From assembly GCF_900104525.1 (NCBI RefSeq), contig NZ_LT629711.1:2356001-2420000 (forward strand): DNA of 64,000 nt, in the 5' to 3' direction. This document shows, piece after piece, positions 1 through 64,000 of the stretch; the stretch's first letter is position 1; the number at the start of each line of letters is the position of its first letter. The position numbers and the translations under genes were made by a program. Source of the stretch: Pedococcus dokdonensis. Lineage in GTDB: Bacteria > Actinomycetota > Actinomycetes > Actinomycetales > Dermatophilaceae. The notes under the pieces were generated by a model, which was not told the origin of the DNA, did no database searches, and saw only the letters and a list, made by a program, of their open reading frames with translations.

Positions 1-753
1 GAACCGCACGAAGAGCGGGGCCCTGGCCTCCAGCGACCAGTAGGTGCGCCACCGCACCAGCCGCTGGACGGCCGGCCAGCGGGCGAACAGCCGCTGGCGC
101 GCCGGGCTCCACTCCTCGTCGCGCTTGCTCATCGTCCACGCCGCGGTGCGCTGGAAGACCGTGGTGTGGGCGGCGACCGGCGCGACCGCCGGCACCAGCT
201 GCACCGCGCTGGCACCCGTGCCCACCACGCCGACCCGTTGCCCGGTCAGGTCGGTGCCCTCGGGCCACTGCGCGGTGTGCGCGAGCGTGCCGGCGAACGA
301 CGACAGGCCCTCGATCTCGGGCAGCCTGGGTTCGTGCAGGGCGCCGGCGCCGAGGACCAGGGCGTCGCAGGTCCACTGCCGGCCGTCGGCCACGGTCAGG
401 GTCCACCGGCCGGTCTGCTCGTCGAACTCGGCCGCCCGCAGGTCGGCGCCGAACTCGATCCGGTCGCGCACGGCATACCGGTCGGCGACGGCGCGCAGGT
501 AGGACCAGATCTCGCCGGCGCTGGCGTAGTCGCGGGACCACCGCGGGAACTGCGCGAAGGAGAAGGAGTAGAGGCGCGACGGGACGTCGCAGGCGCAGCC
601 GGGGTAGCGGTTGTCGCGCCAGGTGCCGCCCACCTCGTCGGCCTTCTCGAGCACGACGTAGTCGGTGTCGCCGCGCTGGGCCAGCCGGATCGCCATGCCG
701 AGCCCGGAGAACCCGGTGCCGACGATGGCCACCCGGTGGTGAGGTGTCGCCAT
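1..753 (-). CDS. Baeyer-Villiger type flavin monooxygenase (3' end cut by window edge)
   Basis: About 251 N-terminal residues are visible; the C-terminus lies beyond position 1. It has the layout of FAD- and NADPH-dependent class B monooxygenases: a first dinucleotide-binding GTGFSG at residues 12-17, the Baeyer-Villiger fingerprint FxGxxxHxxxW at residues 153-163 (F153, G155, H159, W163, followed by P), and a second GTGASA at 178-183. Such enzymes insert oxygen next to ketones, turning cyclic ketones into lactones or linear ketones into esters; the substrate cannot be read from the sequence. The gene is divergent from a TetR regulator 53 bases away, with a palindrome between them, so substrate-induced derepression is likely. 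The family assignment is firm and the substrate unknown. Confidence 0.88.
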   Translation of the reverse strand, partial: MATPHHRVAIVGTGFSGLGMAIRLAQRGDTDYVVLEKADEVGGTWRDNRYPGCACDVPSRLYSFSFAQFPRWSRDYASAGEIWSYLRAVADRYAVRDRIEFGADLRAAEFDEQTGRWTLTVADGRQWTCDALVLGAGALHEPRLPEIEGLSSFAGTLAHTAQWPEGTDLTGQRVGVVGTGASAVQLVPAVAPVAAHTTVFQRTAAWTMSKRDEEWSPARQRLFARWPAVQRLVRWRTYWSLEARAPLFVRF

Positions 754-760
754 GGCCGCC

Positions 761-779
761 AACTTACCATCAGTAAGTT
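761..779. promoter_or_regulatory. TetR-type operator palindrome
   Basis: A perfect inverted repeat, AACTTAC - CATCA - GTAAGTT, 19 bases, lies in the 53-base gap between the monooxygenase start (753) and the TetR start (807). It begins 8 bases upstream of the monooxygenase start codon and is clearly richer in A and T than its surroundings. Its position and shape fit binding of the adjacent TetR dimer and simultaneous control of both divergent genes. This is inferred from position and symmetry only. Confidence 0.7.
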
Positions 780-806
780 GGCGCGGCTCCACGGTAGGGT
801 TGCCCC

Positions 807-1472
807 GTGTCACCCACTCGCTCCGCCCCCTCCGCAGCCGCCACTGCCCCTGCCTCCGCACCCAGGCACCGGGTGCGGATGCCGCGCGCCCAGCGCGAGG
901 AGCAGATCCTGCGGATCGCCGAGGAGGTGTTCGCCGAGCGCGGGTTCCAGGCGACCACGATGGAGGACATCGCCGAGCTGGTCGGCGTCACCAAGCCGCT
1001 GATCTACGAGTACTTCGGCTCCAAGGAAGGCCTGCTGTCGGCCTGCATCACCCGCGCCCGGACCCAGCTGCGGGTGGCGACCGAGGCGGCCTGGCAGGCC
1101 ACCGGGGAGGACGCGCCGCTCGAGGAGGTCTTCCGGGCGGGGGTGCGGGCCTTCTTCGAGTTCATCGACGAGCACGCCAACGCCTTCGTGCTCATCCAGC
1201 AGGAGGGCGCGGTCGCCTCGCAGGCCAGCCCGCTCATCGAGAGCATCAGGGAACAGCAGTCGGCGGCCACGATGGCGACCTTCCGGCAGGCGCCGGCGCT
1301 CGCCGCGGTGCCCGACGAGCTGCTCGAGGGCTACGTCGAGGTGATCATCGGCGCGTGCGAGCGGGTCGCGGTCTGGCGCACGCGACGGCGGGGGGTCAGC
1401 ACCCAGCAGGCGACCGACGTCGTCGTGTCGACCGTGTGGTCGGGGCTCGACGCCCTGCTCCCCCGCCGCTGA
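807..1472 (+). CDS. TetR/AcrR family transcriptional regulator
   Basis: This 221-residue protein has the TetR N-terminal helix-turn-helix at about residues 30-77, including the segment TTMEDIAELVGVTK and the recognition-helix end LIYEYFGSKEGLL, which is strongly typical of the family. The remaining C-terminal part would be the helical ligand-binding and dimerisation domain. The GTG at 807 gives a 24-residue Ala/Pro/Ser-rich extension before the domain; an ATG at 879 is an alternative start that removes it. It is divergent from the Baeyer-Villiger monooxygenase, with the palindrome at 761-779 between them, and is the probable local repressor. It ends 10 bases from the convergent ppx gene. Confidence 0.9.
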   Translation: MSPTRSAPSAAATAPASAPRHRVRMPRAQREEQILRIAEEVFAERGFQATTMEDIAELVGVTKPLIYEYFGSKEGLLSACITRARTQLRVATEAAWQATGEDAPLEEVFRAGVRAFFEFIDEHANAFVLIQQEGAVASQASPLIESIREQQSAATMATFRQAPALAAVPDELLEGYVEVIIGACERVAVWRTRRRGVSTQQATDVVVSTVWSGLDALLPRR

Positions 1473-1482
1473 GCCGCCCGGG

Positions 1483-2442
1483 TCAGGGGCGACCGGCGAC
1501 GGAGAGCGCGATCCCGTCGAGGATGTCGTGCTCGCTCGTGACCACCCGCTCGACACCGAGCCCGGCCAGCCGCTGCACCACCTGGTGCCAGACGAGGGCC
1601 CCCGCCCCGATCACGTCGACGCGACCCGGGTGCATGAACCCCAAGGCCGCCCGCTCGGCCCGGGTGAGGTGCAGCAGGGACTGGCACGCCGCCAGGACTG
1701 TCTCGGGGTCGAGCTCGGTGAGGTGGATCCGTTCCGGGTCGTAGGCGGGCAGCCGGAGGGCGTGCGCCGTGATCGTCGTGACGCTGCCGGCCAGCCCGAC
1801 CAGCGCCCCGACACCGGTGAAGTCGACCCGCTCGGCCGCGAGGTCGATCGCGGCCTCGATGTCGCCGACGGCCGCGGCCACCTCGGCATCCGTGGGCGGG
1901 TCGGAGCGCAGGTGCCGCTCGGTCATCCGCACGCACCCGACGTCGACCGAGCGCGCCGCCTCGACGCTGTCGGTGCCACGGACGAACTCGGTCGAGCCAC
2001 CGCCGAGGTCCACCACCAGATAGGGACCGGGTATGTCGTGCGCCCGCAGCTCGCCGGTGGCGCCCGTGAACGACAGGGCGGCTTCCTCGTCACCGGAGAT
2101 CACCTCGGGGGCTGTCCCGTAGTGGCCGAAGGCGGTGCGCACCCCGGCGACGAACTCGTCGGCGTTCGACGCGTCGCGCGACGCGGAGGTGGCGACGAAG
2201 CGCACGCCGGACACGCCCAGCTCACGGCACTGCCCGGCATACTCCGCCGCCATGGCCAGGGTGCGCTGCATGGCTCCGGGGTCGATCCGACCGGTGCGGT
2301 CGACGCCGTAGCCGAGCCGCACGACCTCCATCCGTCGCAGGACGTCGACGAGGGTGCCCCGCTCGGGGTCGACGTCGGCGACCAGGAGGCGGATCGAGTT
2401 GGTGCCGCAGTCGACGGCGCCCACTCGGGTCGGGCCGCTCAT
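1483..2442 (-). CDS. ppx: Ppx/GppA family exopolyphosphatase
   Basis: The 319-residue protein starts with the actin-like ATPase-fold phosphate-1 motif AAVDCGTNSIRLLV-like (here GAVDCGTNSIRLLVAD) and carries the second phosphate loop VVDLGGGSTEFV and the later LVGLAGSVTTITA glycine motif, all typical of exopolyphosphatase / guanosine pentaphosphatase proteins. It would release phosphate from the ends of polyphosphate or hydrolyse pppGpp. At about 320 residues it is the short two-domain form common in actinobacteria. Its ATG shares one base with the stop of the upstream DUF501 gene (TGATG), so the two are translationally coupled. The ftsB - DUF501 - ppx order matches the M. tuberculosis Rv1024-Rv1026 order. 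Confidence 0.93.
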   Translation of the reverse strand: MSGPTRVGAVDCGTNSIRLLVADVDPERGTLVDVLRRMEVVRLGYGVDRTGRIDPGAMQRTLAMAAEYAGQCRELGVSGVRFVATSASRDASNADEFVAGVRTAFGHYGTAPEVISGDEEAALSFTGATGELRAHDIPGPYLVVDLGGGSTEFVRGTDSVEAARSVDVGCVRMTERHLRSDPPTDAEVAAAVGDIEAAIDLAAERVDFTGVGALVGLAGSVTTITAHALRLPAYDPERIHLTELDPETVLAACQSLLHLTRAERAALGFMHPGRVDVIGAGALVWHQVVQRLAGLGVERVVTSEHDILDGIALSVAGRP

Positions 2443-2987
2443 CAGCTGCTCGCGGGGGTAGCGCCGAAGGTGGCGGTGGGCACGCACGAGCCGGCCGCCC
2501 ACCAGTCGTCGAGCATCGCCAGCGCCTCGTCACCCAGCGGGTTGACGCCCGGGCCGACCGCGAGCGAGTGGGCGACGAGGACGTGGAGGCACTTGACGCG
2601 GGTCGGCATGCCACCGGCCGAGATCCCGTCGATCTCGTCGACCTGACCGAGCTCGCCGCGCCTCGCGAGGTAGTCGTCGTGGGCCGCGGCGTAGGCGGCC
2701 GCCAGCTCGGGGTCGTCGGCGAGCCGGTCGCTCATCTCCCGCATCAGACCGGTGGACTCGAGCGTCGAGATCGCCCCGGTGAGCTTAGGACACGTCGCGT
2801 AGAAGGTGGTCGGGAACGGCGTGCCGTCGGGCAGCCGCGGCTCGGTGCGGAGCACGTCGGGCTGGCCGCACGCACAGCGGTGCGCGACGGCGGCGACACC
2901 ACGCGGCACCCGACCCAGCTGGGCGTGCACGGCGTCGAGGTCGGCCTGCGTCGGCTGGTCGGTCCCGGGGTCCGGTCGGTCGGTCAC
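2442..2987 (-). CDS. DUF501 family conserved protein
   Basis: This 181-residue soluble protein belongs to the DUF501 family found between ftsB and ppx in actinobacteria. Visible features are the cysteine-containing segment AHRCACGQPDVLRTEPRL near residue 40, the run PFPTTFYATCPKLTGAISTLES and the C-terminal GMPTRVKCLHVLVAHSL segment with conserved Cys and His, which could bind a metal. The function is not established. A GTG start at 2987 is chosen because it overlaps the stop of ftsB by four bases (GTGA); a longer in-frame reading exists but runs back into ftsB. It is coupled at its other end to ppx, sharing one base. Confidence 0.88.
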   Translation of the reverse strand: MTDRPDPGTDQPTQADLDAVHAQLGRVPRGVAAVAHRCACGQPDVLRTEPRLPDGTPFPTTFYATCPKLTGAISTLESTGLMREMSDRLADDPELAAAYAAAHDDYLARRGELGQVDEIDGISAGGMPTRVKCLHVLVAHSLAVGPGVNPLGDEALAMLDDWWAAGSCVPTATFGATPASS

Positions 2988-3679
2988 TTGGACGAGGTGC
3001 CCGGGGAGCTGCCGGTGGTCGCGCCGGGCGTCTCGTTCGCGCCGGGGCCGGCATCGGCGACCTGCACCGACTCCCAGAGCTGGCCGTACCACGGGTGGTC
3101 GCTGGAGGCGGCCGGCGCCGTGGCCACGCCGGGAAGGGTCTTGGTCGAGGGCTTGCCGTCGATGACCGTGTAGCTCTTCTCACCGACCTTGACGAACTTG
3201 AGCCGCTCCCGGGCCTGCTGCATGACGTAGGCGTCGTCGTTCCAGCGGGCCTGCTCCTTCTGGAGCTCGGTGACGCCCTTGCGCTGCTCGCTCACCTGGC
3301 CACGCAGGGCGTCGATCTCCCCCTGCTGGCGCAGGTAGGAGCGCAGCGTGGGCACGAGGGTCACGGCCAGCAGCACGAAGATCGACGCGAGCACGACCAC
3401 CCGCATCACGCCGCGCGAGCTGCGCCGCTCGGGTGGGACCGGCGAACCGGCCACCTTGCGGGCCGCGCCCGACGCCGTGGCGCGCGACCGACCGGGTCCG
3501 GCCCCGGGACGAGCCGAGGCGGCACGGGCGCCGCCACTGCGGGGGCCGGCACTGCGGGCACTGCCGCTCCGGGCGGTGCCGGGACGCGGCGATGCATTGC
3601 GCGGCGGGGCCTTCCGGGGCGCGTCCGAGCTGCGGCCGGGCTCGTCCCGCCCGTCCGCACCGTGCCCGTGGTCGGCCAT
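2984..3679 (-). CDS. ftsB: FtsB/DivIC-like septum formation initiator
   Basis: This 231-residue bitopic protein has a long cytoplasmic N-terminal region rich in Arg, Pro, Ala and Ser (about residues 1-90), one membrane segment (VVVLASIFVLLAVTLVPTL, about 95-113), then a coiled coil (LRQQGEIDALRGQVSEQR and onward) and the FtsB-like segment ending in RERLKFVKVGEKSYTVI. FtsB proteins join FtsL and FtsQ at the division septum and help activate septal wall synthesis. The start at 3679 is the ATG that opens the basic N-region; longer in-frame readings extend into eno. The coiled coil is followed by a Pro/Gly/Ser-rich tail. It sits between eno and DUF501, as in other actinobacteria. Confidence 0.9.
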   Translation of the reverse strand: MADHGHGADGRDEPGRSSDAPRKAPPRNASPRPGTARSGSARSAGPRSGGARAASARPGAGPGRSRATASGAARKVAGSPVPPERRSSRGVMRVVVLASIFVLLAVTLVPTLRSYLRQQGEIDALRGQVSEQRKGVTELQKEQARWNDDAYVMQQARERLKFVKVGEKSYTVIDGKPSTKTLPGVATAPAASSDHPWYGQLWESVQVADAGPGANETPGATTGSSPGTSSK

Positions 3680-3704
3680 CGTCAGTCCCTGTCCGGTCCG
3701 GGCC

Positions 3705-5048
<1,344 letters not shown>

Positions 5049-5149
5049 CTACCCGGCCACACCCCACCCGGCGACGACCGACCCGCACCGTGGACGCACC
5101 CGCCGAACCAGCCCGGCGGCATACCCGGAGGCGGGTGGCCGCGTGGAGG

Positions 5150-6073
5150 TCAGACGAGGGACTGGTATGCCGTCGCGAGCGCGGCTCCCAGCCGCGCGTT
5201 GTGGCGGACCAGGGCGATGTTGGTCTCCAGGCTGGCGCCGTCGGACAGCTCCACGATCCGGCCCAGCAGGAACGGGGTGATGTCCTTGCCGTGGATGCCC
5301 CGTTCGTCGCACTCGGCCAGCGCGCGGTCGATCAGCACGCCGATCTCGGCGGCCGGGATCTCGTCCTCGGCCGGCACCGGGTTGGTCACGGCGATGCCAC
5401 CGGAGAGGCCGAGCGACCACTTCGCCCACATCATGGCGGCGACGTCCTCGGCGCCGTCGGCCCGCATCGGGGCCGCATGACCGCTCTCGCGGGAGTAGAA
5501 CGACGGGAACTCGTCCGAGCCCACGACGACGACCGGCACCCCGAGCGTCTCCAGCGACTCGAGGGTGAGCCCGATGTCGAGGATCGACTTCACGCCGGCA
5601 CTGACCACGGCCACGTCGGTCTGGCCGAGCTCGGTCAGGTCGGCGGAGATGTCGAAGCTGGTCTCGGCGCCGCGGTGGACGCCGCCGAGGCCGCCGGTGA
5701 CGAAGACGCGGATCCCGGCCAGGGCGGCCAGCCGCATCGTGCTGGCGACCGTCGTCGCCCCGTGCGCCTTGCGGGCGATCACGTAGGGCAGGTCGCGCAG
5801 GCTCACCTTGGCGACGTCGGGATGGGTGGCCAGGGTCTCGAGCTCGTCGCGGGTCAACCCGATCCGGGGCACGCCGTCGAGCACCGCGATGGTGGCCGGC
5901 ACCGCACCGCCGTCGCGGATGATCTGCTCGACCTCGAGGGCCATCCCGACGTTGCGCGGGTAGGGCATCCCGTGGCTGATGATCGTGCTCTCGAGCGCGA
6001 CGACCGGCTGGCCGGAGGACAGCGCCTCGGCCACCTCCGTCGTGAGCTGGAGCATGGGGTGGGGCGTGGTCAT
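5150..6073 (-). CDS. psuG: Pseudouridine-5'-phosphate glycosidase
   Basis: This 307-residue protein matches PsuG/YeiN, which reversibly cleaves pseudouridine 5'-phosphate to uracil and ribose 5-phosphate. Key segments include VALESTIISHGMPYP near the N-terminus, KAHGATTVASTM with the lysine expected to attack the sugar, VFVTGGLGGVHRG, and SAGVKSILDIGLTLE. Length is normal for the family. Its ATG overlaps the stop of the upstream kinase gene by four bases (ATGA), making a two-gene pseudouridine salvage operon psuK-psuG. The pair is inserted between mazG and eno in the core block. Confidence 0.94.
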   Translation of the reverse strand: MTTPHPMLQLTTEVAEALSSGQPVVALESTIISHGMPYPRNVGMALEVEQIIRDGGAVPATIAVLDGVPRIGLTRDELETLATHPDVAKVSLRDLPYVIARKAHGATTVASTMRLAALAGIRVFVTGGLGGVHRGAETSFDISADLTELGQTDVAVVSAGVKSILDIGLTLESLETLGVPVVVVGSDEFPSFYSRESGHAAPMRADGAEDVAAMMWAKWSLGLSGGIAVTNPVPAEDEIPAAEIGVLIDRALAECDERGIHGKDITPFLLGRIVELSDGASLETNIALVRHNARLGAALATAYQSLV

Positions 6074-7290
6074 GCGTTCTCCCTGGTCGAGCGGGTGCGG
6101 GGGGTGGTTCTCGAGGTGCGCCGGCTCGAGGTGCCGGGACCCGAGGCGCGCGGCGGGGCGGCGTCCTGCGCCTTGCGGAGCTCGGCGTCGACCAAGCGGG
6201 GGGTGAGGTCGGGCCGGACCGTCTCGGGGCTGGCGACGGTGAGGGCGGCGGCCATCTGGCCGAACCGGGCGGCCTCGACCGGTCCGTCGCCCCGCATCAG
6301 GGCGTGCACGAACGCTGCCGTCATGGCGTCCCCGGCCCCGGTGACGTCGACGGCGCGCACGGCTGGGGCGGGCAGGGTGACCACCGTGGCCCGGCCCCGG
6401 TCGTCCAGGGTGCTGAGCAGGCTCCCCCGGGTGCCACGACGCACCCAGACGGTGCGGACGCCGACGTCGTGCAGCCTGCGCGCCGCCCGGGCGATGGCCG
6501 GGCGGGTCTGGGCCACCCGCTCGCCGACGATGGAACCCAGCTCGTCGAGGTTGGGGGTGAGCGCGAGCACCGGTCGCTGTGGCGACAGCAGGTGGCCGAG
6601 AGGTCGGGCCTTGGCGACGCTCACCGGGTCGATCACCACGGGCACCTCGACGGCCGCCGCGAAGTCGAGCAGCCAGGCGGCCGGCGCCTCGGGGATGTTG
6701 CCGTCCAGGACCAGCAGGGTCGCGTGGCTGAGCAGGTCGCGCGAGGCCATCAGCTGCCGCACGGTGAGGCGGTCGGTGGCGCGCATGTTCGACACCGCGA
6801 CCACGAGCTCGCCGTCGGTGTCGAGGACGGCGAGGTAGGTGCCGGTGGCGTCGTCGGTGGGGATCAGGTGGTCGACCAGGACGCCGGCCGCGCGGGTGGC
6901 CGCGACGACCTCCTCGCCGAACGAGTCGCTGCCGACCGGGGCCACCAGGTGGGTCGGGCTGCCGAGGCGGGCGAGGTTCTCGGCGATGTTGCGCCCCACG
7001 CCGCCGGGAGTGCTCATCGCGAGGCCGGGGTTCGAGGTGCGCAGCTCGATGGCGTGGGTGGAGTGCGCCTTGATGTCCATGTTCGCGCCGCCGACGACGA
7101 CGACCGAGCGGTCCTCGGGGCGGACGATGTAGCCGCGCCCCAGGATCGCCCCCTTCTTGGTCAGGTTCGAGAGGTGGACCGACACCGCCGCTCGGGTCGA
7201 CCCCACCCGCTCGGCGATCGCGGCGGCATCCAGCAGCGGCTGGGATCGGAGCAGGTCGACGATGTCCCGCTCACGGTCGGTGAGGTTCAT
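6070..7290 (-). CDS. psuK: Pseudouridine kinase with N-terminal winged helix-turn-helix
   Basis: About 406 residues. Residues 1-55 form a DNA-binding winged helix (TDRERDIVDLLRSQPLLDA, then IAERVGSTRAAVSVHLSNL), and the rest is a PfkB-family sugar kinase with the entry motif VVVVGGANMDIKA and the C-terminal ATP-binding signature AVDVTGAGDAMTAAF. The anion-hole and catalytic Asp (GAGD) are intact. PfkB enzymes of this kind phosphorylate pseudouridine before PsuG cleaves it. The HTH fusion suggests the enzyme is its own regulator. The ATG at 7290 is chosen because the longer reading has no domain support. The C-terminal 35 residues are basic and unusual. An inverted repeat at 7293-7323 lies directly upstream. 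Confidence 0.9.
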   Translation of the reverse strand: MNLTDRERDIVDLLRSQPLLDAAAIAERVGSTRAAVSVHLSNLTKKGAILGRGYIVRPEDRSVVVVGGANMDIKAHSTHAIELRTSNPGLAMSTPGGVGRNIAENLARLGSPTHLVAPVGSDSFGEEVVAATRAAGVLVDHLIPTDDATGTYLAVLDTDGELVVAVSNMRATDRLTVRQLMASRDLLSHATLLVLDGNIPEAPAAWLLDFAAAVEVPVVIDPVSVAKARPLGHLLSPQRPVLALTPNLDELGSIVGERVAQTRPAIARAARRLHDVGVRTVWVRRGTRGSLLSTLDDRGRATVVTLPAPAVRAVDVTGAGDAMTAAFVHALMRGDGPVEAARFGQMAAALTVASPETVRPDLTPRLVDAELRKAQDAAPPRASGPGTSSRRTSRTTPRTRSTRENA

Positions 7291-7292
7291 GT

Positions 7293-7323
7293 TTGGAACT
7301 CTAAAGGCTGCTTGATCTTCCAA
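7293..7323. promoter_or_regulatory. Inverted repeat before psuK, candidate operator
   Basis: TTGGAA at 7293-7298 and TTCCAA at 7318-7323 form inverted half-sites with a 19-base spacer, in an unusually A/T-rich stretch only a few bases before the psuK start codon. Because psuK carries its own DNA-binding domain, autoregulation through this site is a natural guess. The spacer also includes CTTGATC, which could overlap the promoter. No experimental support. Confidence 0.45.
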
Positions 7324-7334
7324 GCAAGGGTGGA

Positions 7335-8315
7335 TCAGTGCGAGTCGAGGGCCCGCAGCGCGCGCCGCAGCTCGGCGTCGACGTCGACGCCGTCAGCGCG
7401 AGCCCGCGCCAGCAGCGCGAGGAGCTCCGCGCCATACCCCTCCCCCTCGGGGAGCGCGCCACGACCGGTGCGTTCCCAGCGGGCCAGCACCTTGTCGGCG
7501 GCGAGCAGGCTGGGCAACGACCTCGGTATGCCGTGCAGCAGGCCCTGGTGCCCGTCCTCGCCACCGCCGTGGGGAGCCTGCGCAGCCTTGGCCGCGCGCT
7601 CGTCGGCCTTGATCTGCTCCCAGGCCCGCTCGACCTCGGCGGGCGTGGAGGCGTCGCCGTCGGCGAAGACGTGAGGGTGCCGGCGGACCAGCTTCTCGAC
7701 GATGGCGCCGGCGACGTCGTCCACGTCGAACGGCTCGGTGCCGTGCTCCTGGGCCACCCGCGCCTGGAAGACCACCTGGAGCAGCACGTCGCCGAGCTCC
7801 TCACGGATGTGGTCGCGGTCGCCCGACTCGATCGCCTCGGCCGCCTCGTGGCTCTCCTCGATCAGGTACTTCACCAGCGACTCGTGGGTCTGCTCGGCGT
7901 CCCAGGGACAACCACCGGGCGAGCGCAGCCGGTCCATCACCGCCACCAGGTCGAGGAGCCTCGAGCCGGGCACGTCCCACGACGCGACCAGCACCTCAAC
8001 GTCGGGCGGACTGCCGAGCCGCGAGACCTCGGAGGCGATGGCGTCGGTCAACCCCGGGTCGCCGTCGGCCGACGCCACCCAGACCAGGCTGCCGCCGGCC
8101 GCGCGATCCATCAGGGTCCGCGCCAGCGAAGGAGCCGAGAGGTCGCCGAGGTGACCCACCGGCACACCCGCCTCGTCGACGGCGAGCGCCAGCGGTTCGG
8201 AGTCGTCGCGCGCGAGGACCGCGTCGGCCTCGTCGAGCGCCTGCCAGGCAGCGCGGGTGAACAGTCCGGGCGCGATCCTCGGGCTGCCGACCAGCAGGGT
8301 CAGCCGTCCCGCCAC
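7335..8315 (-). CDS. mazG: MazG-family nucleoside triphosphate pyrophosphohydrolase
   Basis: The 326-residue protein hydrolyses non-canonical or excess nucleoside triphosphates to monophosphates and pyrophosphate. The MazG domain starts near residue 128 with LVAVMDRLRSPGGCPWDAEQTHESL and carries the metal-binding helices with EESHEAAEAIE and the later REELGDVLLQVVFQA. A long N-terminal segment (about residues 1-120) resembles the degenerate methylase-like extension found in actinobacterial MazG proteins. In this block it lies between mfd and eno, as in M. tuberculosis (Rv1020-Rv1023), with psuKG added in between. It starts 7 bases after the SurA-like lipoprotein ends. Confidence 0.93.
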   Translation of the reverse strand: MAGRLTLLVGSPRIAPGLFTRAAWQALDEADAVLARDDSEPLALAVDEAGVPVGHLGDLSAPSLARTLMDRAAGGSLVWVASADGDPGLTDAIASEVSRLGSPPDVEVLVASWDVPGSRLLDLVAVMDRLRSPGGCPWDAEQTHESLVKYLIEESHEAAEAIESGDRDHIREELGDVLLQVVFQARVAQEHGTEPFDVDDVAGAIVEKLVRRHPHVFADGDASTPAEVERAWEQIKADERAAKAAQAPHGGGEDGHQGLLHGIPRSLPSLLAADKVLARWERTGRGALPEGEGYGAELLALLARARADGVDVDAELRRALRALDSH

Positions 8316-8322
8316 GGTCGGC

Positions 8323-8871
8323 TCAGCCCGCGGGAGTGGTGGGCGCCTGGGTGGCGGGGACCGCCGGCTCGTCCGCGATCCAGTTCGGCTTGCTGGCGTC
8401 GAAGCGGACGTTCTTGGCGTCGAAGGTGCCGTAGCGGGGGTTCATGGTGACCTTCGCCTGGCGCGCGAGCCCGACCACCTTGCCCTGCTCCTCGGTGGTG
8501 AGCTGTTGCGAGGCCAGACTCGACTTGACCAGCTCGAGGGTGGCGGCCGACGGGTCCTCGATCTCGGTGATCGCGGCCTTGGCGGCCGAGTCCGACAGGC
8601 CCTTGCCGGACTCGTCGGCGACCTCGTTGATGAAGCCGGCCATCACCAGGCTGGACAGGGCGTTCGCGCTGTTGAGCGAGGAGTCGGGGTAGGCCTTGGT
8701 GATCTGGCTGGTCGCCTCCTGCACCTCCTGCTCGGTGATCCGGTGGCCGTTGACGACGGCGGCGGTGTCGGCGGTGGCGCAGCCGGACACGACCAGCACA
8801 CCCGCGGCGGCGGCCGCCACGATCGACCCACGCAGGATGCTGGCTGCCTTCACGGGATGGCCCTTCGTCAT
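8323..8871 (-). CDS. SurA-N-like secreted lipoprotein
   Basis: Around 182 residues with a lipoprotein signal: a basic start, a hydrophobic stretch (SIVAAAAAGVLVV) and a lipobox VSGC near residue 30. The mature part contains ATADTAAVVNGHRITEQEVQEA, the usual opening of SurA/PrsA-type peptidyl-prolyl isomerase N-terminal chaperone domains, but there is no parvulin domain, so it is a chaperone-like domain only. An alternative ATG at 8907 overlaps the stop of mfd (ATGA) and would lengthen the n-region; the 8871 start has GAGAG about 9 bases upstream. It sits between mfd and mazG. Confidence 0.75.
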   Translation of the reverse strand: MTKGHPVKAASILRGSIVAAAAAGVLVVSGCATADTAAVVNGHRITEQEVQEATSQITKAYPDSSLNSANALSSLVMAGFINEVADESGKGLSDSAAKAAITEIEDPSAATLELVKSSLASQQLTTEEQGKVVGLARQAKVTMNPRYGTFDAKNVRFDASKPNWIADEPAVPATQAPTTPAG

Positions 8872-8903
8872 GTACCGCTCTCTCTCACTGTCAGTCGCCA
8901 CGC

Positions 8904-11900
8904 TCATCGAGCCGAGCCGGCTCCGTCGCGGGTGCCCACCCGGGCGGCGTCGGCGACGCTGCCCAGCAGGACGGAACGGATGAGGTCGCTGGCCCACTGC
9001 AAGACTGCCGTGTCGCGCAGCGGTTGGCCACCCACCCGGGCCGTCATGGGCTTCGGCACGAGAATGGTATGCACCGCGTCCTTGACGAGCGACTTCGGGT
9101 AGAGCCGCTGCAGCCGGAGCTGGGCCGACTCGGGCAGGTCGACCGGGCCGAACCGCACGAAGTTGCCCTGCACCGAGATGTCGGCCACCGCGGCCTGACG
9201 GGCCACCGTGCGCAGCCGGGCCACCTCCATCAGGTTGCGCACCGGCTCCGGGAGCGGGCCGTAGCGGTCGACCAGCTCGGCCTCGATCTCGGCCAGGGCC
9301 TGCTCGTCGACGACGCTGGCGAGCTTCTTGTAGGCCTCCAGGCGCAGCCGCTCCCCCGGCACGTACTCGTGCGGCAGGTGCGCGTCGACCGGGAGCTCGA
9401 TCTTGATCTCGCCGGGAGGGGTCTCGCCGTCACCACGGAAGTCGGCCACCGCCTCACCCACCAGCCGGACGTAGAGGTCGAACCCGACCCCCGCGATGTG
9501 GCCGGACTGCTCGCCGCCCAGCAGGTTGCCGGCGCCACGGATCTCGAGGTCCTTCATCGCGATCTGGATGCCGGCGCCGAGGTCGGTGTGGCTGGCCATC
9601 GTCTGGAGCCGGTCGTGCGCGGTCTCGGTCATCGGCTTCTCGGGCGGGTAGAGGAAGTAGCAGTAGGCCCGCTCCCGACCACGACCGACGCGGCCTCGGA
9701 GCTGGTGCAGCTGGGAGAGCCCGAGGACGTCGGAGCGCTCGACGATGAGGGTGTTGGCGTTGGAGATGTCCAGCCCGGTCTCGACGATGGTGGTGCACAC
9801 GAGGACGTCGAACTTCTTGTCCCAGAAGTCGACGACGACCTGCTCGAGCTTGTGCTCGCCCATCTTGCCGTGGGCGGTCGCCACCCGGGCCTCGGGCACC
9901 AGCTCGCGGATCCGGCTGGCGGCCCGCTCGATCGAGGACACCTTGTTGTGCACGAGGAAGACCTGCCCCTCGCGGAGCAGCTCGCGCCGGATCGCCGCGA
10001 CGATCTGCTTCTCGTCGTAGGCGCCGACGTAGGTGAGCACCGGGTGCCGCTCCTCGGGCGGCGTGGCGAGCGTGGACATCTCGCGGATGCCGGTCACCGC
10101 CATCTCGAGCGTGCGCGGGATGGGGGTGGCCGACATGGCGAGCACGTCGACCGCGGTGCGCAGGGTCTTGAGCTGTTCCTTGTGCTCGACACCGAAGCGC
10201 TGCTCCTCGTCGATGACGACCAGCCCGAGGTCCTTGTAGCGGATCGAGCCGCCGAGGAGGCGGTGCGTGCCGATCACGAGGTCGACGCTGCCGTTGGCCA
10301 GCCCCTCGATGGTCTCGCGCGCCTCCTTGTCGCTCTGGAACCGTGAGAGGGCGCGGACCGTCACGGGGAACTGCTGGTAGCGCTCGGTGAAGGTCTGCAG
10401 GTGCTGCTGCACCAGCAGCGTGGTGGGCACCAGGACGGCGACCTGCTTGCCGTCCTGGATCGCCTTGAACGCCGCCCGCACCGCGATCTCGGTCTTGCCG
10501 TAGCCGACGTCACCGCAGATCAGCCGGTCCATCGGGACGGTGCGTTCCATGTCGGCCTTGACCTCGTCGATGGAGCTGAGCTGGTCGGGGGTCTCGACGT
10601 AGGAGAAGGCGTCCTCGAGCTCGCGCTGCCACGGGGTGTCGGGGGCGAACGCGTGCCCGGCGGTGGCCATCCGCGCCGAGTAGAGCTGGATCAGCTCGGC
10701 GGCGATCTGCTTGACGTACTTGCGGGCCCGGCCCTTGGTCTTCTGCCAGTCGCTGCCGCCCATCTTGTTGAGCGCGGGCATCTCACCCCCGACGTAGCGG
10801 GTGACCTGGTCGAGCTGGTCGGTCGGCACGAAGAGCCGGTCGCCGGGTTGGCCGCGCTTGCTCGCGGCGTACTCGATGACGAGGTACTCCCGGGTCGCGC
10901 CGCCGACGGTGCGCTGCACCATCTCGACGAACTTGCCCACGCCGTGCTGTTCGTGCACCACGAAGTCACCGGGCTTGAGCTGCAGCGGGTCGACCTGGTT
11001 GCGCCGCCGGGAGGGCATCTTGCGCATGTCCTTGGTGGACCCACCCTGGCCGGGGGTACCGGTCAGGTCGGACTCGGTGACGAGCGCGAACCGGCTCGCC
11101 GGAGCGAGGAACCCGCTGCCGACCGAGCCGGTGGTGAGGTGCACCACGCCGTCGGTCAGGTCGGCGAGGTCGGCGTCCAGACGGGCCGGCACCGACTCGC
11201 CGGCCAGCACCTCGGCCACCCGGCGGGCCAGACCGGGCCCTTCGGTCACGACGACGACGCGCCACCCGTCGGCGACCCACCCCTGGAGGTCGGCGACCGC
11301 CTCGGGGGTGCTGCCGCGGTAGCGCGGCGCCTCCTCCAGGCCGGTGTTGACGACGACGGCGTCACCCTCGGCGAGCTCCTCGTCGGCGACGAACGGGCCG
11401 AGGTCCCACCACGGCATACCGGTGTCTCGGGCGTGCGCGCGCAGGTCGGCGAGGGACCAGAACGACGCCGTGCCGAGGATGCCCTGGAGGTCGATCGGCA
11501 CGCTGTTGCCGACCGCGGCGTTGGCCCAGCCGGCCTCGAGGAACTCCTGGCTGGTGGCCACGAGGTCGTGGGCGCGGGTGCGGACCCGCTCGGGGTCGCA
11601 GAGCACCACCGCGGTGCCGTCGCGCAGGGTGTCGAGCACGCTCTCCATGCCGTCGACGAGCGCCGGTGCCAGCGACTCCATGCCCTCGACGGCGATGCCC
11701 TCGGCGAGCTTGGACAGCAGGTCGACCGCGCCGGGGAGCTGGTCCACGAGGGCGGCGGCCCGGGCGCGCACCGACTCGGTGAGCAGCACCTCACGGCACG
11801 GCGGGGCCCAGAGGCCGTGCTCGGCGACCTCGAGGCTGCGCTGGTCGGCGACCTTGAACCAGCGGATCTCCTCGACCGTGTCGCCCCAGAACTCCACCCG

Positions 11901-12500
11901 CACGGGGTGGTCCTCGGTGGGCGGGAAGACGTCGAGGATGCCGCCGCGGACCGCGAACTCACCGCGTCGTTCGACGAGGTCGGTGCGCGAGTATGCCGCG
12001 GCCGCCAGGTCCTCGACGACCCGGTCCAGGGGAGCCTCGTCCCCGGCCCTGAGGGCCACCGGCGCGAGGTCGCCGAGTCCCTGGGCCACCGGCTGGAGGA
12101 CCGCCCGCACCGGAGCGACGACGACGTCGAGCGGGCCGTAGGCCGGGTCGCTCGGGTCGGGGTGCTTGAGGCGACGCAGCACCGCCAGCCGCTTGCCGAC
12201 GGTGTCGCTGCGCGGGCTCAGCCGCTCGTGGGGCAGGGTCTCCCAGGCCGGGAAGTCGGCCACCCGGTCGGGGTCGAGGAAGCAGCCGAGGGCCGACACC
12301 AGGTCCTCGGCCTCGCGGGTCGTCGCGGTGACCGCGAGCACCGGCCGGCCGGACTCGCGCGCGAGCGCCGCCACCAGCGCGGGGCGGGCGCCGGCGCTGA
12401 CCGTGAGGTCGGCGACCGGCTCACCGTCGCGGGCGACCGTGAGCGCCCGGGCGACGCCCGGGTCGGCGCCCAGCAGGTCGAGCAGTGGGGCGAGGGTCAT
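8904..12500 (-). CDS. mfd: Transcription-repair coupling factor Mfd
   Basis: The 1198-residue protein releases stalled RNA polymerase and recruits UvrA to the lesion. It has the N-terminal UvrB-like region (residues about 1-340), the polymerase-interaction domain near [16 protein letters not shown] (about 505-520), the RecG-like translocase with Walker [10 protein letters not shown] and the DEEQ box [16 protein letters not shown], then helicase motifs such as [12 protein letters not shown] and [10 protein letters not shown], and the C-terminal TRCF domain. The start at 12500 is preceded by AGGAG, and the longer in-frame reading adds only poorly conserved residues. Length is normal. It marks the left edge of the polysaccharide island. 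Confidence 0.97.
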
Positions 12501-12706
12501 GGGGAGGACTCCTGGTGGGGCAGACGTGTCAGGCGGCGAGGCAGGCAGGGACAGACCGGGCGGAGACAGCACAAACGCCCCACAGCAAGCCGCTGGTGGG
12601 GTGGGCCACCACCCTAACCCGGCATCGGGGGTGGGTCGGCGTCAGCCGTTTGCATGAGTCGCCCGGAGCCCTCCGCCGACAAACTTGGGGGAACCGCTGA
12701 CGAGAC

Positions 12707-12745
12707 AGATGACACGCGCACGGATGACGTGCGCGACCAGATGAC
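12707..12745. promoter_or_regulatory. Direct and inverted repeats upstream of the glycopolymer locus
   Basis: Within the gap between mfd and the cytidylyltransferase, (A/G)GATGAC occurs three times (12707, 12722, 12739) at 15- and 17-base intervals. Around the middle copy, CGCGCAC and GTGCGCG at 12715-12721 and 12729-12735 form a perfect 7-base inverted repeat. The element lies 40 to 100 bases upstream of the possible starts of the first plus-strand gene of the island, where a regulator or an RNA hairpin could act. Function is inferred from position only. Confidence 0.35.
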
Positions 12746-12841
12746 CACGGGACGACGCAGACGACGGCTGTAGGGGGCAGGGCAATGGAAGAGCTGGCGA
12801 GGTTCGGTGGAGGGGCACCGAGGCCCGAGGGAGGCGATGGA

Positions 12842-13258
12842 ATGGTCCGGGGGTACGTACCCGGGGTCTTCGACCTCTTCCACATCGGCCACCTCAACAT
12901 CCTGCGCAGCGCCCGCGAACAGTGCGACTGGCTGATCGCCGGCGTGGTCACCGACGAGAACGCCTTCCGGGCCAAGTCGAAGTTCCCGGTCATCCCCCTG
13001 GCCGAGCGGGTCTCGATCCTGGAGCACATCACCCTGGTCGACGAGGTCATCGTCGAGCACCAGCCGAGCAAGCTCGACGTCTGGCACGACCACCCCTTCG
13101 ACGTCATCTTCAAGGGCGACGACTGGCGGGGCACGCCCAAGGGCGAGCGGCTCGAGCGCGACCTGGGCACGGTCGGCGTCGAGGTCGCCTACTTCCCCTA
13201 CACGATGCACACCTCCAGCACGCTGTTGCGCGCTGCCCTGGAGCAGTTCGCGTCCTGA
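12842..13258 (+). CDS. TagD-like cytidylyltransferase family protein
   Basis: About 138 residues. It belongs to the nucleotidyltransferase family that makes CDP-glycerol or related CDP-alcohols, shown by the GVFDLFHIGHLNILRSAR segment with its HxGH signature and by the C-terminal TMHTSSTLLRAAL segment corresponding to the second substrate loop. The substrate alcohol is not readable: glycerol phosphate is the family standard, but other alcohol phosphates are possible. Start choice: the ATG at 12842 follows GGAGG and fits homologues; an ATG at 12785 would add 19 residues. It is followed, sharing one base, by a CDP-alcohol phosphotransferase, so the pair probably activates and attaches the same phospho-alcohol. 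Confidence 0.85.
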   Translation: MVRGYVPGVFDLFHIGHLNILRSAREQCDWLIAGVVTDENAFRAKSKFPVIPLAERVSILEHITLVDEVIVEHQPSKLDVWHDHPFDVIFKGDDWRGTPKGERLERDLGTVGVEVAYFPYTMHTSSTLLRAALEQFAS

Positions 13259-14013
13259 TGTCCGACGAGACGATCAGCCCGCCCCTCCGCCGCATGGCCC
13301 AGGCCAGGGTCCTCTCCGCCGGTGCCGGGAAGTCCAACCGGGGCGCCCCCGGCTACTCGCGCTGGATCAACCGCCCGGCCGGTCGCCAGCTGGCCATCAT
13401 CGCCTTCGGCGTGGGCCTGTCGCCCAACCAGGTCACCCTCCTGTCCGGGCTGACCAGCCTGGCCGGCATCCTCGTCCTCGCGCTCGCGCCGGCCACCGTG
13501 CTGATCGGGTGCACCGTCGCGTTCCTGCTCGCGCTGGCCTACGCGCTCGACTCCGCCGACGGCCAGGTGGCCCGCATGCAGGGGGGCGGCAGCCGCACCG
13601 GCGAGTGGCTCGACCACGTCATCGACTGCGTCAAGATCGCCGCGCTGCACGCTGCGGTCCTGGTCTGCTGGTACCGCTCGTTCGACGTCTCCGACGCGAC
13701 GCTGCTCGTGCCCATCGTGTTCGGCATCCAGGCGTCGACCTACTTCTTCTCCAAGATCCTCACCGACCAGCTCCGGGCCGCCGCCGCAGCGCCGGTCGAG
13801 GCCGCCCCACCGGGGGCCGACGAGGGACGCCCGCCGGTGCTCGCCTCCCTCCTCGTGCTGCCGCTGGACTACGGGCTGCTGTGCCTGACGTTCGTGCTGC
13901 TCGGCTTCCACCAGCTCTTCGTACTGGCCTACTCCGCCCTCGCCCTGCTGGGGGTGCTGCTGCTCGCGGCAGGCTTCGCGAAGTGGTACCGCGACCTGTC
14001 CCGCGTGGCCTGA
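13258..14013 (+). CDS. CDP-alcohol phosphatidyltransferase family membrane protein
   Basis: This 251-residue integral membrane protein has the family signature of the form DxxDGxxARxxxxxxxxGxxxDxxxD, seen here as DSADGQVARMQGG and then EWLDHVIDCV (about residues 97-125). It has roughly five or six hydrophobic segments. Family members transfer a phospho-alcohol from CDP-alcohol to a hydroxyl acceptor such as a lipid or polymer. Its ATG shares one base with the stop of the cytidylyltransferase (TGATG). With that neighbour it points to a phospho-alcohol decoration of the glycopolymer or lipid. The exact acceptor is unknown. Confidence 0.88.
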   Translation: MSDETISPPLRRMAQARVLSAGAGKSNRGAPGYSRWINRPAGRQLAIIAFGVGLSPNQVTLLSGLTSLAGILVLALAPATVLIGCTVAFLLALAYALDSADGQVARMQGGGSRTGEWLDHVIDCVKIAALHAAVLVCWYRSFDVSDATLLVPIVFGIQASTYFFSKILTDQLRAAAAAPVEAAPPGADEGRPPVLASLLVLPLDYGLLCLTFVLLGFHQLFVLAYSALALLGVLLLAAGFAKWYRDLSRVA

Positions 14014-14126
14014 GCGACATGGGGACGACGCTCGACCACGACCTCCGTGCGCCCTCTAGGGTGGCCCGCGGAGGCCGCCGGCCCGGCCGGCGACAGCGCG
14101 ACACGACCGAGGGGGGTGCAGGTGGC

Positions 14127-15248
14127 ATGACACGGACGGTCCGCATCCTCGGCACCCACGGCGTGCCCGCGGCATACGGCGGCTTCGAGACGGCCGCCGA
14201 GCAGATCGGCCTCTACCTCGTGGCCCAGGGCTGGCGGGTGGTCGTCTACTGCCAGGCCGAGGGCCGCGGCCCGGTCACCTACGACACCTGGCGCGGCATC
14301 GAGCGGGTGACCATCCCCCAGCACCGCGAGGGCTGGCTGGGCACGTCCGCCTTCGACTGGACCTCGATCAACCACGCCGTCCAGCACGACGACGTGTGCC
14401 TGACGTTCGGCTACAACACCGGCGTCTTCAACATCCTCCAGCGGCTCCGGCGGATCCCGAACGTCATCAACATGGACGGCATGGAGTGGACCCGGCGGCG
14501 CTGGGGGGTCGTGCGCCAGGCCATCCTGCTGGCCAACGAGCGGTTCGCCAGCCTCTTCGGCAACCACCTCATCGCCGACCACCCCGACATCGAGCGCTAC
14601 CTCGCCCGGTGGGCGCGGCGCAGCCGGATCAGCATGATCACGTATGGCGCGCACGCCGTCGTCGACGCCTCCCCCGCCCCGGTCGAGGCGATGGGCCTGC
14701 AGCCCGGTGGCTACCTCACCGTGATCTGCCGCCCGATCCCCGAGAACTCTCTGCTCGAGATCGTGGAGGGCTTCTCCGCCAAGCGGCGCGGCCGCACCCT
14801 GGTGGTCCTGGGCAACCTCGACGGCGGCACCGACGACTACCACCGTCAGGTGCTCGAGGCCGCCAGCGACGAGGTGCGCTTCCCCGGGGCCATCTACGAC
14901 CCCGAGGTGGTGCAGGCGCTGCGGTTCCACTCGCTGGCCTACGTGCACGGCCACACCGTCGGCGGCACCAACCCCTCGCTGGTCGAGGCGATGGCGGCCG
15001 GCAACCCGGTGATCGCGCACGACAACGTCTACAACCGGTGGGTCGCCGGGCCCGCCCAGCGCTACTTCAGCACCGCCGACGACCTCGCAGCCCTGCTCGA
15101 CGAGCTGCTCGACTCCCCCGACGCTCTCCATCAAATGCACGACGCGGCCCGGGGTCGGCATGCGGAAGAGTTCACCTGGGAGCACGTCGCCGGCCAGTAC
15201 GAAGCGGTCCTGGCGCGCTTCCACGCAAAGCTCACGCACCGCGCCTGA
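14127..15248 (+). CDS. DUF1972 family glycosyltransferase
   Basis: A 373-residue GT-B type glycosyltransferase of the DUF1972 group, usually seen in capsule and exopolysaccharide clusters. Visible features: VRILGTHGVPAAYGGFETA at the start (typical of the group), a Rossmann C-terminal half with the TVGGTNPSLVEAMAAGNPVIA donor-binding region containing the conserved Glu, and segments such as FGYNTGVFNILQRLRR. It probably transfers a sugar from a nucleotide donor to a lipid-linked intermediate at the inner face of the membrane. The ATG at 14127 follows a GGTGG-type ribosome site; an upstream in-frame region is compositionally non-coding. Sugar identity is unknown. Confidence 0.9.
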   Translation: MTRTVRILGTHGVPAAYGGFETAAEQIGLYLVAQGWRVVVYCQAEGRGPVTYDTWRGIERVTIPQHREGWLGTSAFDWTSINHAVQHDDVCLTFGYNTGVFNILQRLRRIPNVINMDGMEWTRRRWGVVRQAILLANERFASLFGNHLIADHPDIERYLARWARRSRISMITYGAHAVVDASPAPVEAMGLQPGGYLTVICRPIPENSLLEIVEGFSAKRRGRTLVVLGNLDGGTDDYHRQVLEAASDEVRFPGAIYDPEVVQALRFHSLAYVHGHTVGGTNPSLVEAMAAGNPVIAHDNVYNRWVAGPAQRYFSTADDLAALLDELLDSPDALHQMHDAARGRHAEEFTWEHVAGQYEAVLARFHAKLTHRA

Positions 15249-15320
15249 GGGGGCGCTGACCGTCGCACCCGTCGACGGCCACCGAGGTGTGTGGGGGCTA
15301 CAGATACGGAGTTACACGTC

Positions 15321-16427
15321 GTGATCACCATGGGGGTCGTCGGCCTCGGCAAGATGGGCCTGTCCCACCTGTCCATCTTCAAGGCGCACCCGGACGTCGA
15401 CCTCGTCGCCGTCTGCGACTCGACCGGCTACGTCCTCGACGTGCTGAGCAAGTACACCGGGCTGCGCACCTACAAGGACCTGGCCGCGATGCTCGCGGCG
15501 GAGCACCTCGACGCGGTGGTCATCGCCACCCCGTCGCACCTGCACGCCCCGATGGTGCGCACGGCGCTCGAGGCCGGCGTGCACGTCTTCTGCGAGAAGC
15601 CGTTCACCCTCGACGACGACGACGGCCAGGCCCTCACCACGCTGGCCCGCGAGCGCGGCCTGGTGACCCAGGTCGGCTACCACAACCGGTTCGTCGCCGC
15701 CTTCGCCGAGCTCAAGCGGCTGATCGACGCCGGCGCGCTGGGCGACGTCACCCACGTCGTCGCCGAGGCCTACGGCCCGGTCGTGCTGGCCCCCAAGGGA
15801 GGCACCTGGCGCAGCCGGCGCGCGTCCGGCGGCGGCTGCCTCTACGACTACGCCGCCCACCCGATCGACCTGGTGCAGTGGTATCTGGGCATGCCGACCG
15901 GGGTCGAGGGCAGCCGGCTCAACAAGATCTTCTCCGCCGAGACCGACGACGAGGTGGTGTCGACGCTGATGTACCCCGACGACGTCACCGCGCAGGTCTC
16001 GGTCAACTGGTCGGACGAGTCGCAGCGCAAGATGTCGACCAAGATCAGCGTCTGGGGCACCACCGGCCGGGCCGTCGCGGACCGGCAGGAGGTGCAGGTC
16101 TACCTGCGCGACACCGCCACGGTCCCCGACGGCTACCGACCCGGCTGGAACGTCCACTACACGACCGACCTCACCGAGCAGCCGTGGTTCTACCTGCGCG
16201 GCGAGGAGTACTCCGCGCAGGCTGCCACGTTCGTCGAACGGGTCATGACGCGCACGACCGAGGGCCCCAACGTGTTCAGCTCCGCCGCGGCCACCGACCG
16301 CATCCTGTCGATGATCTCCGCCGACGCGCAGGGCCTGACCGCCGTCGGCGAGCGTGCGGCGTCGAGCGCCACCGTGACCGCACCCCGCCGCCGACGACTG
16401 GCCTTCGGCCGAGGGAGGACCGCCTGA
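15321..16427 (+). CDS. Gfo/Idh/MocA family NAD(P)-dependent oxidoreductase
   Basis: About 368 residues with the N-terminal Rossmann motif GVVGLGKMG, the nucleotide-pocket segment VVIATPSHLHAPMVRTALEAG and the signature FCEKPF, then the C-terminal substrate domain including GGGCLYDYAAHPIDLVQWY with the conserved His. Enzymes of this family oxidise or epimerise sugar or inositol rings, often on nucleotide-linked sugars in glycan clusters. GTG at 15321 is preferred because GGAG stands 9 bases before it; an ATG at 15330 is also possible. Its stop shares one base with the next gene (TGATG), and the two are probably co-translated. Confidence 0.85.
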   Translation: MITMGVVGLGKMGLSHLSIFKAHPDVDLVAVCDSTGYVLDVLSKYTGLRTYKDLAAMLAAEHLDAVVIATPSHLHAPMVRTALEAGVHVFCEKPFTLDDDDGQALTTLARERGLVTQVGYHNRFVAAFAELKRLIDAGALGDVTHVVAEAYGPVVLAPKGGTWRSRRASGGGCLYDYAAHPIDLVQWYLGMPTGVEGSRLNKIFSAETDDEVVSTLMYPDDVTAQVSVNWSDESQRKMSTKISVWGTTGRAVADRQEVQVYLRDTATVPDGYRPGWNVHYTTDLTEQPWFYLRGEEYSAQAATFVERVMTRTTEGPNVFSSAAATDRILSMISADAQGLTAVGERAASSATVTAPRRRRLAFGRGRTA

Positions 16428-17299
16428 TGGACCGCCTCATGTTCGGTGACAACCAGTTCTTCGGCGTCAACCACATGTCCGAGGAGAAGGCGCGCAGCCA
16501 GCAGATGCGCTTCCAGGACCTCGGCGCGATCATGGACGTGCTCGACGCCGCCTACGACGAGGGTGTCACCACCTTCATGTGCACGACCCACGACCGGGTC
16601 GCCGAGATCTGCGACCTCGTCCGGGCCGACCAGCAGCGCTACGCCCGCATGGAGTTCTTCCCGTGCATGCCCTACGCCCACAAGTACGCCAACGCGATGA
16701 CCGAGGACGGGCCGCTCGGTGCCCTGCGCCGGTTCCTGCCCGAGCAGAGCGTCTTCAGCGCCGCCCTGACCGGCACGAAGTCGTTGGCGGGCAAGGACAT
16801 CGACGGCATCACCCGGCTCCTGATCGACGCCGAGATGTCGATGTTCCGAGGCCTGCGCACTCCGGTGGTCTTCCTCCAGAACGTCGTGGTCGACCTGCTG
16901 CTCGGCCTCGGCTTCGACGAGGCGTTCGTCATCTTCGCCGACCACGTGCGCACCAAGTACGACGCCGAGCCGGGCTTCATCACGATGAACCTCCCGCGGC
17001 TGCTCGACACCCTGGACCGGCTCGGCATCGACAACCCGATCGTCTGCTCCAACATCAACAAGATCGGCTTCCGGATGCCCGGTGGCCTCGAGGCCTACGA
17101 GACCGCGCTGCGCGACCGGCGGTTCCGCGCCATCGCGATGTCGGTGTTCGCCTCTGGCGCGATCCCCCCCGAAGAGGCCATCGACTGGGTGTGCGCCCAG
17201 CCCAACCTCGAGTCGATCGTCTTCGGGGCCTCCAGCCGTCGCAACATCGCCTCCACCAAGGCGCTGGTCGACAAGAGCTGGGCCCCGGTCCCCCGGTGA
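16427..17299 (+). CDS. Conserved protein, possible TIM-barrel enzyme of glycan clusters
   Basis: This 290-residue protein was not recognised with certainty. It opens with FGDNQFFGVNHMSEEKA and carries alternating hydrophobic strands and helices, e.g. GVTTFMCTTHDR, MEFFPCMPYAHKYANAM, NPIVCSNINKIGFR and SIVFGASSRRNIASTK, a layout reminiscent of TIM-barrel proteins such as aldo-keto reductases, but without a clear catalytic tetrad. It contains several Cys residues. The gene overlaps the upstream Gfo/Idh oxidoreductase by one base, so the two may act on the same sugar intermediate. A role in polysaccharide precursor synthesis is inferred from context only. Confidence 0.7.
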   Translation: MDRLMFGDNQFFGVNHMSEEKARSQQMRFQDLGAIMDVLDAAYDEGVTTFMCTTHDRVAEICDLVRADQQRYARMEFFPCMPYAHKYANAMTEDGPLGALRRFLPEQSVFSAALTGTKSLAGKDIDGITRLLIDAEMSMFRGLRTPVVFLQNVVVDLLLGLGFDEAFVIFADHVRTKYDAEPGFITMNLPRLLDTLDRLGIDNPIVCSNINKIGFRMPGGLEAYETALRDRRFRAIAMSVFASGAIPPEEAIDWVCAQPNLESIVFGASSRRNIASTKALVDKSWAPVPR

Positions 17300-17423
17300 G
17301 GTGTCCTACGCCGTCCTCCACCTTTCGGATGAGGGGCCGGGTCACCTCCCGGACGCAGAATGGAACCAGCACCCAGTGCGCCCGAGGGGGCGTTTCCCGC
17401 AGGAACGGAAGGAGTGAGGCCCG

Positions 17424-19133
17424 ATGACGCTGCGCGCCTACCTCCAGATCCTGCTCAAGCGGTGGCGGATCGTCGTGGCCTGCCTCGTGCTCGTGCTCGG
17501 CTCCGCCGGCACGCTCACCTACCTCACCCCGCCCACGTATGCCGCCTACGCGACGGCTTTCGTGTCGATCAGCCAGGCCGGGACGGCCGACGCCTCGATC
17601 TACCAGAGCTCGCAGTTCGCCATGCAGCGGGTGAAGTCCTACACGGAGGTCGTCAAGAGCCCTGACGTGCTCCAGCCGGTGATCGACGATCTCGACCTCG
17701 ACATGTCGGTGAGCGACCTGCGCCAGGTCGTCGCGGCCGAGAACCCCGTCGACACCGTGCTCATCAAGATCTCCGCCACCGACGCCAAGGCCTCTCGCGC
17801 CCAGGCGATCGCCAACGCCGTGAGCGACCAGCTCGGGCTCGTGATCGAGCGCCTCGAGACCCCGAGGGAGGGCGGCCAGTCCCCCGTGAAGGTCACGACG
17901 ACCGTGCCCTCGGCGCTGCCGCGCTCCCCGATCTCCCCGCGCATCCCGCTCAACATGGCGCTCGGGCTGCTCGCCGGCCTCGCGCTCGGGGTGATCGTGG
18001 CCGTGATCCGGGAGCAGCAGGACACCACCGTCAAGGGCGACGAGCTCGAGGAGCTCACCGGCCGGGCCGCGCTGGCGCTGATCGGCCTCAACCCGGCGGT
18101 CAAGACCCAGCCGCTGATCACGATGCAGGGCCACGGCCGCGGCGTCGAGGAGTTCCGGTCGCTGCGGACGACGCTGCAGTTCGTCGACGTCGACCAGCCG
18201 CCGCGCGTCATCGTGATCACCTCCGCGCTCGCGGCCGAGGGCAAGACGACCACCGCCTGCAACCTCGCGATCGCGCTGGCCCAGTCGTCGCTGCGGGTCT
18301 GCCTGGTCGAGGCCGACATGCGGCGGCCCAACGCCGCGACCCTGTTGGGTGTCGACGGGTCGATCGGCCTGTCCAACGTCGTGGCCGGCCAGATCGACCT
18401 CGCGGACGCCCTGATGCCCTGGCACCGCGGCCTGCTGACGATCCTGCCGGCCGGCACCACCCCGCCCGACCCGACCCGGCTGCTCGGCTCCAAGAACATG
18501 GCAGCGGTGCTGGCGACCCTGCGGGCCGACTTCGACTTCGTCATCATCGACGCCCCGCCGATCCTGCCGGTCAGCGACGCGGCCGTGCTGGCCCGGGCGG
18601 CCGACGGCGCGGTGCTCGTGGCGCGCTACGGCAAGACCCGTCGCGAACAGCTGACCAGCGCCATCGCCGACCTCGAGGCGGTCAAGGCCCGGCTGATCGG
18701 CACCGCCCTGACGATGGTGCCGGCTCGGGGGCAGCGCGACCTGCGCGGTCACGACGAGGACTACGCGGCCATCGCGGCGGTCTCCGAGAACGACTGGCCC
18801 GCAGCCGCCATCCCGACGGCACCGAACGACGGCTCCGTCGCGGACGACACCAAGCCCGTGGCCCCGACGAGCCCCGCACCTCGGGAGCCGTCGACCGACG
18901 ACGCAGGTGGCGGCACGGCGAAGGACACCCGGGGCTCCGACGGGTCGTCCGCGCCGGAGCGGGACCGCAACGGTGCGGGCGACCGCGACCGGGGCGGCCG
19001 TGACCGTGATCGTGGCGACGACCGTGGCAACCGGGACGGTCGCCAGGGCGCGCCGGTCTCGCTGGACCCGAGGGTCGTCGGCACCAGCTTCTCGAAGGCG
19101 ATGAAGCCCTCGGGGCAGGGCCGAGTGCACTGA
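17424..19133 (+). CDS. Chain-length determinant / BY-kinase-like P-loop protein
   Basis: 569 residues. An N-terminal Wzz-like part has one membrane segment at about residues 15-35, an extracytoplasmic region, and a second membrane segment near 175-195. It is followed by a cytoplasmic P-loop domain with Walker A SALAAEGKTTT (about 268-278), VEADMRRP and Walker B FVIIDAPP (about 372-379), as in bacterial tyrosine kinases of the CpsD/Wzc type. The C-terminus (about residues 430-569) is long, highly charged and rich in Arg/Asp/Gly rather than tyrosine-rich, so classical autophosphorylation on a tyrosine cluster is doubtful. It is convergent with the LMW-phosphatase-like gene 24 bases away, the expected regulatory partner. 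Confidence 0.88.
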   Translation: MTLRAYLQILLKRWRIVVACLVLVLGSAGTLTYLTPPTYAAYATAFVSISQAGTADASIYQSSQFAMQRVKSYTEVVKSPDVLQPVIDDLDLDMSVSDLRQVVAAENPVDTVLIKISATDAKASRAQAIANAVSDQLGLVIERLETPREGGQSPVKVTTTVPSALPRSPISPRIPLNMALGLLAGLALGVIVAVIREQQDTTVKGDELEELTGRAALALIGLNPAVKTQPLITMQGHGRGVEEFRSLRTTLQFVDVDQPPRVIVITSALAAEGKTTTACNLAIALAQSSLRVCLVEADMRRPNAATLLGVDGSIGLSNVVAGQIDLADALMPWHRGLLTILPAGTTPPDPTRLLGSKNMAAVLATLRADFDFVIIDAPPILPVSDAAVLARAADGAVLVARYGKTRREQLTSAIADLEAVKARLIGTALTMVPARGQRDLRGHDEDYAAIAAVSENDWPAAAIPTAPNDGSVADDTKPVAPTSPAPREPSTDDAGGGTAKDTRGSDGSSAPERDRNGAGDRDRGGRDRDRGDDRGNRDGRQGAPVSLDPRVVGTSFSKAMKPSGQGRVH

Positions 19134-19157
19134 CGTGGCAGCGACGGCCACGCGTGG

Positions 19158-19832
19158 TCAGGCCGAGACGGTCCTCGGGGAGGCGTCGGCCAGGCTCGAG
19201 GCGAACGAGTCCAGCGCCTGGCGCATCGCGGGGCCGGCCTTGCGGTGCGAGCCGCGCTCACTGTCGGGGTCGAGGATGTCGAGCCCGACCACCTCGGAGC
19301 GGCTGAACCTGGTGCGCCAGCCGTGCGGCTCCTCGGGCACGGCGACCAGGCCGCGCATGGCGTCCATCTCCTCGAGCAGCCACATCAGGCGCTCGCGGGT
19401 GCCGAGCCGACCGGCTCCCGCCGGTGCGGGGTCCTCGGCCAGCGGTGGCGGCTCGCCCGCGGCCCGCTGCAGGGCGGCGGTGGCGAGCAGCGCTGCCTCG
19501 ACGAGCGTGAACGTGTGGGCGGCGCTGCCGGCGTCCAGGAGTCGCGCGGTGCCGCGGTACTTGCGTTCGGACACCAGCACGAGGTCGGCGGCGCGCACCA
19601 GCTCGGCCGTGACCTGCTGGGCGCGGTGCGGCCGCAGGATGAGGTCGTGGTCCTTGGTGAGCTGCTCGCTCATCTCGGGGCACCAGCCGGCGCCGACCTC
19701 GACGCGCAGCCCGGCTGAGACCACCTGGACGTGCCACTCGCCGTGGGCCTGGAGGGCCGAGCGGAGGACGGCCGCGGCGGCGGGGGCCAGACAGCGGTCG
19801 TTCGCGCACAGCACCAGAACCGTCGTCTCCAT
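19158..19832 (-). CDS. LMW protein-tyrosine-phosphatase-like protein with degenerate active site
   Basis: 224 residues with the fold signature of low-molecular-weight tyrosine phosphatases: the start VLVLCANDRCLAP aligns with the phosphate-binding loop, where C is the nucleophile, and AEDPAPAG near residue 150 aligns with the general-acid Asp loop. The loop normally reads CxGNxxRS; here G is N, N is D, R is L and S is A, so the phosphate-binding arginine is missing (residue 15 is Leu). Catalysis is unlikely. It may be a pseudo-phosphatase that binds its partner. It faces the BY-kinase-like gene across 24 bases. A much longer in-frame upstream reading lacks support; ATG at 19832 follows GAGGCGG. 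Confidence 0.78.
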   Translation of the reverse strand: METTVLVLCANDRCLAPAAAAVLRSALQAHGEWHVQVVSAGLRVEVGAGWCPEMSEQLTKDHDLILRPHRAQQVTAELVRAADLVLVSERKYRGTARLLDAGSAAHTFTLVEAALLATAALQRAAGEPPPLAEDPAPAGAGRLGTRERLMWLLEEMDAMRGLVAVPEEPHGWRTRFSRSEVVGLDILDPDSERGSHRKAGPAMRQALDSFASSLADASPRTVSA

Positions 19833-19946
19833 GGCCGCCTCATCCCCGGGGGTACACCAGTCCACCCAGTATGGGTCGGGGGATCTGGGACCAGATACCA
19901 GCAATCGGGCGAGTCGCCCTGCGTCATCCGGTGGACAGGTTTCACC

Positions 19947-21302
19947 ATGAACGCGACAAAGCCGACAACGACCACCCGGCCGGACATCGCGCCGTGGCAG
20001 CTCTATCTCTGTTGCATCCTGCTCGTCGCCTGCACCATCCCGTGGCGCCGGGCGACCTACTTCTCCGGCGCGCTCGACCCGGTGGTCGCCGTCAAGGGGC
20101 TGATCGGCGCGGCCGGGCTGGCCCTGGCCTTCCAGTACGCCGGCCGCTCGAGCGTCCGAACCGTCGTCGGGGCCCGCACCCTGACCTTCGCCGGCCTCTA
20201 CCTCACCGTCTCCGTCCTGGGCGGCTGGGCCTCGGGGCAGGCCCTCCCGTCGGCCGTCGTGGCGATCCGCGTCGCCATGCTGCTGACCAGCCTCGCGCTG
20301 CTGCTCCACGCCGTCGGCGTGTCGCGGCTCATCACCGCCATGCTCCACTCGATGGGCGCCGTGGCGGTGTTCGCGATAGCCACCGGCGCCGGCACGCTGA
20401 CCTCCGGTCGCCTCCAGGGTGGCATCCCACCGCTGGCTCCCAACGAGATCGCCTTCCTCGGCGGGGCGGTGCTGCTGCTGACCGTCCAACGGATGATCGA
20501 GGGGCGGGCCAGGCGCTCCGAGGTCGTCCTGGCCCTGGGGCTCTTCGGCGTCGTGTGGCTGACCGGTTCACGCACCACGGCCGCCACGCTCTTCCTCGCG
20601 GTCGCGGTGATGACGATCCAGGCACGCCGGTTCTCGGCCACGGGTTTCGTGGCCATGGTGGCGGCGGTCCCGGTGGTGGCCTTCGCGGCACTGGCCACCA
20701 GTGCGGTGACCGACATGCTGCTGCGCGGCGGTGACCAGAACATCACCACGCTCAGCTCGCGCACGATCGCCTGGCAGGCGGCCCTCACCATGGACGGGTC
20801 GACCTGGCAACGCTGGTTCGGCGGCGGCCTCACGCTCAAGCACATCCCGGTGTCCGGGCAGTACTGGGCCACCCAGCTGCTCGACAGCAGCTGGATCTCC
20901 GCGCTCGTCCAGACCGGCCTGGTCGGGCTCGGCCTCACCGCCCTGTGGGTGACGGTGACCCTTGTCTCGGCCGTGCGCACCCCACGCCCCTGGCGCCCCC
21001 TGTGGGTCGGCCTGGTGCTGTTCGTGGCGCTGCGCAGCCTGCTGGAGAGCGGGCTGTTCGACGCCAGCACGTCGTTCATCGTGTTCGCGATGGTGAGCCT
21101 GATGTCCGAACGCGTCACGCGGACCGCGCCCGACCCGGGCGCGTGGGTGCACCCCGACGACGCCGTCCCGACCGCCGCCGTCCCGACCGTCGCCGCAGCC
21201 GCCGCAGCCACCGCGGCGGCCACCGCGGGGTCGGGTCTGGGGGCGAGCCGGGGTCAGGCTCCGGCGAGGTCCGCCAGGACCGCGCTCACGTCCCGGCGGT
21301 AA
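19947..21302 (+). CDS. O-antigen ligase/polymerase-like membrane protein
   Basis: 451 residues, about ten hydrophobic segments, with the layout of Wzy/WaaL-type enzymes: membrane helices, a larger external loop (near AALTMDGSTWQRWFGGGL, about residues 278-300) and a hydrophobic C-terminal half ending in an Ala/Pro-rich tail. It would polymerise repeat units or transfer polymer on the outer face. Its stop at 21302 lies 49 bases beyond the stop of the convergent glycosyltransferase gene (21254), so the last 16 residues are coded on the strand opposite that gene. The C-terminal tail is low-complexity and its exact end is the least certain part. The ATG at 19947 is preceded by a weak purine site. 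Confidence 0.78.
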   Translation: MNATKPTTTTRPDIAPWQLYLCCILLVACTIPWRRATYFSGALDPVVAVKGLIGAAGLALAFQYAGRSSVRTVVGARTLTFAGLYLTVSVLGGWASGQALPSAVVAIRVAMLLTSLALLLHAVGVSRLITAMLHSMGAVAVFAIATGAGTLTSGRLQGGIPPLAPNEIAFLGGAVLLLTVQRMIEGRARRSEVVLALGLFGVVWLTGSRTTAATLFLAVAVMTIQARRFSATGFVAMVAAVPVVAFAALATSAVTDMLLRGGDQNITTLSSRTIAWQAALTMDGSTWQRWFGGGLTLKHIPVSGQYWATQLLDSSWISALVQTGLVGLGLTALWVTVTLVSAVRTPRPWRPLWVGLVLFVALRSLLESGLFDASTSFIVFAMVSLMSERVTRTAPDPGAWVHPDDAVPTAAVPTVAAAAAATAAATAGSGLGASRGQAPARSARTALTSRR

Positions 21303-22411
21303 CGCTCCGGCGCGTAGCGCCGGGCAGCGTCGTCCGCGTCGCGCAGGGCGCGCGAGCGGGTCTGCGGCCAGTCGTCCAGCAGCTGCCGCACGGCGTCGAC
21401 GACGGCGGTGGGCTGGTCGGCCGGCACCGCCACCACCGCCTCCAGGTGCGCGGCCGCCTCGCGCAGCCCGGTGTGGTCGCTGACCACGACCGGCCGGGCG
21501 CTCAGGGCTGCCTCGATGACGCCGTTGCCGAACGACTCCTCGGCCCGCGAAGGGACGAGCACGACGTCGGCGGCGCGCAGGTGCGGCCACACATCAGGGG
21601 TGAACCCGTGGAACGTCACGGCGTCGCCGAGCCCCTCGGTGCGGACGAGCTCACGCAGCTCGGCCTCGTACCACTCGTAGCCGGGGAAGACCGCGCCGAC
21701 GAGGTCGAGCGACACCGGCGCGCCCGCGCCACGCAGGGCACCGAGCGCGCGCACTGCGACGTCGACCCCCTTGCGCGGCGACAGCCGGCCCACGAAGAGG
21801 AGACGAGGGTCCTGGACGGTCTCGCGGGGTGGTTCCACCCGTTCCGGGCCGACCACGCCGTTCGGGATCACCTGCATCCGGCTGCGCCGCCCACCCGACC
21901 GGTCCGCGACCTCCAGGCTGGTGGCGCTGTTGCAGATGACCCGGTCGGCGAGCCGGGTCGGCACGGTCAGGCCGTACCGGGCCACCGACGATGCCGAGCC
22001 CTCGGCCTCGTGGATGTGGATCGCCGACGGGATCCGCAGGACCTTGGTGAGCACCAGCCAGAACGGGATCGTCACCGTGTTGACGTAGACGACGTCCGGC
22101 CTGAGGCGACGGAGCAGCCGCACCATCGCCGGCAGGCCTCGCAGCACGTCCCACCCGAGCCGGGCCATGCCGCGGGGGCTGAGGTTGCTCCGTCGCACGA
22201 CAGGAGCCGGACACACCTCGACGACCGCGCCGGTGGCCTCGAGCTCCGGCACCAGCGGCCCCCGTTGCGAGGCTGCCACCACGACGGTCCAGTCCCGCTC
22301 GCGCAGGCCCCGGACCGTCTCGAGCATCATCCGGTCGGACCCATAGAGGTCGGCAGACGGGTTGGCCACGAGGGCCACCCGCCTGCCGACCTCTGGGTGA
22401 GCTGGCGTCAC
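21254..22411 (-). CDS. GT-B glycosyltransferase (family 1-like)
   Basis: 385 residues with two Rossmann-like halves. The N-terminal half opens VALVANPSADLYGSDRMMLET; the C-terminal half has LFVGRLSPRKGVDVAVRA and the donor loop RAEESFGNGVIEAALSARPVV with the conserved E-x7-E spacing (E in ESFGNGVIEA), both typical of GT4-type enzymes. The acceptor and donor sugars are unknown. A GTG start at 22411 overlaps the stop of the PKD protein by four bases (GTGA) and is the last gene of the flippase-PKD operon. Its 3' end overlaps the convergent polymerase gene. Confidence 0.9.
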   Translation of the reverse strand: MTPAHPEVGRRVALVANPSADLYGSDRMMLETVRGLRERDWTVVVAASQRGPLVPELEATGAVVEVCPAPVVRRSNLSPRGMARLGWDVLRGLPAMVRLLRRLRPDVVYVNTVTIPFWLVLTKVLRIPSAIHIHEAEGSASSVARYGLTVPTRLADRVICNSATSLEVADRSGGRRSRMQVIPNGVVGPERVEPPRETVQDPRLLFVGRLSPRKGVDVAVRALGALRGAGAPVSLDLVGAVFPGYEWYEAELRELVRTEGLGDAVTFHGFTPDVWPHLRAADVVLVPSRAEESFGNGVIEAALSARPVVVSDHTGLREAAAHLEAVVAVPADQPTAVVDAVRQLLDDWPQTRSRALRDADDAARRYAPERYRRDVSAVLADLAGA

Positions 22412-25400
22412 GGCTGCGGCGGCCCAACCCACCACTCGTCGAACGAGTACACCACCGGCCCGTTGGTCGAGGTGCCGCTGACGTAGGGGTACAGACCCGC
22501 GGAGCCCGCGGCCTGGAACCCTGCCGTGTTGTCGGTCGACGTGAGGCTCCACGCCGCCGGCTCAGCCGTGCCGTTCTTCCACACCTTGACCCGGACGGTC
22601 GTCGGCGCGGTGCCCGTCACCTGTAGGCGCACCCGCAGCGCGTCGCCGGCCCCGTAGTTCACACCGGCCAGTGTGGCACTGGTGAGCACGGTCTCGGTGC
22701 CACTGGAGTTGCGTGTCAGCCAGACCGCCACCGCACCACCGGCGGCCATCCGCACCTTCGCGCGGTAGTCGACCGTGGAGCTGACCCGGCGGCCGATGAC
22801 GCTGACGTACTGACCGCCGCCCGTCGGCACCTTGTCGGTGGTGATCAGGACCTTGGCCTCCGTGGAGGTGCTGCTGATGCTGGGCAGGTAGCCGTTGAAG
22901 CCGTCCCCGGCGTTGAGGCTGACCTTGCCGGTGCCAGCGGAGACCGACCAGCGCGAGGCAAGCCCGCCCAGGGTCCAGGGACCACCGACGTCGGCGGTGC
23001 CCCAGCCGCTCGCCACGGTGCGACCGAAGTCGTCCCGCGCGAACACCGTGGCTGCCGCCACCGTCACCGAGGCGGTCTCGGTGTCGGTGCCACCCTGGTT
23101 GTCCGTCACCGTGAGGGTCACCGTGTAGGTGCCCGCCGCGGCATACGTGTGGTTGGCCGTGGCGCCTGTGCCGTTGGCGGTCAGGTCACCCCAGTTCCAC
23201 GAGTACGACGCGATGGTGCCGTCCGGGTCGCTCGACGTCGAGCCGTTCACCGAGGTCTGCAGTGCGTTCTCGGTGTGGGTGAACGCCGCGGTGGGCAGCT
23301 GGTTCGGCGGCCCGGTGACGGTGACCGACGCGGTCTCGGTGTCGGTCTTGCCACCGTTGTCCGTCACGGTGAGGGTCACCGTGTAGGTGCCTGCCGTGGC
23401 GTACGTGTGGTTGGCCGTGGCGCCGGTGCCGTTGGCGGTCGCGTCACCCCAGTTCCACGAGTAGGACGCGATGGTGCCGTCCGGGTCGCTCGACGTCGAG
23501 CCGTTCACCGACATCGCGAGGTTGGTCTCGGTGTGGGTGAAGGCCGCCGTCGGCGCCTGGTTCTCGACCACCGTGACGTCGCTCGTCTCGGTGTCGATCG
23601 CCCCGTCGTCGTCCGTCACGGTGAGGGTCACCGTGTAGGTGCCCGCCGCGGCATACGTGTGGTTGGCCGTGGCGCCGACGCCGGCAGGCGAGGCGTCACC
23701 CCAGTTCCACGCGTACGTCACGATGGTGCCGTCCGGGTCGGTCGACGTGGACCCGTTGACCGAGGTCGTGAGGAACGTCTCGGTGTGGGTGAAGGCTGCC
23801 ATCGGCAGCTGGTTCGGCGGCGGCGCCGTCACCGTGACCGGGATGGCCTCGGTGTCGGTGTCGCCGTCGTTGTCCGTCACCATCAGCGTGACGGTGTAGG
23901 TGCCGGCCGCTGCGTAGGTGTGGGTCGCCGTCGCGCCGGAACCGACCGGCGTGCCGTCACCCCAGTTCCACGAGTAGCCGATGATGCTGCCGTCGGCGTC
24001 CGAGGAGCTCGAGCCGTTCACCGACAGGGCCAGGTCGTTCTCCGTGTGGGTGAAGGCGGCCATCGGCGGCTGGTTGGCGACGTTGCCACCGCCGAGCTGG
24101 AAGTGCTGCGCCGCGGCACTGGCCGGCAGGACCGAGGAGTAGACCGCGACCTCGTCGATGGTGCCGGCGAGGAACGGGCTGCAGCAGCCCCAGTGGTTGT
24201 CGCCACCGACCCGCCAGTAGCCGTCGTAGGCCTGGGCGTCGTTCTGGCCGTTGGTGCCTCGCAGGACACCGTCGACATAGAGGGCCATGCCGTCGGTGTT
24301 GCTCTGGGTCGCCATCACGTGGTGCCACTGGCCGTCGTTGTAGGCCAACGGAGTGGTGATGGTGTTGGTGAAGCCGGTCCAGACCCCGAAGGTCAGCGTG
24401 CCGTCGTTGTTGAAGTAGACGTGACGGTCGTAGCAACCCGAGGTGCCGGTGTTCGAGCAACCGAACCCGATCACCTTGCCACCGTTCGTGCTCGTGGTCT
24501 TGACCCACGCCTCGAGGGTGTAGTTGTGCGGGTTGCTGTACACCCGCTTGGAGGCCACGAACCCGTCACTGCCGTTGAAGGCCACGGCCTTGTTGGTCGC
24601 CCCGTCGAACGCACCGGACTGACCCTGGGCGTAACCGCCGTTGTACTGGCCGTCCGACTCGGCGGGACCGGCGTCCTTGGCCGTGTCGGTGGTGTCGCCG
24701 AGCCGCCAGTACAGGTCGGGATCGGCGTCCCAGACGGCCTGGCCGTAGGCGTCCGAGGGGCGGGTGGGCACGTTGAGCGTCCGTCCGCTGGCGATGTAGT
24801 GGGACTGCACCTTGGACAAGGGCAGCACGGCCGGGTAGATCGCCACGTCGTCGATGTCGCCGGCGAAGTAGGCGTTGCCGCTCCACGGGCTGTCACCACC
24901 GATGCGCCAGTAGCCCGAGTAGGCCTGGGCGACCGAGGTGCCACCGTTGCTGCCGGTCTTCCTGCCGTCGACGTAGAGCGTCAAGCCCGACGGGCCCATC
25001 GTGCCGACCACCTGGTGCCACTGACCGTCGTTGAGGGCGGTCGGTGACGTCGTCGTGAAGAAGCCGTCGTGGTAGATGCCGAAGGTGATCCGGCCGTCGG
25101 GCTCCATGTAGATGTGCCGGTCGTAGTTGCTCGACGTGCCGGTGTTGGCGTTGCCGAAGCCGATCAGCTTGCCGCCGCTGGTCGTCGTGGTCTTGAACCA
25201 CGTCTCCAGGGTGAACACGTCGGGGCCGACGATCTGCGACGTCGTCGCACCGAGGCCGTCGCTCCCGCCGAAGGAGGTCGCCTTGTCGGAGTCGCCGATG
25301 ATCGAGCCCGCGGCGCCACGCGTGTAGCCGCCGCTCATCGCCAGGTCGTCGAAGCCGGCCCAGTCGATCGAGCTGCCCGAGCCCTCGCCGAGCCGCCACA

Positions 25401-27144
25401 GGTGGCTGGCGCCGTCATCGATGACGGTCTGCGCGTAGGCGCTGGGCGATCCGGATCCCACCGTGACCGTGTTGGACACCGGGCTCCACAGGATGTTGCC
25501 GTCGGAGTCGGTGATCCGCACCTGGTAGCGCACGCTCGAGCCGGGGGTGAGTCCGGTGTCGACGAAGCCCTTCGTCGGCAGGTCCCAGAACTCCGAGTCA
25601 CCGGTCGTGGTGTGGACGAAGGTGTTGTTGTTGCGCAGCACCTCGTACTTGAGGTTCTTGTCCTCCTGGTCCCACGCGGAGCCCCACGAGACGCGCACCG
25701 TGCCGGCGGTCAGCGAGACCGCGTTGGTGCTGGGCGTCGGCGTGGCCGGCACCGTGGTGTAGCGGGGGCCGCGCAGCTTGGGGGCGGTGGCCTTGGTCTT
25801 CATGCGGACCAGACCCTGCTGGAGCGCGCCGTTGACGCGCGGGAACTCGCCACCCATGACCACGTAGTCACCGACGGCGTCGACCGTCCAGGCCGCCTGC
25901 TGGGCAGAGGTGTAGGTGCCGAAGGACAGGTCGGGCCACCAGTGCAGCATCCGCGCGTACTGGTAACCCTGGTAGTTCCAGCCGTACACGTCGTTGCGGG
26001 TGGTCAGGTCGGTCGGGTAGTTGTACGTGACCGCAGCCTTCTGCCACCGCGCGCGCGGGTTGGTGTCGGGGATCGAGTCGACCGCCGTGCAGTCGTGGTA
26101 GTGGCTGACCATGTAGAGGAGGTTCTTGATGGGAGCCACGTCGTAGGTGTCGCCGAGGCAGTCGTTGACGAACTCGATCGCACCGGTGTCGGGGTTGAGG
26201 CCGAAGGTGCCCTCGAAGTTGGCGAAGTTCTCCTGCCCGAGGACGAAGGCGTAGGCGCCGCCGTAGATGCGCTGGCCGTCGGTCTTCAGGGCCGTGATGG
26301 CAGCCTGCGACCCGCCTGCGTGGATCTTGGAGGTGGCGGCCCAGGGCAGTGTGGCGCCGGTCGCGGAGTCGATCGCCCCCATGCCCATCGCGGGCACGCC
26401 GTTCAGCGTGGTGAACGACCCACCGGGGATGACCTTGCTGTTGTCCGGGGACATCGTCATCGTCCAGACGTAGCCGTTCTCGGCCTTGGGTGCCCACGGC
26501 AGCATCGCGCCGTTGGAGTTCTGGAAGGCCGCCAGCCGGGTGCGGGACACCCCGTTGGCAGACAGGAAGTTGCCGCCGACGTAGACGGTGCTCCCGGTGA
26601 CCCCGAGGCCCCGGACCTGGCCACCCACGTTGGGCGGGACGTAGCCGCCGCCCGACACGAGGGCTCCGGTCGCCACGGTGAAGGCGGCCACCTTGCCGCG
26701 GGCCACGCCGTCCACCGCGCTGAAGTCGCCGCCGACGTAGAGCCGCGTCTTGTCCGGCGAGGCCTTGATCACCAGGCCCTGCGCGTTGAGCGAGTGGTTG
26801 AACGACGCCACCCGGTTACCGGTGGTGAGGTCGTAGGCGAAGATGTTGAGGGCATCCACCTCGCCGGCCCCGCCCGCCGCGACGCCCGGCGGGCGCGCCT
26901 TGGTGAAGCTGCCGGTCACGTAGACCGTGTTGCCCACGATCGCCTGGCTGTAGACCACGCCGTTGATCTGCCAGGTGGGCAGGGCGTCGGTCGTCACCAC
27001 GTCGGGGGTCGCCGGGTCGACGGCCGCCGACGCGGTCTGCGCCGGCAGCACCACGCCGAGCACGGCGATCGCACCGGCCACCCCGAACGCCGTGAGGCGC
27101 CGTCCGGACATCCTGAGCATCCTTGGTACAGCTGTCCCTGCCAT
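22408..27144 (-). CDS. Giant secreted PKD/LamG-domain protein (copy 1)
   Basis: 1578 residues. A signal peptide (hydrophobic run ending in QTASAA, about residue 40) is followed by a propeller-like region (about 45-470) with repeated YVGG-F motifs, a fibronectin-like part (about 480-565), two LamG jelly-roll domains (about 640-790 and 870-1010), four PKD domains (about 1023-1363, each with NWGD) and a C-terminal beta domain (about 1370-1578). No sortase motif or membrane tail is seen, so surface attachment would be through sugar binding or to the glycopolymer. AGGAGG precedes the ATG. Its stop overlaps the next glycosyltransferase. A paralogue of almost identical layout lies immediately upstream. 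Confidence 0.88.
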   Translation of the reverse strand: MAGTAVPRMLRMSGRRLTAFGVAGAIAVLGVVLPAQTASAAVDPATPDVVTTDALPTWQINGVVYSQAIVGNTVYVTGSFTKARPPGVAAGGAGEVDALNIFAYDLTTGNRVASFNHSLNAQGLVIKASPDKTRLYVGGDFSAVDGVARGKVAAFTVATGALVSGGGYVPPNVGGQVRGLGVTGSTVYVGGNFLSANGVSRTRLAAFQNSNGAMLPWAPKAENGYVWTMTMSPDNSKVIPGGSFTTLNGVPAMGMGAIDSATGATLPWAATSKIHAGGSQAAITALKTDGQRIYGGAYAFVLGQENFANFEGTFGLNPDTGAIEFVNDCLGDTYDVAPIKNLLYMVSHYHDCTAVDSIPDTNPRARWQKAAVTYNYPTDLTTRNDVYGWNYQGYQYARMLHWWPDLSFGTYTSAQQAAWTVDAVGDYVVMGGEFPRVNGALQQGLVRMKTKATAPKLRGPRYTTVPATPTPSTNAVSLTAGTVRVSWGSAWDQEDKNLKYEVLRNNNTFVHTTTGDSEFWDLPTKGFVDTGLTPGSSVRYQVRITDSDGNILWSPVSNTVTVGSGSPSAYAQTVIDDGASHLWRLGEGSGSSIDWAGFDDLAMSGGYTRGAAGSIIGDSDKATSFGGSDGLGATTSQIVGPDVFTLETWFKTTTTSGGKLIGFGNANTGTSSNYDRHIYMEPDGRITFGIYHDGFFTTTSPTALNDGQWHQVVGTMGPSGLTLYVDGRKTGSNGGTSVAQAYSGYWRIGGDSPWSGNAYFAGDIDDVAIYPAVLPLSKVQSHYIASGRTLNVPTRPSDAYGQAVWDADPDLYWRLGDTTDTAKDAGPAESDGQYNGGYAQGQSGAFDGATNKAVAFNGSDGFVASKRVYSNPHNYTLEAWVKTTSTNGGKVIGFGCSNTGTSGCYDRHVYFNNDGTLTFGVWTGFTNTITTPLAYNDGQWHHVMATQSNTDGMALYVDGVLRGTNGQNDAQAYDGYWRVGGDNHWGCCSPFLAGTIDEVAVYSSVLPASAAAQHFQLGGGNVANQPPMAAFTHTENDLALSVNGSSSSDADGSIIGYSWNWGDGTPVGSGATATHTYAAAGTYTVTLMVTDNDGDTDTEAIPVTVTAPPPNQLPMAAFTHTETFLTTSVNGSTSTDPDGTIVTYAWNWGDASPAGVGATANHTYAAAGTYTVTLTVTDDDGAIDTETSDVTVVENQAPTAAFTHTETNLAMSVNGSTSSDPDGTIASYSWNWGDATANGTGATANHTYATAGTYTVTLTVTDNGGKTDTETASVTVTGPPNQLPTAAFTHTENALQTSVNGSTSSDPDGTIASYSWNWGDLTANGTGATANHTYAAAGTYTVTLTVTDNQGGTDTETASVTVAAATVFARDDFGRTVASGWGTADVGGPWTLGGLASRWSVSAGTGKVSLNAGDGFNGYLPSISSTSTEAKVLITTDKVPTGGGQYVSVIGRRVSSTVDYRAKVRMAAGGAVAVWLTRNSSGTETVLTSATLAGVNYGAGDALRVRLQVTGTAPTTVRVKVWKNGTAEPAAWSLTSTDNTAGFQAAGSAGLYPYVSGTSTNGPVVYSFDEWWVGPPQP
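23055..24080 (-). repeat. Four-copy PKD-domain coding repeat in copy 1
   Basis: Four consecutive units of roughly 250-260 bases, each coding one PKD domain, are similar enough at the DNA level to align by eye. Recurring parts encode the NWGD turn, the HTYAAAGTYTVTLTVTD strand and the linker between units. Copy number may vary between strains by recombination. This is a coding repeat, not a mobile element. Confidence 0.85.
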
Positions 27145-27238
27145 TGCTTCCTCCGCCTGTGGAGCCCCCGCTGTCGCGAGAGTGGATTGGGGTTACCGGG
27201 CTCGCTGCTTGACCCGATCGGTGGTGGTCGTCGACCGA

Positions 27239-30200
27239 TTACGGAATCTCCGTCACCGTGAGGTCGTCGACGCCGTACGTCACGGGTCCGTTGGTGACCG
27301 TGGCGCTGAGGTAGGGGTAGAGGGCCACCGACCCGGCCGCCTGGAGCGCCGTGCCGCTGTCGGTCGCGGACAACGTCCACGCCGTGGGCTCGGTCGTCCC
27401 CGACTTCCAGATCTTGACCCGCACCGTGGTGGGCGAGGTGCCGAACGTCTGCAGGCGCACCTGCATCCGGTCGTTGGCCGCGTAGGTCAGGCCGGGGACC
27501 GTGATGCTGGTGAGCACGGTCTCCGTGGCGCCCTCGTTGCGGGTCAGCCAGACGGCGGTCGCCCCACCGGCGGCGAAGCGGATCTTCGCCCGGTAGTCCT
27601 GGGTCGTGCTGACCCGGCGTCCGATCACGCTGATGTACTGGCCACCGCCGGTCGGCTCCTTGTCGGTCGTCACCGTGACGCGCACGTCGCTGCGGGTGCT
27701 GGAGACGCCGTTCAGGGCGGCCGTCGAACCCTCACCGGCGTTCAGCCAGACCTTGCCCAGACCGCTGTTGACGGTCCACCGGGTGATCGTGCCACCCAGC
27801 GTCCACGCGCCACCGGTCTCGGCCGAGCCCCAGCCGGACGTCGAGGTCCGGCCGAAGTGGTCCTCGGCGAGGATCGACTGCGCCGCCACCGTGACCGAGC
27901 TGGTCGTCGTGGTGGTGGCACCGCGGTCGTCGGTCACGGTGAGGGCCACCGTGTAGGTGCCGGCCGCGGCATACGTGTGGGTCGCCGTGGCGCCCGACCC
28001 GGCAGCCGTGCCGTCACCCCAGCTCCACGAGTAGGACGCGATGGTGCCGTCGGCGTCGGACGAGCCGGAGCCGTTGACGGACAGCGCCAGGAACGTGGCC
28101 GAGCTGGTGAACGAGGCCACCGGCGCCTGGTTGGCCACCACGGTCACCGACGCGCTCGAGGTGTTGGTCGCCCCGTCGTCGTCGGTCACGGTCAGCTCGA
28201 CCGTGTAGGTGCCGGCCGCGGCATACGTGTGGGTCGCCGTGGCGCCCGAGCCGGCGGCCGTGCCGTCGCCCCAGTTCCACGAGTAGGACGCGATGGTGCC
28301 GTCAGGGTCGGACGAGCCCGAGCCGTTCACCGACAGGGCCAACAGGTCCTTGGTGCTGGTGAACGAGGCCGTCGGCGCCTGGTTCGGCGGCTCGACCACG
28401 CTGATCACCTGCGAGGAGGTGGTCGTGGCGCCCCGGTCGTCCGTCACGGTCAACGCGACCGTGTAGGCGCCCGCGGCCGCGTAGGTGTGGGTCGCCGTGG
28501 CGCCCGAGCCGGCGGCCGTGCCGTCGCCCCAGTTCCACGAGTACGACGCGATGGTGCCATCGGCGTCGGACGAGCCCGAGCCGTTCACCGACAGCGCGAG
28601 GAACGTGCTCGACGTCGTGAACGAGGACACCGGGGGCTGGTTCGTCGTGACCGTGACGGGTGCGCTCGTGGTGTTGGTGGCGCCGTCGTCGTCGGTCACG
28701 GTGAGGGCCACCGTGTAGGTGCCCGCCGCCGCGTAGGTGTGGGTCGCCGTCGCGCCGGACCCAGCCGGCGTGCCGTCACCCCAGCTCCACGACCACGAGG
28801 CGATCGAGCCGTCCGGGTCCGAGGAGCCCGTGCCGTTGACCGAGATGTCGAGCAGGTCCTTGGTGCTCGAGAACGACGCGGTCGGCGACTGGTTCGGGAT
28901 CGCACCACCGGCCGCCTCGAAGTGGCTGCGGACCTGCGCCGCCGTGAGGGCCGTGGCGTAGACCGCCGCCTCGTCGACCGTGCCGGCGAGGTAGTTGCTG
29001 GTCTGGCCGCCGTAGCAGCGGTCGCCACCCACGCGCCAGTAGCCCACGAAGCTGGCCGCGTCGGTCGCGGCGTTGCTCGCGACCTGGAGGCCGTCGACAT
29101 AGAGCTTCATGCCGTCGGCACCCTGGGTCGCCACGGCGTGGTGCCACTGGTTGTCGTTGTAGGAGGTCGTCGTCTCGGCGAGGTTGCGCACCGCGCCCGA
29201 GGTCCCGAACTGCAGCCGCCCGTTGTTGAGCATGCAGATCTGTCGGTCCGAGCTGCTGGCGCTGCTCAGCGTCGTCGACGAGCTGTTGCCGAAGCCGATG
29301 AGGCGCCCACCACGGGTGGTGTTGGTCTTGAACCACACCTCCGCGGAGTAGGTCTTCGGCGACGTGGCGGTCTCACGGCTGACGATGGCGCCGCTGTTGC
29401 CGTTGAGGGTCGCCGCCCGGTTCGTGGCGCTGGCCGGCGAGCCAGCCGCACCCCAGGTGACGCCGGCCAGCACGGAGCCGTCCTGGCCGCTGGCCGACGA
29501 GTCGAGCACCGACGAGCCGGAGGTCTCGTCCAGCCGCCAGAACTGGTCGGGCGACTGGGCGTTGACGGCCTGGGAGTAGGCGTCAGCAGGGGGCGTGCTC
29601 CAGCTCTGCGACCGACCGGAGTCGAGGTAGTGCGCCTGGATCCGGCTCTGCGACAGCACGGTCGGGTAGACCGCGACCTCGTCGACGGAGCCGCTCAGGG
29701 CGCCGTTGCTCGGCCGGTTGGGCAGCCCACTGGTCTGGTCGGCCAGGAGCCGCCAGTAGCCGACGAACGGGTACATCGTGACCGGGTTCTGGTCGCGACC
29801 GACGCGGCGGCCGTCGACGTAGAGGGAGATCCCGTCGGCGCCGGCCGTGGCTGCGACGTGGTGCCAGGCGTTGTCGTTGACGGTGCGCGCGCTGCGCACC
29901 GAGCGGACGGTCCCGGTCGGACCGGTCTGCGCGAAGGCGATCCGGTTGCCGCTGTCGACGTAGAGGACCAGGTCGTTGGTCGCCGACGCACTGGTGCCGG
30001 ACTGGGTGTTGCCGTAGCCGACGATCCGGCCACCTGACGAGCTGGACGTCTGGATCCAGCCCTCGACCGTGACCTCGGACGGGTGCGGGTCGACCAGCGT
30101 CGGGTAGAGCTTCGGCGACGAGCCGCCGGACGAGCGGACCGCGGAGTCGCCGCTCACGGCACCGGACTGGCCGAAGGTCACGCCGGTGGACGTGCCCCCG

Positions 30201-31963
30201 TTGAACCCGGCCGAGTCGAGGTAGCCCGGGCCGGCGTCACCGAGGCGCCAGAGGTGCGACGGGTTGTCGGCGCGGACCGAGGCCACGTAGGCGGGCATCG
30301 GGGTGGACGAGACGGTCACCGAGTTGGAGGCCAGGCTCCACTGGACGTTGCCGTCCTTGTCCTTGGCCCGCACCTTGTAGGTGTGCACCGTCCCCGGTGC
30401 GACGCCGGTGTCGGTGAAGCTGAGGCCGGGCAGGGTCCAGAAGTTGCTCGCCGCGGTGACCGCACCGATCGTCGGCCCGTTGTCGCGGTAGACGTCGTAG
30501 GTCAGGGTCGCGTCGTCCCAGTCGTAGACGGTGCCGAAGTCCACCTTGACGCGACCGGCCTCGGTGGAGGTGGCGATCGGGTCCATGGCGGTGCTGTAGA
30601 GCGGCTTGGCCGCCTTGGGCGAGGAGGCCGGCAGCGCGAACCGCACGAGCCCCTGCTGTGCCTTGCCGTTCACGGTCGGGAACTCGCCACCGAAGACGAC
30701 GTAGTTGCCGCCACCGGTGACGTTCCACGCGGCCTGCCGGTCAGCCGTGTAGGTGCCGAACTTGAAGTCGGGGAACCAGTGCAGGATGCCGGCGTAGGGG
30801 ATGCCGCGGAAGTCCCAGCCGTAGGCGTCGGTCCGGGCGGTGATGCCCACCGGGGTGGTCGGCTCGGCGGTGACCTTCTGCCAGCGGGCCCGCGGGCTCG
30901 TGTCGGGGAACGAGCCGACCACGGTGCAGTCGTGCGAGTGGCTGACGGAGTAGAGCACGCCGTTCAGCGGGAAGGAGCTGTAGTGGTCGCCGAGGCAGTC
31001 GTTGACGTAGTTGAGGTTGCCGGTGGTGGGGTCGGCGGCGAAGGTGCCCTCGAACGAGGCGCCGGAGCCGAACGCGTAGCCGGTCCCGAAGATCTGGGTG
31101 CCGTCGGTGCTGAGGCTGGTGATGCCGCCGTTGTAGCCGGCGGTGCGGATCTTGGTGTTCGCCGCCCAGGGCAGCACCGCACCGGTGGTGGCGTCGACCG
31201 AACCCATGCCGTATGCCGCCGTGCCCGACAGCGTCTCGAAGGAGCCGCCGAGGATCACGCGGCTGCCGTCGGGCGCGAGCTGCATGGCCAGGACGGTGGC
31301 GTTGACCCCGCCGGCCGAGGGGGCCCAGCTGGACAGGGTGACCGGCGAGCTCACCGAGAACGCGGCGAGGGCGGCGCGCGCCTGGCCACCGGCCGACGGG
31401 AAGCTGCCGCCGACGTAGACCGTGGAGCTCGAGACCGCGAGGGCGCGCACCTGGCCGCCGGCCACGCCGGCCCAGGGCAGGAGCGATCCGTCGGCGGTCG
31501 AGAACGCGGCGATCTTGCCGCGCGCGACGCCGTCGACGGCACTGAAGTCACCGCCGACGTAGACGCGCGACCCGTCGGGCGACCTGGTGATGGCCAGGCC
31601 CTGGGCGTTGAGGGAGTGGTTGAACGACGCGACCCGCTCACCCGTGGTGATGTCGTAGGCGAAGATGTTGAGCGCGTCGATCTCGCCCGCGCCACCGGGG
31701 GCGACGCCCGGCGGGCGCGCCTTGGTGAAGCTGCCGGTCGCGTAGACGGTGTTGCCGACCACGACCTGGCTCCACACCACGCCGTTGATCTGCCACGTCG
31801 GGAGCGCGTCGGCGGTCACGGTGGTCGGCGGCGTGGCCTGGGCCCCGGCATCGGCGGCCATCGCGGCGGGACTCGCCACGATGAAGCCGAACCACACGAG
31901 TGCGGCCGTGGTCACGGTCGCGACGAGCCGGCGAACCGGTCCGCGGAGTTGCTCAACGTGCAT
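27239..31963 (-). CDS. Giant secreted PKD/LamG-domain protein (copy 2)
   Basis: 1574 residues, paralogous to the next gene along its whole length. It shares the entry segment DALPTWQINGVV, the propeller-like region, two LamG domains and four PKD domains (about residues 1024-1357), then the closing domain that opens EDHFGRTSTSGWGS. An N-terminal signal segment (LVATVTTAALVWFGFIVASPA) is present. The ATG overlaps the upstream flippase by 11 bases. As one of two tandem copies with clear sequence divergence it looks like an old duplication kept for related functions. Role inferred: an extracellular glycan-binding or adhesion protein exported with the polymer; there is no direct evidence. Confidence 0.88.
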   Translation of the reverse strand: MHVEQLRGPVRRLVATVTTAALVWFGFIVASPAAMAADAGAQATPPTTVTADALPTWQINGVVWSQVVVGNTVYATGSFTKARPPGVAPGGAGEIDALNIFAYDITTGERVASFNHSLNAQGLAITRSPDGSRVYVGGDFSAVDGVARGKIAAFSTADGSLLPWAGVAGGQVRALAVSSSTVYVGGSFPSAGGQARAALAAFSVSSPVTLSSWAPSAGGVNATVLAMQLAPDGSRVILGGSFETLSGTAAYGMGSVDATTGAVLPWAANTKIRTAGYNGGITSLSTDGTQIFGTGYAFGSGASFEGTFAADPTTGNLNYVNDCLGDHYSSFPLNGVLYSVSHSHDCTVVGSFPDTSPRARWQKVTAEPTTPVGITARTDAYGWDFRGIPYAGILHWFPDFKFGTYTADRQAAWNVTGGGNYVVFGGEFPTVNGKAQQGLVRFALPASSPKAAKPLYSTAMDPIATSTEAGRVKVDFGTVYDWDDATLTYDVYRDNGPTIGAVTAASNFWTLPGLSFTDTGVAPGTVHTYKVRAKDKDGNVQWSLASNSVTVSSTPMPAYVASVRADNPSHLWRLGDAGPGYLDSAGFNGGTSTGVTFGQSGAVSGDSAVRSSGGSSPKLYPTLVDPHPSEVTVEGWIQTSSSSGGRIVGYGNTQSGTSASATNDLVLYVDSGNRIAFAQTGPTGTVRSVRSARTVNDNAWHHVAATAGADGISLYVDGRRVGRDQNPVTMYPFVGYWRLLADQTSGLPNRPSNGALSGSVDEVAVYPTVLSQSRIQAHYLDSGRSQSWSTPPADAYSQAVNAQSPDQFWRLDETSGSSVLDSSASGQDGSVLAGVTWGAAGSPASATNRAATLNGNSGAIVSRETATSPKTYSAEVWFKTNTTRGGRLIGFGNSSSTTLSSASSSDRQICMLNNGRLQFGTSGAVRNLAETTTSYNDNQWHHAVATQGADGMKLYVDGLQVASNAATDAASFVGYWRVGGDRCYGGQTSNYLAGTVDEAAVYATALTAAQVRSHFEAAGGAIPNQSPTASFSSTKDLLDISVNGTGSSDPDGSIASWSWSWGDGTPAGSGATATHTYAAAGTYTVALTVTDDDGATNTTSAPVTVTTNQPPVSSFTTSSTFLALSVNGSGSSDADGTIASYSWNWGDGTAAGSGATATHTYAAAGAYTVALTVTDDRGATTTSSQVISVVEPPNQAPTASFTSTKDLLALSVNGSGSSDPDGTIASYSWNWGDGTAAGSGATATHTYAAAGTYTVELTVTDDDGATNTSSASVTVVANQAPVASFTSSATFLALSVNGSGSSDADGTIASYSWSWGDGTAAGSGATATHTYAAAGTYTVALTVTDDRGATTTTTSSVTVAAQSILAEDHFGRTSTSGWGSAETGGAWTLGGTITRWTVNSGLGKVWLNAGEGSTAALNGVSSTRSDVRVTVTTDKEPTGGGQYISVIGRRVSTTQDYRAKIRFAAGGATAVWLTRNEGATETVLTSITVPGLTYAANDRMQVRLQTFGTSPTTVRVKIWKSGTTEPTAWTLSATDSGTALQAAGSVALYPYLSATVTNGPVTYGVDDLTVTEIP
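27890..28880 (-). repeat. Four-copy PKD-domain coding repeat in copy 2
   Basis: Four tandem PKD-coding units of about 250 bases, again with recurring blocks for the NWGD turn and the HTYAAAGTYTV strand. The units in this gene resemble one another more than they resemble those in the neighbouring gene, which suggests gene conversion within the array. Confidence 0.8.
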
Positions 31964-33269
31964 GGTGGGCTGCCTCTCGGGGCTGCGCGGTGGCGGGGAC
32001 TGCCAGGGCGGGAGTGGACTGCTCGGCGCGGAGCATGGAACCGATCACGAGTGCGCGGATGGCGAGACCACCCACGACAGGACCGGCGGCGAGCGCGAAT
32101 GGTGTTGCGGTGTAAGGCATGCCGCCCCAGAGGAGCAGCCCCAGGACGCCGAGCGAGACACTCGCGTCGACGCCGCGGATCAGGAGGGGCACCCGCTGCT
32201 GGCCACGGGAGACCGCGAGGCACAGCAGGGGTGTGAACGTGGCGGTCGACGCGGCATAGACCGACCACCCGAGGACCGTGACGGCCGGGAGGTCGAACGA
32301 CCCACCGGTGATCCACGGACCGACCACCGGCACGAGCGCCCACAGCGCCACGCCGACGAGGAGGACCGCGGCGACCATGGCGACGGACGCGCGCACCGCG
32401 CTCGGGACCAGCGCGGCCAGGGGACGCGCCCGGTCGCGGGAGTAGGAGGCCAGGAGGAACGAGCCGAAGCCCTGGATGGCGAGGATCGCGGGCGCGACGT
32501 AGATGCGGGCGGCCTCGACCTGGCCGAGGGCCGCACCGCCGGCCGCTGCCACCACGAAGACCCGCATCGCGGTGAAGACGCCCGGGTTGACGGCCACCTG
32601 GGCGCCGCGCCACGCCCCGAACGAGGCGACCGCGCGCAGGTCCGCACCGGACCACGGTGCGAGCCAGCGCTCCTGCGGGGCGACCAGCCGGAGGGCGACG
32701 ACCAGTCCGGCGAGCTGTCCGACTGCGACGGCGGCCAGGAAGGCGCCCAGACCGAGCGGACCGCGGGTGGCGGTGACCGCGACGGTCGCGAGCGCCACGA
32801 AGAGTGCGACGCCGTCGACGAGGACGAGACGCCAGAACTGGAGACCGGCCATCAGGACGCGACGCGCGACCTCCTCGACCTGGAAGAGGGCGCCGGCCGC
32901 GAAGAACACCAGCGCCTCGCCGGCCGACAGGGTGTCCGTGGCCCACAGCACGGCGCCCGCGATCGACGGTCCGACGAACGCGAGGAGCAGCGTCCACGCC
33001 TGCAGGGCGGCACGGACCCGGACGTCGGCGCGGTCGAGCACGGTCAGCGAGTCACCGACGAAACCGCTGGTGATCGCGGTGGTCAGGACGATCACGCCGA
33101 GGCAGAGGGCCACGACGCCGAGGCCACGCGCACCGAGCAGGTGGGCCGCGAGGACCTGGAGGGCAAAGCTCCCGGCCGCCTGCCAGACCTGGGCGATGAC
33201 CGCCCCGGAGGCACGCGACGTCACGAGCGACCGCAGCCGCGCGCTTCGGGACGGTGAGGGGTGGGTCAC
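31953..33269 (-). CDS. Polysaccharide flippase (Wzx/MATE-like)
   Basis: 438 residues with about twelve hydrophobic segments, the layout of lipid-linked oligosaccharide flippases of the polysaccharide biosynthesis family. The start is a GTG at 33269 that overlaps the preceding lipoprotein stop by four bases (GTGA). It is the third gene of the operon that starts with the initiating sugar transferase. Its stop at 31953 lies 11 bases inside the next gene, so the transcript is tightly packed. The flippase would carry the lipid-linked repeat unit across the membrane before polymerisation; the polymerase-like gene at 19947 is the expected partner. Confidence 0.85.
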   Translation of the reverse strand: MTHPSPSRSARLRSLVTSRASGAVIAQVWQAAGSFALQVLAAHLLGARGLGVVALCLGVIVLTTAITSGFVGDSLTVLDRADVRVRAALQAWTLLLAFVGPSIAGAVLWATDTLSAGEALVFFAAGALFQVEEVARRVLMAGLQFWRLVLVDGVALFVALATVAVTATRGPLGLGAFLAAVAVGQLAGLVVALRLVAPQERWLAPWSGADLRAVASFGAWRGAQVAVNPGVFTAMRVFVVAAAGGAALGQVEAARIYVAPAILAIQGFGSFLLASYSRDRARPLAALVPSAVRASVAMVAAVLLVGVALWALVPVVGPWITGGSFDLPAVTVLGWSVYAASTATFTPLLCLAVSRGQQRVPLLIRGVDASVSLGVLGLLLWGGMPYTATPFALAAGPVVGGLAIRALVIGSMLRAEQSTPALAVPATAQPREAAHHAR

Positions 33270-33934
33270 TTGGCCACGACCGCGCCACTGTAGGTGGCCG
33301 AGGTGTGCAGGCCGTCGAAGTCGACGACCATCGTGACGCGGTTGAGCTGCTTGACGGGGACGGCGAAGGCGTAGAGGGCGGTGGCCGAGGCGCCGGGCTT
33401 CACGGTGCCCGAGAAGTCGTAGGTGCCGGCGCTGTCGGTGTAGACGGGCGCGGCCAGCTGCGCGGAGGCACCGTACGTCGTGGTCACGACGACCTGGTTG
33501 AGGTTCACGGCCTTGGTCGAGCCGTTGGTGAGCTTGACGGTGAACCGGACGTACTCACGGCCGTTCATGACGCCGGCGCCGTGGCCCTTCTCGATGCCCT
33601 TCTCGGCCTTCGTCAGGGTGACCTTGACCCCGTCGGGGTAGGTGACCGGCGCGGTGAACTTCGCGCCCGGCGCGCTCACCGACGGCGTGTTGGGCTGCCC
33701 GTCCCGCTTGACCTTGGCCACCGACTTCACCGGCTGCGGCAGCGGGGGCGACACCGTGGCCGGGGTGGTCTCGGTGCTCTCGGTGTCGGGAGTCTCCGTC
33801 GGCGTGGACGAGGACGTCGCGGACGTGCTGGCCGTGGCCGCCGAGGCCTGACCGGTGCCACCGCAGCCGGACAGGCTGGCGGCGGCGAGGGCGAGACCCG
33901 CGAGGGCGACGGAGAGACGAAGGCGCGGCGACAT
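33266..33934 (-). CDS. DUF4352-like secreted lipoprotein
   Basis: 222 residues with a lipobox: the N-terminal run ALAGLALAAASLSGCGG ends at a Cys at about residue 23. A Ser/Thr-rich linker (about 30-65) precedes a beta-sandwich-like domain with segments GKGAGV-like and VRFTVKLTNGSTKAVNLNQ, typical of DUF4352 proteins that bind or modulate partners outside the membrane. Function is unknown. Start at 33934 shares one base with the stop of the sugar-transferase gene (TGATG), and its stop overlaps the flippase start (GTGA), so it belongs to this operon. Confidence 0.8.
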   Translation of the reverse strand: MSPRLRLSVALAGLALAAASLSGCGGTGQASAATASTSATSSSTPTETPDTESTETTPATVSPPLPQPVKSVAKVKRDGQPNTPSVSAPGAKFTAPVTYPDGVKVTLTKAEKGIEKGHGAGVMNGREYVRFTVKLTNGSTKAVNLNQVVVTTTYGASAQLAAPVYTDSAGTYDFSGTVKPGASATALYAFAVPVKQLNRVTMVVDFDGLHTSATYSGAVVAK

Positions 33935-35463
33935 CAGTAGGCACCCTTTCCACGCAGGACCGCGCGAGCGGTGCGGACGATGATCTGCAGGTCGAGCACG
34001 AGCGACCAGTTGTCGACGTACCAGAGGTCGAGCCGGAGCGACTCGTCCCAGTTCAGGTCGCTGCGACCGCTGACCTGCCACAGGCCGGTGAGGCCGGGCC
34101 GGACCCGCAGTCGACGGACGGCGTCGGACTCGTAGCCGGCGACCTCGGCCGGGAGCGGCGGCCGCGGGCCCACGAGCGACATCTCGCCGCGCAGCACGTT
34201 GACGAGCTGTGGCAGCTCGTCGAGGGAGTAGCGGCGCAGGAACCCGCCGACCCGCGTGATCCGCGGGTCACGGCGCATCTTGAAGAGCACCGTGTTGCCG
34301 GCGTCGGCGGCGGCGCTCAGCTGGGCCAGGCGCTGCTCGGCGTCGACGCCCATGCTGCGGAACTTCAGCATGCTGAAGGTCTCGCCCCGGGCCCCGACCC
34401 GGGTCTGGCGGAACAGCACGGGGCCCGGGGAGTCGAGGCGGATCGCGACCGCGATGGCGGCCAGGACCGGGAGCGCGGCGAGGGTGAGGCCGAGCGCGAG
34501 GCACCAGTCGACGGCCCGCTTGACCACCCGGCGGGCGCCGGACATCGCCGGCCGCTCGACGTGCAGCAGCGGCATGCCGGCTGCGGGGCGGATCGACAGG
34601 CGCGGCCCGGCGACGTCGAGGAGCCCGGTGGCGACGACCAGGTCGACGGAGCGCTCCTCGAGCGACCAGGCCAGGCGACGCAGCGCGCGGCCGCTGAGGT
34701 CGGGGTCGCCGGACACGGCGACGACCTCGGCGTTGAGCAGGTCGATGGCGTGCAGCGCCTCCTCCGGGTAGCCGAAGACCGGGATGCCCTCGACCTCGGA
34801 GGAGAAGTCGCCGCCGTTGGTGATGCCCGAGACGCAGGCACCCACCACGCGCATCCCCTCGCCGGGCGCCTGCTGGAGCTGGCGGATCATCGGCCCGACC
34901 GTGCGGACGTTGCCGATGACGACGGTGCGCTGGGTGTCGAGGCCGACGGTGCGCCGGCGCAGCAGCGAGCGCCGCAGCAGGTTGCGGGCCACCAGTCCGA
35001 GGACGATGAGCATCGGGACGATGACGAGGACGAGCCCCCGGGCGAGCTCGAAGTGCAGGACCCAGGAGCCGAGCACGGCGACGCCGCCCAGGCTCAGGGC
35101 GGCGCGGGCGACGGCGCGGTACTCGTCGGTGGTGATGCCGAGGAACCGCTGCTCGTAGCCGTGGAACAGCTGCAGCATGAGCAACCAGACGCCGGGCAGC
35201 ACCAGCGCGACGCCCCACCGGACGGCCGCAGGGGCGCTCCCGACGGGGAGGGCGAGGACCACGGCCGAGGTGACCACGGCGGTGCTGATGTCGGCGAGCA
35301 GCGCGCGACGGCGGTAGCCCACGTGCCAGGGACGGGTGGGCTTGCTGTGCCGGGCTGACCGGCTCGGCGGTCCCGGCCGAGGAGAGGTCGGCTCTGCTGT
35401 GTGCTTGCGCACCCATTCCGCCCGTGCCGGCGAAACGGACTTTGCCCCCGCAAGATCCGTCAT
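33934..35463 (-). CDS. Undecaprenyl-phosphate sugar phosphotransferase (WbaP/CpsE type)
   Basis: 509 residues. The N-terminal half has four or five membrane segments and a Rossmann-like CoA-binding-type domain, and the C-terminal catalytic domain (about 310-509) has the family marks: KRAVDWCLALGL, LDSPGPVLFRQ, FSMLKFRSM, DELPQLVNVLRGEMSLVG and GPRPPLP. It begins repeat-unit assembly by moving a sugar phosphate to undecaprenyl phosphate. ATG at 35463 is preferred over the GTG six bases earlier because the GGGGAG site is 5 bases from it. It is the first gene of the minus-strand operon with lipoprotein, flippase, PKD proteins and glycosyltransferase. Confidence 0.92.
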   Translation of the reverse strand: MTDLAGAKSVSPARAEWVRKHTAEPTSPRPGPPSRSARHSKPTRPWHVGYRRRALLADISTAVVTSAVVLALPVGSAPAAVRWGVALVLPGVWLLMLQLFHGYEQRFLGITTDEYRAVARAALSLGGVAVLGSWVLHFELARGLVLVIVPMLIVLGLVARNLLRRSLLRRRTVGLDTQRTVVIGNVRTVGPMIRQLQQAPGEGMRVVGACVSGITNGGDFSSEVEGIPVFGYPEEALHAIDLLNAEVVAVSGDPDLSGRALRRLAWSLEERSVDLVVATGLLDVAGPRLSIRPAAGMPLLHVERPAMSGARRVVKRAVDWCLALGLTLAALPVLAAIAVAIRLDSPGPVLFRQTRVGARGETFSMLKFRSMGVDAEQRLAQLSAAADAGNTVLFKMRRDPRITRVGGFLRRYSLDELPQLVNVLRGEMSLVGPRPPLPAEVAGYESDAVRRLRVRPGLTGLWQVSGRSDLNWDESLRLDLWYVDNWSLVLDLQIIVRTARAVLRGKGAY

Positions 35464-35679
35464 GCTCACTCCCCTAGACCGCGTTCCGCGCCTGAAGGCA
35501 AGTCCTCGTGGACCTACCGCGATGCCCTCACGTAAAGACTTCTTCAGGCTTTGGAAATGCTGTCACCACAGGGGTTGACGCACATACGATCGCGGGGCTA
35601 GGCCAGACAACCGCACCTGCACTACGGGCTATGGCGTAGGCCCCTCCACCGTTTGGGGGAGACGACCGGGCGGTTCGCG
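35464..35679 (-). promoter_or_regulatory. Promoter region of the glycopolymer operon (pth 3' side)
   Basis: This 216-base gap has no gene. On the minus strand it lies upstream of the initiating sugar transferase, so it should hold that operon's promoter. It contains an A/T-rich stretch around 35530-35565 and a small inverted repeat GTCC-TCGT-GGAC at 35502-35513. A TTGAC-like block at 35575 is on the plus strand and does not have a matching -10 at the proper distance. I cannot name the promoter with confidence. Confidence 0.4.
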
Positions 35680-36282
35680 TCAGGCTGGTGAGTGGAACCT
35701 CTGCTGGGCGTGGAGAATCCCCTCGGTCACGACCATCTCGGCGGCGTCCGCGGCGTCGCCGAGGAGGAACGGCAGCTCCTTGCGCTCGGCCGTCCCGAAG
35801 TCCCGCAGCACGAAGTCGGCGGCGTCCATCCGCCCCGGGGGCCGGCCGATCCCGACCCGCACCCGCAGGTAGTCCTTGGTGCCGAGCGCCGACGAGATGG
35901 AGCGCAGGCCGTTGTGGCCGCCCTCTCCCCCGCCCTTCTTCAACCGGACGTCGCCGGCCGGGATGTCGAGCTCGTCGTGGACGACGACGAGCCGGTCCAC
36001 CGCCACCGAGAAGAACGTCATCAGCGCCTTGACCGGGCCGCCCGACTCGTTCATGTAGGACGACGGGACGGCCACGACCGCGGCCGGGCCCGGCGCCCCT
36101 CCGGGCAGGGTGCCGATCCGCACCGTCGCCGCGGAGGCCCGGGCCTTGTGCGTCGTCAGCTTCGTGCCACCGCGCGCGGCGAGCTCGTTGACGACCATGG
36201 CGCCGACGTTGTGCCGGTTCCCGGCGTACCTGGGACCGGGGTTGCCCAGTCCCACCACGAGCCAGGTGCCGTCGTCACTCAC
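35680..36282 (-). CDS. pth: Peptidyl-tRNA hydrolase
   Basis: About 200 residues, releasing tRNA from peptidyl-tRNA that dissociates from stalled ribosomes. Family marks include [21 protein letters not shown] with the catalytic His-Asn region, [46 protein letters not shown] and [19 protein letters not shown] at 36282 is chosen; a TTG three codons earlier is less likely. It follows rplY on the minus strand, the arrangement seen in other actinobacteria, but a strong hairpin (36293-36337) lies between the two. Confidence 0.95.
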
Positions 36283-36292
36283 GGGGCGCAAG

Positions 36293-36337
36293 TATGCCGG
36301 AAGGCCAGGTCAGTGACTGACCTGGCCTTCCGGCATA
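36293..36337. terminator. 45-base near-perfect hairpin between rplY and pth
   Basis: Two 22-base arms, perfectly complementary, close on a single base: TATGCCGGAAGGCCAGGTCA and its complement continue around 36293-36337. It stands just upstream of pth and just downstream of the rplY stop, so on the minus strand it would fold at the end of the rplY message. There is no T-run after it, so it may end transcription only partly or stabilise the rplY 3' end; processing before pth is also possible. Confidence 0.75.
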
Positions 36338-36354
36338 CAGACGGAGTGCGGGAC

Positions 36355-37047
36355 TCAGGCGTCCTCGGACTCGGCCTGCCCGCCCTCGGTGGCCTCGCCC
36401 TCGGCAGCCTCGGGCTGCTCGCCCTCGGCGGCCTCGCCCTCGCCGGCCTCCTCGTGCTCGATGCCGGCCTCGGCCTCGGCCTCGGCCATCTCGGCGTCGA
36501 GCGCCTCCTGCGAGATCTGCTGGGTGATGTTGACGACCAGGGTGTCGGCGTCGACGACCAGGGTCGAACCGGCCGGGAGCTCGAGCTCGGACGCCTTGAT
36601 CTGCGTGCCGGCCTCGAGGCCCTCGACGGAGACCACGACGTTCTCGGGGATGTTGGTGGCCTCGACCTCGAGCTGGATGGTCTGGGCGTCCACGGTGACG
36701 ACGGTCTCGGCAGCGGCCTCGCCCTCGACGTGCACCGGCACGTCGACGGTGACCTTCTCGCCCTTGCGGACGATGACGAGGTCGATGTGCTCGATGACGG
36801 GCTTGATCGGGTCGCGCTGCACGTCCTTGGCCAGGGCGAGCTGCTCGTCACCGTCGATGACGATGGTGAGCAGCGCGTTGGCGACCTTGAGCGCCATCAT
36901 CGTGTCGTGGCCGGGCAGGGTGATGTGCACCGGCTCGGCGCCGTGGCCGTACATGACGGCGGGGATCTTGTGGTCGCGGCGAATCTTGCGGGCGGCGCCC
37001 TTGCCGAACTGGGTGCGCGTCTCGGCGACGAGCTTGTTGTCAGACAC
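36355..37047 (-). CDS. rplY: 50S ribosomal protein bL25 (Ctc-type)
   Basis: 230 residues. The N-terminal part is the bL25/Ctc 5S rRNA-binding domain (LVAETRTQFGKGAARKIRR, VMYGHGAEPVHITLPG), and the longer C-terminal part is the TL5-like beta domain (VTVDVPVHVEGEA, AGSTLVVDADTLVVNITQ). The final 50 residues are Glu/Ala-rich and low complexity, a common tail. GTG at 37047 has AGGAG 6 to 7 bases upstream and fits homologues. It is the last core gene before the inserted transporter and regulator genes. Confidence 0.94.
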   Translation of the reverse strand: MSDNKLVAETRTQFGKGAARKIRRDHKIPAVMYGHGAEPVHITLPGHDTMMALKVANALLTIVIDGDEQLALAKDVQRDPIKPVIEHIDLVIVRKGEKVTVDVPVHVEGEAAAETVVTVDAQTIQLEVEATNIPENVVVSVEGLEAGTQIKASELELPAGSTLVVDADTLVVNITQQISQEALDAEMAEAEAEAGIEHEEAGEGEAAEGEQPEAAEGEATEGGQAESEDA

Positions 37048-37210
37048 GGAAATCTCCTGTGCGAATGGGGGACTCGAGGATGCGGTGGGCCTCGACGCGG
37101 GGCGCAGCACGGAGACCACACCGCGTCGAATCACGGACGGTGCCGGCCGGTTGGTGCAGAGGTGGAGCTGGTGGCCGTGCTGTGTCCCTCGCCGAGGCAA
37201 CCCCGAGAGT

Positions 37211-38194
37211 CTAGGCGACGCCTGCGGGCAGAGGGAAATCCGTCTCTTCGGCCGCGGCCCGACCGCGCTCGGCTCGGGCCCGGCGCAGCTCGCCGAGCCG
37301 GACCGCCACGACGCCGCCCACGATGCAGACCCCGCCGGCCAGCTGCATGAGTCCGGGGAGCTCGTCGAGCAGCAGCCACGCGAAGAGCACCGCGAACAGC
37401 ACCTCGGTGAGCCCGACGAAGGACGCGACCGTCGACCCCAGCATGCGGGCCGCCGTGACCCCGAGCAGGTATGCCGCGGCCGCGGCGATGAGGGCGAGCT
37501 CACCGATCGCGACCCACCAGGGCGCGCCCCGGCCCATCAGCTCGACCCGGGTGTCGACGAAGGTGAGCGGGATGACCCCGACGGCTCCGAGCGCGCCCAG
37601 GACGACCGAGCCGGCACCCATGCCGAGGCCAGCGAGCGCGACCGGCGGCAGGCTGCTGTCCTCGGCGGCGAGGACGAAGAAGGTCGCCAGGCCGGTGGCC
37701 GCGACCAGGCCCCAGGCGACCCCGACGAGGTCGGGACGGCTCTGGCCGGACAGGTCGAGGACGAGCACCAGCCCGAGGACCGCGAGGACGACCCCGAGAC
37801 CGGTCAGGGCGCCGGGGGCGCGTCGGGTGCGCAGCCAGACCCAGAGCACGACGAGGACAACGCCGAGGTACTCCAGCAGGAGGGCGACGCCGACGTCGAG
37901 CCGCTGCACAGCATAGAAGTAGGCGACCTGGCAACCGGCCACGGCGACCGCACCGTAGGCGAGGATGCTCCACAGGTTGGTGCGCACCAGCGACCAGCGA
38001 CCGCGCAGGGCGAGCGTGGTCGGGGCGGCCAGCACGAGGGTGGCCCCGGCGACCCGGAGCAGCACGATGGCTCCCGAGCTCCAGCCCTCGACCAGCAGCG
38101 ACTTCGCGAACGGGCCGCTGCTGCCAAAGGTGGCCGCGGACGCGAGAGCGAGCCACAGGCCCCACCCCGTGTGGCTCCTCGTCCCAGCCGCCAT
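37211..38194 (-). CDS. EamA/DMT family transporter
   Basis: 327 residues with ten hydrophobic segments arranged as two EamA repeats of five, typical of drug/metabolite transporters. N-terminal text GLWLALASAATFGSSGPFAKSLL and the second repeat start GVAWGLVAATGLATFFVL are typical. The transported compound is unknown. It is divergent from the CGNR-type regulator at 38351, with 156 bases between them, and may be controlled by it. Confidence 0.88.
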   Translation of the reverse strand: MAAGTRSHTGWGLWLALASAATFGSSGPFAKSLLVEGWSSGAIVLLRVAGATLVLAAPTTLALRGRWSLVRTNLWSILAYGAVAVAGCQVAYFYAVQRLDVGVALLLEYLGVVLVVLWVWLRTRRAPGALTGLGVVLAVLGLVLVLDLSGQSRPDLVGVAWGLVAATGLATFFVLAAEDSSLPPVALAGLGMGAGSVVLGALGAVGVIPLTFVDTRVELMGRGAPWWVAIGELALIAAAAAYLLGVTAARMLGSTVASFVGLTEVLFAVLFAWLLLDELPGLMQLAGGVCIVGGVVAVRLGELRRARAERGRAAAEETDFPLPAGVA

Positions 38195-38302
38195 GGCCTG
38201 CTCCTTCCGCGGTGCTGCTCTCGTGACTGTGACCAGCCAGCACGTCCGAACTCATCGGGACCCACCCGAACCCGAGGCCCGTAACCAGTCAAACGTCTTA
38301 TA

Positions 38303-38345
38303 CTCCTGACGTCAGCGTCACGGTATCGACCGCGTGGTTCAGGAG
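38303..38345. promoter_or_regulatory. Regulatory site between DMT transporter and CGNR regulator
   Basis: A likely -10 box TATACT lies at 38299-38304, a perfect palindrome CTGACGTCAG at 38306-38315, and CTCCTGA (38303-38309) is repeated inverted as TCAGGAG (38339-38345), the latter being the ribosome site of the CGNR gene. The palindrome sits just after the putative -10, where a repressor would block transcription or the RNA could fold over its own ribosome site. A DNA-binding protein is encoded right next to it. Confidence 0.45.
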
Positions 38346-38350
38346 TCAAG

Positions 38351-38902
38351 ATGCTTTTTGCCCATGACACGGAGGTGGCGCTGCGAGGGGCCGCCGCGCT
38401 GGTCAACACGGCGGCGACCCTGGCCACCGACACCGAGGACCTCGCCTCCGTGACGGACCTGGATGCCTTCGTCCGCGACTGGGAGTGGACCGGCTCGCAC
38501 ACCGGCGAGGAGTCCGAGCTCGCGGCCGTGCACGCGCTGCGACCCCGGCTGCGACGGCTCTGGACCGCAGACACCGACGAGGCGGTCGCCCTCGTCAACG
38601 AGTTGTTGGCCGAGGCGGGCGCGCTCCCCCAGCTGGTGCGGCACGGCGGGTGGTCGTGGCACCTGCACGCCACGCCTCCCGAAGCACCCCTGCCCACCCG
38701 GATGGCGGTCGAGGCCGCGATGGCGATGGTCGACGTGATCCGGGCCGACGAGCTCGGCCGGTTGCGGGTGTGCGCGGCCGACGACTGCGAGGACGTCGTG
38801 GTCGACCTCTCCAAGAACCGGTCCAAGCGGTTCTGCGACGGAGGCTGCGGCAACCGGGCCAACGTCGCGGCATACCGGGCCCGCAAGGCCACCACCCCCT
38901 GA
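38351..38902 (+). CDS. CGNR zinc-finger family regulator
   Basis: 183 residues. The C-terminal 45 residues carry a CGNR zinc finger with the pattern C-x4-C near CAADDCEDVVVDLSKN, then RFCDGGCGNRANVAAYRARK, which gives the family its name (CGNR). The N-terminal part matches the ABATE-type domain often paired with it, a stress-sensing module in actinobacteria. It would bind DNA through the zinc finger. Its gene is divergent from the DMT transporter, and AGGAG at 38341-38345 precedes the ATG by five bases. Confidence 0.85.
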   Translation: MLFAHDTEVALRGAAALVNTAATLATDTEDLASVTDLDAFVRDWEWTGSHTGEESELAAVHALRPRLRRLWTADTDEAVALVNELLAEAGALPQLVRHGGWSWHLHATPPEAPLPTRMAVEAAMAMVDVIRADELGRLRVCAADDCEDVVVDLSKNRSKRFCDGGCGNRANVAAYRARKATTP

Positions 38903-39007
38903 CCGGGCGCCAGCTCCTAGGCTCGGCAGCGCGGCGGGGCGGTCGGCCCCTATCCTGATCGCTCGCGGGCCGGAGAGCTGGACTGCACGAACGAGGAGGG
39001 GGACTCG

Positions 39008-39859
39008 GTGTTCGCACCCATCAGGCTGGTCGGGGGCGCCTGGCCGGCTGTCGTCGAGCGCACCCTGGGCCGCTTCGTCTGGGCCGACCCGCGGGTCGTC
39101 GTGACCGACACGACGCCCGAGCAGTTCCGCGAGGCCATGAAGGCCTTCCACTTCGGCGGGACCTACAAGATCACCGGCACCAACCGGCACCCGGAGTCCG
39201 ACGACCTGCTCGTCTCGGGGGTGGACACCACCGGTGCCGACATCGTCGACATCGGCGCCTCCGACGGGTCGACCTCCGCCGACCTGGCCGCCCGCCTGGG
39301 TGACTTCTCGACCTACACGATCGCCGACCTCTACCTCGAGGTGTCGCACGTCGACGTCGGGCGTCGCACCGTCTTCTTCGACACGAAGGACGAGCCGGTC
39401 CTGGTCGTGGGCCCGCGGCTGCTCGCCTGGCCGGAGATGTCGACCGCCGTGGCCCGGCTCTACGCGCGCACCCTGCGACGGGCCCGCCGACAGCAGCGCA
39501 CGACGATCCCGCTGCTCAACCCCACCGTGCGCCGGGTCATCGCCGCCGATCCGAGGATGCGGACCCGCACGCACGACGTCTTCACGACCTGGCCGCAGCC
39601 GGTCGACGTCGTCAAGGTCGCGAACCTGCTGCGGCGGCTCTACTTCGACGACGCGCGGCTCCTCCAGGGCCTCACCGCGATCCACGCCTCGCTGAGCGAG
39701 GGCGGGCACCTGCTGCTGGTCGACAACCCCCGGATCGCCGGCATCGACGAGCGTGGTGGGCTCTACCGCAAGGAGGGTGGCGGCTTCGTCACGGTCGCCG
39801 AGACGGGCCACCAGCCCGAGATCGCCGACCTCGTCGCCCAGGTCGACGCCAACCGCTGA
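39008..39859 (+). CDS. Probable SAM-dependent methyltransferase-like protein
   Basis: 283 residues. A glycine-rich motif DIVDIGASDGSTSADLAARLG resembles motif I of class I methyltransferases, and HASLSEGGHLLLVDNPRI resembles the later beta-strand region. The rest is rich in Arg and does not give a substrate. The GTG start follows GAGGAGG closely. It stands alone between the CGNR gene and the signalling island, with its own gap on both sides, so its role in the island is doubtful. Confidence 0.65.
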   Translation: MFAPIRLVGGAWPAVVERTLGRFVWADPRVVVTDTTPEQFREAMKAFHFGGTYKITGTNRHPESDDLLVSGVDTTGADIVDIGASDGSTSADLAARLGDFSTYTIADLYLEVSHVDVGRRTVFFDTKDEPVLVVGPRLLAWPEMSTAVARLYARTLRRARRQQRTTIPLLNPTVRRVIAADPRMRTRTHDVFTTWPQPVDVVKVANLLRRLYFDDARLLQGLTAIHASLSEGGHLLLVDNPRIAGIDERGGLYRKEGGGFVTVAETGHQPEIADLVAQVDANR

Positions 39860-40139
39860 CCCCGCCGACGCAGACCACGGCAACCCGCTCCACTCGCGAG
39901 GCTCATCGGGCAACCGCAGGCAAACCCCCGCCCCATTCCTCCCACCCTCATCCCTTTGCGGGATGGGTGTGCCACCGCTGAGCAGCACACTTTTCGCCAG
40001 GCGTCATATGCGTGGTGAAGGGCCGGGCACATGGTCGATGGGCAGGTGGGCGGTGCGCTGACTCTGGCCTGCCCCCGCGGCCAGGGGGCCTGCGACCGCC
40101 GCGACCAGTCCCTTCAGCGACCCTTCAGGGCAGGCGACT
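39860..40139. other. Intergenic stretch before the signalling island
   Basis: 280 bases with no gene. It contains a short G/C-rich hairpin GCCCCC - 7 bases - GGGGGC at 40071-40089 and the repeat CCTTCAG at about 40111 and 40122. CCTTTGCGGGAT at about 39953 resembles CCTTTTGCCGGAT at about 55906 in the other upstream gap of the island, which may be a chance match. I see no clear -35/-10 pair. Confidence 0.4.
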
Positions 40140-42344
40140 GTGCTGGCTCCCATGGATAGGCCGGACCCCCAAGAGGCGCTCGCGCAGGTGCTGCGCGACC
40201 ACGGCCGACTGGTCGGCCTCCAGCCCGACCGGGTCCGCGGCCTGCTGTCCGACCTCCTGGGAGTGGGCGGACGAGACTTCCGGGCCGAGGTGGACGCCCT
40301 CGTCGTGGCGTGCGAGGAGGGGATCCCGGCACTGCTGCTCGACACCGTGGACTCGGCCGACACCGCGGTGACCGAGGGTGTGGGACTGCTCGAGGCCCGG
40401 GGCCTCACCACCGAGCGGGCGGCCGGGGCGACCCTCGCCTGGGCCTCGGCCCTGGAGGCGCCGGTGTCCGAGTCCCTGTCGTCGTCGATGCGGTCGGACC
40501 CGTCAGCACCGTCCAGCGGAGGAGACCTGCTGTCCGCCGCGGCGACCTCGTTGCCTGCACCCACGCACAGGACCCCCACCGTCGAGCCGGTGCCCACTCG
40601 GCCCTCGCACCCGTCGAAGGGGCCGGAGCCGGACCGCGAGCCCAGGACGAATCCGGCCCAGGGTCCCGCGCGGTTCCCCTTCGCCCGCGGCAGGACGGCA
40701 GGAGTCGCAGCCGGACTCGTGGCGGTCATCGTCGCAGGGACCGTGGGGGCCACGATCCTGTGGCCCGACGGACCCAGCAAGGCCGACACCCGACCGGTCG
40801 CGGCCCAGGGTGGCACCTTGCGGCTGACCACCAGCGGCGGCCTGACCTGGGACCCCATGGAGACGACCGACCCGGGCTTGCGCCTGTTGATGAACCGCGC
40901 CCTCTACCGCGGGCTCGTCGCTTTCGCCGCAGCCGCCGACGACGAGCCGGGCACGCTGGTCGCCGACCTGGCCACCACGACCGGGCAGACCGTCGACAAG
41001 GGCAGGACGTGGGTGTTCGCACTGCGGCCGGACGCGCACTGGGAGGACGGGAGCCCGGTGACGTGCGCTGACGCCAAAGCCGGGGTGGCCCGAGCCTTCG
41101 GCGCCGCCCGGTTCTTCGGCTACTCCTACGAAGCCGCCATCCTCATCGACGTTCCCCACACCTCGGACGGCCTACCCGTCTACAAGGGCGCAGGCACCGC
41201 GGGCCGGGCCGCCTTCGACAGCGCGGTGCGGTGCTCCGGGTCCGACCTGACGATCCGCCTGCTCGGGCCCGAGTACGAGTTCCCGCGCTACCTGGCGCTC
41301 CCCGAGCTGGCGCCATACCGAGCCGCAGCCCCGTTGGGGCCCGGCAAGCGTTCGATGTCCAGCGGGCCCTACGTCGTGGAGGCTTCCGCGGCGGACGCGG
41401 CAACCTTGGTGCGCAACGCACACTGGTCGCGGCAGGCCGACTCCCTGCGACCCGCTGTCCCGGATCGCCTCTCCATCACCACCACGGACGTCGACGACGT
41501 CGCATCGGGGCTGGCGACCGATGCCGTCGAGTTCCGCCGCTCGGTCACCCTGAGCCCTCTGCCGGCGTCTGCCGACAAGGCCTTCGCGCAGTCCCCGGAC
41601 CGGACGCAGGTGGCGCCGGCCGGGGTGACGGAGATGCTCGTGCCCAACCTCAGGACGACCACGATGTCCTCCACGGCCTACCGCCGGGCCTTCGCGCTCT
41701 CCACCGACCGGTTGTCGTACGTCGCCGCCATGGGAGGACCCGCCGTGTCGATGGTGCAGCGCTCCACGGCGGGCACCTACCACAGCAGTCCTTCGGTCGC
41801 GTTCGACGTGGCGCAGGCACGGTCGCTGCTGGCCGGCGACAAGCCGCGCCTCAAGGTGGCCTTCCACGCCAGCCCCGAGTCCGAGCGTGCGATGACTGCG
41901 CTGGCCGCGGGATGGCGCCAGGCCGGCTTCAAGGTCGACCTCGTCGCCTTCAGGGGAAGCCGAGCCGCCTACGTGGAGGCCATCGCGACGGCGGCAGGGA
42001 CGACGACGTACGACGCGGTGCGAACCGACTACGTCGACAGCCTCAACCGCTCCGCGACGGCGCAGCTGGTCGACCCGCGGTTCGCCGTCGGCCCGTCGGC
42101 TGCCGAGGCCAAGACCGTCACCACCGCCATCGACCGCGCCATCGGCACCCCGCCGGGACCCGACCGCGACGCGGCCTGGCGCAGCGTCGACGACGTGATC
42201 GCCGTCCTCTCCCTCCTGGTGCCGCTCGCGAACCGGGCCTCCCTCGTCGGCAGCGGCTCCGCCGTGCGCGGTGCCACGACGTCCATCGAGTTCTCCGGGG
42301 TCCTCGACCCCCTCCGCATCTCCCTCGCCCCCGCCGAGTCCTGA
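40140..42344 (+). CDS. Membrane-anchored solute-binding-like protein with N-terminal helical domain (paralog 1)
   Basis: 734 residues. Residues about 10-108 are the helical domain shared with the genes at 42355, 43638 and 56049 (pattern: RVRGLLSDLLG, then EVDALVVACEEGIPALLL, RGLT and WASALE). A Pro-rich linker leads to one membrane segment (about 186-207), and the rest (about 215-734) is a family-5 solute-binding domain (GGTLRLTTSGG, WVFALRPDAHWEDGSPVTCAD). Instead of a lipobox it is held by the membrane helix, with the helical domain inside. No permease or ATPase of an ABC transporter lies nearby. GTG at 40140 follows AGGCGACT; ATG at 40152 is an alternative. It opens the plus-strand run of this island. 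Confidence 0.82.
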   Translation: MLAPMDRPDPQEALAQVLRDHGRLVGLQPDRVRGLLSDLLGVGGRDFRAEVDALVVACEEGIPALLLDTVDSADTAVTEGVGLLEARGLTTERAAGATLAWASALEAPVSESLSSSMRSDPSAPSSGGDLLSAAATSLPAPTHRTPTVEPVPTRPSHPSKGPEPDREPRTNPAQGPARFPFARGRTAGVAAGLVAVIVAGTVGATILWPDGPSKADTRPVAAQGGTLRLTTSGGLTWDPMETTDPGLRLLMNRALYRGLVAFAAAADDEPGTLVADLATTTGQTVDKGRTWVFALRPDAHWEDGSPVTCADAKAGVARAFGAARFFGYSYEAAILIDVPHTSDGLPVYKGAGTAGRAAFDSAVRCSGSDLTIRLLGPEYEFPRYLALPELAPYRAAAPLGPGKRSMSSGPYVVEASAADAATLVRNAHWSRQADSLRPAVPDRLSITTTDVDDVASGLATDAVEFRRSVTLSPLPASADKAFAQSPDRTQVAPAGVTEMLVPNLRTTTMSSTAYRRAFALSTDRLSYVAAMGGPAVSMVQRSTAGTYHSSPSVAFDVAQARSLLAGDKPRLKVAFHASPESERAMTALAAGWRQAGFKVDLVAFRGSRAAYVEAIATAAGTTTYDAVRTDYVDSLNRSATAQLVDPRFAVGPSAAEAKTVTTAIDRAIGTPPGPDRDAAWRSVDDVIAVLSLLVPLANRASLVGSGSAVRGATTSIEFSGVLDPLRISLAPAES

Positions 42345-42354
42345 AGGAACCGTC

Positions 42355-43626
42355 ATGACCGACAACCTGCCCGACGCAACAGCCGAGGCCCTCCATCGCG
42401 CCGTGCGCGACCTGGGCCGTCGAGTCGGCGAGAGCCCCGACCGGGTGCGAGCCGTGCTCTCCGACGCCCTTGGCGTGACCGCACGCGACCACCGATCGGA
42501 GATCGACGCCATCGCCCTCGCGAGCGAGGAGGGGGTGCCGGCGACGCTCGTGGGGCGCGAGGACTCGGTGCTCACGGAGTCGGACGTCGCGCTCGACGAC
42601 ACCCGACTGCGCTCGCGCCTCGTGGAGCGTGGGCTCTCCGACGGCGCGGCCGACTACGCCATCAGCGCGTGGGCCTCCGCCCTGGGCTCGGTGACCAGCC
42701 TGAGCGTCACCGGTGGACTCACGTCGGCCGGATCGGGCGTGGGCGGTGGGTCGCTCTCCGACCCGGCGACCGAGCTCCCTGCCGCGCTTCCGCCCGAAGC
42801 AGCGGCGGAGGGTCAGTCCGAGGGCGCCACTGGCATCCTCGGGTTCCCGGTGGCGGCGGAGCGCCCGGCGAGCCGCCGACACGTCCTCCACCTGGGACGA
42901 CGGGCGATGGCAGGAGCCGCGGCCGCCGTCCTGGCGATCGTCGGTGCGGTCGCGTGGTTCTCGACGACGGGTGACGACCCGACCAGGACGGTCCTCGCCG
43001 ACTCCGCCCTGCGCCCGGCGCCGACGAGCACCACCTCCGCCATCACGACGACGGCACCGCCGACGACCGGGCCGGCCGTGACGACCAGGCCCACCAGGAA
43101 ACCGACCACCACCCCCACCAAGAAGGCCGCGACCACCAAGACAGCGCCGGCGCGGCCGTCCAGCACGACGCCGAAGAGCACGACCAGGCCGAAGCCGACC
43201 AGCTCGTCGACCCCGGTCAAGACGGCTTCGGCAACCAAGAAGCCCGCACCGCCCCCGCCCCCGCCGCCCGCCCCCAAGACGCTCGTCGCCGGGAACTCCA
43301 GCGCCTCCTGGACCCCGCAGTTCTACGAGACCGGGATCAACCAGTGCGTCGACTTCGTCCCTCCCCACGCGGCCAACAACGTCTGCCAGTGGCGGCTGAA
43401 CGTGGTGAAGAAGGGGACCGTCACGACGTGGTCCATCTCCAGCGCACAGTCCGTGCAGGGCCACGGCTCCGTGTCGATCGACGGCAAGACGATCCTCTAC
43501 AAGCCCCACCACAACGGCTACTTCACCGACACCGTCAAGTACCGCCTGACCGGCAGCGGTGTCACCAGCAACTGGGGCTACATCTCGATCACGGTCTACT
43601 GCAACCAGCAGATGACCTGCTACTGA
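42355..43626 (+). CDS. Single-pass protein with shared helical domain and four-Cys external domain (paralog 2)
   Basis: 423 residues. The cytoplasmic N-domain (about 8-110) carries PDRVRAVLSDALG, EIDAIALASEEGVPATL and the late WASALG. A linker, one membrane helix (MAGAAAAVLAIVGAVAWF, about 185-202), and a Thr/Pro/Lys-rich stalk (about 205-305) follow. The last 115 residues form a beta-rich domain with four Cys arranged C-x12-C ... C-x5-C, matching the C-terminal domain at 56049. It would face outside. No database family is recognised by me. It follows gene 40140 by 10 bases and shares its operon. Confidence 0.8.
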   Translation: MTDNLPDATAEALHRAVRDLGRRVGESPDRVRAVLSDALGVTARDHRSEIDAIALASEEGVPATLVGREDSVLTESDVALDDTRLRSRLVERGLSDGAADYAISAWASALGSVTSLSVTGGLTSAGSGVGGGSLSDPATELPAALPPEAAAEGQSEGATGILGFPVAAERPASRRHVLHLGRRAMAGAAAAVLAIVGAVAWFSTTGDDPTRTVLADSALRPAPTSTTSAITTTAPPTTGPAVTTRPTRKPTTTPTKKAATTKTAPARPSSTTPKSTTRPKPTSSSTPVKTASATKKPAPPPPPPPAPKTLVAGNSSASWTPQFYETGINQCVDFVPPHAANNVCQWRLNVVKKGTVTTWSISSAQSVQGHGSVSIDGKTILYKPHHNGYFTDTVKYRLTGSGVTSNWGYISITVYCNQQMTCY

Positions 43627-43637
43627 GGAGGACGCTG

Positions 43638-44237
43638 ATGAACCGCTGGTCCGACCCGGTGGGCGAAGCCCTTGCCGTCGCGCTCGCCGGGGACCCCTCG
43701 GCCTTCGCCGGCCAGCCCTCGCAGCTCCGCCTCAAGCTGTCCAGGCTGCTCGGCGACGACGCCCACACCTACCGCGCGCAGGTGCACCTCGTCGTGACCG
43801 CCCTCGACGAGAACGTCCCCGCGGAGCTGCTGGCGGCCGCTCCCCTGAGCGCCGCCGATGTCGACCGCCACGCCCAGATCCTTGCGCAGGCACGCGGCTG
43901 GACGGACGAGGCGGCCCACACCGCGATCGGGCTCTGGGTGCGCGCCCTCGACATCGACGCGCAGCTCGAGCCGGTCGCGCGGCACGCGTCGGACGGCGGC
44001 TGGCTGGTCTCCACCCCCTCTTCGGGGAGCACCTCCTCGCTCGAGCCCGCTCCGGTCTCCGGCGGCGGTCGGGTCTCAGGCGAGGACGCCTTCCCCGACG
44101 GCGACGCGGAGGACGTGGGGACCGGGAGCAACCGGGACTTCCCGGTCACCGCGGGGGCGCAGGACGCCTCGACCGTCCTGCCCCCGACCGTGGACTCGAC
44201 CCGATGGCCACTGAGCTGCCCGACCGGTCGTCGGTGA
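43638..44237 (+). CDS. Shared helical domain protein without membrane anchor (paralog 3)
   Basis: 199 residues. Most of it (about 3-105) is the same helical domain: QLRLKLSRLLG, AQVHLVVTALDENVPAELL, then AHTAIGLWVRALD; it is the most diverged of the four copies. The remainder is a Ser/Gly/Pro-rich linker with no membrane helix. Its stop lies 34 bases inside the next gene, which starts in another frame with a Pro-rich linker and two membrane helices, so a lost or frameshifted link to that gene is possible. It may act as a soluble competitor or as an adaptor. Confidence 0.72.
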   Translation: MNRWSDPVGEALAVALAGDPSAFAGQPSQLRLKLSRLLGDDAHTYRAQVHLVVTALDENVPAELLAAAPLSAADVDRHAQILAQARGWTDEAAHTAIGLWVRALDIDAQLEPVARHASDGGWLVSTPSSGSTSSLEPAPVSGGGRVSGEDAFPDGDAEDVGTGSNRDFPVTAGAQDASTVLPPTVDSTRWPLSCPTGRR

Positions 44238-44893
44238 TCGCCCTGCCCCCCGAACGGGCTCCGGGATCGGCCGACGCCGGGGCACGTCGTGGACAGGACG
44301 AGAGGCTCGGCGCCTCCCCCGCAGTCCCGGGCGGCCACGCAGTCCAGGGCGGCCACGCAGTCCAAGGCGGCCCGTCCAGTCCGGCCGGCCCCTCCGGGCC
44401 AGACGGCCCAGCGGCCCCCTTCCCGCCGTCGCAGCGACTGGCCATCGGCCAGGCGGTGTCACACGAGCCTTCTCCTCCCACCGCCTACTACGCCTTTCGT
44501 GGCAAGAACCCCGACCTCCGGTTCGCTGCGCTGGCCGTGCTGCTGGTCCTGGCCATCGGGGCCATGTTCCTCCCCGGCGGTCCACTGCGAGGGATCGCGC
44601 TGGCGGTGGTGACGGCCATCGGGATCCTGATCCCCACCAAGCTCGTGCGCAACGGGGTGATGGTTGCGGACGACCACGGGTTCCGTTGGTACTCGGCGAC
44701 TTCCAAGACCTCGTCGGCTGAGGTCAACCAACCCTGGTCCGCGGTCCGGCTCGCACCGGGCCAGCCGACCCGGCTGCTGTTGACGCCCGACGGCGACGTC
44801 TGGCTCAGCCGCCGCAAGGGGCTCGCCGAGGCCATCGCCTCCCGCACGCCCGCCACGCTGCCCACCGATGCGTCAGCGGCAGGTCACCGATGA
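44204..44893 (+). CDS. Pro-rich two-helix membrane protein
   Basis: 229 residues. The N-terminal 80 are Pro/Gly/Ala-rich with HAVQGG repeated. Two membrane helices (FAALAVLLVLAIGAMFL at about 107-123 and a second about 130-146) form a short hairpin, and a cytoplasmic tail with segments GFRWYSATSKTSSAEVNQPW follows. No family was recognised. It overlaps the preceding gene by 34 bases in another frame. It ends 5 bases before the convergent kinase gene. Function unknown, but its place among membrane signalling genes suggests a structural part. Confidence 0.65.
   Translation: MATELPDRSSVIALPPERAPGSADAGARRGQDERLGASPAVPGGHAVQGGHAVQGGPSSPAGPSGPDGPAAPFPPSQRLAIGQAVSHEPSPPTAYYAFRGKNPDLRFAALAVLLVLAIGAMFLPGGPLRGIALAVVTAIGILIPTKLVRNGVMVADDHGFRWYSATSKTSSAEVNQPWSAVRLAPGQPTRLLLTPDGDVWLSRRKGLAEAIASRTPATLPTDASAAGHR
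44329..44364 (+). repeat. Two 18-base tandem coding repeats
   Basis: GGGCGGCCACGCAGTCCA occurs twice in tandem (44329-44346 and 44347-44364), followed by a degenerate third copy, coding the HAVQGG repeat in the Pro-rich linker. Slippage could change copy number. Confidence 0.8.
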
Positions 44894-44898
44894 GTCCC

Positions 44899-46185
44899 TC
44901 AGGTCGCCAGCCGGGCCTCGACGTCACCGAAGCGCAGCAGGGTGTCCGGGACGAGGGCCACGGCTTGCCCGGGGGCGATGACGGCGACCTCGCGGCCGGG
45001 GATCCTGGCCTCCCACCCTGCAGTGCTCGTGTTGCGCAGTCCCCACACGTCTCGGGTGGGGTGGCGGGTGACCTCGCCGATGGTGCGTTCGTAGTCGTAG
45101 TCCTTCGCGACGTGGTGGCGGTAGACCCGGGTGCCTGCTCCGAGCGCGAGCTCGGTGTGGGGGAAGACCAACCGCAGGGGCGGGGGGAGGACCGCGGAGC
45201 ACCCCCAGCACGTGGTCGGCACGCCGGCGCCGGAGAAGTTCTCGCGACCGCACGCGTCACAGCTCCGGACGGCGTCGAGGAGCCGGGCCAGGTTGACCCG
45301 CCAGACGCTCTCCCGCACCCGGCGCTGCGGGTTGCGGATGCCCTCGCCGAAGGCCTGGACGAAGAGCCGCTTGACCGGGTCCGGGTGGATGGCCCAGTTC
45401 GCCAGGACGGTCTGGTGCTCCACCGGATCGGGCGCGTTGGAGTCGTCGTCGGGATCGAAGACGAACAGCGGGCGCTCGCCGAACAGGTCCCCCTCGGCGT
45501 CCCGGTCCAGGCAGGCGTACTCGAGCTCGCGCCGACCGAGGAGGGGATGGTGCACCATCAGGACGTAGAAGATGAGCACGGCCAGGGAGTAGAGATCGGT
45601 CTCGCTGCCCGGCTTCGCTTCTCCTCGCACGATCTCGGGCGCCATGAAGCGGCGCGTCCCGAGGACCCCGCTCTCGCTCTCACCGTCCACGCCCACGTTG
45701 TCGTTGTCGCAGATCAGGATGGCGCCCGACCGAGGGTCGAAGGAGACGTTGCCGAAGCTGATGTCGCGGTAGCAGAGGCCCTGCGAGTGCAGCAGCAGGA
45801 ACCCGTGTGCCAGGCCGAGGCTGAGCCGCACCGCGAGGGACGGTGTCACGTCGACGCGCCCCCTGAGCATCTCCCCCAGGCCCACGAACTCGGGCGGTCG
45901 GATCGGCATCACGTAGCCGAAGCTGCCGTCCGGCGCGCTGACCACTTCCATGGGCCACAGGAACATCGGACCCGGGCTGTGCCTCGCTGCGACGGCCGTG
46001 ATGGCAAGCCGCTGCTTCTCGCTGACCGACCGCGCGGCATACCACTTGAGCGCGAGCCGTCGCGCCGAGCCGTCCTGCGGCACCAGCTCGTGCACCGTGC
46101 CCTGGCCGCCCTCGCCGAGGAGCCTGCCCACCGTCCACTGCGTGGCAGAGCGCCGCAACGTCACCACGTCACCGGGCCTGACCAC
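44899..46185 (-). CDS. YegI-type protein kinase with zinc ribbon and FHA-like tail
   Basis: 428 residues, soluble. The kinase domain has the glycine loop GEGGQGTVHEL, the ATP-lysine at about residue 47 (ALKWY), the catalytic loop YRDISFGN (about 139-146, Tyr instead of His in HRD), DND in place of DFG (about 160-162), and MAPE at about 181-184. A C-x2-C ... C-x2-C zinc ribbon (about residues 308-328, CDACGRENF then CWGC) precedes a C-terminal FHA-like fold (YRHHVAKDYDYER, VWGLRNTSTAGWEARIPG). This shape fits the kinases of TerY-P triads such as E. coli YegI. GTG at 46185 has GGGAGG upstream. It is divergent from the vWA gene across 82 bases. Confidence 0.85.
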   Translation of the reverse strand: MVRPGDVVTLRRSATQWTVGRLLGEGGQGTVHELVPQDGSARRLALKWYAARSVSEKQRLAITAVAARHSPGPMFLWPMEVVSAPDGSFGYVMPIRPPEFVGLGEMLRGRVDVTPSLAVRLSLGLAHGFLLLHSQGLCYRDISFGNVSFDPRSGAILICDNDNVGVDGESESGVLGTRRFMAPEIVRGEAKPGSETDLYSLAVLIFYVLMVHHPLLGRRELEYACLDRDAEGDLFGERPLFVFDPDDDSNAPDPVEHQTVLANWAIHPDPVKRLFVQAFGEGIRNPQRRVRESVWRVNLARLLDAVRSCDACGRENFSGAGVPTTCWGCSAVLPPPLRLVFPHTELALGAGTRVYRHHVAKDYDYERTIGEVTRHPTRDVWGLRNTSTAGWEARIPGREVAVIAPGQAVALVPDTLLRFGDVEARLAT

Positions 46186-46267
46186 CAGCTGGCCCTCCCA
46201 TCCTCGACCACGCTCATGATGGCACCCACGGCGTGGTCCCGGGGACCGATTGGCCGGAGGTGCTGCG
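46186..46267. promoter_or_regulatory. Shared divergent promoter region of kinase and vWA genes
   Basis: The 82-base gap separates the minus-strand kinase (start 46185) from the plus-strand vWA gene (start 46268), so a divergent promoter pair is expected. It holds GGAGG as the ribosome site of the vWA gene. No -35/-10 pair or operator could be assigned with confidence. Confidence 0.4.
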
Positions 46268-46948
46268 ATGCCTGAACGACCCGGGAGCAGACTGGCCCAA
46301 CGGCCCCTGCACTTCTTCATCCTCGCGGACTGTTCCGGGTCGATGGCCAGTGACGGCAAGATGCGCGCTCTCAACGCCGCCATCCGCGAGGCGCTGCCCC
46401 ACCTCAGCGAGGTGGCGGACGGCAACCCCCACGCCGAGCTGCTGGTTCGGTGCATCGCCTTCGGCACGGGGGCTCGCTGGCACGTGGAGACACCGACACC
46501 GGTCGACCAGCTGGTCTGGGACGACCTGGCCAGCGGCGGCTACACCGACCTCAGCGCCGGCCTCGACCTGCTCAGGTCGGTGCTGACGGTGCCACCCATG
46601 GAGAGCCGAGCGCTGCCACCGGCCGTGGTGCTCATCTCGGACGGCATGCCCACGGACGAGTACACCGAGTCGCTGGAACGCCTGGAGGCCGAGCCGTGGG
46701 GAGCACGCAGCGTCCGCATCGCCGTCGGGATCGGTCGGGATGCCGACCACGCGATGCTGGTGCGGTTCATGGGCGACCCCGACGCCGAGCCGGTGCGGGC
46801 CAACAACCCTGAGGACCTCGTCGCGGCCATCCGCTGGGCGTCGACCCACGTGTCACGGGTCGCCTCCGCCCTGGTCCCAGCCGCCGAACCGGTGCCGGGG
46901 CGGGCGCCGCACGCGGCCCCCGCGGATGCCTCGGAGGTGGTCTGGTGA
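46268..46948 (+). CDS. TerY-type von Willebrand factor A protein
   Basis: 226 residues, with the complete MIDAS metal site: DCSGSM near residue 22, GGYTDLSAGL with the Thr, and ISDGMPTD with the Asp. The shape is that of TerY / YegL proteins that work with a kinase and a PP2C phosphatase. There is no membrane helix. ATG at 46268 follows GGAGG by 8 bases. Its last bases overlap the phosphatase start (GTGA, 46945-46948), so the two are co-translated. Metal-ion adhesion site is intact, so ligand binding is likely. Confidence 0.88.
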   Translation: MPERPGSRLAQRPLHFFILADCSGSMASDGKMRALNAAIREALPHLSEVADGNPHAELLVRCIAFGTGARWHVETPTPVDQLVWDDLASGGYTDLSAGLDLLRSVLTVPPMESRALPPAVVLISDGMPTDEYTESLERLEAEPWGARSVRIAVGIGRDADHAMLVRFMGDPDAEPVRANNPEDLVAAIRWASTHVSRVASALVPAAEPVPGRAPHAAPADASEVVW

Positions 46949-48174
46949 ACCAGGGGCGTCCAGTGTGGATCGCCGAGGGAGCGAGCCGCCGGGGCTCCTC
47001 CCACGAGCGCACGGGCGCCCCCAACCAGGATGCGTATGCCGTGGAGCGAGTCGGTGCCTGCGTCGTGGCAGCGGTGGCAGACGGGCACGGCGGTCGACGT
47101 TACGTCCGCAGCCAGGTGGGTTCGCGGCTGGCCGTCCGGCTGTCGATGGAGCTCGGCGCCGAGCTGTTGTCCGTCAGACGTCCCGACGCCTCATCGGCAG
47201 CCCACTCCCTTCCCGGCCGGCTCGTGCCTGCGTGGCGGGCCGCCGTGGACGAGCACTACGCCCTGCACCCTCTGACCGCCGAAGAGGTCGAGAAGGCCGG
47301 CGACGGGCCCCTCGACCCGGCGATCCTCTACGGCGCGACCCTCATCGTCGCTTTCGCGGCGGGCGACGTCGTCGCTGTCGCGCAGATCGGTGACGGCAGT
47401 GCGCTGGGTGCCGCGCCGCAGCGCGTCGAGCACCTGGTGCCCGGTGACGACCGACTGGTCGCCAACGAGACGACAAGCCTGTGCCTCCCCACCGCATTGG
47501 CTGACTTCCGTTGGGGCACAGCATATTTCGGCGATGGCTCCGCGATCCTCCTGTCGACCGACGGGTACGGCAACTCGTTCGCGAGCGAGGGCTGGGAGGA
47601 CGAGGTGATGGCCGACCTCGTCAACGAGCTCGGCGCGCACGGCTTCGAGGAGGTCGCCGGCGCACTCGACAGCTGGGCCGCCGACTCCGCCGCTGTCGGC
47701 GGTGACGACGTCACGCTCGTGCTGCTCAGCCGCCTTCCCGAAAGTCCTCGCCGGCGCAGGTCCGCCTGGCTCGCCACCGGGGCGCTGGCCGCTCTCGCAG
47801 TGACCACCGCCACCGCCGTGGGCCTGGCCGCACGAGGTGCCACGCCAGACCCCCGGGAGACACCGATCATGGTCGCCACGACCCCCACCGGCACCTCCCC
47901 GACGAGCAGCACCGCGTCCACCGCGAGCACGCCGACGGGGCTCCCGACGACCGGCGTCCCAGCGACGTCGGCCGGCGCCACGCCGACCCCGTCCGGCGCC
48001 GGGACCACGAAGACCAAGTCGACGACGAGCAAGGCGACGACGACCAAGGCGACGACGACCAAGGCCCCGGGCACCCGGTCGACCGGTACGCCGACGACCA
48101 CCGCGCCCCCGGTCCAGTCGTCGCTCCCGAGCCCTCCGTCCCCGACCACCAAGCCCAAGGGTGCGCGGTCATGA
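46945..48174 (+). CDS. PP2C-type protein phosphatase with membrane anchor and Thr-rich tail
   Basis: 409 residues. PP2C motifs are present: ADGHGG in the first metal loop (near residue 48), AQIGDGSA, STDGYGNSF and GGDDVTLVL. One membrane helix (AWLATGALAALAVTTATAV, about 274-296) follows, and the final 110 residues outside are Thr/Pro/Lys-rich, similar in composition to the stalk of paralog 2. It would remove phosphate from Ser/Thr marked by the kinase. A GTG start overlaps the vWA stop, and its own end overlaps the protease start (ATGA). Triad partner of the kinase and the vWA protein. Confidence 0.88.
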   Translation: MNQGRPVWIAEGASRRGSSHERTGAPNQDAYAVERVGACVVAAVADGHGGRRYVRSQVGSRLAVRLSMELGAELLSVRRPDASSAAHSLPGRLVPAWRAAVDEHYALHPLTAEEVEKAGDGPLDPAILYGATLIVAFAAGDVVAVAQIGDGSALGAAPQRVEHLVPGDDRLVANETTSLCLPTALADFRWGTAYFGDGSAILLSTDGYGNSFASEGWEDEVMADLVNELGAHGFEEVAGALDSWAADSAAVGGDDVTLVLLSRLPESPRRRRSAWLATGALAALAVTTATAVGLAARGATPDPRETPIMVATTPTGTSPTSSTASTASTPTGLPTTGVPATSAGATPTPSGAGTTKTKSTTSKATTTKATTTKAPGTRSTGTPTTTAPPVQSSLPSPPSPTTKPKGARS

Positions 48175-50057
48175 CCAGCCTCGTCGTCACCACCCCCGGA
48201 GGTCGGACCGTCCACGAACCGGGCACGACCGTGTCGATCGGCCGTGACCACGACTGCACGATCCGGCTCGACTCACCGGTCGTGTCGCGCCACCACGGGA
48301 TCTTCGAGTCCGAGGGTGGCTGCTGGACGTTCCGCGACCAGTCCAGCTCGCTGGGCAGCTGGGTCGAGGGGCAGCGGGTGCGCGAGCTCGTGCTCTCCCC
48401 GGCCGATGAGATCGTGCTGGGCCAGGGCGACAAGGCCGTCAGCATCCGGGTGGAGACCCAGTCCCTGGCACAGCGTCCCGGCGGTCCGCTCGTCGCCGAC
48501 GCTGCGCTCGACGCAGCCACCCTGACCGCAGGTGACGAGCTGCTGCTCGAGTGCGCCGGCCAGTCCTGCCGGCTGGCCACCGGCCAGACCGCGGTGGTGG
48601 GGCGGGCCGACGACGCGACGATCGTCTCGCACAACCCCCGGGTCTCGCGTCACCACCTCGAGGTGCGCCACACCGGGACGCAGTGGGAGGTCGTGGACAC
48701 CGGCAGCACCGGGGGTGTCTTCACGCAAGGGCGCAGGGTGGCCCGGATCCCGGTCAGTGGCACCGTCGAGGTGATGCTGGGCGACCCCGATGTCGGGGAG
48801 CGGCTGCTGGTCTCGAGCCAGGCCGCTCCGTCCCCGGCTCGTCGCGCCGACCCGCTCAGCCGGTTCGCGGACGGCGTGCGCCGACAGCACACGACGGTGG
48901 CTGCCGTCGTGGTGGCGGCACTCGTCGTGGTCGGTGTCGGCGGCTGGGCCCTGGCTCGGGCCGTGTCCGGCCCGTCGGAGCCGGACCTCGACCGACTGGC
49001 CCGGGCGACCGTGCGAGTCATCACCGACAGCGGCACGGGCTCGGGCACCGTCGTCGACGCGGAGCGCGGGCTCATCCTCACCAATGCCCACGTGGCTGCG
49101 CCGAACGCTCCGGGGCAGGGGGTCGTGCAGAGTGAGCTCGAGCAGTCACTGCCCCCGGCGCCGAAGACGATCACGATCGCGGTCTCCGGTGGCCGCGACC
49201 AGCCAGCCGCCGAGAGGTTCCGGGCCGAGGTCGTGGCCGCCGACGGCTACCTCGATCTCACTGTCCTGCGAATCACGAGTGATGCCAAGGGTTCTGCGCT
49301 TTCGCAAGGAGCCCTCGACGAGCTCGTCGGTGTGGAGCTGGCCAGCTCGGCAGAGGTCAGGTCGGCGGACCCGGTCTGGGTCGTCGGATTCCCCGGGCTG
49401 GCCCAGTCGGATGCCGCGACCTTCACGCGGGGGGTGGTCTCGGGCACGGTCCACGACAAGCGCCTCAAGGGCGGTGTCTCCCTCTTCAACAGCGACGCCA
49501 GGCTCAACCCGGGCAACTCGGGAGGCCTCGCCGCCGACGCCTCCGGACGGATCATCGCGGTGCCGACCCTCAACAAGCAGTCCCGCGAGGACAGCCTGCT
49601 CGCTGGACTGGTCCCCGTCGACCTGGCTCGGCCGCTCCTCGACGCCGCCGTGCGCGGTCGCGCCTACACGAGCCCCTGGGTCGCAGCCGAGACCGAAGGG
49701 GTGGTCTCCGACCTGACCCTCGGCCCGGCCGGAACGGCACCGGGAATCGCGGCCGGCTGCGCCACCGGCGGCACACGCAGCACGAGCCGGCTGCTGGGTG
49801 TCCTCGTGACCTACCGCGACTTGTCCGAGCTCCCCCACCAGGACTGGTTGGTCACGGTGACCCGCAAGGCGGACGGCCTCCGGCGCATCGGACGCACGTC
49901 GAGTGCACCGCAGTGGCCCCTTCGGCTCCCCGGCAGCGGATGCTTCACCGCGACGGTCGACATCGGCGAGCCGCTCAGCCCGGGGGCCTACGTCATCGAG
50001 GTCGGGCTCGGCGCCAACCACGAGCGCATCGCCACCCTCACCTACACGCTGTCATGA
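48171..50057 (+). CDS. FHA-FHA-membrane-trypsin-like protease
   Basis: 628 residues. Two FHA domains (about 1-95 and 120-215, each with the SRHH signature: VVSRHHGIF and RVSRHHLEV), one membrane helix (about 242-263), then a serine-protease domain (about 278-470) with the triad in ILTNAHV (His), LDLTVLRI (Asp) and NPGNSGGLA (Ser). A C-terminal domain (about 480-628) follows. The FHA part would be inside and read phosphothreonine; the protease would be outside. It stands where a mycosin protease occurs in other type VII clusters but is trypsin-like, not subtilisin-like. Its ATG and stop overlap both neighbours. Confidence 0.87.
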   Translation: MTSLVVTTPGGRTVHEPGTTVSIGRDHDCTIRLDSPVVSRHHGIFESEGGCWTFRDQSSSLGSWVEGQRVRELVLSPADEIVLGQGDKAVSIRVETQSLAQRPGGPLVADAALDAATLTAGDELLLECAGQSCRLATGQTAVVGRADDATIVSHNPRVSRHHLEVRHTGTQWEVVDTGSTGGVFTQGRRVARIPVSGTVEVMLGDPDVGERLLVSSQAAPSPARRADPLSRFADGVRRQHTTVAAVVVAALVVVGVGGWALARAVSGPSEPDLDRLARATVRVITDSGTGSGTVVDAERGLILTNAHVAAPNAPGQGVVQSELEQSLPPAPKTITIAVSGGRDQPAAERFRAEVVAADGYLDLTVLRITSDAKGSALSQGALDELVGVELASSAEVRSADPVWVVGFPGLAQSDAATFTRGVVSGTVHDKRLKGGVSLFNSDARLNPGNSGGLAADASGRIIAVPTLNKQSREDSLLAGLVPVDLARPLLDAAVRGRAYTSPWVAAETEGVVSDLTLGPAGTAPGIAAGCATGGTRSTSRLLGVLVTYRDLSELPHQDWLVTVTRKADGLRRIGRTSSAPQWPLRLPGSGCFTATVDIGEPLSPGAYVIEVGLGANHERIATLTYTLS

Positions 50058-51181
50058 CGGATCCGGCACGCCTCCTCCTGCTCGGCCCCGTGGACCTGAG
50101 GGTCGGGGAGACGTCCCTCGCCCTCGGCGCACCGCGCCATCGGGCGCTGCTGGCCCTCCTCGCGCTGGCATCGGGCCGCGTCAAGCCCGTGGCGGCGATC
50201 ATCGACGAGCTCTGGGGCGACGACCCGCCGTCCACCGTCGTGAACGTGGTCCAGGTGTACGTCGCGAGCCTGCGCAAGGTGCTCGCGCCGGCCGGCCTCA
50301 CCGCGTCGCTGGTCACCCAGGCGCCGGGATACCGCCTCATGCTCCCGCCGGGCACGCTGGACGTCGAGCTGTTCGACCGGGACCGAGCGGCTGCGGCGCG
50401 CCGCGAGTCCCGCGGGGACCATGACGGTGCAGCCACGGCATACCGCGCTGCGCTGGACCAGTGGCGCGGCACCGCACTGGCCGACCTCGACTTCGCTCCC
50501 TACGTCGCGGTCGAGCGACGCCAGCTCGAGGAGGCCAGACTCGCCACGCTCGTGGGATGGCTGCGCTGCCTCGCTGCCCTCGGAGCCCACGACGAGGCGC
50601 TGCCGCCCGTCGAGAAGGAGCTGGCCGCGAACCCGTTCCACGAGGAGCTCTGGGGACTGCGAGCCACCTTGCTCTACCAGGCCGGACGACAGTCCGACGC
50701 GCTCACGACGCTGCGGCGCGCCCGCCGCCTCCTGGCCACCGAGCTGGGTGTCGAGCCCGGGCCGGGGCTCCTCGAGGTGGAGCGCCGGGTGCTGGCCCAG
50801 GACCCCGAGCTCGGTGGACGGATGCGACGACCACCGTCAGGGTCCGCGGTGACGCACGTGGCCACCGGCGCGTCGGCAGCCGCCGCAGTCGTGCTCCCGG
50901 ACGGCCGACGCCTCGTGCTGGGTCGGCGCGGAGCGGTGGTGGGACGCCACCCGGACTGCGAGATCGTGCTCGACCACCGGGACGTGAGCCGCACCCATGC
51001 CCGGATCGCCGCGACGAGTCGTGGCCACAGCATCGAGGACCTCGGGTCCACCAACGGCACCGCGGTCAACGGTGAGCCCGTCCTCCCCGGACCCGAGGGC
51101 CGTCACCTCTCCCACGCCGACCGCATCGAGATCGGTCCACTCATCGTGCGTTACGAGGCAGGCTCCGACGTGACCTCGTGA
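50054..51181 (+). CDS. EmbR-like transcriptional regulator (HTH-BTAD-FHA)
   Basis: 375 residues. The OmpR-type winged helix (about 1-100) includes PVAAIIDELWGDDPPSTVVNVVQ and YVASLRKVL, the BTAD helical domain (about 105-250) has ALDQWRGTALADL, and an FHA domain follows (about 285-370) with GRRGAVVGRHPD, DVSRTHARI and STNGTAVNG. M. tuberculosis EmbR has the same order and is controlled when its FHA binds a phosphorylated kinase. It is therefore a likely transcription output of the kinase here. Its ATG overlaps the protease stop (ATGA). Its end overlaps the convergent export ATPase gene by 31 bases. Confidence 0.9.
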   Translation: MTDPARLLLLGPVDLRVGETSLALGAPRHRALLALLALASGRVKPVAAIIDELWGDDPPSTVVNVVQVYVASLRKVLAPAGLTASLVTQAPGYRLMLPPGTLDVELFDRDRAAAARRESRGDHDGAATAYRAALDQWRGTALADLDFAPYVAVERRQLEEARLATLVGWLRCLAALGAHDEALPPVEKELAANPFHEELWGLRATLLYQAGRQSDALTTLRRARRLLATELGVEPGPGLLEVERRVLAQDPELGGRMRRPPSGSAVTHVATGASAAAAVVLPDGRRLVLGRRGAVVGRHPDCEIVLDHRDVSRTHARIAATSRGHSIEDLGSTNGTAVNGEPVLPGPEGRHLSHADRIEIGPLIVRYEAGSDVTS

Positions 51182-54100
51182 TCTCGGCTGACGGGGACGG
51201 CCAGCTCGGTCACCGGTCGGGCCTCCTCGTGGGGGCGCTCGACCAGCCTCGTCACCTGCACCAGCTCGGCGCGTCCACCCGCCACCAGGAACCCCCGGCC
51301 CTGCACCATCGGCACGACCGTGGCGGGGAGCCTGGTCTCCGCAGCCATCGCCGCCTCCGGCGTGGGCGCCAGGAGGAGTGCGACGCGCAGGCTCGCGAGA
51401 TAGCGCGCCCAGCCGTCGAAGAGCCTGGCCCAGTCCGCGGTGCGCGCCCCGACCACCGAGCGGAGACCGGAGCCCCGGGCGTCCCGCAGCAATCGCTCCA
51501 GCCGATCGCCTGCGGACGCCGAGGCACCGAGCGCCTCGGCGTCGTCGACCACCAGGACCACCGGCGCCGGGCTGGCCTCCACCGCGTCGAGCAGGTCGTT
51601 GAGGTCCTCGGGTCCCTCCGCCAGAGCGATCCGCCGGGGCATCGAGTCCCACCCTGCGGCCGAACCGCGACGCCGGGTGACGACCGCCAGCACACGGGTG
51701 GGGTCCTCCGCGAGCAGGCGACCCGCCACGGTCCGCAACGCCGTGGTGCGCCCGGTGAGCGACTCCCCCAGCACGACCAGGTGCGGTCCGTGGCGGGGAC
51801 CGAGCCAGACCGGTGCGGCATCGTCGCCGCCCACTCCGATCGGCACCTGTCCGGGCGGCCAGCTCTCCAGACCGGCAGCGGCGTCCTCGCTGTGGTCGGT
51901 GGGCAACCGGACGAGCCGGGACGGCCGACCGTCCGAGTCGCCTTCGGCGGTCGGCGGCACGGCCAGCTGATTGACGATCTGGACCTCGTGCCCCCCGCGG
52001 ACCAGCGCTCGCCCGGGGAGGTCCTCGGGCATCTCGCCGGGGCCCAGGCGCACGTCGACCACGGCGTAGTCGACGGCCTCCGGCTGGCGCAGGAGGATCT
52101 TCGTCTGGAAGTGCGAGGCCAGTGTCAGGCGCAGGTCGTTCACCTGACCGCAGGTCATCACGACGTGCACTCCCAGGCTCCGCCCTTGCGCAACGAGGCT
52201 GAGGAGCTGGTCGTTGAGGCGGTCCTGGAGGATCGGCTGGCTGGCCTCGCGGAACGTCGGGTAGTCGTCCACGACCAGCACCACGCGGGCATCCGTCGCC
52301 GGGTCGAAGCCGTGCTCCCGACGCTGCTCCACGACCCGTCCGACCCTGTCGACGAGGCCGGCGAGCAGCTCCAGGTCGTGGACTCCGGTGTGGCCGCCGG
52401 TGTGCGGCAGGTCCGCCACCTCACGCAGACCGCCTCGTCCGTCGATGACGTAGAGGTGGAGCAGCCGTGGCGACCGAGCCCGCACGAGCTCGGCGACGAT
52501 GCGCCGTACGGCCGTCGTGCGCCCTGACCGGAACACGCCGCTCACCAGCACGTTGGTCAGGGCGACGTCGACGTCGTAAGGGCGCTGGCGGGCCGCCTCG
52601 GGCTCGTCGAGCAGCCCGAGTCGCACGGTGAGCCGGTCGGGGTCATGGGGTCGGTCGACCGCGGAGGCTGCCAGCGCAGGGTCGTCTGGCCCCAGGTCGT
52701 GGGTCAACGGGGGGATCCAGAGCGAGGGCGGGGCCGTCGCACCGCGAGCACTGTGTGCGTGCGCCGCGTCCGACACGAGCCGGTCGAGCTCGGTGCGCAC
52801 CGGCGCCCCGCTCCGGGACTCGGGGTGCCACGTGGGCGGCGGTGGCTCGCCGAAGGGCGACACCCGGACGTCGACCGGGCCCGAGCCGGCGCTGCCGATC
52901 GTCACCCGTGCGGTCTGGAAGCCGACCAGCGTGCGCTCGGCCCCGCGCCGGAGATAGGCCCGTCCGGGTGCGTCGTTGGGGATCTGGGCGGCATCCCTCG
53001 AGCCCAGGATCTCCATGGACTCCGAGTCGTTGACGACCCGGAGGCAGAGCCAGATGTTGGTGTTCGCTCGGATGGCCGGGGTGATCACCCCTCCGGGGGA
53101 CTGGGTGGCCAGCAGAAGATGGATCCCGAGGCTTCTCCCTTGTGCCGCAATGGCGTCCAGCCTCGGCTTCACACGGGGCTGCTCGGTGACCAGGAGCGCG
53201 AACTCGTCGATGACGACGAGGAGGGTGGGCATCGACGGCGCCGCTTCGAGTCGTTCGTAGGCCGCGAGATCGGGCACCCCGTGGTCCGCGAGCACCCGCT
53301 TGCGGCGGGAGATCTCAGCGTCCAGCGACGTGAACGCGCGCTCCGAGAGCCGCTCGGAGGCGTCGAGGTCGGTCACGTAGCCCACGACGTGGGGCAGCCG
53401 CTCCAGGGCCGCGAAGGTGGCTCCGCCCTTGAAGTCGATGAGGAAGAGGGCCAGCCGGTCGGGCGGGTGCTGGGCGACGAGGGAAGCGATGAACGACAAC
53501 AGCAGCTCGCTCTTGCCGGCGCCCGTCGTGCCGGCGATGATCCCGTGCGGACCGTCGCGGCGGAGGTCGACCGACACCGGTTCCCCCTGGTCATCCGCAC
53601 CGAACACGCTCTGCACCCCGGGGCCGGGAGCCAGCCAGCGCTCGCTGACGCGCACCGAGTCGGACAGCCCGGAGAGCTCGAGGACACCTCGGGATCCGGC
53701 CCCGCCCGCCGCCTGGGACCTCGGGTCACGCAACCGCCCGAGGCCCACTGCGATCCGTCCCGCCGTCTCCGGGTCCACCGACGACGCGATGAAGGGACCG
53801 ATCGGCCCGTCCTCCCACAGTCCCTCAGCGACGACGTGGAGTGAGGCAGCCGCCCGGCACACCACCTGGCACTCCGGGGGCAGTGACCGGGCCTCGTCGT
53901 CCATCACGAGGACCAGACCGCCCTGGGAGCTCACCGCACGGATGGCGTCGATGACCGCAGCGTGCTGGGAGCCTCCCTGCCCGACCACCAGCAGCACCTT
54001 CGGCTGCGCTGCGCCGCTGCCCCCGGACTCGACCCGCAGCGCGGTCCCGAGGTCGCCCGCGTCGACGGCGCCGGTCGCCAGGAGCCGTGCGGACGCCCGC

Positions 54101-55779
54101 GACACGTGCGGGAGCCACCGCACCCAGCCCCAGTCGGGGCCCGCGCCGACGACGACGACCTTCAGGGCGGAAGGTGCGTGGAGGATCGCTGCCTCGAGGA
54201 CGGCCGAGGCGGTCATCGCGGTGATGACCGTCCGGGGGCCGGCGAGCCCCACGACTCCTGCGGACGGGGTGATGATCGGGACGTCCGGGGTGGCGGAGTG
54301 GAGGTGGCGGCACGCGGCCAGCTCATCGGCATACCGGCCGCTCGCCGGGCGCCGCGCTCCGGTCCCGGTGACCTTGGCCGCGCGCGCACGCGCGCCGGTC
54401 CCGAGTCGGATCCTGAGGAAGTCCTCGTCGCCGAGGCGTCGCTCCCACAAGCGTGGACCCTGGGTCGCCACCCACGTGGCCAGCTCGGCGCGCTCGGGGC
54501 TGAGGGTGCGCAGCGCCTCGGCCTGCGCGCGTCCGATCCCCTCGAGGCGTTCGTCGAGCCGGCCCAGCTCGGCGTGGAACGTCTTCACGCCGTGCTTGCG
54601 CCTCGACTGGTCACCGAGGATGCCGAAGCCGATGGTGGCCAGGCCGGCCACCGCCGCGACCCCGGCGAACAGCATGGCCGCCGGGTAGCGGACCGCCACC
54701 ACGCCTGCGGCCAGGACGGCGACCAGTCCAGCCGCGACCTGCCAGCCGACCCCCCGGCCGGACAGCTCGGTGCCTTCGGGAAGGTCCGGGGCGGCCACCT
54801 CCACCAACGACACCGGTGCCGTCGCCCTCGGCGGGGTGTTGACCGTGGTGTCAGGGGCGTCGGCGAAGGGTGGGTCGCCGGCGGACGCGGCGGGGACGAG
54901 GGCCTCGTCGAACGCGGCGACGGTCAGGACGTCGCCGCGCCGAAGGGGCACGGAGCCCCAGGCGTCGGTGTTGCGCAGGAGCGAGCCGTCCTCACGCCGG
55001 TAGAGGCACCAGGACGTGCGCGCACCGGCCGTGAGGTCGAGGTATGCCGCGAGGGCGGCCGCCACGTCGCCGACCGAGGTCTGGTCCTGGGTGCCGAGCG
55101 TGACGGCCTGGACGGCCATCCCGGTCTCGGAGCGGACCTGGAGCTCGGTGGCAGGCGCGCGTCCGCGCCGGGCCGAGACCACGGACACCAGCGTTCGCGA
55201 GCGCCCGAGGGTGATGGTGTCACCCGGAAGGAGAGCCCTGGTCCCCCCGACTCGCTGACCATTCACCTTGGTGCCGTTGAAGGAGTCGAGGTCGGCCAGC
55301 AGGAGCCCGTCGGGGGTGGCGCTGACCGTCGCATGCCGCCGGGACACGCTGGGGTCGTCGAGGTGGAGGTCACTCGTCGCCTCACGGCCCAGCAGCACCT
55401 CGGCCCGCACCGGCACGCGGGCCGTCTCGACACCGTGGTGGGTGGCCACCAGCACTGCCTCGGCCGAACCCGGCGGAGCCGCCCGCACCTCCAGGACGAC
55501 CGCGGTGGACTCACCGAAGGCCACCTGTCCCCCTGGCCGCACCAGGACGGGCGCGGTGACCTGACGAGAGTCGACCCGCGTGCCGGTGCGTGAGCCGGTG
55601 TCCACCACCAGCATCCCGCCGTCACGGAGCTCGACCAAGGCGTGGCGGCGCGACACGGACGGGTCCGTGAGCCGGAGCCCGGCCTCCTGTCCCCGGCCCA
55701 CCGCGGTGCGCTCGACCACCGGCCAGACGAGTCCCGCATCCGGACCGGACACGAACCGCAGCAGCATTCGCCCGATCAT
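51151..55779 (-). CDS. EssC/YukB-like type VII export ATPase with FHA and ubiquitin-like domains
   Basis: 1542 residues. Two FHA domains (about 1-95 and 105-200; both end in SVSRRHA) are followed by a segment at about 205-300 that looks like a YukD/ubiquitin fold, then two membrane helices (about 340-380), and three FtsK/SpoIIIE ATPase domains. Domain 1 has an intact Walker A GTTGAGKSE (K about 756) and Walker B VVIDEFALL; domains 2 and 3 have GVFRSGRTT and GESLTGRTT with Arg instead of Lys. The order matches firmicute EssC/YukB more than mycobacterial EccC. ATG at 55779 follows GAGAGG; longer readings lack support. It is divergent from paralog 4. Confidence 0.9.
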   Translation of the reverse strand: MIGRMLLRFVSGPDAGLVWPVVERTAVGRGQEAGLRLTDPSVSRRHALVELRDGGMLVVDTGSRTGTRVDSRQVTAPVLVRPGGQVAFGESTAVVLEVRAAPPGSAEAVLVATHHGVETARVPVRAEVLLGREATSDLHLDDPSVSRRHATVSATPDGLLLADLDSFNGTKVNGQRVGGTRALLPGDTITLGRSRTLVSVVSARRGRAPATELQVRSETGMAVQAVTLGTQDQTSVGDVAAALAAYLDLTAGARTSWCLYRREDGSLLRNTDAWGSVPLRRGDVLTVAAFDEALVPAASAGDPPFADAPDTTVNTPPRATAPVSLVEVAAPDLPEGTELSGRGVGWQVAAGLVAVLAAGVVAVRYPAAMLFAGVAAVAGLATIGFGILGDQSRRKHGVKTFHAELGRLDERLEGIGRAQAEALRTLSPERAELATWVATQGPRLWERRLGDEDFLRIRLGTGARARAAKVTGTGARRPASGRYADELAACRHLHSATPDVPIITPSAGVVGLAGPRTVITAMTASAVLEAAILHAPSALKVVVVGAGPDWGWVRWLPHVSRASARLLATGAVDAGDLGTALRVESGGSGAAQPKVLLVVGQGGSQHAAVIDAIRAVSSQGGLVLVMDDEARSLPPECQVVCRAAASLHVVAEGLWEDGPIGPFIASSVDPETAGRIAVGLGRLRDPRSQAAGGAGSRGVLELSGLSDSVRVSERWLAPGPGVQSVFGADDQGEPVSVDLRRDGPHGIIAGTTGAGKSELLLSFIASLVAQHPPDRLALFLIDFKGGATFAALERLPHVVGYVTDLDASERLSERAFTSLDAEISRRKRVLADHGVPDLAAYERLEAAPSMPTLLVVIDEFALLVTEQPRVKPRLDAIAAQGRSLGIHLLLATQSPGGVITPAIRANTNIWLCLRVVNDSESMEILGSRDAAQIPNDAPGRAYLRRGAERTLVGFQTARVTIGSAGSGPVDVRVSPFGEPPPPTWHPESRSGAPVRTELDRLVSDAAHAHSARGATAPPSLWIPPLTHDLGPDDPALAASAVDRPHDPDRLTVRLGLLDEPEAARQRPYDVDVALTNVLVSGVFRSGRTTAVRRIVAELVRARSPRLLHLYVIDGRGGLREVADLPHTGGHTGVHDLELLAGLVDRVGRVVEQRREHGFDPATDARVVLVVDDYPTFREASQPILQDRLNDQLLSLVAQGRSLGVHVVMTCGQVNDLRLTLASHFQTKILLRQPEAVDYAVVDVRLGPGEMPEDLPGRALVRGGHEVQIVNQLAVPPTAEGDSDGRPSRLVRLPTDHSEDAAAGLESWPPGQVPIGVGGDDAAPVWLGPRHGPHLVVLGESLTGRTTALRTVAGRLLAEDPTRVLAVVTRRRGSAAGWDSMPRRIALAEGPEDLNDLLDAVEASPAPVVLVVDDAEALGASASAGDRLERLLRDARGSGLRSVVGARTADWARLFDGWARYLASLRVALLLAPTPEAAMAAETRLPATVVPMVQGRGFLVAGGRAELVQVTRLVERPHEEARPVTELAVPVSRDHEVTSEPAS

Positions 55780-56048
55780 CGCCACCTCTCGCAGTGTCGT
55801 CACGACGGTGCGTCGACTCGCTGGGCGTCGGCGCCCAGGCCGTCCCTGAAGACAATCTCCAAATGTCCGGGTGGGGAGCCGTCGCCCGGATGAGCACCCA
55901 CTCCGCCTTTTGCCGGATTCCCCGTGGTCGCTCGTGTGCTCGACTTCGCACAGGTCATCCCCGGCGACGCACCGTTGGGGACGGTCGGAGGAGTGGCGAT
56001 GGAGCCGAAGGTGATGGACGGCTCGCACCGCGGCAGCAGGATGCCGTC
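55780..56048. other. Divergent control region between export ATPase and paralog 4
   Basis: 269 bases with no gene, expected to carry promoters for the export ATPase (minus) and paralog 4 (plus). A short hairpin GGGCG-TCGG-CGCCC is at about 55824-55837. A/T-poor throughout except around 55851-55868. No operator could be assigned. Confidence 0.4.
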
Positions 56049-57470
56049 GTGAGCGAGGCAGAGGACGGGCTGGTGCGCGCGCTGCGCAACGTGCTGGCCG
56101 ATCACGGCCGACGGGTCGCCGAGCACCCGGAGCGTGTGCGCGCCCTGCTCTCGGATGCGCTGGGTGACCGCTCGCGCGACTGGCGCGCCGACATCGACGC
56201 CCTGGTCATGGCCGCCGAGGAGCGGGTGCCGGCCAGCGTCACCGCAGCGGTCACCGACACCGGCATGGACGGCGACGAGGAAGTCCTCGTGCGGGCGATG
56301 ACGCACCGAGGCCTGACCGTCGAGATGGCGCGCTCGGCGATCGACTTGTGGCGCTCGGCCCTGACGGCGGGCACCACCGCACCCCGTCGGCACGCCGACG
56401 CGGCCTGGCACCGACCGGCCCCTGCCCCGGAGCCGCGAGCCGTCGCGCCGGAGCCGCGGACCGTCGCACCCGAGCCCCGGGCCGTCGCCCCAGAGCCGCG
56501 AGCCGTCGCACCCGAACCGCGAGCCGTCGCACCCGAGCCCCGGGCCGTCGCAGGCGAGCCGCGGGGCACCGCCCCAGAGCCGCGGACCGTCGCGCCGGGA
56601 CCCGGGCCTGCCGCCTCCGCACCGCGAGCGAGCCGCCCGGGCACCGCAGCAGCCTTCGTCGAGCCCGCCGCACCGACCGAGATCCCCCTGGACCGCGGCG
56701 GACCCGCCGGACCACCCCCGGGTCCGACACCGGGTCCGACAGCGGGTCCGACAGCGGGTCCGACAGCGGGTCCGACAGCCGGTCCGGCACCGAGTCCGAC
56801 ATCGGGTCCTTTCCCGGCCACCCCACGGGGCCCGCACGCGCCGAGCCACGGCGACCGGGCGCCTACCCCGACGCTCGTCACCATGAGTCGCGGTCGGGTG
56901 CTGGCCATGGGTGGTGCGGCGGTGGTCGCGGCCCTCGTCGTGGGCGGCATCGGCGCCCGCCAGCTGACGCCTGCGCCGAAGGCCGCCCTCGTGGCGGCGA
57001 CCCCCACGGTGAGCACGTCCACCGTGACCTCGACGAGCACCTCTGTGGAGACCGTCACGGTCACCGCTGCGCCCCGGACCGTGCGGTCGACCGTGGTGGT
57101 CAACGCAGCGAAGCTGCGTGCCCGCAACCTGAGCGGCACGACGATGACATACGTGACCTACACGGGCTCGTCGGGCTGCGTCCTGAAGCCCAAGAAGGGG
57201 CTCCCCTACCGAGCCTGCTTCACGTGGGACACCGCCGAGGCGACCGGCACGGTGAAGAGCTGGAAGCTCACTTCGGCCAAGGTCATCTCCGGCACCGGCA
57301 CGGTCTCGGTCTCCGGGAAGCGGATCAACTACCACTACACCCGCAACGGTCCCTACACGACGAAGGTCCGTTACACGATCGAGGGCGGTGGCTACGTCAG
57401 CACGGGCGTCTACACCTTCGCCGTGCAGTGCAACCCGAACTTCACCTGCAAGCGGGCGTTCCCGTTGTGA
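56049..57470 (+). CDS. Shared helical domain protein with repeat linker and four-Cys external domain (paralog 4)
   Basis: 473 residues. N-domain about 3-105: PERVRALLSDALG, DIDALVMAAEERVPASV, RGLT, AIDLWRSALT. The linker carries a seven-residue repeat EPRAVAP (about 127-185) and a four-residue repeat GPTA (about 225-253). One membrane helix (about 284-303) precedes a Thr/Val-rich stalk and a C-terminal domain (about 357-473) with C-x12-C ... C-x5-C, the same spacing as paralog 2. GTG at 56049 is used; the frame continues upstream but is compositionally non-coding. It precedes the WXG100 genes, so probably part of the same secretion system. Confidence 0.8.
   Translation: MSEAEDGLVRALRNVLADHGRRVAEHPERVRALLSDALGDRSRDWRADIDALVMAAEERVPASVTAAVTDTGMDGDEEVLVRAMTHRGLTVEMARSAIDLWRSALTAGTTAPRRHADAAWHRPAPAPEPRAVAPEPRTVAPEPRAVAPEPRAVAPEPRAVAPEPRAVAGEPRGTAPEPRTVAPGPGPAASAPRASRPGTAAAFVEPAAPTEIPLDRGGPAGPPPGPTPGPTAGPTAGPTAGPTAGPAPSPTSGPFPATPRGPHAPSHGDRAPTPTLVTMSRGRVLAMGGAAVVAALVVGGIGARQLTPAPKAALVAATPTVSTSTVTSTSTSVETVTVTAAPRTVRSTVVVNAAKLRARNLSGTTMTYVTYTGSSGCVLKPKKGLPYRACFTWDTAEATGTVKSWKLTSAKVISGTGTVSVSGKRINYHYTRNGPYTTKVRYTIEGGGYVSTGVYTFAVQCNPNFTCKRAFPL
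56430..56597 (+). repeat. Eight 21-base coding repeats (EPRAVAP)
   Basis: About eight 21-base units in tandem coding the heptapeptide EPR(A/T)VAP, several of them close to identical. They sit in the linker of paralog 4 and could vary in number between strains. Confidence 0.85.
56721..56804 (+). repeat. Seven 12-base coding repeats (GPTA)
   Basis: Seven 12-base units based on GGTCCGACAGCG, coding GPTA/GPTP, in the same linker as the 21-base array. Three adjacent units are identical. Confidence 0.85.
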
Positions 57471-57499
57471 CGTGCGTCGGCGCCCCTCCCCGCCTCGTC

Positions 57500-57531
57500 T
57501 TCAGCGCCTCTTCAGCGCCTCCCGGTTTCCT
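57500..57531 (+). promoter_or_regulatory. Motif upstream of WXG100 gene, copy A of a shared element
   Basis: 32 bases that match 59286-59317 at 25 of 32 positions. The best part is AGCGCC, two or three variable bases, then C(C/G)GGTTTCCT. A small inverted repeat CCGAC-ACCGC-GTCGG follows at 57547-57561, and the WXG100 ATG is at 57583. The second copy stands in the same relation to another small secreted-type gene. A shared regulator or RNA processing site is a reasonable reading. Confidence 0.5.
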
Positions 57532-57582
57532 CGTCCCATCCACCCACCGACACCGCGTCGGAACCGACACAAGGAGCACACC

Positions 57583-57843
57583 ATGGCCATCGCCGGCGAC
57601 CTCGAGCAGCTCATGACCCTTCAGCAGGTCTTCACCCGCAACAGCCAGTCGGTCGAGGAGCTCAGCTCCTCCATCCGCTCGCAGCTGCAGAACACGCGGT
57701 GGGAAGGCCCCGCCGCAGACCGCTTCCGCTCCGCCTGGAACACCGAGTTCGAGACGGCCCTGCGTCGCCTCGGTGAGGCCTTGTCCGACTGCTCGTCCGA
57801 GGTGAGCCGCCGTCGTGAGGCGCTCGCCCAGGCCGGCAGCTAG
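57583..57843 (+). CDS. WXG100 family type VII secretion protein
   Basis: 86 residues, the typical size. A helical hairpin is predicted, with the turn marked RWEGPAADRF (WxG motif, residues about 40-42) and a charged C-terminal helix EVSRRREAL. Such proteins are exported as dimers by EccC/EssC ATPases. There is no YxxxD/E tail motif as in mycobacterial partners. AAGGAG precedes the ATG by six bases. A second small helical protein is encoded 12 bases after it, the probable dimer partner. Confidence 0.92.
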   Translation: MAIAGDLEQLMTLQQVFTRNSQSVEELSSSIRSQLQNTRWEGPAADRFRSAWNTEFETALRRLGEALSDCSSEVSRRREALAQAGS

Positions 57844-57855
57844 TCCGTCAACGCC

Positions 57856-58146
57856 ATGTCCGTCACGGGTATCGCCGAGGACCCCGTCGCACTGCGCGGG
57901 ACCGCCGTGCAGCTGCGGCGGGAGGCGGAAGTGATCGTCTCCGCCGCGCGCTCCACCGCACAGAAGGCCGCGAGCATGGCCTACGCCGGCCCTTCCGCGG
58001 ACATCTTCCGCACCAGCATCGCGGCAGCCGCGTCGGCATCCGGCCAGCTCGCCGCGCGGCTGGTCGAGCTGGCCCAGTGGCTCGACACCTGTGCCGTGCA
58101 GGCCGAGGCCGAGATCGCGGCCCGTCGCGCAGCAGGGCTGACGTGA
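57856..58146 (+). CDS. WXG100-like partner protein without tryptophan
   Basis: 96 residues with the same hairpin shape: two Ala-rich helices joined by AYAGPSADIF (about 42-50), where AxG stands in for WxG. The C-terminal half has ARLVELAQWLDTCAVQ and ends REAAGLT-like. In ESX pairs one of two proteins often lacks the tryptophan. It is encoded 12 bases after the WXG100 gene, and its own stop overlaps the next gene (GTGA), so they form one transcript. Confidence 0.8.
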   Translation: MSVTGIAEDPVALRGTAVQLRREAEVIVSAARSTAQKAASMAYAGPSADIFRTSIAAAASASGQLAARLVELAQWLDTCAVQAEAEIAARRAAGLT

Positions 58147-59300
58147 CGACCACGGAGAGCAGGTCGACCCCGCAGACCATGTGGTCCGGGGTCGACGTGC
58201 TGTTCCTGAGCGCCACCGGCAGCGACGCCGACGTGACCCTGTGGGCCATCCCGGCAACCGGGGCCGCGCCCCCGGCTCCTGACCAGCTGCGCAGCGTCGC
58301 CGAGGAGCACGCGGCGGCGCTCGCCGACGCCGGTGACCTGACGCCCGGTGCCCTCACCGAGCACGCCGACGGGCTGGGGGGCAGCTACCTCACCCGCGCG
58401 TTCACCCAGGCGATGGACGGCTCGTCCACTTCGATGGCCGCGTACTTCGACACCCAGGGCGCAGTCGCCGTGGCGATGGTCCGCGCCCCCTCCGGTGACG
58501 ATGTGGAGGGCCTGCTCGCGGACCTGGTCCGGGCCAACCGGGCCCGATTCGTCCTCGCCGCCGAGGACGTCCTGGCCCTGGCCGACGTGACCGGGCTGGC
58601 CGCCCCGCCCCTCAGTCCCGCTGCCTACCCGCCCGACGCGTCGGACGAGGTGCGTCGGGCAGCCCACCTCGCCGCCCGAGGCTCCTTGCACGCCCGTGGG
58701 CTGCTCGTGCCCGAGGGCGACCGGCTCGTGCCCGTCGCCGAGCTGGGGGCGGCCCTGACCCTGCTGCTCGACGGCGACCGCATGCTGCTGGCCTCCAGGG
58801 CGGCCGGGGCGGGAGTGCACTCCACCTCCCTCATCGGCGGGCGGGACGGTGTGGTCGCGACGCTGGGCCCGGGCGGCTGGGGCCTGCTCGAGCTCTCCGT
58901 GAGCCCCGCCGGCCAGGCCGTCGAGAGGTATGCCGGCCTGCTGGCGCCGCCGCCCGAGGTCCGGACCGACGATCCCCCCGGTCAAGGCGATCCAGGCGGT
59001 TCCGGCGACATGGGGAGTGCCGAACGCTTCACCGCGAGATTCACGGAGGTGCAGGGCTGCGTGGACAGCTCCACCGGTCCCGAACAGCTCCGGGGTTCCC
59101 GCGCCCTCATCTCCATCCGTGGCGTGCGTCAGCGGGGGGACGACGCTGCGATCTTCGAGAACTGCTGGGTCGAGGACGCCGACGGCCGGCTCTGGTCGGT
59201 CGACCCCACGGACGACCTCGAGTCGGCTGTCCTCACCCCGTCCGAGGACTCCGCGGTGGGCGCGAGCCTGACCCGCGCACTCGACTTCAGCAGCCCTTAA
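58143..59300 (+). CDS. Uncharacterised secretion-linked protein (EspG-like?)
   Basis: 385 residues, soluble, not recognised. It contains a helical, Leu-rich stretch near residues 173-225 (RRAAHLAARGSLHARGLL, VAELGAALTLLLDGDRMLL) that faintly resembles the EspG-type chaperone fold, but the match is weak. The C-terminal part from about 285 has two Cys (VQGCVDSST, FENCWVED). GTG start overlaps the preceding stop (GTGA). Its location directly after two WXG100-like genes suggests a chaperone or adaptor for their export; this is context only. The end of its coding region overlaps the second copy of the shared motif. Confidence 0.65.
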   Translation: MTTTESRSTPQTMWSGVDVLFLSATGSDADVTLWAIPATGAAPPAPDQLRSVAEEHAAALADAGDLTPGALTEHADGLGGSYLTRAFTQAMDGSSTSMAAYFDTQGAVAVAMVRAPSGDDVEGLLADLVRANRARFVLAAEDVLALADVTGLAAPPLSPAAYPPDASDEVRRAAHLAARGSLHARGLLVPEGDRLVPVAELGAALTLLLDGDRMLLASRAAGAGVHSTSLIGGRDGVVATLGPGGWGLLELSVSPAGQAVERYAGLLAPPPEVRTDDPPGQGDPGGSGDMGSAERFTARFTEVQGCVDSSTGPEQLRGSRALISIRGVRQRGDDAAIFENCWVEDADGRLWSVDPTDDLESAVLTPSEDSAVGASLTRALDFSSP

Positions 59301-59317
59301 GCGCCAACGGGTTTCCT
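59286..59317 (+). promoter_or_regulatory. Motif upstream of the candidate substrate gene, copy B of a shared element
   Basis: Matches 57500-57531 at 25 of 32 positions; begins inside the end of the gene at 58143. The hairpin CGCCTTC-CAC-GAAGGCG (59328-59344) follows, in the same relative place as the one after copy A. The next ATG is at 59379. The two copies mark the genes most likely to be exported proteins. Confidence 0.5.
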
Positions 59318-59378
59318 GAGAACTCGACGCCTTCCACGAAGGCGACGATCACGGAGCAGGCGACCCGAGGAGGACACC

Positions 59379-60257
59379 ATGACTGACTGGATCTGGCTGG
59401 ACCCGCACGAGCTCGCATGGGCGGGGGTCCTGCTCCGCGACGTGTCGCAGGAGCTCATCGGCAGCACCCAGCGCACCCGCACGGCCTGTTGCGCGCCCGG
59501 GCTCGGCCGTCACGCCGGGCCCCTCATGGCCGAGGCCGACACCGTGGTCCGTCAGGTCGACATGGTGACCGAGATCTACCTGCGACTCGCCATCGACGTC
59601 CTGCAGCGGGCCATCGCTGCGGTGCAGAGCCAGCAGATGGGATCGGTCGTGGGCAGTGTGGGATCGGTGTCCTCGGCGATCATCGGCGGCACGACGGTCG
59701 GCGGCTTCGTCCTCGGGGCCACCAGCCCGGTCACCACGTCCGTGGTCGGAGGGGTGACCCTGGGCGGTCTCGTCTACGGCGGGTCGGACGGGTCGTCACT
59801 GACGACGTCCGTGGTCGGCGGCACGATGGTGGGAGGTCTGGTCTACGGGACGGGCAGCCCGTCGCCGTCAGCCGTGTCCATCGGAGGCGGCTACTACCAC
59901 GGCGGGGGCAGCGGCATGGCCAGCGGCGTGATGGCCCTGGCGGGAGCCGCGCAGGCGTCCCAAGAGCGCCAACAGGCCATCCTCGCGCGAATGAAAGCCT
60001 CCGCCGGTGGTGGAGTCTCCAGCACCGACCTGGGCGCCCAGATGCTGGCCAAGATGAACACCGATGCGGCCCGGAAGCGGTTCGACGAGACAGAGGTCAA
60101 GATCGCTGCCAACCAGCCGTTCGCCGGCATCGTCCAGGCCGAGAACGCCGATGCCCTGGACGGCGGCAACCGTGCGCGGGTGATCGAGGACCAGAAGCGC
60201 TTCGAGCAGAAGTTCTACGAGGACAAGTTCTACGACGACAAGCGGGACGGCCTCTGA
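59379..60257 (+). CDS. Candidate type VII substrate with Gly-Val repeats
   Basis: 292 residues. The N-terminal 90 look helical and WXG-like in shape (WIWLDPHELAWAGVLL, then VTEIYLRLAIDVLQRAIAAV). The middle (about 95-190) is a Gly/Val/Thr-rich zone with repeats of TTSVVGG(V/T)(T/M)xGGLVYG. The C-terminus is charged (DQKRFEQKFYEDKFYDDKRD). No known toxin or enzyme fold is recognised. AGGAGG precedes the ATG by five bases. It is the last gene of the island and is convergent with prs across 24 bases. Confidence 0.72.
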   Translation: MTDWIWLDPHELAWAGVLLRDVSQELIGSTQRTRTACCAPGLGRHAGPLMAEADTVVRQVDMVTEIYLRLAIDVLQRAIAAVQSQQMGSVVGSVGSVSSAIIGGTTVGGFVLGATSPVTTSVVGGVTLGGLVYGGSDGSSLTTSVVGGTMVGGLVYGTGSPSPSAVSIGGGYYHGGGSGMASGVMALAGAAQASQERQQAILARMKASAGGGVSSTDLGAQMLAKMNTDAARKRFDETEVKIAANQPFAGIVQAENADALDGGNRARVIEDQKRFEQKFYEDKFYDDKRDGL

Positions 60258-60275
60258 GGCCGCACGTCCCCGGCC
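60258..60275. terminator. Short hairpin between substrate gene and prs
   Basis: GGCCG - 8 bases - CGGCC lies in the 24-base convergent gap. Weak without a T-run; could end both transcripts. Confidence 0.35.
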
Positions 60276-60281
60276 GGCGGG

Positions 60282-61262
60282 TCAGGCGTGGCCGTCGAAC
60301 AGGCTCGTCACCGAGCCGTCCTCGAAGACCTCCTGGATGGCGCGACTGATCAGCGGCGCGATCGACAACACGGTCAGCTTGTCGAACTCGTGTGCCTCGT
60401 CGATCGGCAGCGTGTTGGTGACGATGACCTCGACCGCACTGCAGTTCTTGAGCCGGTCGATCGCCGGCCCCGACAGGATCGCGTGGGTGGCGGCGATGAT
60501 GACCCCCGCGGCGCCGTCGGCCATCAGCGCGTCGGCCGCCTTGGTGATGGTGCCCGCGGTGTCGATCATGTCGTCGACCAGCACACAGACCCGGCCCTTG
60601 ACCTCACCGACGACGCGGTTGGCGACGGTCTCGTTGGGCCGGTTGATGTCGCGGGTCTTGTGGATGAACGCCAGCGGCGCTCCTCCGAGCCGCTGCGACC
60701 ACTGCTCGGCGACCTTGATGCGGCCGGCGTCGGGCGAGACCACGGCGAGCTTCTCGTGGCCGTACTTCTTGGCGACGTGGTCGGCCAGGATCGGCAGCGC
60801 CATGAGGTGGTCGACGGGACCGTCGAAGAAGCCCTGGATCTGCGCGGTGTGCAGGTCGACCGCCATCAGCCGGTTGGCCCCGGCGGTCTTGAACAGGTCG
60901 GCCATCAGCCGCGCCGAGATGGGCTCGCGGCCACGGTGCTTCTTGTCCTGCCGGGCGTAGCCGTAGAACGGGAGCACCACCGTGATCCGCTTGGCGCTGG
61001 CGCGCTTGAGCGCGTCGATCATGATGAGCTGCTCCATGATCGCCTCGTTGATCGGCGTCGTGTGGCTCTGGATGACGAACGCGTCCGACCCCCGCACCGA
61101 CTCCTCGTAGCGCACGTAGATCTCGCCGTTCGCGAAGTCGTAGGCGCTGGTCGGGACCAGCCCGGTGCCGAGCATGCTCGCGACCTCCTCGGCGAGCTCG
61201 GGGTTGGCGCGCCCGGAGAAGACCATCAGGTTCTTCTCGGTGGTCTTGACGATGCCGGTCAC
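60282..61262 (-). CDS. prs: Ribose-phosphate pyrophosphokinase
   Basis: 326 residues, making PRPP from ribose 5-phosphate and ATP for nucleotide, His and Trp synthesis. Family marks: FSGRANPELAEEVA, the flexible-loop YGYARQDKKHRGREPISA, the PRPP-binding VCVLVDDMIDTAGTITKAA, VVSPDAGRIKVAEQW. Length and all key segments are normal. GTG at 61262 overlaps the stop of glmU by four bases (GTGA); longer in-frame readings lie inside glmU. It is the first core gene after the signalling island. Confidence 0.97.
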   Translation of the reverse strand: MTGIVKTTEKNLMVFSGRANPELAEEVASMLGTGLVPTSAYDFANGEIYVRYEESVRGSDAFVIQSHTTPINEAIMEQLIMIDALKRASAKRITVVLPFYGYARQDKKHRGREPISARLMADLFKTAGANRLMAVDLHTAQIQGFFDGPVDHLMALPILADHVAKKYGHEKLAVVSPDAGRIKVAEQWSQRLGGAPLAFIHKTRDINRPNETVANRVVGEVKGRVCVLVDDMIDTAGTITKAADALMADGAAGVIIAATHAILSGPAIDRLKNCSAVEVIVTNTLPIDEAHEFDKLTVLSIAPLISRAIQEVFEDGSVTSLFDGHA

Positions 61263-62773
61263 GCCTGGGCCTGCCCTTCCGTGGAGTCCTCCGTGTGCCG
61301 CGTGGTCGCGGCGTCCTCGCCGGTCACCGCGCCGGCCGACCGGGCGGCGGCGGCCGCCTCGGCAGTCTTGGTGCCGGCGCGGGCCCGCGCGACCCAACCG
61401 TCGATGTTGCGCTGCCTGCCGCGGGCCACGGCGATCTGGCCGGGGTCGACGTCACCGGTGAGCGCGGACCCCGCGCCGACATACGCGCCGTCCGCGATGT
61501 CCACCGGCGCGATGAGGACCGAGTCGGACCCGACGAAGCTGTGCCGCCCCACGGTGGTGTGGTGCTTGGCCACCCCGTCGTAGTTGGCGAAGATGGTGCC
61601 CGCCCCGATGTTGGCGCCCTCCCCGATCGTGGCGTCACCGGCATACGTGAGGTGCGGGACCTTGGCCCCCTCGCCGATCTTGGCGTTCTTGGTCTCGACG
61701 AAGCCACCGATCTTGCCCTTCGCCCCCAGCTCGGTGCCGGGGCGCAGGTAGGAGAAGGGGCCGACCGTCGCGTCCGCTCCGATCACGGCCAGCAGCGCCT
61801 CGGTGCGCTTGACCTCGGCGCGCTCACCCACCTCGGTGTCGGTGAGGGTCGTGTCGGGCCCGATGCTGGCGCGTTCACCGATCGTGGTGGCGCCGAGCAG
61901 CTGGGTGCCCGGGAAGATGACGCAGTCGCGTCCGATGGTGACGTCGCTGTCGATCCAGGTGGTGTCGGGGTCGACGATGGTCACACCCTCGCGCATCCAG
62001 CGTTCGGTGGTGCGGCGGTTGAGCTCCTTGCCGAGCCGGGCGAGCTGCACACGGTCGTTGACCCCCTCGGTCTGCCACAGGTCGTCGATCAGGTGGGCGC
62101 TGACCCGGCCACCGGCCCTGCGGGCGATGGCGAGGACGTCCGTGAGGTACTTCTCCCCCTGGGCGTTGTCGGTGCCGACCTGGCCGAGCGCGTCGACGAG
62201 CACAGCGGCGTCGAAGGCGTAGATGCCCGAGTTGATCTCGGTGATGGCGCGCTGCTCGTCGGTCGCGTCCTTCTGCTCGACGATCCCCTCGACGCCGTCG
62301 TCGGCGCCACGCAGGATCCGGCCGTAGCCGGTCGGGTCGTCGAGGTGAGCCGTGATCACGGTGACCGCGCTCTGGGTGGCGACGTGCTCCTCGACCAGGG
62401 ACTGCAGCGTCTCACCGGACAGCAGCGGGACGTCGCCGTAGGTCACCAGCACGGTGCCGGTGAGGTCGCCCGGTAGCGCGTCGAGGGCGCACTCGGTGGC
62501 CCGGCCGGTGCCCTTGACCTCGTCCTGGTCGGCGATCACGGCCTCGGGGTCGACCTCGGCGACGTGCGCCGCGACCAGGTCGCGCTCGTGCCGCACGACC
62601 ACGGCGAGGTGCTCGGGACCGACCGCGCGGGCGGCGGCGATCGCGTGGCCGACGAGGGTGCGGCCCCCGATCCGGTGCAGCACCTTGGGGGTCGAGGACT
62701 TCATCCGGGTGCCCTCACCTGCGGCGAGGACGATGACAGCGGCAAGGCGGTGCGAGCCGGTGGGGGTGTTCAC
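61259..62773 (-). CDS. glmU: Bifunctional GlmU (GlcNAc-1-P uridyltransferase / acetyltransferase)
   Basis: 504 residues, making UDP-GlcNAc for cell wall and glycans. The N-terminal pyrophosphorylase has VIVLAAGEGTRMKSSTPKVLH and VTYGDVPLL; the C-terminal left-handed beta-helix acetyltransferase has hexapeptide repeats and the segment FVETKNAKIGEGAKVPHLTY. An additional Ala-rich tail of about 40 residues after the last helix is typical of actinobacterial copies. Start ATG at 62773. It overlaps prs by four bases. It could supply sugar donors for the glycopolymer island. Confidence 0.97.
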   Translation of the reverse strand: MNTPTGSHRLAAVIVLAAGEGTRMKSSTPKVLHRIGGRTLVGHAIAAARAVGPEHLAVVVRHERDLVAAHVAEVDPEAVIADQDEVKGTGRATECALDALPGDLTGTVLVTYGDVPLLSGETLQSLVEEHVATQSAVTVITAHLDDPTGYGRILRGADDGVEGIVEQKDATDEQRAITEINSGIYAFDAAVLVDALGQVGTDNAQGEKYLTDVLAIARRAGGRVSAHLIDDLWQTEGVNDRVQLARLGKELNRRTTERWMREGVTIVDPDTTWIDSDVTIGRDCVIFPGTQLLGATTIGERASIGPDTTLTDTEVGERAEVKRTEALLAVIGADATVGPFSYLRPGTELGAKGKIGGFVETKNAKIGEGAKVPHLTYAGDATIGEGANIGAGTIFANYDGVAKHHTTVGRHSFVGSDSVLIAPVDIADGAYVGAGSALTGDVDPGQIAVARGRQRNIDGWVARARAGTKTAEAAAAARSAGAVTGEDAATTRHTEDSTEGQAQA

Positions 62774-62927
62774 GCGCGAGGCTCCAGCGATCTGGTCGGG
62801 TGCGACGGGACGGGCGTCATGCTACCCGCCGGTCGCCCGCCGTTCGTCCGGCGGTCATCCGGCTCAATTCGGACATTTCGGCACGACCTGCGCCGTCTCT
62901 CATACCAACGATGGAGGCACTGATCGA

Positions 62928-62947
62928 ACATCGACGCGATTCGATGT
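62928..62947. promoter_or_regulatory. Inverted repeat upstream of the serine-tailed secreted protein
   Basis: ACATCGA - CGCGAT - TCGATGT, a perfect 7-base inverted repeat, stands 59 bases before the ATG at 63006. It might be an operator. It is not a LexA box: the half-sites and spacing differ. Confidence 0.4.
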
Positions 62948-63005
62948 CGGGCCTGCGTGGCGAGACTGGAGGCTCCATGCAGGGGGACGACGGAAAGGTC
63001 AGTCA

Positions 63006-63473
63006 ATGAAGACACTCACGATCAGCCGGTGGACGCTGCCGGCAGCCGGAGTCGCCCTGGTCGCATCTGCAGCGATCGCCATCAGCATGGGGCCGGCGCA
63101 AGCCGCCGACACCATGACGGTCCACGTCAAGCAGGCCAGCGTCGCCGACCACGCCGGCGACTGCCCCGATGGCGTGACCGGCGCGCACTTCGTGATCAAC
63201 CAGATCGCCTCCGGCCCGGCCTCCATCGACGTCGAGCTCGCCGACGGCAGCTCGCAGACGGTGCCGAAGTCGAAGCAGAGCGGCCCCGTCGCCCACTACG
63301 ACGTGTGGTTCACCGGCACCCTCGTGAAGGACGCGACCGCGGTCGTCCCGAACACCTGGCGCGGCCAGTTCGTGCTGTCCAACTACTACTGCGGGCCCAG
63401 CACGTCGACGACGTCCAGCTCCAGCTCGTCCAGCTCTTCCAGCTCCAGCTCGTCGACACAGCCGACCAGCTGA
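63006..63473 (+). CDS. Small secreted protein with serine-rich tail
   Basis: 155 residues. A signal peptide ([21 protein letters not shown], cut after AQA about residue 35) leads to a mature beta-rich part with two Cys (DCPDG, YYCGPS) that could pair. The last 25 residues are almost all Ser and Thr, coded by a TCC/AGC repeat. No family recognised. AAAGG precedes the ATG. A possible wall or surface protein; the Ser tract could be glycosylated. Confidence 0.75.
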
Positions 63474-63516
63474 CCGGCTGACGCCGCGGCCCTGCCCCCT
63501 GCTGGCCGCACCCCCA

Positions 63517-63566
63517 GCGAAGGGCTCGACCCCGCACCCGTCCCGGGTGCCGGTCGGGCCCTTCGT
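63517..63566 (+). terminator. Long bipartite hairpin terminator after the secreted protein
   Basis: Outer arms GCGAAGGGC...CGACC pair with GGTCGGGCCCTTCG, and an inner stem GCACCC-GTCC-GGGTGC closes the loop at 63534-63549. The stem is strong, with one wobble pair; T-run is absent. It separates the secreted-protein gene from the ABC transporter gene. Confidence 0.7.
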
Positions 63567-63666
63567 GCATCCCCGGACCGGCCCTTCACCAGCGTGCGGT
63601 GATCTGCACAGAACCTCCACAGTTCCTCCCCCCGTCCCGACCACGGGTCGCCCTAGCGTCCGGGTC

Positions 63667-64000
63667 ATGATCAGCGTGGCAGGACTCACCAAGCGGTACG
63701 GCCCGGTGACCGCCGTGGACGACCTCACCTTCGAGGTCGCCGCGGGCAAGGTCACCGGCTTCCTCGGGCCCAACGGGGCGGGCAAGTCGACGACGATGCG
63801 GATGGTGCTCGGCCTCGACCGGCCCACCGCCGGCACCGCGACCGTCAACGGCAAGCGGTATGCCGGCCTGTCCGCTCCGTTGCGCGAGGTCGGGGCGTTG
63901 CTCGACGCGGGTGCCATGCACCCGGGGCGCACCGGGCGGGCGCACCTTCGGATCGGGGCCCGCAGCAACGGCATACCCCTCTCGCGGGTGGACGCCGTCA
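63667..64000 (+). CDS. ABC transporter ATP-binding protein (3' end cut by window edge)
   Basis: About 111 N-terminal residues are visible. [21 protein letters not shown] opens a classical ABC ATPase, with an intact Walker [14 protein letters not shown] at about residues 34-46. The segment [18 protein letters not shown] continues as expected for drug or polysaccharide/lipid exporters of the DrrA or similar group. The rest lies beyond position 64000. Start is the ATG at 63667. The partner permease should follow downstream. Confidence 0.9.

Follow-up and report, generated by a model that had tools for sequence, protein, structure and literature searches.

An accessory island of Pedococcus dokdonensis places an EssC/EccC-like ATPase and WXG100 proteins beside a TerY-P kinase-vWA-phosphatase triad

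We analyzed a 64,000-nucleotide window of the Pedococcus dokdonensis genome (contig NZ_LT629711.1, positions 2,356,001 to 2,420,000; the genome is a single contig of 3.94 Mb), in which a block of about 15 genes at window positions 40152-60257 is an accessory insertion between prs (60282-61262) and a CGNR zinc-finger gene (38351-38902). A genus search found the island in two of 11 genomes, the window's own (G000) and that of Phycicoccus sp. Soil802 (G098), its closest named relative found, while all nine others were without it. The order in those nine was prs, then CGNR, EamA, rplY, and pth, with nothing between prs and the CGNR gene in eight and one different gene there in the ninth (G143). 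The base composition of the island was unremarkable, a tRNA search found none, and Pfam gave no integrase match among the island proteins scanned. Read from left to right, the CGNR gene is followed by a gene at 39008-39859, which has no match in the Soil802 stretch, then by three genes that share a domain (shd, for shared domain), a kinase gene on the minus strand, and genes for a vWA protein, a PP2C phosphatase, an FHA-FHA-TM-trypsin protease, and a BTAD-FHA regulator; next come an ATPase gene on the minus strand, a fourth shd gene, a WXG100 gene and its partner, and the genes that start at 58143 and 59379. Overlaps of four bases join neighbors among the vWA, PP2C, protease, and regulator genes (taking the first start of the ORF for PP2C) and also the partner and 58143 genes. 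Every element that the initial annotation had named here was recovered at its given position.

The kinase (44899-46185, minus strand; PF00069, 5e-15) is of TerY-P type, with the Lys, YRD, Asn, DND, and APE motifs present, a CxxC..CWxC zinc ribbon C-terminal to the kinase domain, and a sole hydrophobic stretch that falls within that domain. The TerY-like vWA protein (46268-46948, plus strand; VWA, 2e-5) ends in VW, and in an alignment with nine other vWA proteins it retained the MIDAS motif DxSxS..T..D (DCSGS, T, and D). The phosphatase (46945-48174, plus strand; PP2C_2 PF13672, 1.3e-32) has a weak hydrophobic segment at residues 276-294 and a Pro/Thr-rich tail. Two plasmid relatives of the kinase both lie within VWA-PP2C-kinase sets, one of them adjoining a TerY-C protein. 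Judged by these sequence features, the kinase, vWA protein, and phosphatase are a TerY-P triad, as originally proposed.

Kinase searches were run at class, order, and phylum level, within the window's own family, and within one further family. The kinase subtype, with at least 52% identity over nearly the full length, was found in six genomes of three families: the window's genome, Soil802, Cellulomonas sp. URHD0024 (G786), and three genomes (G321, G645, and G718) of a single genus in the third family, possibly Nocardioides. It is rare, being found in 2 of 186 genomes of its own family. In all six genomes the kinase was accompanied by a vWA protein, PP2C, ATPase, WXG100 protein, partner, BTAD-FHA regulator, 59379-type protein, and shd proteins; gene order varied between island groups, and all three islands of the third family had a second vWA gene. 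Among the 29 genomes with a non-subtype kinase, 22 loci were read, and none held a relative of the island ATPase or WXG100 protein at the thresholds used, although this 0/22, like the 6/6 above, is a raw count that ignores kinship. The initial annotation had proposed a check for conserved neighborhoods, and for this subtype kinase and exporter genes proved to be regular rather than rare companions. Since two further families have a closely similar kit, its parts probably function together.

The FHA protease (48171-50057, plus strand; FHA 5e-27, Trypsin_2 1e-19) consists of two FHA domains, a hydrophobic segment (residues 239-266), and a trypsin-like domain predicted to lie outside; the usual Asn is missing from both FHA domains in the window's protein. 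The EmbR-like regulator (50054-51181, plus strand; BTAD 5e-31) has Trans_reg_C, BTAD, and FHA domains, and its FHA domain shows the GR/SxxH/N pattern. A regulator with FHA was found in all six islands and an FHA protease in five; the protease was not seen in the Cellulomonas stretch, where the contig stops inside the island.

The ATPase (51151-55779, minus strand; FtsK_SpoIIIE 1e-43, two FHA stretches) is EssC/EccC-like and reads as two FHA domains, a probable ubiquitin-like segment, a TM region (hydrophobic stretch at residues 343-372), and three ATPase domains. It scored 421 bits against the EssC model and 338 against the EccCa model, below both cut-offs, and is thus nearer by score to T7SSb EssC than to T7SSa EccC; its closest solved chain is 4nh0, which we take to be Thermomonospora curvata EccC. 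In the three Micrococcales islands, a lysine Walker A motif is present in the first ATPase domain only. The probable YukD/EsaB-like segment covers about residues 208-292 (54904-55158, minus strand). A YukD HMM matched this region of the Soil802 orthologue at E 2e-4, which is under its cut-off, and had no match in the window's genome, its own ATPase included. When the six island ATPases were compared with EccD N-termini by hhalign, 69 columns aligned (E 6e-5, probability 64%), and the two ATPase sub-groups taken separately gave E values of 0.002 and 0.004. This points to a YukD-like (ubiquitin-like) segment that is probably fused into the ATPase, a link of moderate strength. FHA domains precede the segment in the three Micrococcales ATPases, with the GR/SxxH/N pattern kept in the second FHA domain (the window's genome and Cellulomonas), and are absent from the other three island ATPases.

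A related FHA/FtsK ATPase is found in 133 of 149 family genomes (E<=1e-50), so that such ATPases are common outside the kinase subtype, and orthologues at the level of at least 80% were confined, among the matches listed, to the window's genome and Soil802. A single clade for the six island ATPases was rejected (AU test, p 0.005). Given this rejection and the 62-99% identity of the island WXG100 proteins to that of the window, the export motor, as sequence comparison has it, was either swapped or inherited apart from the rest, the signaling-substrate kit being the more constant part. The initial annotation had seen no EccB, EccD, EssA, EssB, or EsaA at the locus. Genome-wide, neither EccB nor separate YukD/EccD-type proteins were detected in the window's genome, which sets it apart from T7SSa with its EccB and EccD, and Pfam gave no match to the EssA, EssB, and EsaA families among the island proteins. 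Genome searches did not detect EccB in Soil802 and G718 either; it was found in the Cellulomonas genome, G321, and G645, and YukD scored above cut-off in these three and in G718. In the Cellulomonas genome and G645 the EccB locus lies ~14-15 kb from the island, and a reading of it also shows EccC-like and mycosin-like genes. Borrowed membrane parts are possible in the EccB-bearing island genomes, because three of the six have EccB and two have it at that distance.

The putative substrates lie together on the plus strand. The WXG100 protein (57583-57843; Pfam WXG100, 9e-7), with WEG as its motif, has a C-terminal tail, RRRxALxQAGS, that is identical in all six islands. Its partner (57856-58146) is of WXG100 size without the WxG motif; it fell below all Pfam cut-offs, with EspC (0.028) the best, and its relative in G645 matches WXG100 at 1e-5. 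The 59379 protein (59379-60257), found in the islands, is a candidate exported protein with a WXG100-sized N-terminus (helical by eye), a Gly-rich repeat middle, and a variable C-terminus. The 58143 protein (58143-59300) has an N-terminal part predicted to adopt a Mog1/PsbP/DcrB/EagR-type fold, in a structure model that is poor overall (pLDDT 54) and gives no usable model for the long C-terminal part. This fold also occurs in non-chaperones. Sequence identity to EagR/DcrB-type proteins (SciW, EagT6, and DcrB) is 6-14%; SciW and EagT6 serve T6SS. The modeled fold hints that the 58143 protein may be an effector chaperone.

One domain of ~100 residues is common, by profile, to four window proteins encoded on the plus strand with starts at 40152, 42355, 43638, and ~56049. 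In the first (40152-42344; PF00496, 9e-31) an N-terminal shd domain is followed by a TM segment and an SBP_bac_5 (oligopeptide-binding-type) domain predicted to lie outside; the strongest hydrophobic segment, counted in the ORF from 40140, is 186-209 and a weaker one 686-704. The second (42355-43626), 65% identical in Soil802, has shd, TM, a Pro/Thr-rich linker, and a C-terminal domain predicted outside, and the fourth (56049-57470) has shd, a Pro-rich linker, TM, and again a C-terminal domain predicted outside. The third gene (43638-44893) is split over two frames in the window, one with the shd domain in the N-terminal half (43638-44237) and the other with two hydrophobic segments (44204-44893), and is a single 398-aa ORF in Soil802. 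The shd domain had no Pfam match at E<=1. Its profile also matches island proteins in other genomes, and direct searches reached the other groups weakly (E 0.01 and worse). Profile comparison linked it at E 2e-5 to the N-terminus of the third family's FHA proteases and at 2e-4 to TM proteins from triads that lack the ATPase, and linked these two to each other (2.5e-8); controls with reversed or unrelated profiles gave 0.29-0.89. AlphaFold2 modeled the domain as a confident helical bundle (pLDDT 87) that matched no PDB chain at E<=0.001. Because it is placed ahead of a TM segment and a predicted outside domain, this model suggests a cytoplasmic bundle that serves as a likely receptor adaptor, and we infer that it may bind the kinase or the vWA protein. 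The initial annotation had passed over the TM-outside layout of these proteins, as it had the YukD-like ATPase segment, the fold of the 58143 protein, the exported-looking 59379 protein, and the insertion site.

What recurs, then, is an exporter ATPase, a WXG100 pair, a TerY-P triad, an FHA regulator, usually an FHA protease, and shd membrane proteins. We consider it about an even call that the island encodes a type VII-like export system, accessory in nature and switched by phosphorylation. In such a system, the shd proteins with outside domains would detect envelope or peptide signals, which the shd bundle in the cytoplasm would relay to the kinase, and the vWA protein would act as the bridge between kinase and clients. 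The EmbR-like regulator and the membrane protease would read phosphothreonine marks with their FHA domains, joined in the Micrococcales version only by the FHA domains of the ATPase, and PP2C would reset the switch. The ATPase, probably with its own YukD-like domain, would export the WXG100 pair and, perhaps with help from the EagR-like 58143 protein, the 59379-type protein.

The initial annotation had the triad control export through the FHA domains of ATPase, protease, and regulator. The last two are present with FHA in five and six of the six islands, respectively; the ATPase FHA, on comparison of the island sequences, cannot be a general control point, because three islands have ATPases without FHA and a single clade was rejected. 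These same distributions speak for another reading, to which we give a lower but appreciable probability: that the triad acts through the regulator and protease FHA domains on nothing beyond transcription and outside proteolysis, the exporter being simply one of the genes it targets. FHA is found in just three of the six ATPases, one exporter clade is rejected, and 16 ATPase-less triad loci of the third family keep an FHA protease in 12 cases and an shd-TM protein in 13. Yet the second FHA domain of Micrococcales ATPases retains its GR/SxxH/N pattern, and the reading leaves the adjacency of kinase subtype and exporter in six of six genomes unexplained.

An EccC/EssC-type membrane ATPase and a WXG100 gene in one cluster are the broad features of a T7SS, and the link between such systems and kinases is known. 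T7SSc, described from Bacillota only, brings together a kinase, a cytoplasmic vWA protein, a PPM phosphatase, a WXG100 protein, a ubiquitin-like component, and an EssC/EccC ATPase, as the island does if its probable ubiquitin-like segment is counted; those genomes showed its authors no further T7SSa/b components, and phosphorylation control via FHA was already proposed by them (Garrett et al. 2024, PMC11217815). The two differ in that the T7SSc kinase has a TM helix, where the island kinase has a zinc ribbon and no hydrophobic stretch outside its kinase domain; the T7SSc ubiquitin-like part is a separate protein, its ATPase is without FHA, and its TscG is EspG-like, unlike the predicted DcrB/EagR-like N-terminus of the 58143 protein. 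Receptors of shd type and an FHA-trypsin protease are not described for T7SSc in the passages of that report on which we draw (PMC11217815). T7SSd, the one new actinobacterial type named in those passages, is known from Olsenella and Bifidobacterium and shares with the island the phylum Actinomycetota, an FHA-bearing ATPase, a kinase, and WXG100; as described there, it has a membrane kinase, TsdH, and a giant Ig-like TsdI (1654 aa in Olsenella, versus 734 aa for the longest non-ATPase ORF of the island), and no ubiquitin-like part (PMC11217815).

A further cassette of TerY-P with EssC-like ATPase and WXG100 occurs in Type III-A CoCoNuTs and is described as probably mobile and sometimes stand-alone (PMC11090510, citing an earlier note). 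Because T7SSc and the CoCoNuT operons are published, the general link of TerY-P to T7SS is prior art, and the island is a new variant of it; the literature searched contained no report of this actinobacterial form. That it represents an unlisted actinobacterial T7SS, with a single-protein core (a built-in YukD-like domain and no Ecc/Ess partners), envelope sensors that would gate export through TerY-P, with shd as a new helical adaptor domain, an EagR-type chaperone that would load the effector, and two exporter lineages, we regard as rather unlikely.

We think it improbable that the island is of a defense type, directed at phage or competing cells in the way suggested for the extensions of Type III-A CoCoNuTs. 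The island is an accessory insertion, and the likeness to the CoCoNuT operons extends to a TerY vWA protein, PP2C, a kinase with zinc ribbon, an EssC-like ATPase, and one WxG and one non-WxG protein (PMC11090510); the paired vWA genes of the third family also fit. The CoCoNuT ATPase, however, is described with an N-terminal coiled coil, no TM segment, only D2 predicted active, and a restriction-system setting (PMC11090510), whereas the island ATPases have TM segments, a probable ubiquitin-like segment, FHA in Micrococcales, and an intact D1 Walker A. McrB/McrC-type, HEPN/helicase, and other restriction genes, and nuclease and toxin domains, were absent from the island proteins by Pfam; PADLOC, run on eight of them, gave only partial matches to kinase, protease, and FtsK domains, and for the candidate sensors an outward orientation is predicted. 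Two functionally uncoupled systems at one hot spot are least probable, for although exporter lineage varies between island groups, the same kit recurs in three families with differing gene orders, its genes are interleaved, and the raw counts are 6/6 against 0/22 loci read.

The phosphorylation-switched export system would extend the kinase-vWA-phosphatase T7SS beyond Bacillota, with a ubiquitin-like domain probably fused in as a further feature. In this soil genus, a TerY-P triad stands together with candidate membrane sensors, FHA readers, and an exporter, which makes input, switch, and output of such triads accessible at a single locus. It raises one well-defined question: does phosphorylation target the motor itself, or gene expression and proteolysis? 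Beyond the island, the window's genome has two further FHA/FtsK ATPases, one accompanied by MoxR-DUF58 genes and a WXG100-type gene and the other adjoining a T2SSE-type gene.

Two of the islands in other genomes lay close to type VII secretion loci of the T7SSa type. In genomes from two different families, G786 and G645, such a locus was found about 14–15 kb from the island (at about 151–156 kb on contig C9 of G786 and about 26–37 kb on contig C1 of G645); in both, EccB and EccD were called by HMM, and the EccC-like and mycosin-like genes were recognized by reading.

The Pedococcus dokdonensis genome itself (G000) carries a second T7SS-like cluster (L038, G000:C1:1853000-1872999), comprising a gene resembling the island WXG100 gene, an FHA/FtsK ATPase, a MoxR AAA ATPase and a DUF58 gene. 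Its third FHA/FtsK ATPase (L039, G000:C1:1918000-1937999) adjoins a T2SSE-type ATPase and Tad-looking genes; PMC11217815 describes Tad genes adjacent to T7SSg/h in Bacillota. The top WXG100 match in this genome (L103, G000:C1:2581104-2581358; 8e-17) is an isolated gene, and the 20 kb read around it held no FHA/FtsK ATPase match.

Within the island, shared-domain gene 3 (window 43638-44893) is split over two overlapping frames, and its counterpart in Phycicoccus sp. Soil802 is a single 398-aa ORF; the split reflects either a frameshift or a sequencing error. Between the CGNR gene and the island lies a weakly methyltransferase-like gene (window 39008-39859), which had no match within the Soil802 stretch compared. 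The TerY-like vWA proteins end in VW or IW in nine of ten aligned sequences (e.g., window 46268-46948), the tenth having IW four residues ahead of its C-terminus, and from sequence this end is possibly a docking tail.

Among the 16 TerY-P triad loci with no exporter ATPase detected (L058, L071-L085), 11 have a small kinase-like gene (VxGIADYEF start) adjoining the gene for the shared-domain transmembrane protein; at L071, the sole locus given a Pfam check, this gene matched Pkinase (1e-24). Separately, in genus g84 (7–9 Mb genomes), a small protein starting with STYNFHG or similar adjoins the triad at L052-L054 and L056, and a double-GTPase protein (DO-GTPase2, 1.5e-9) is encoded near the triad at L053.
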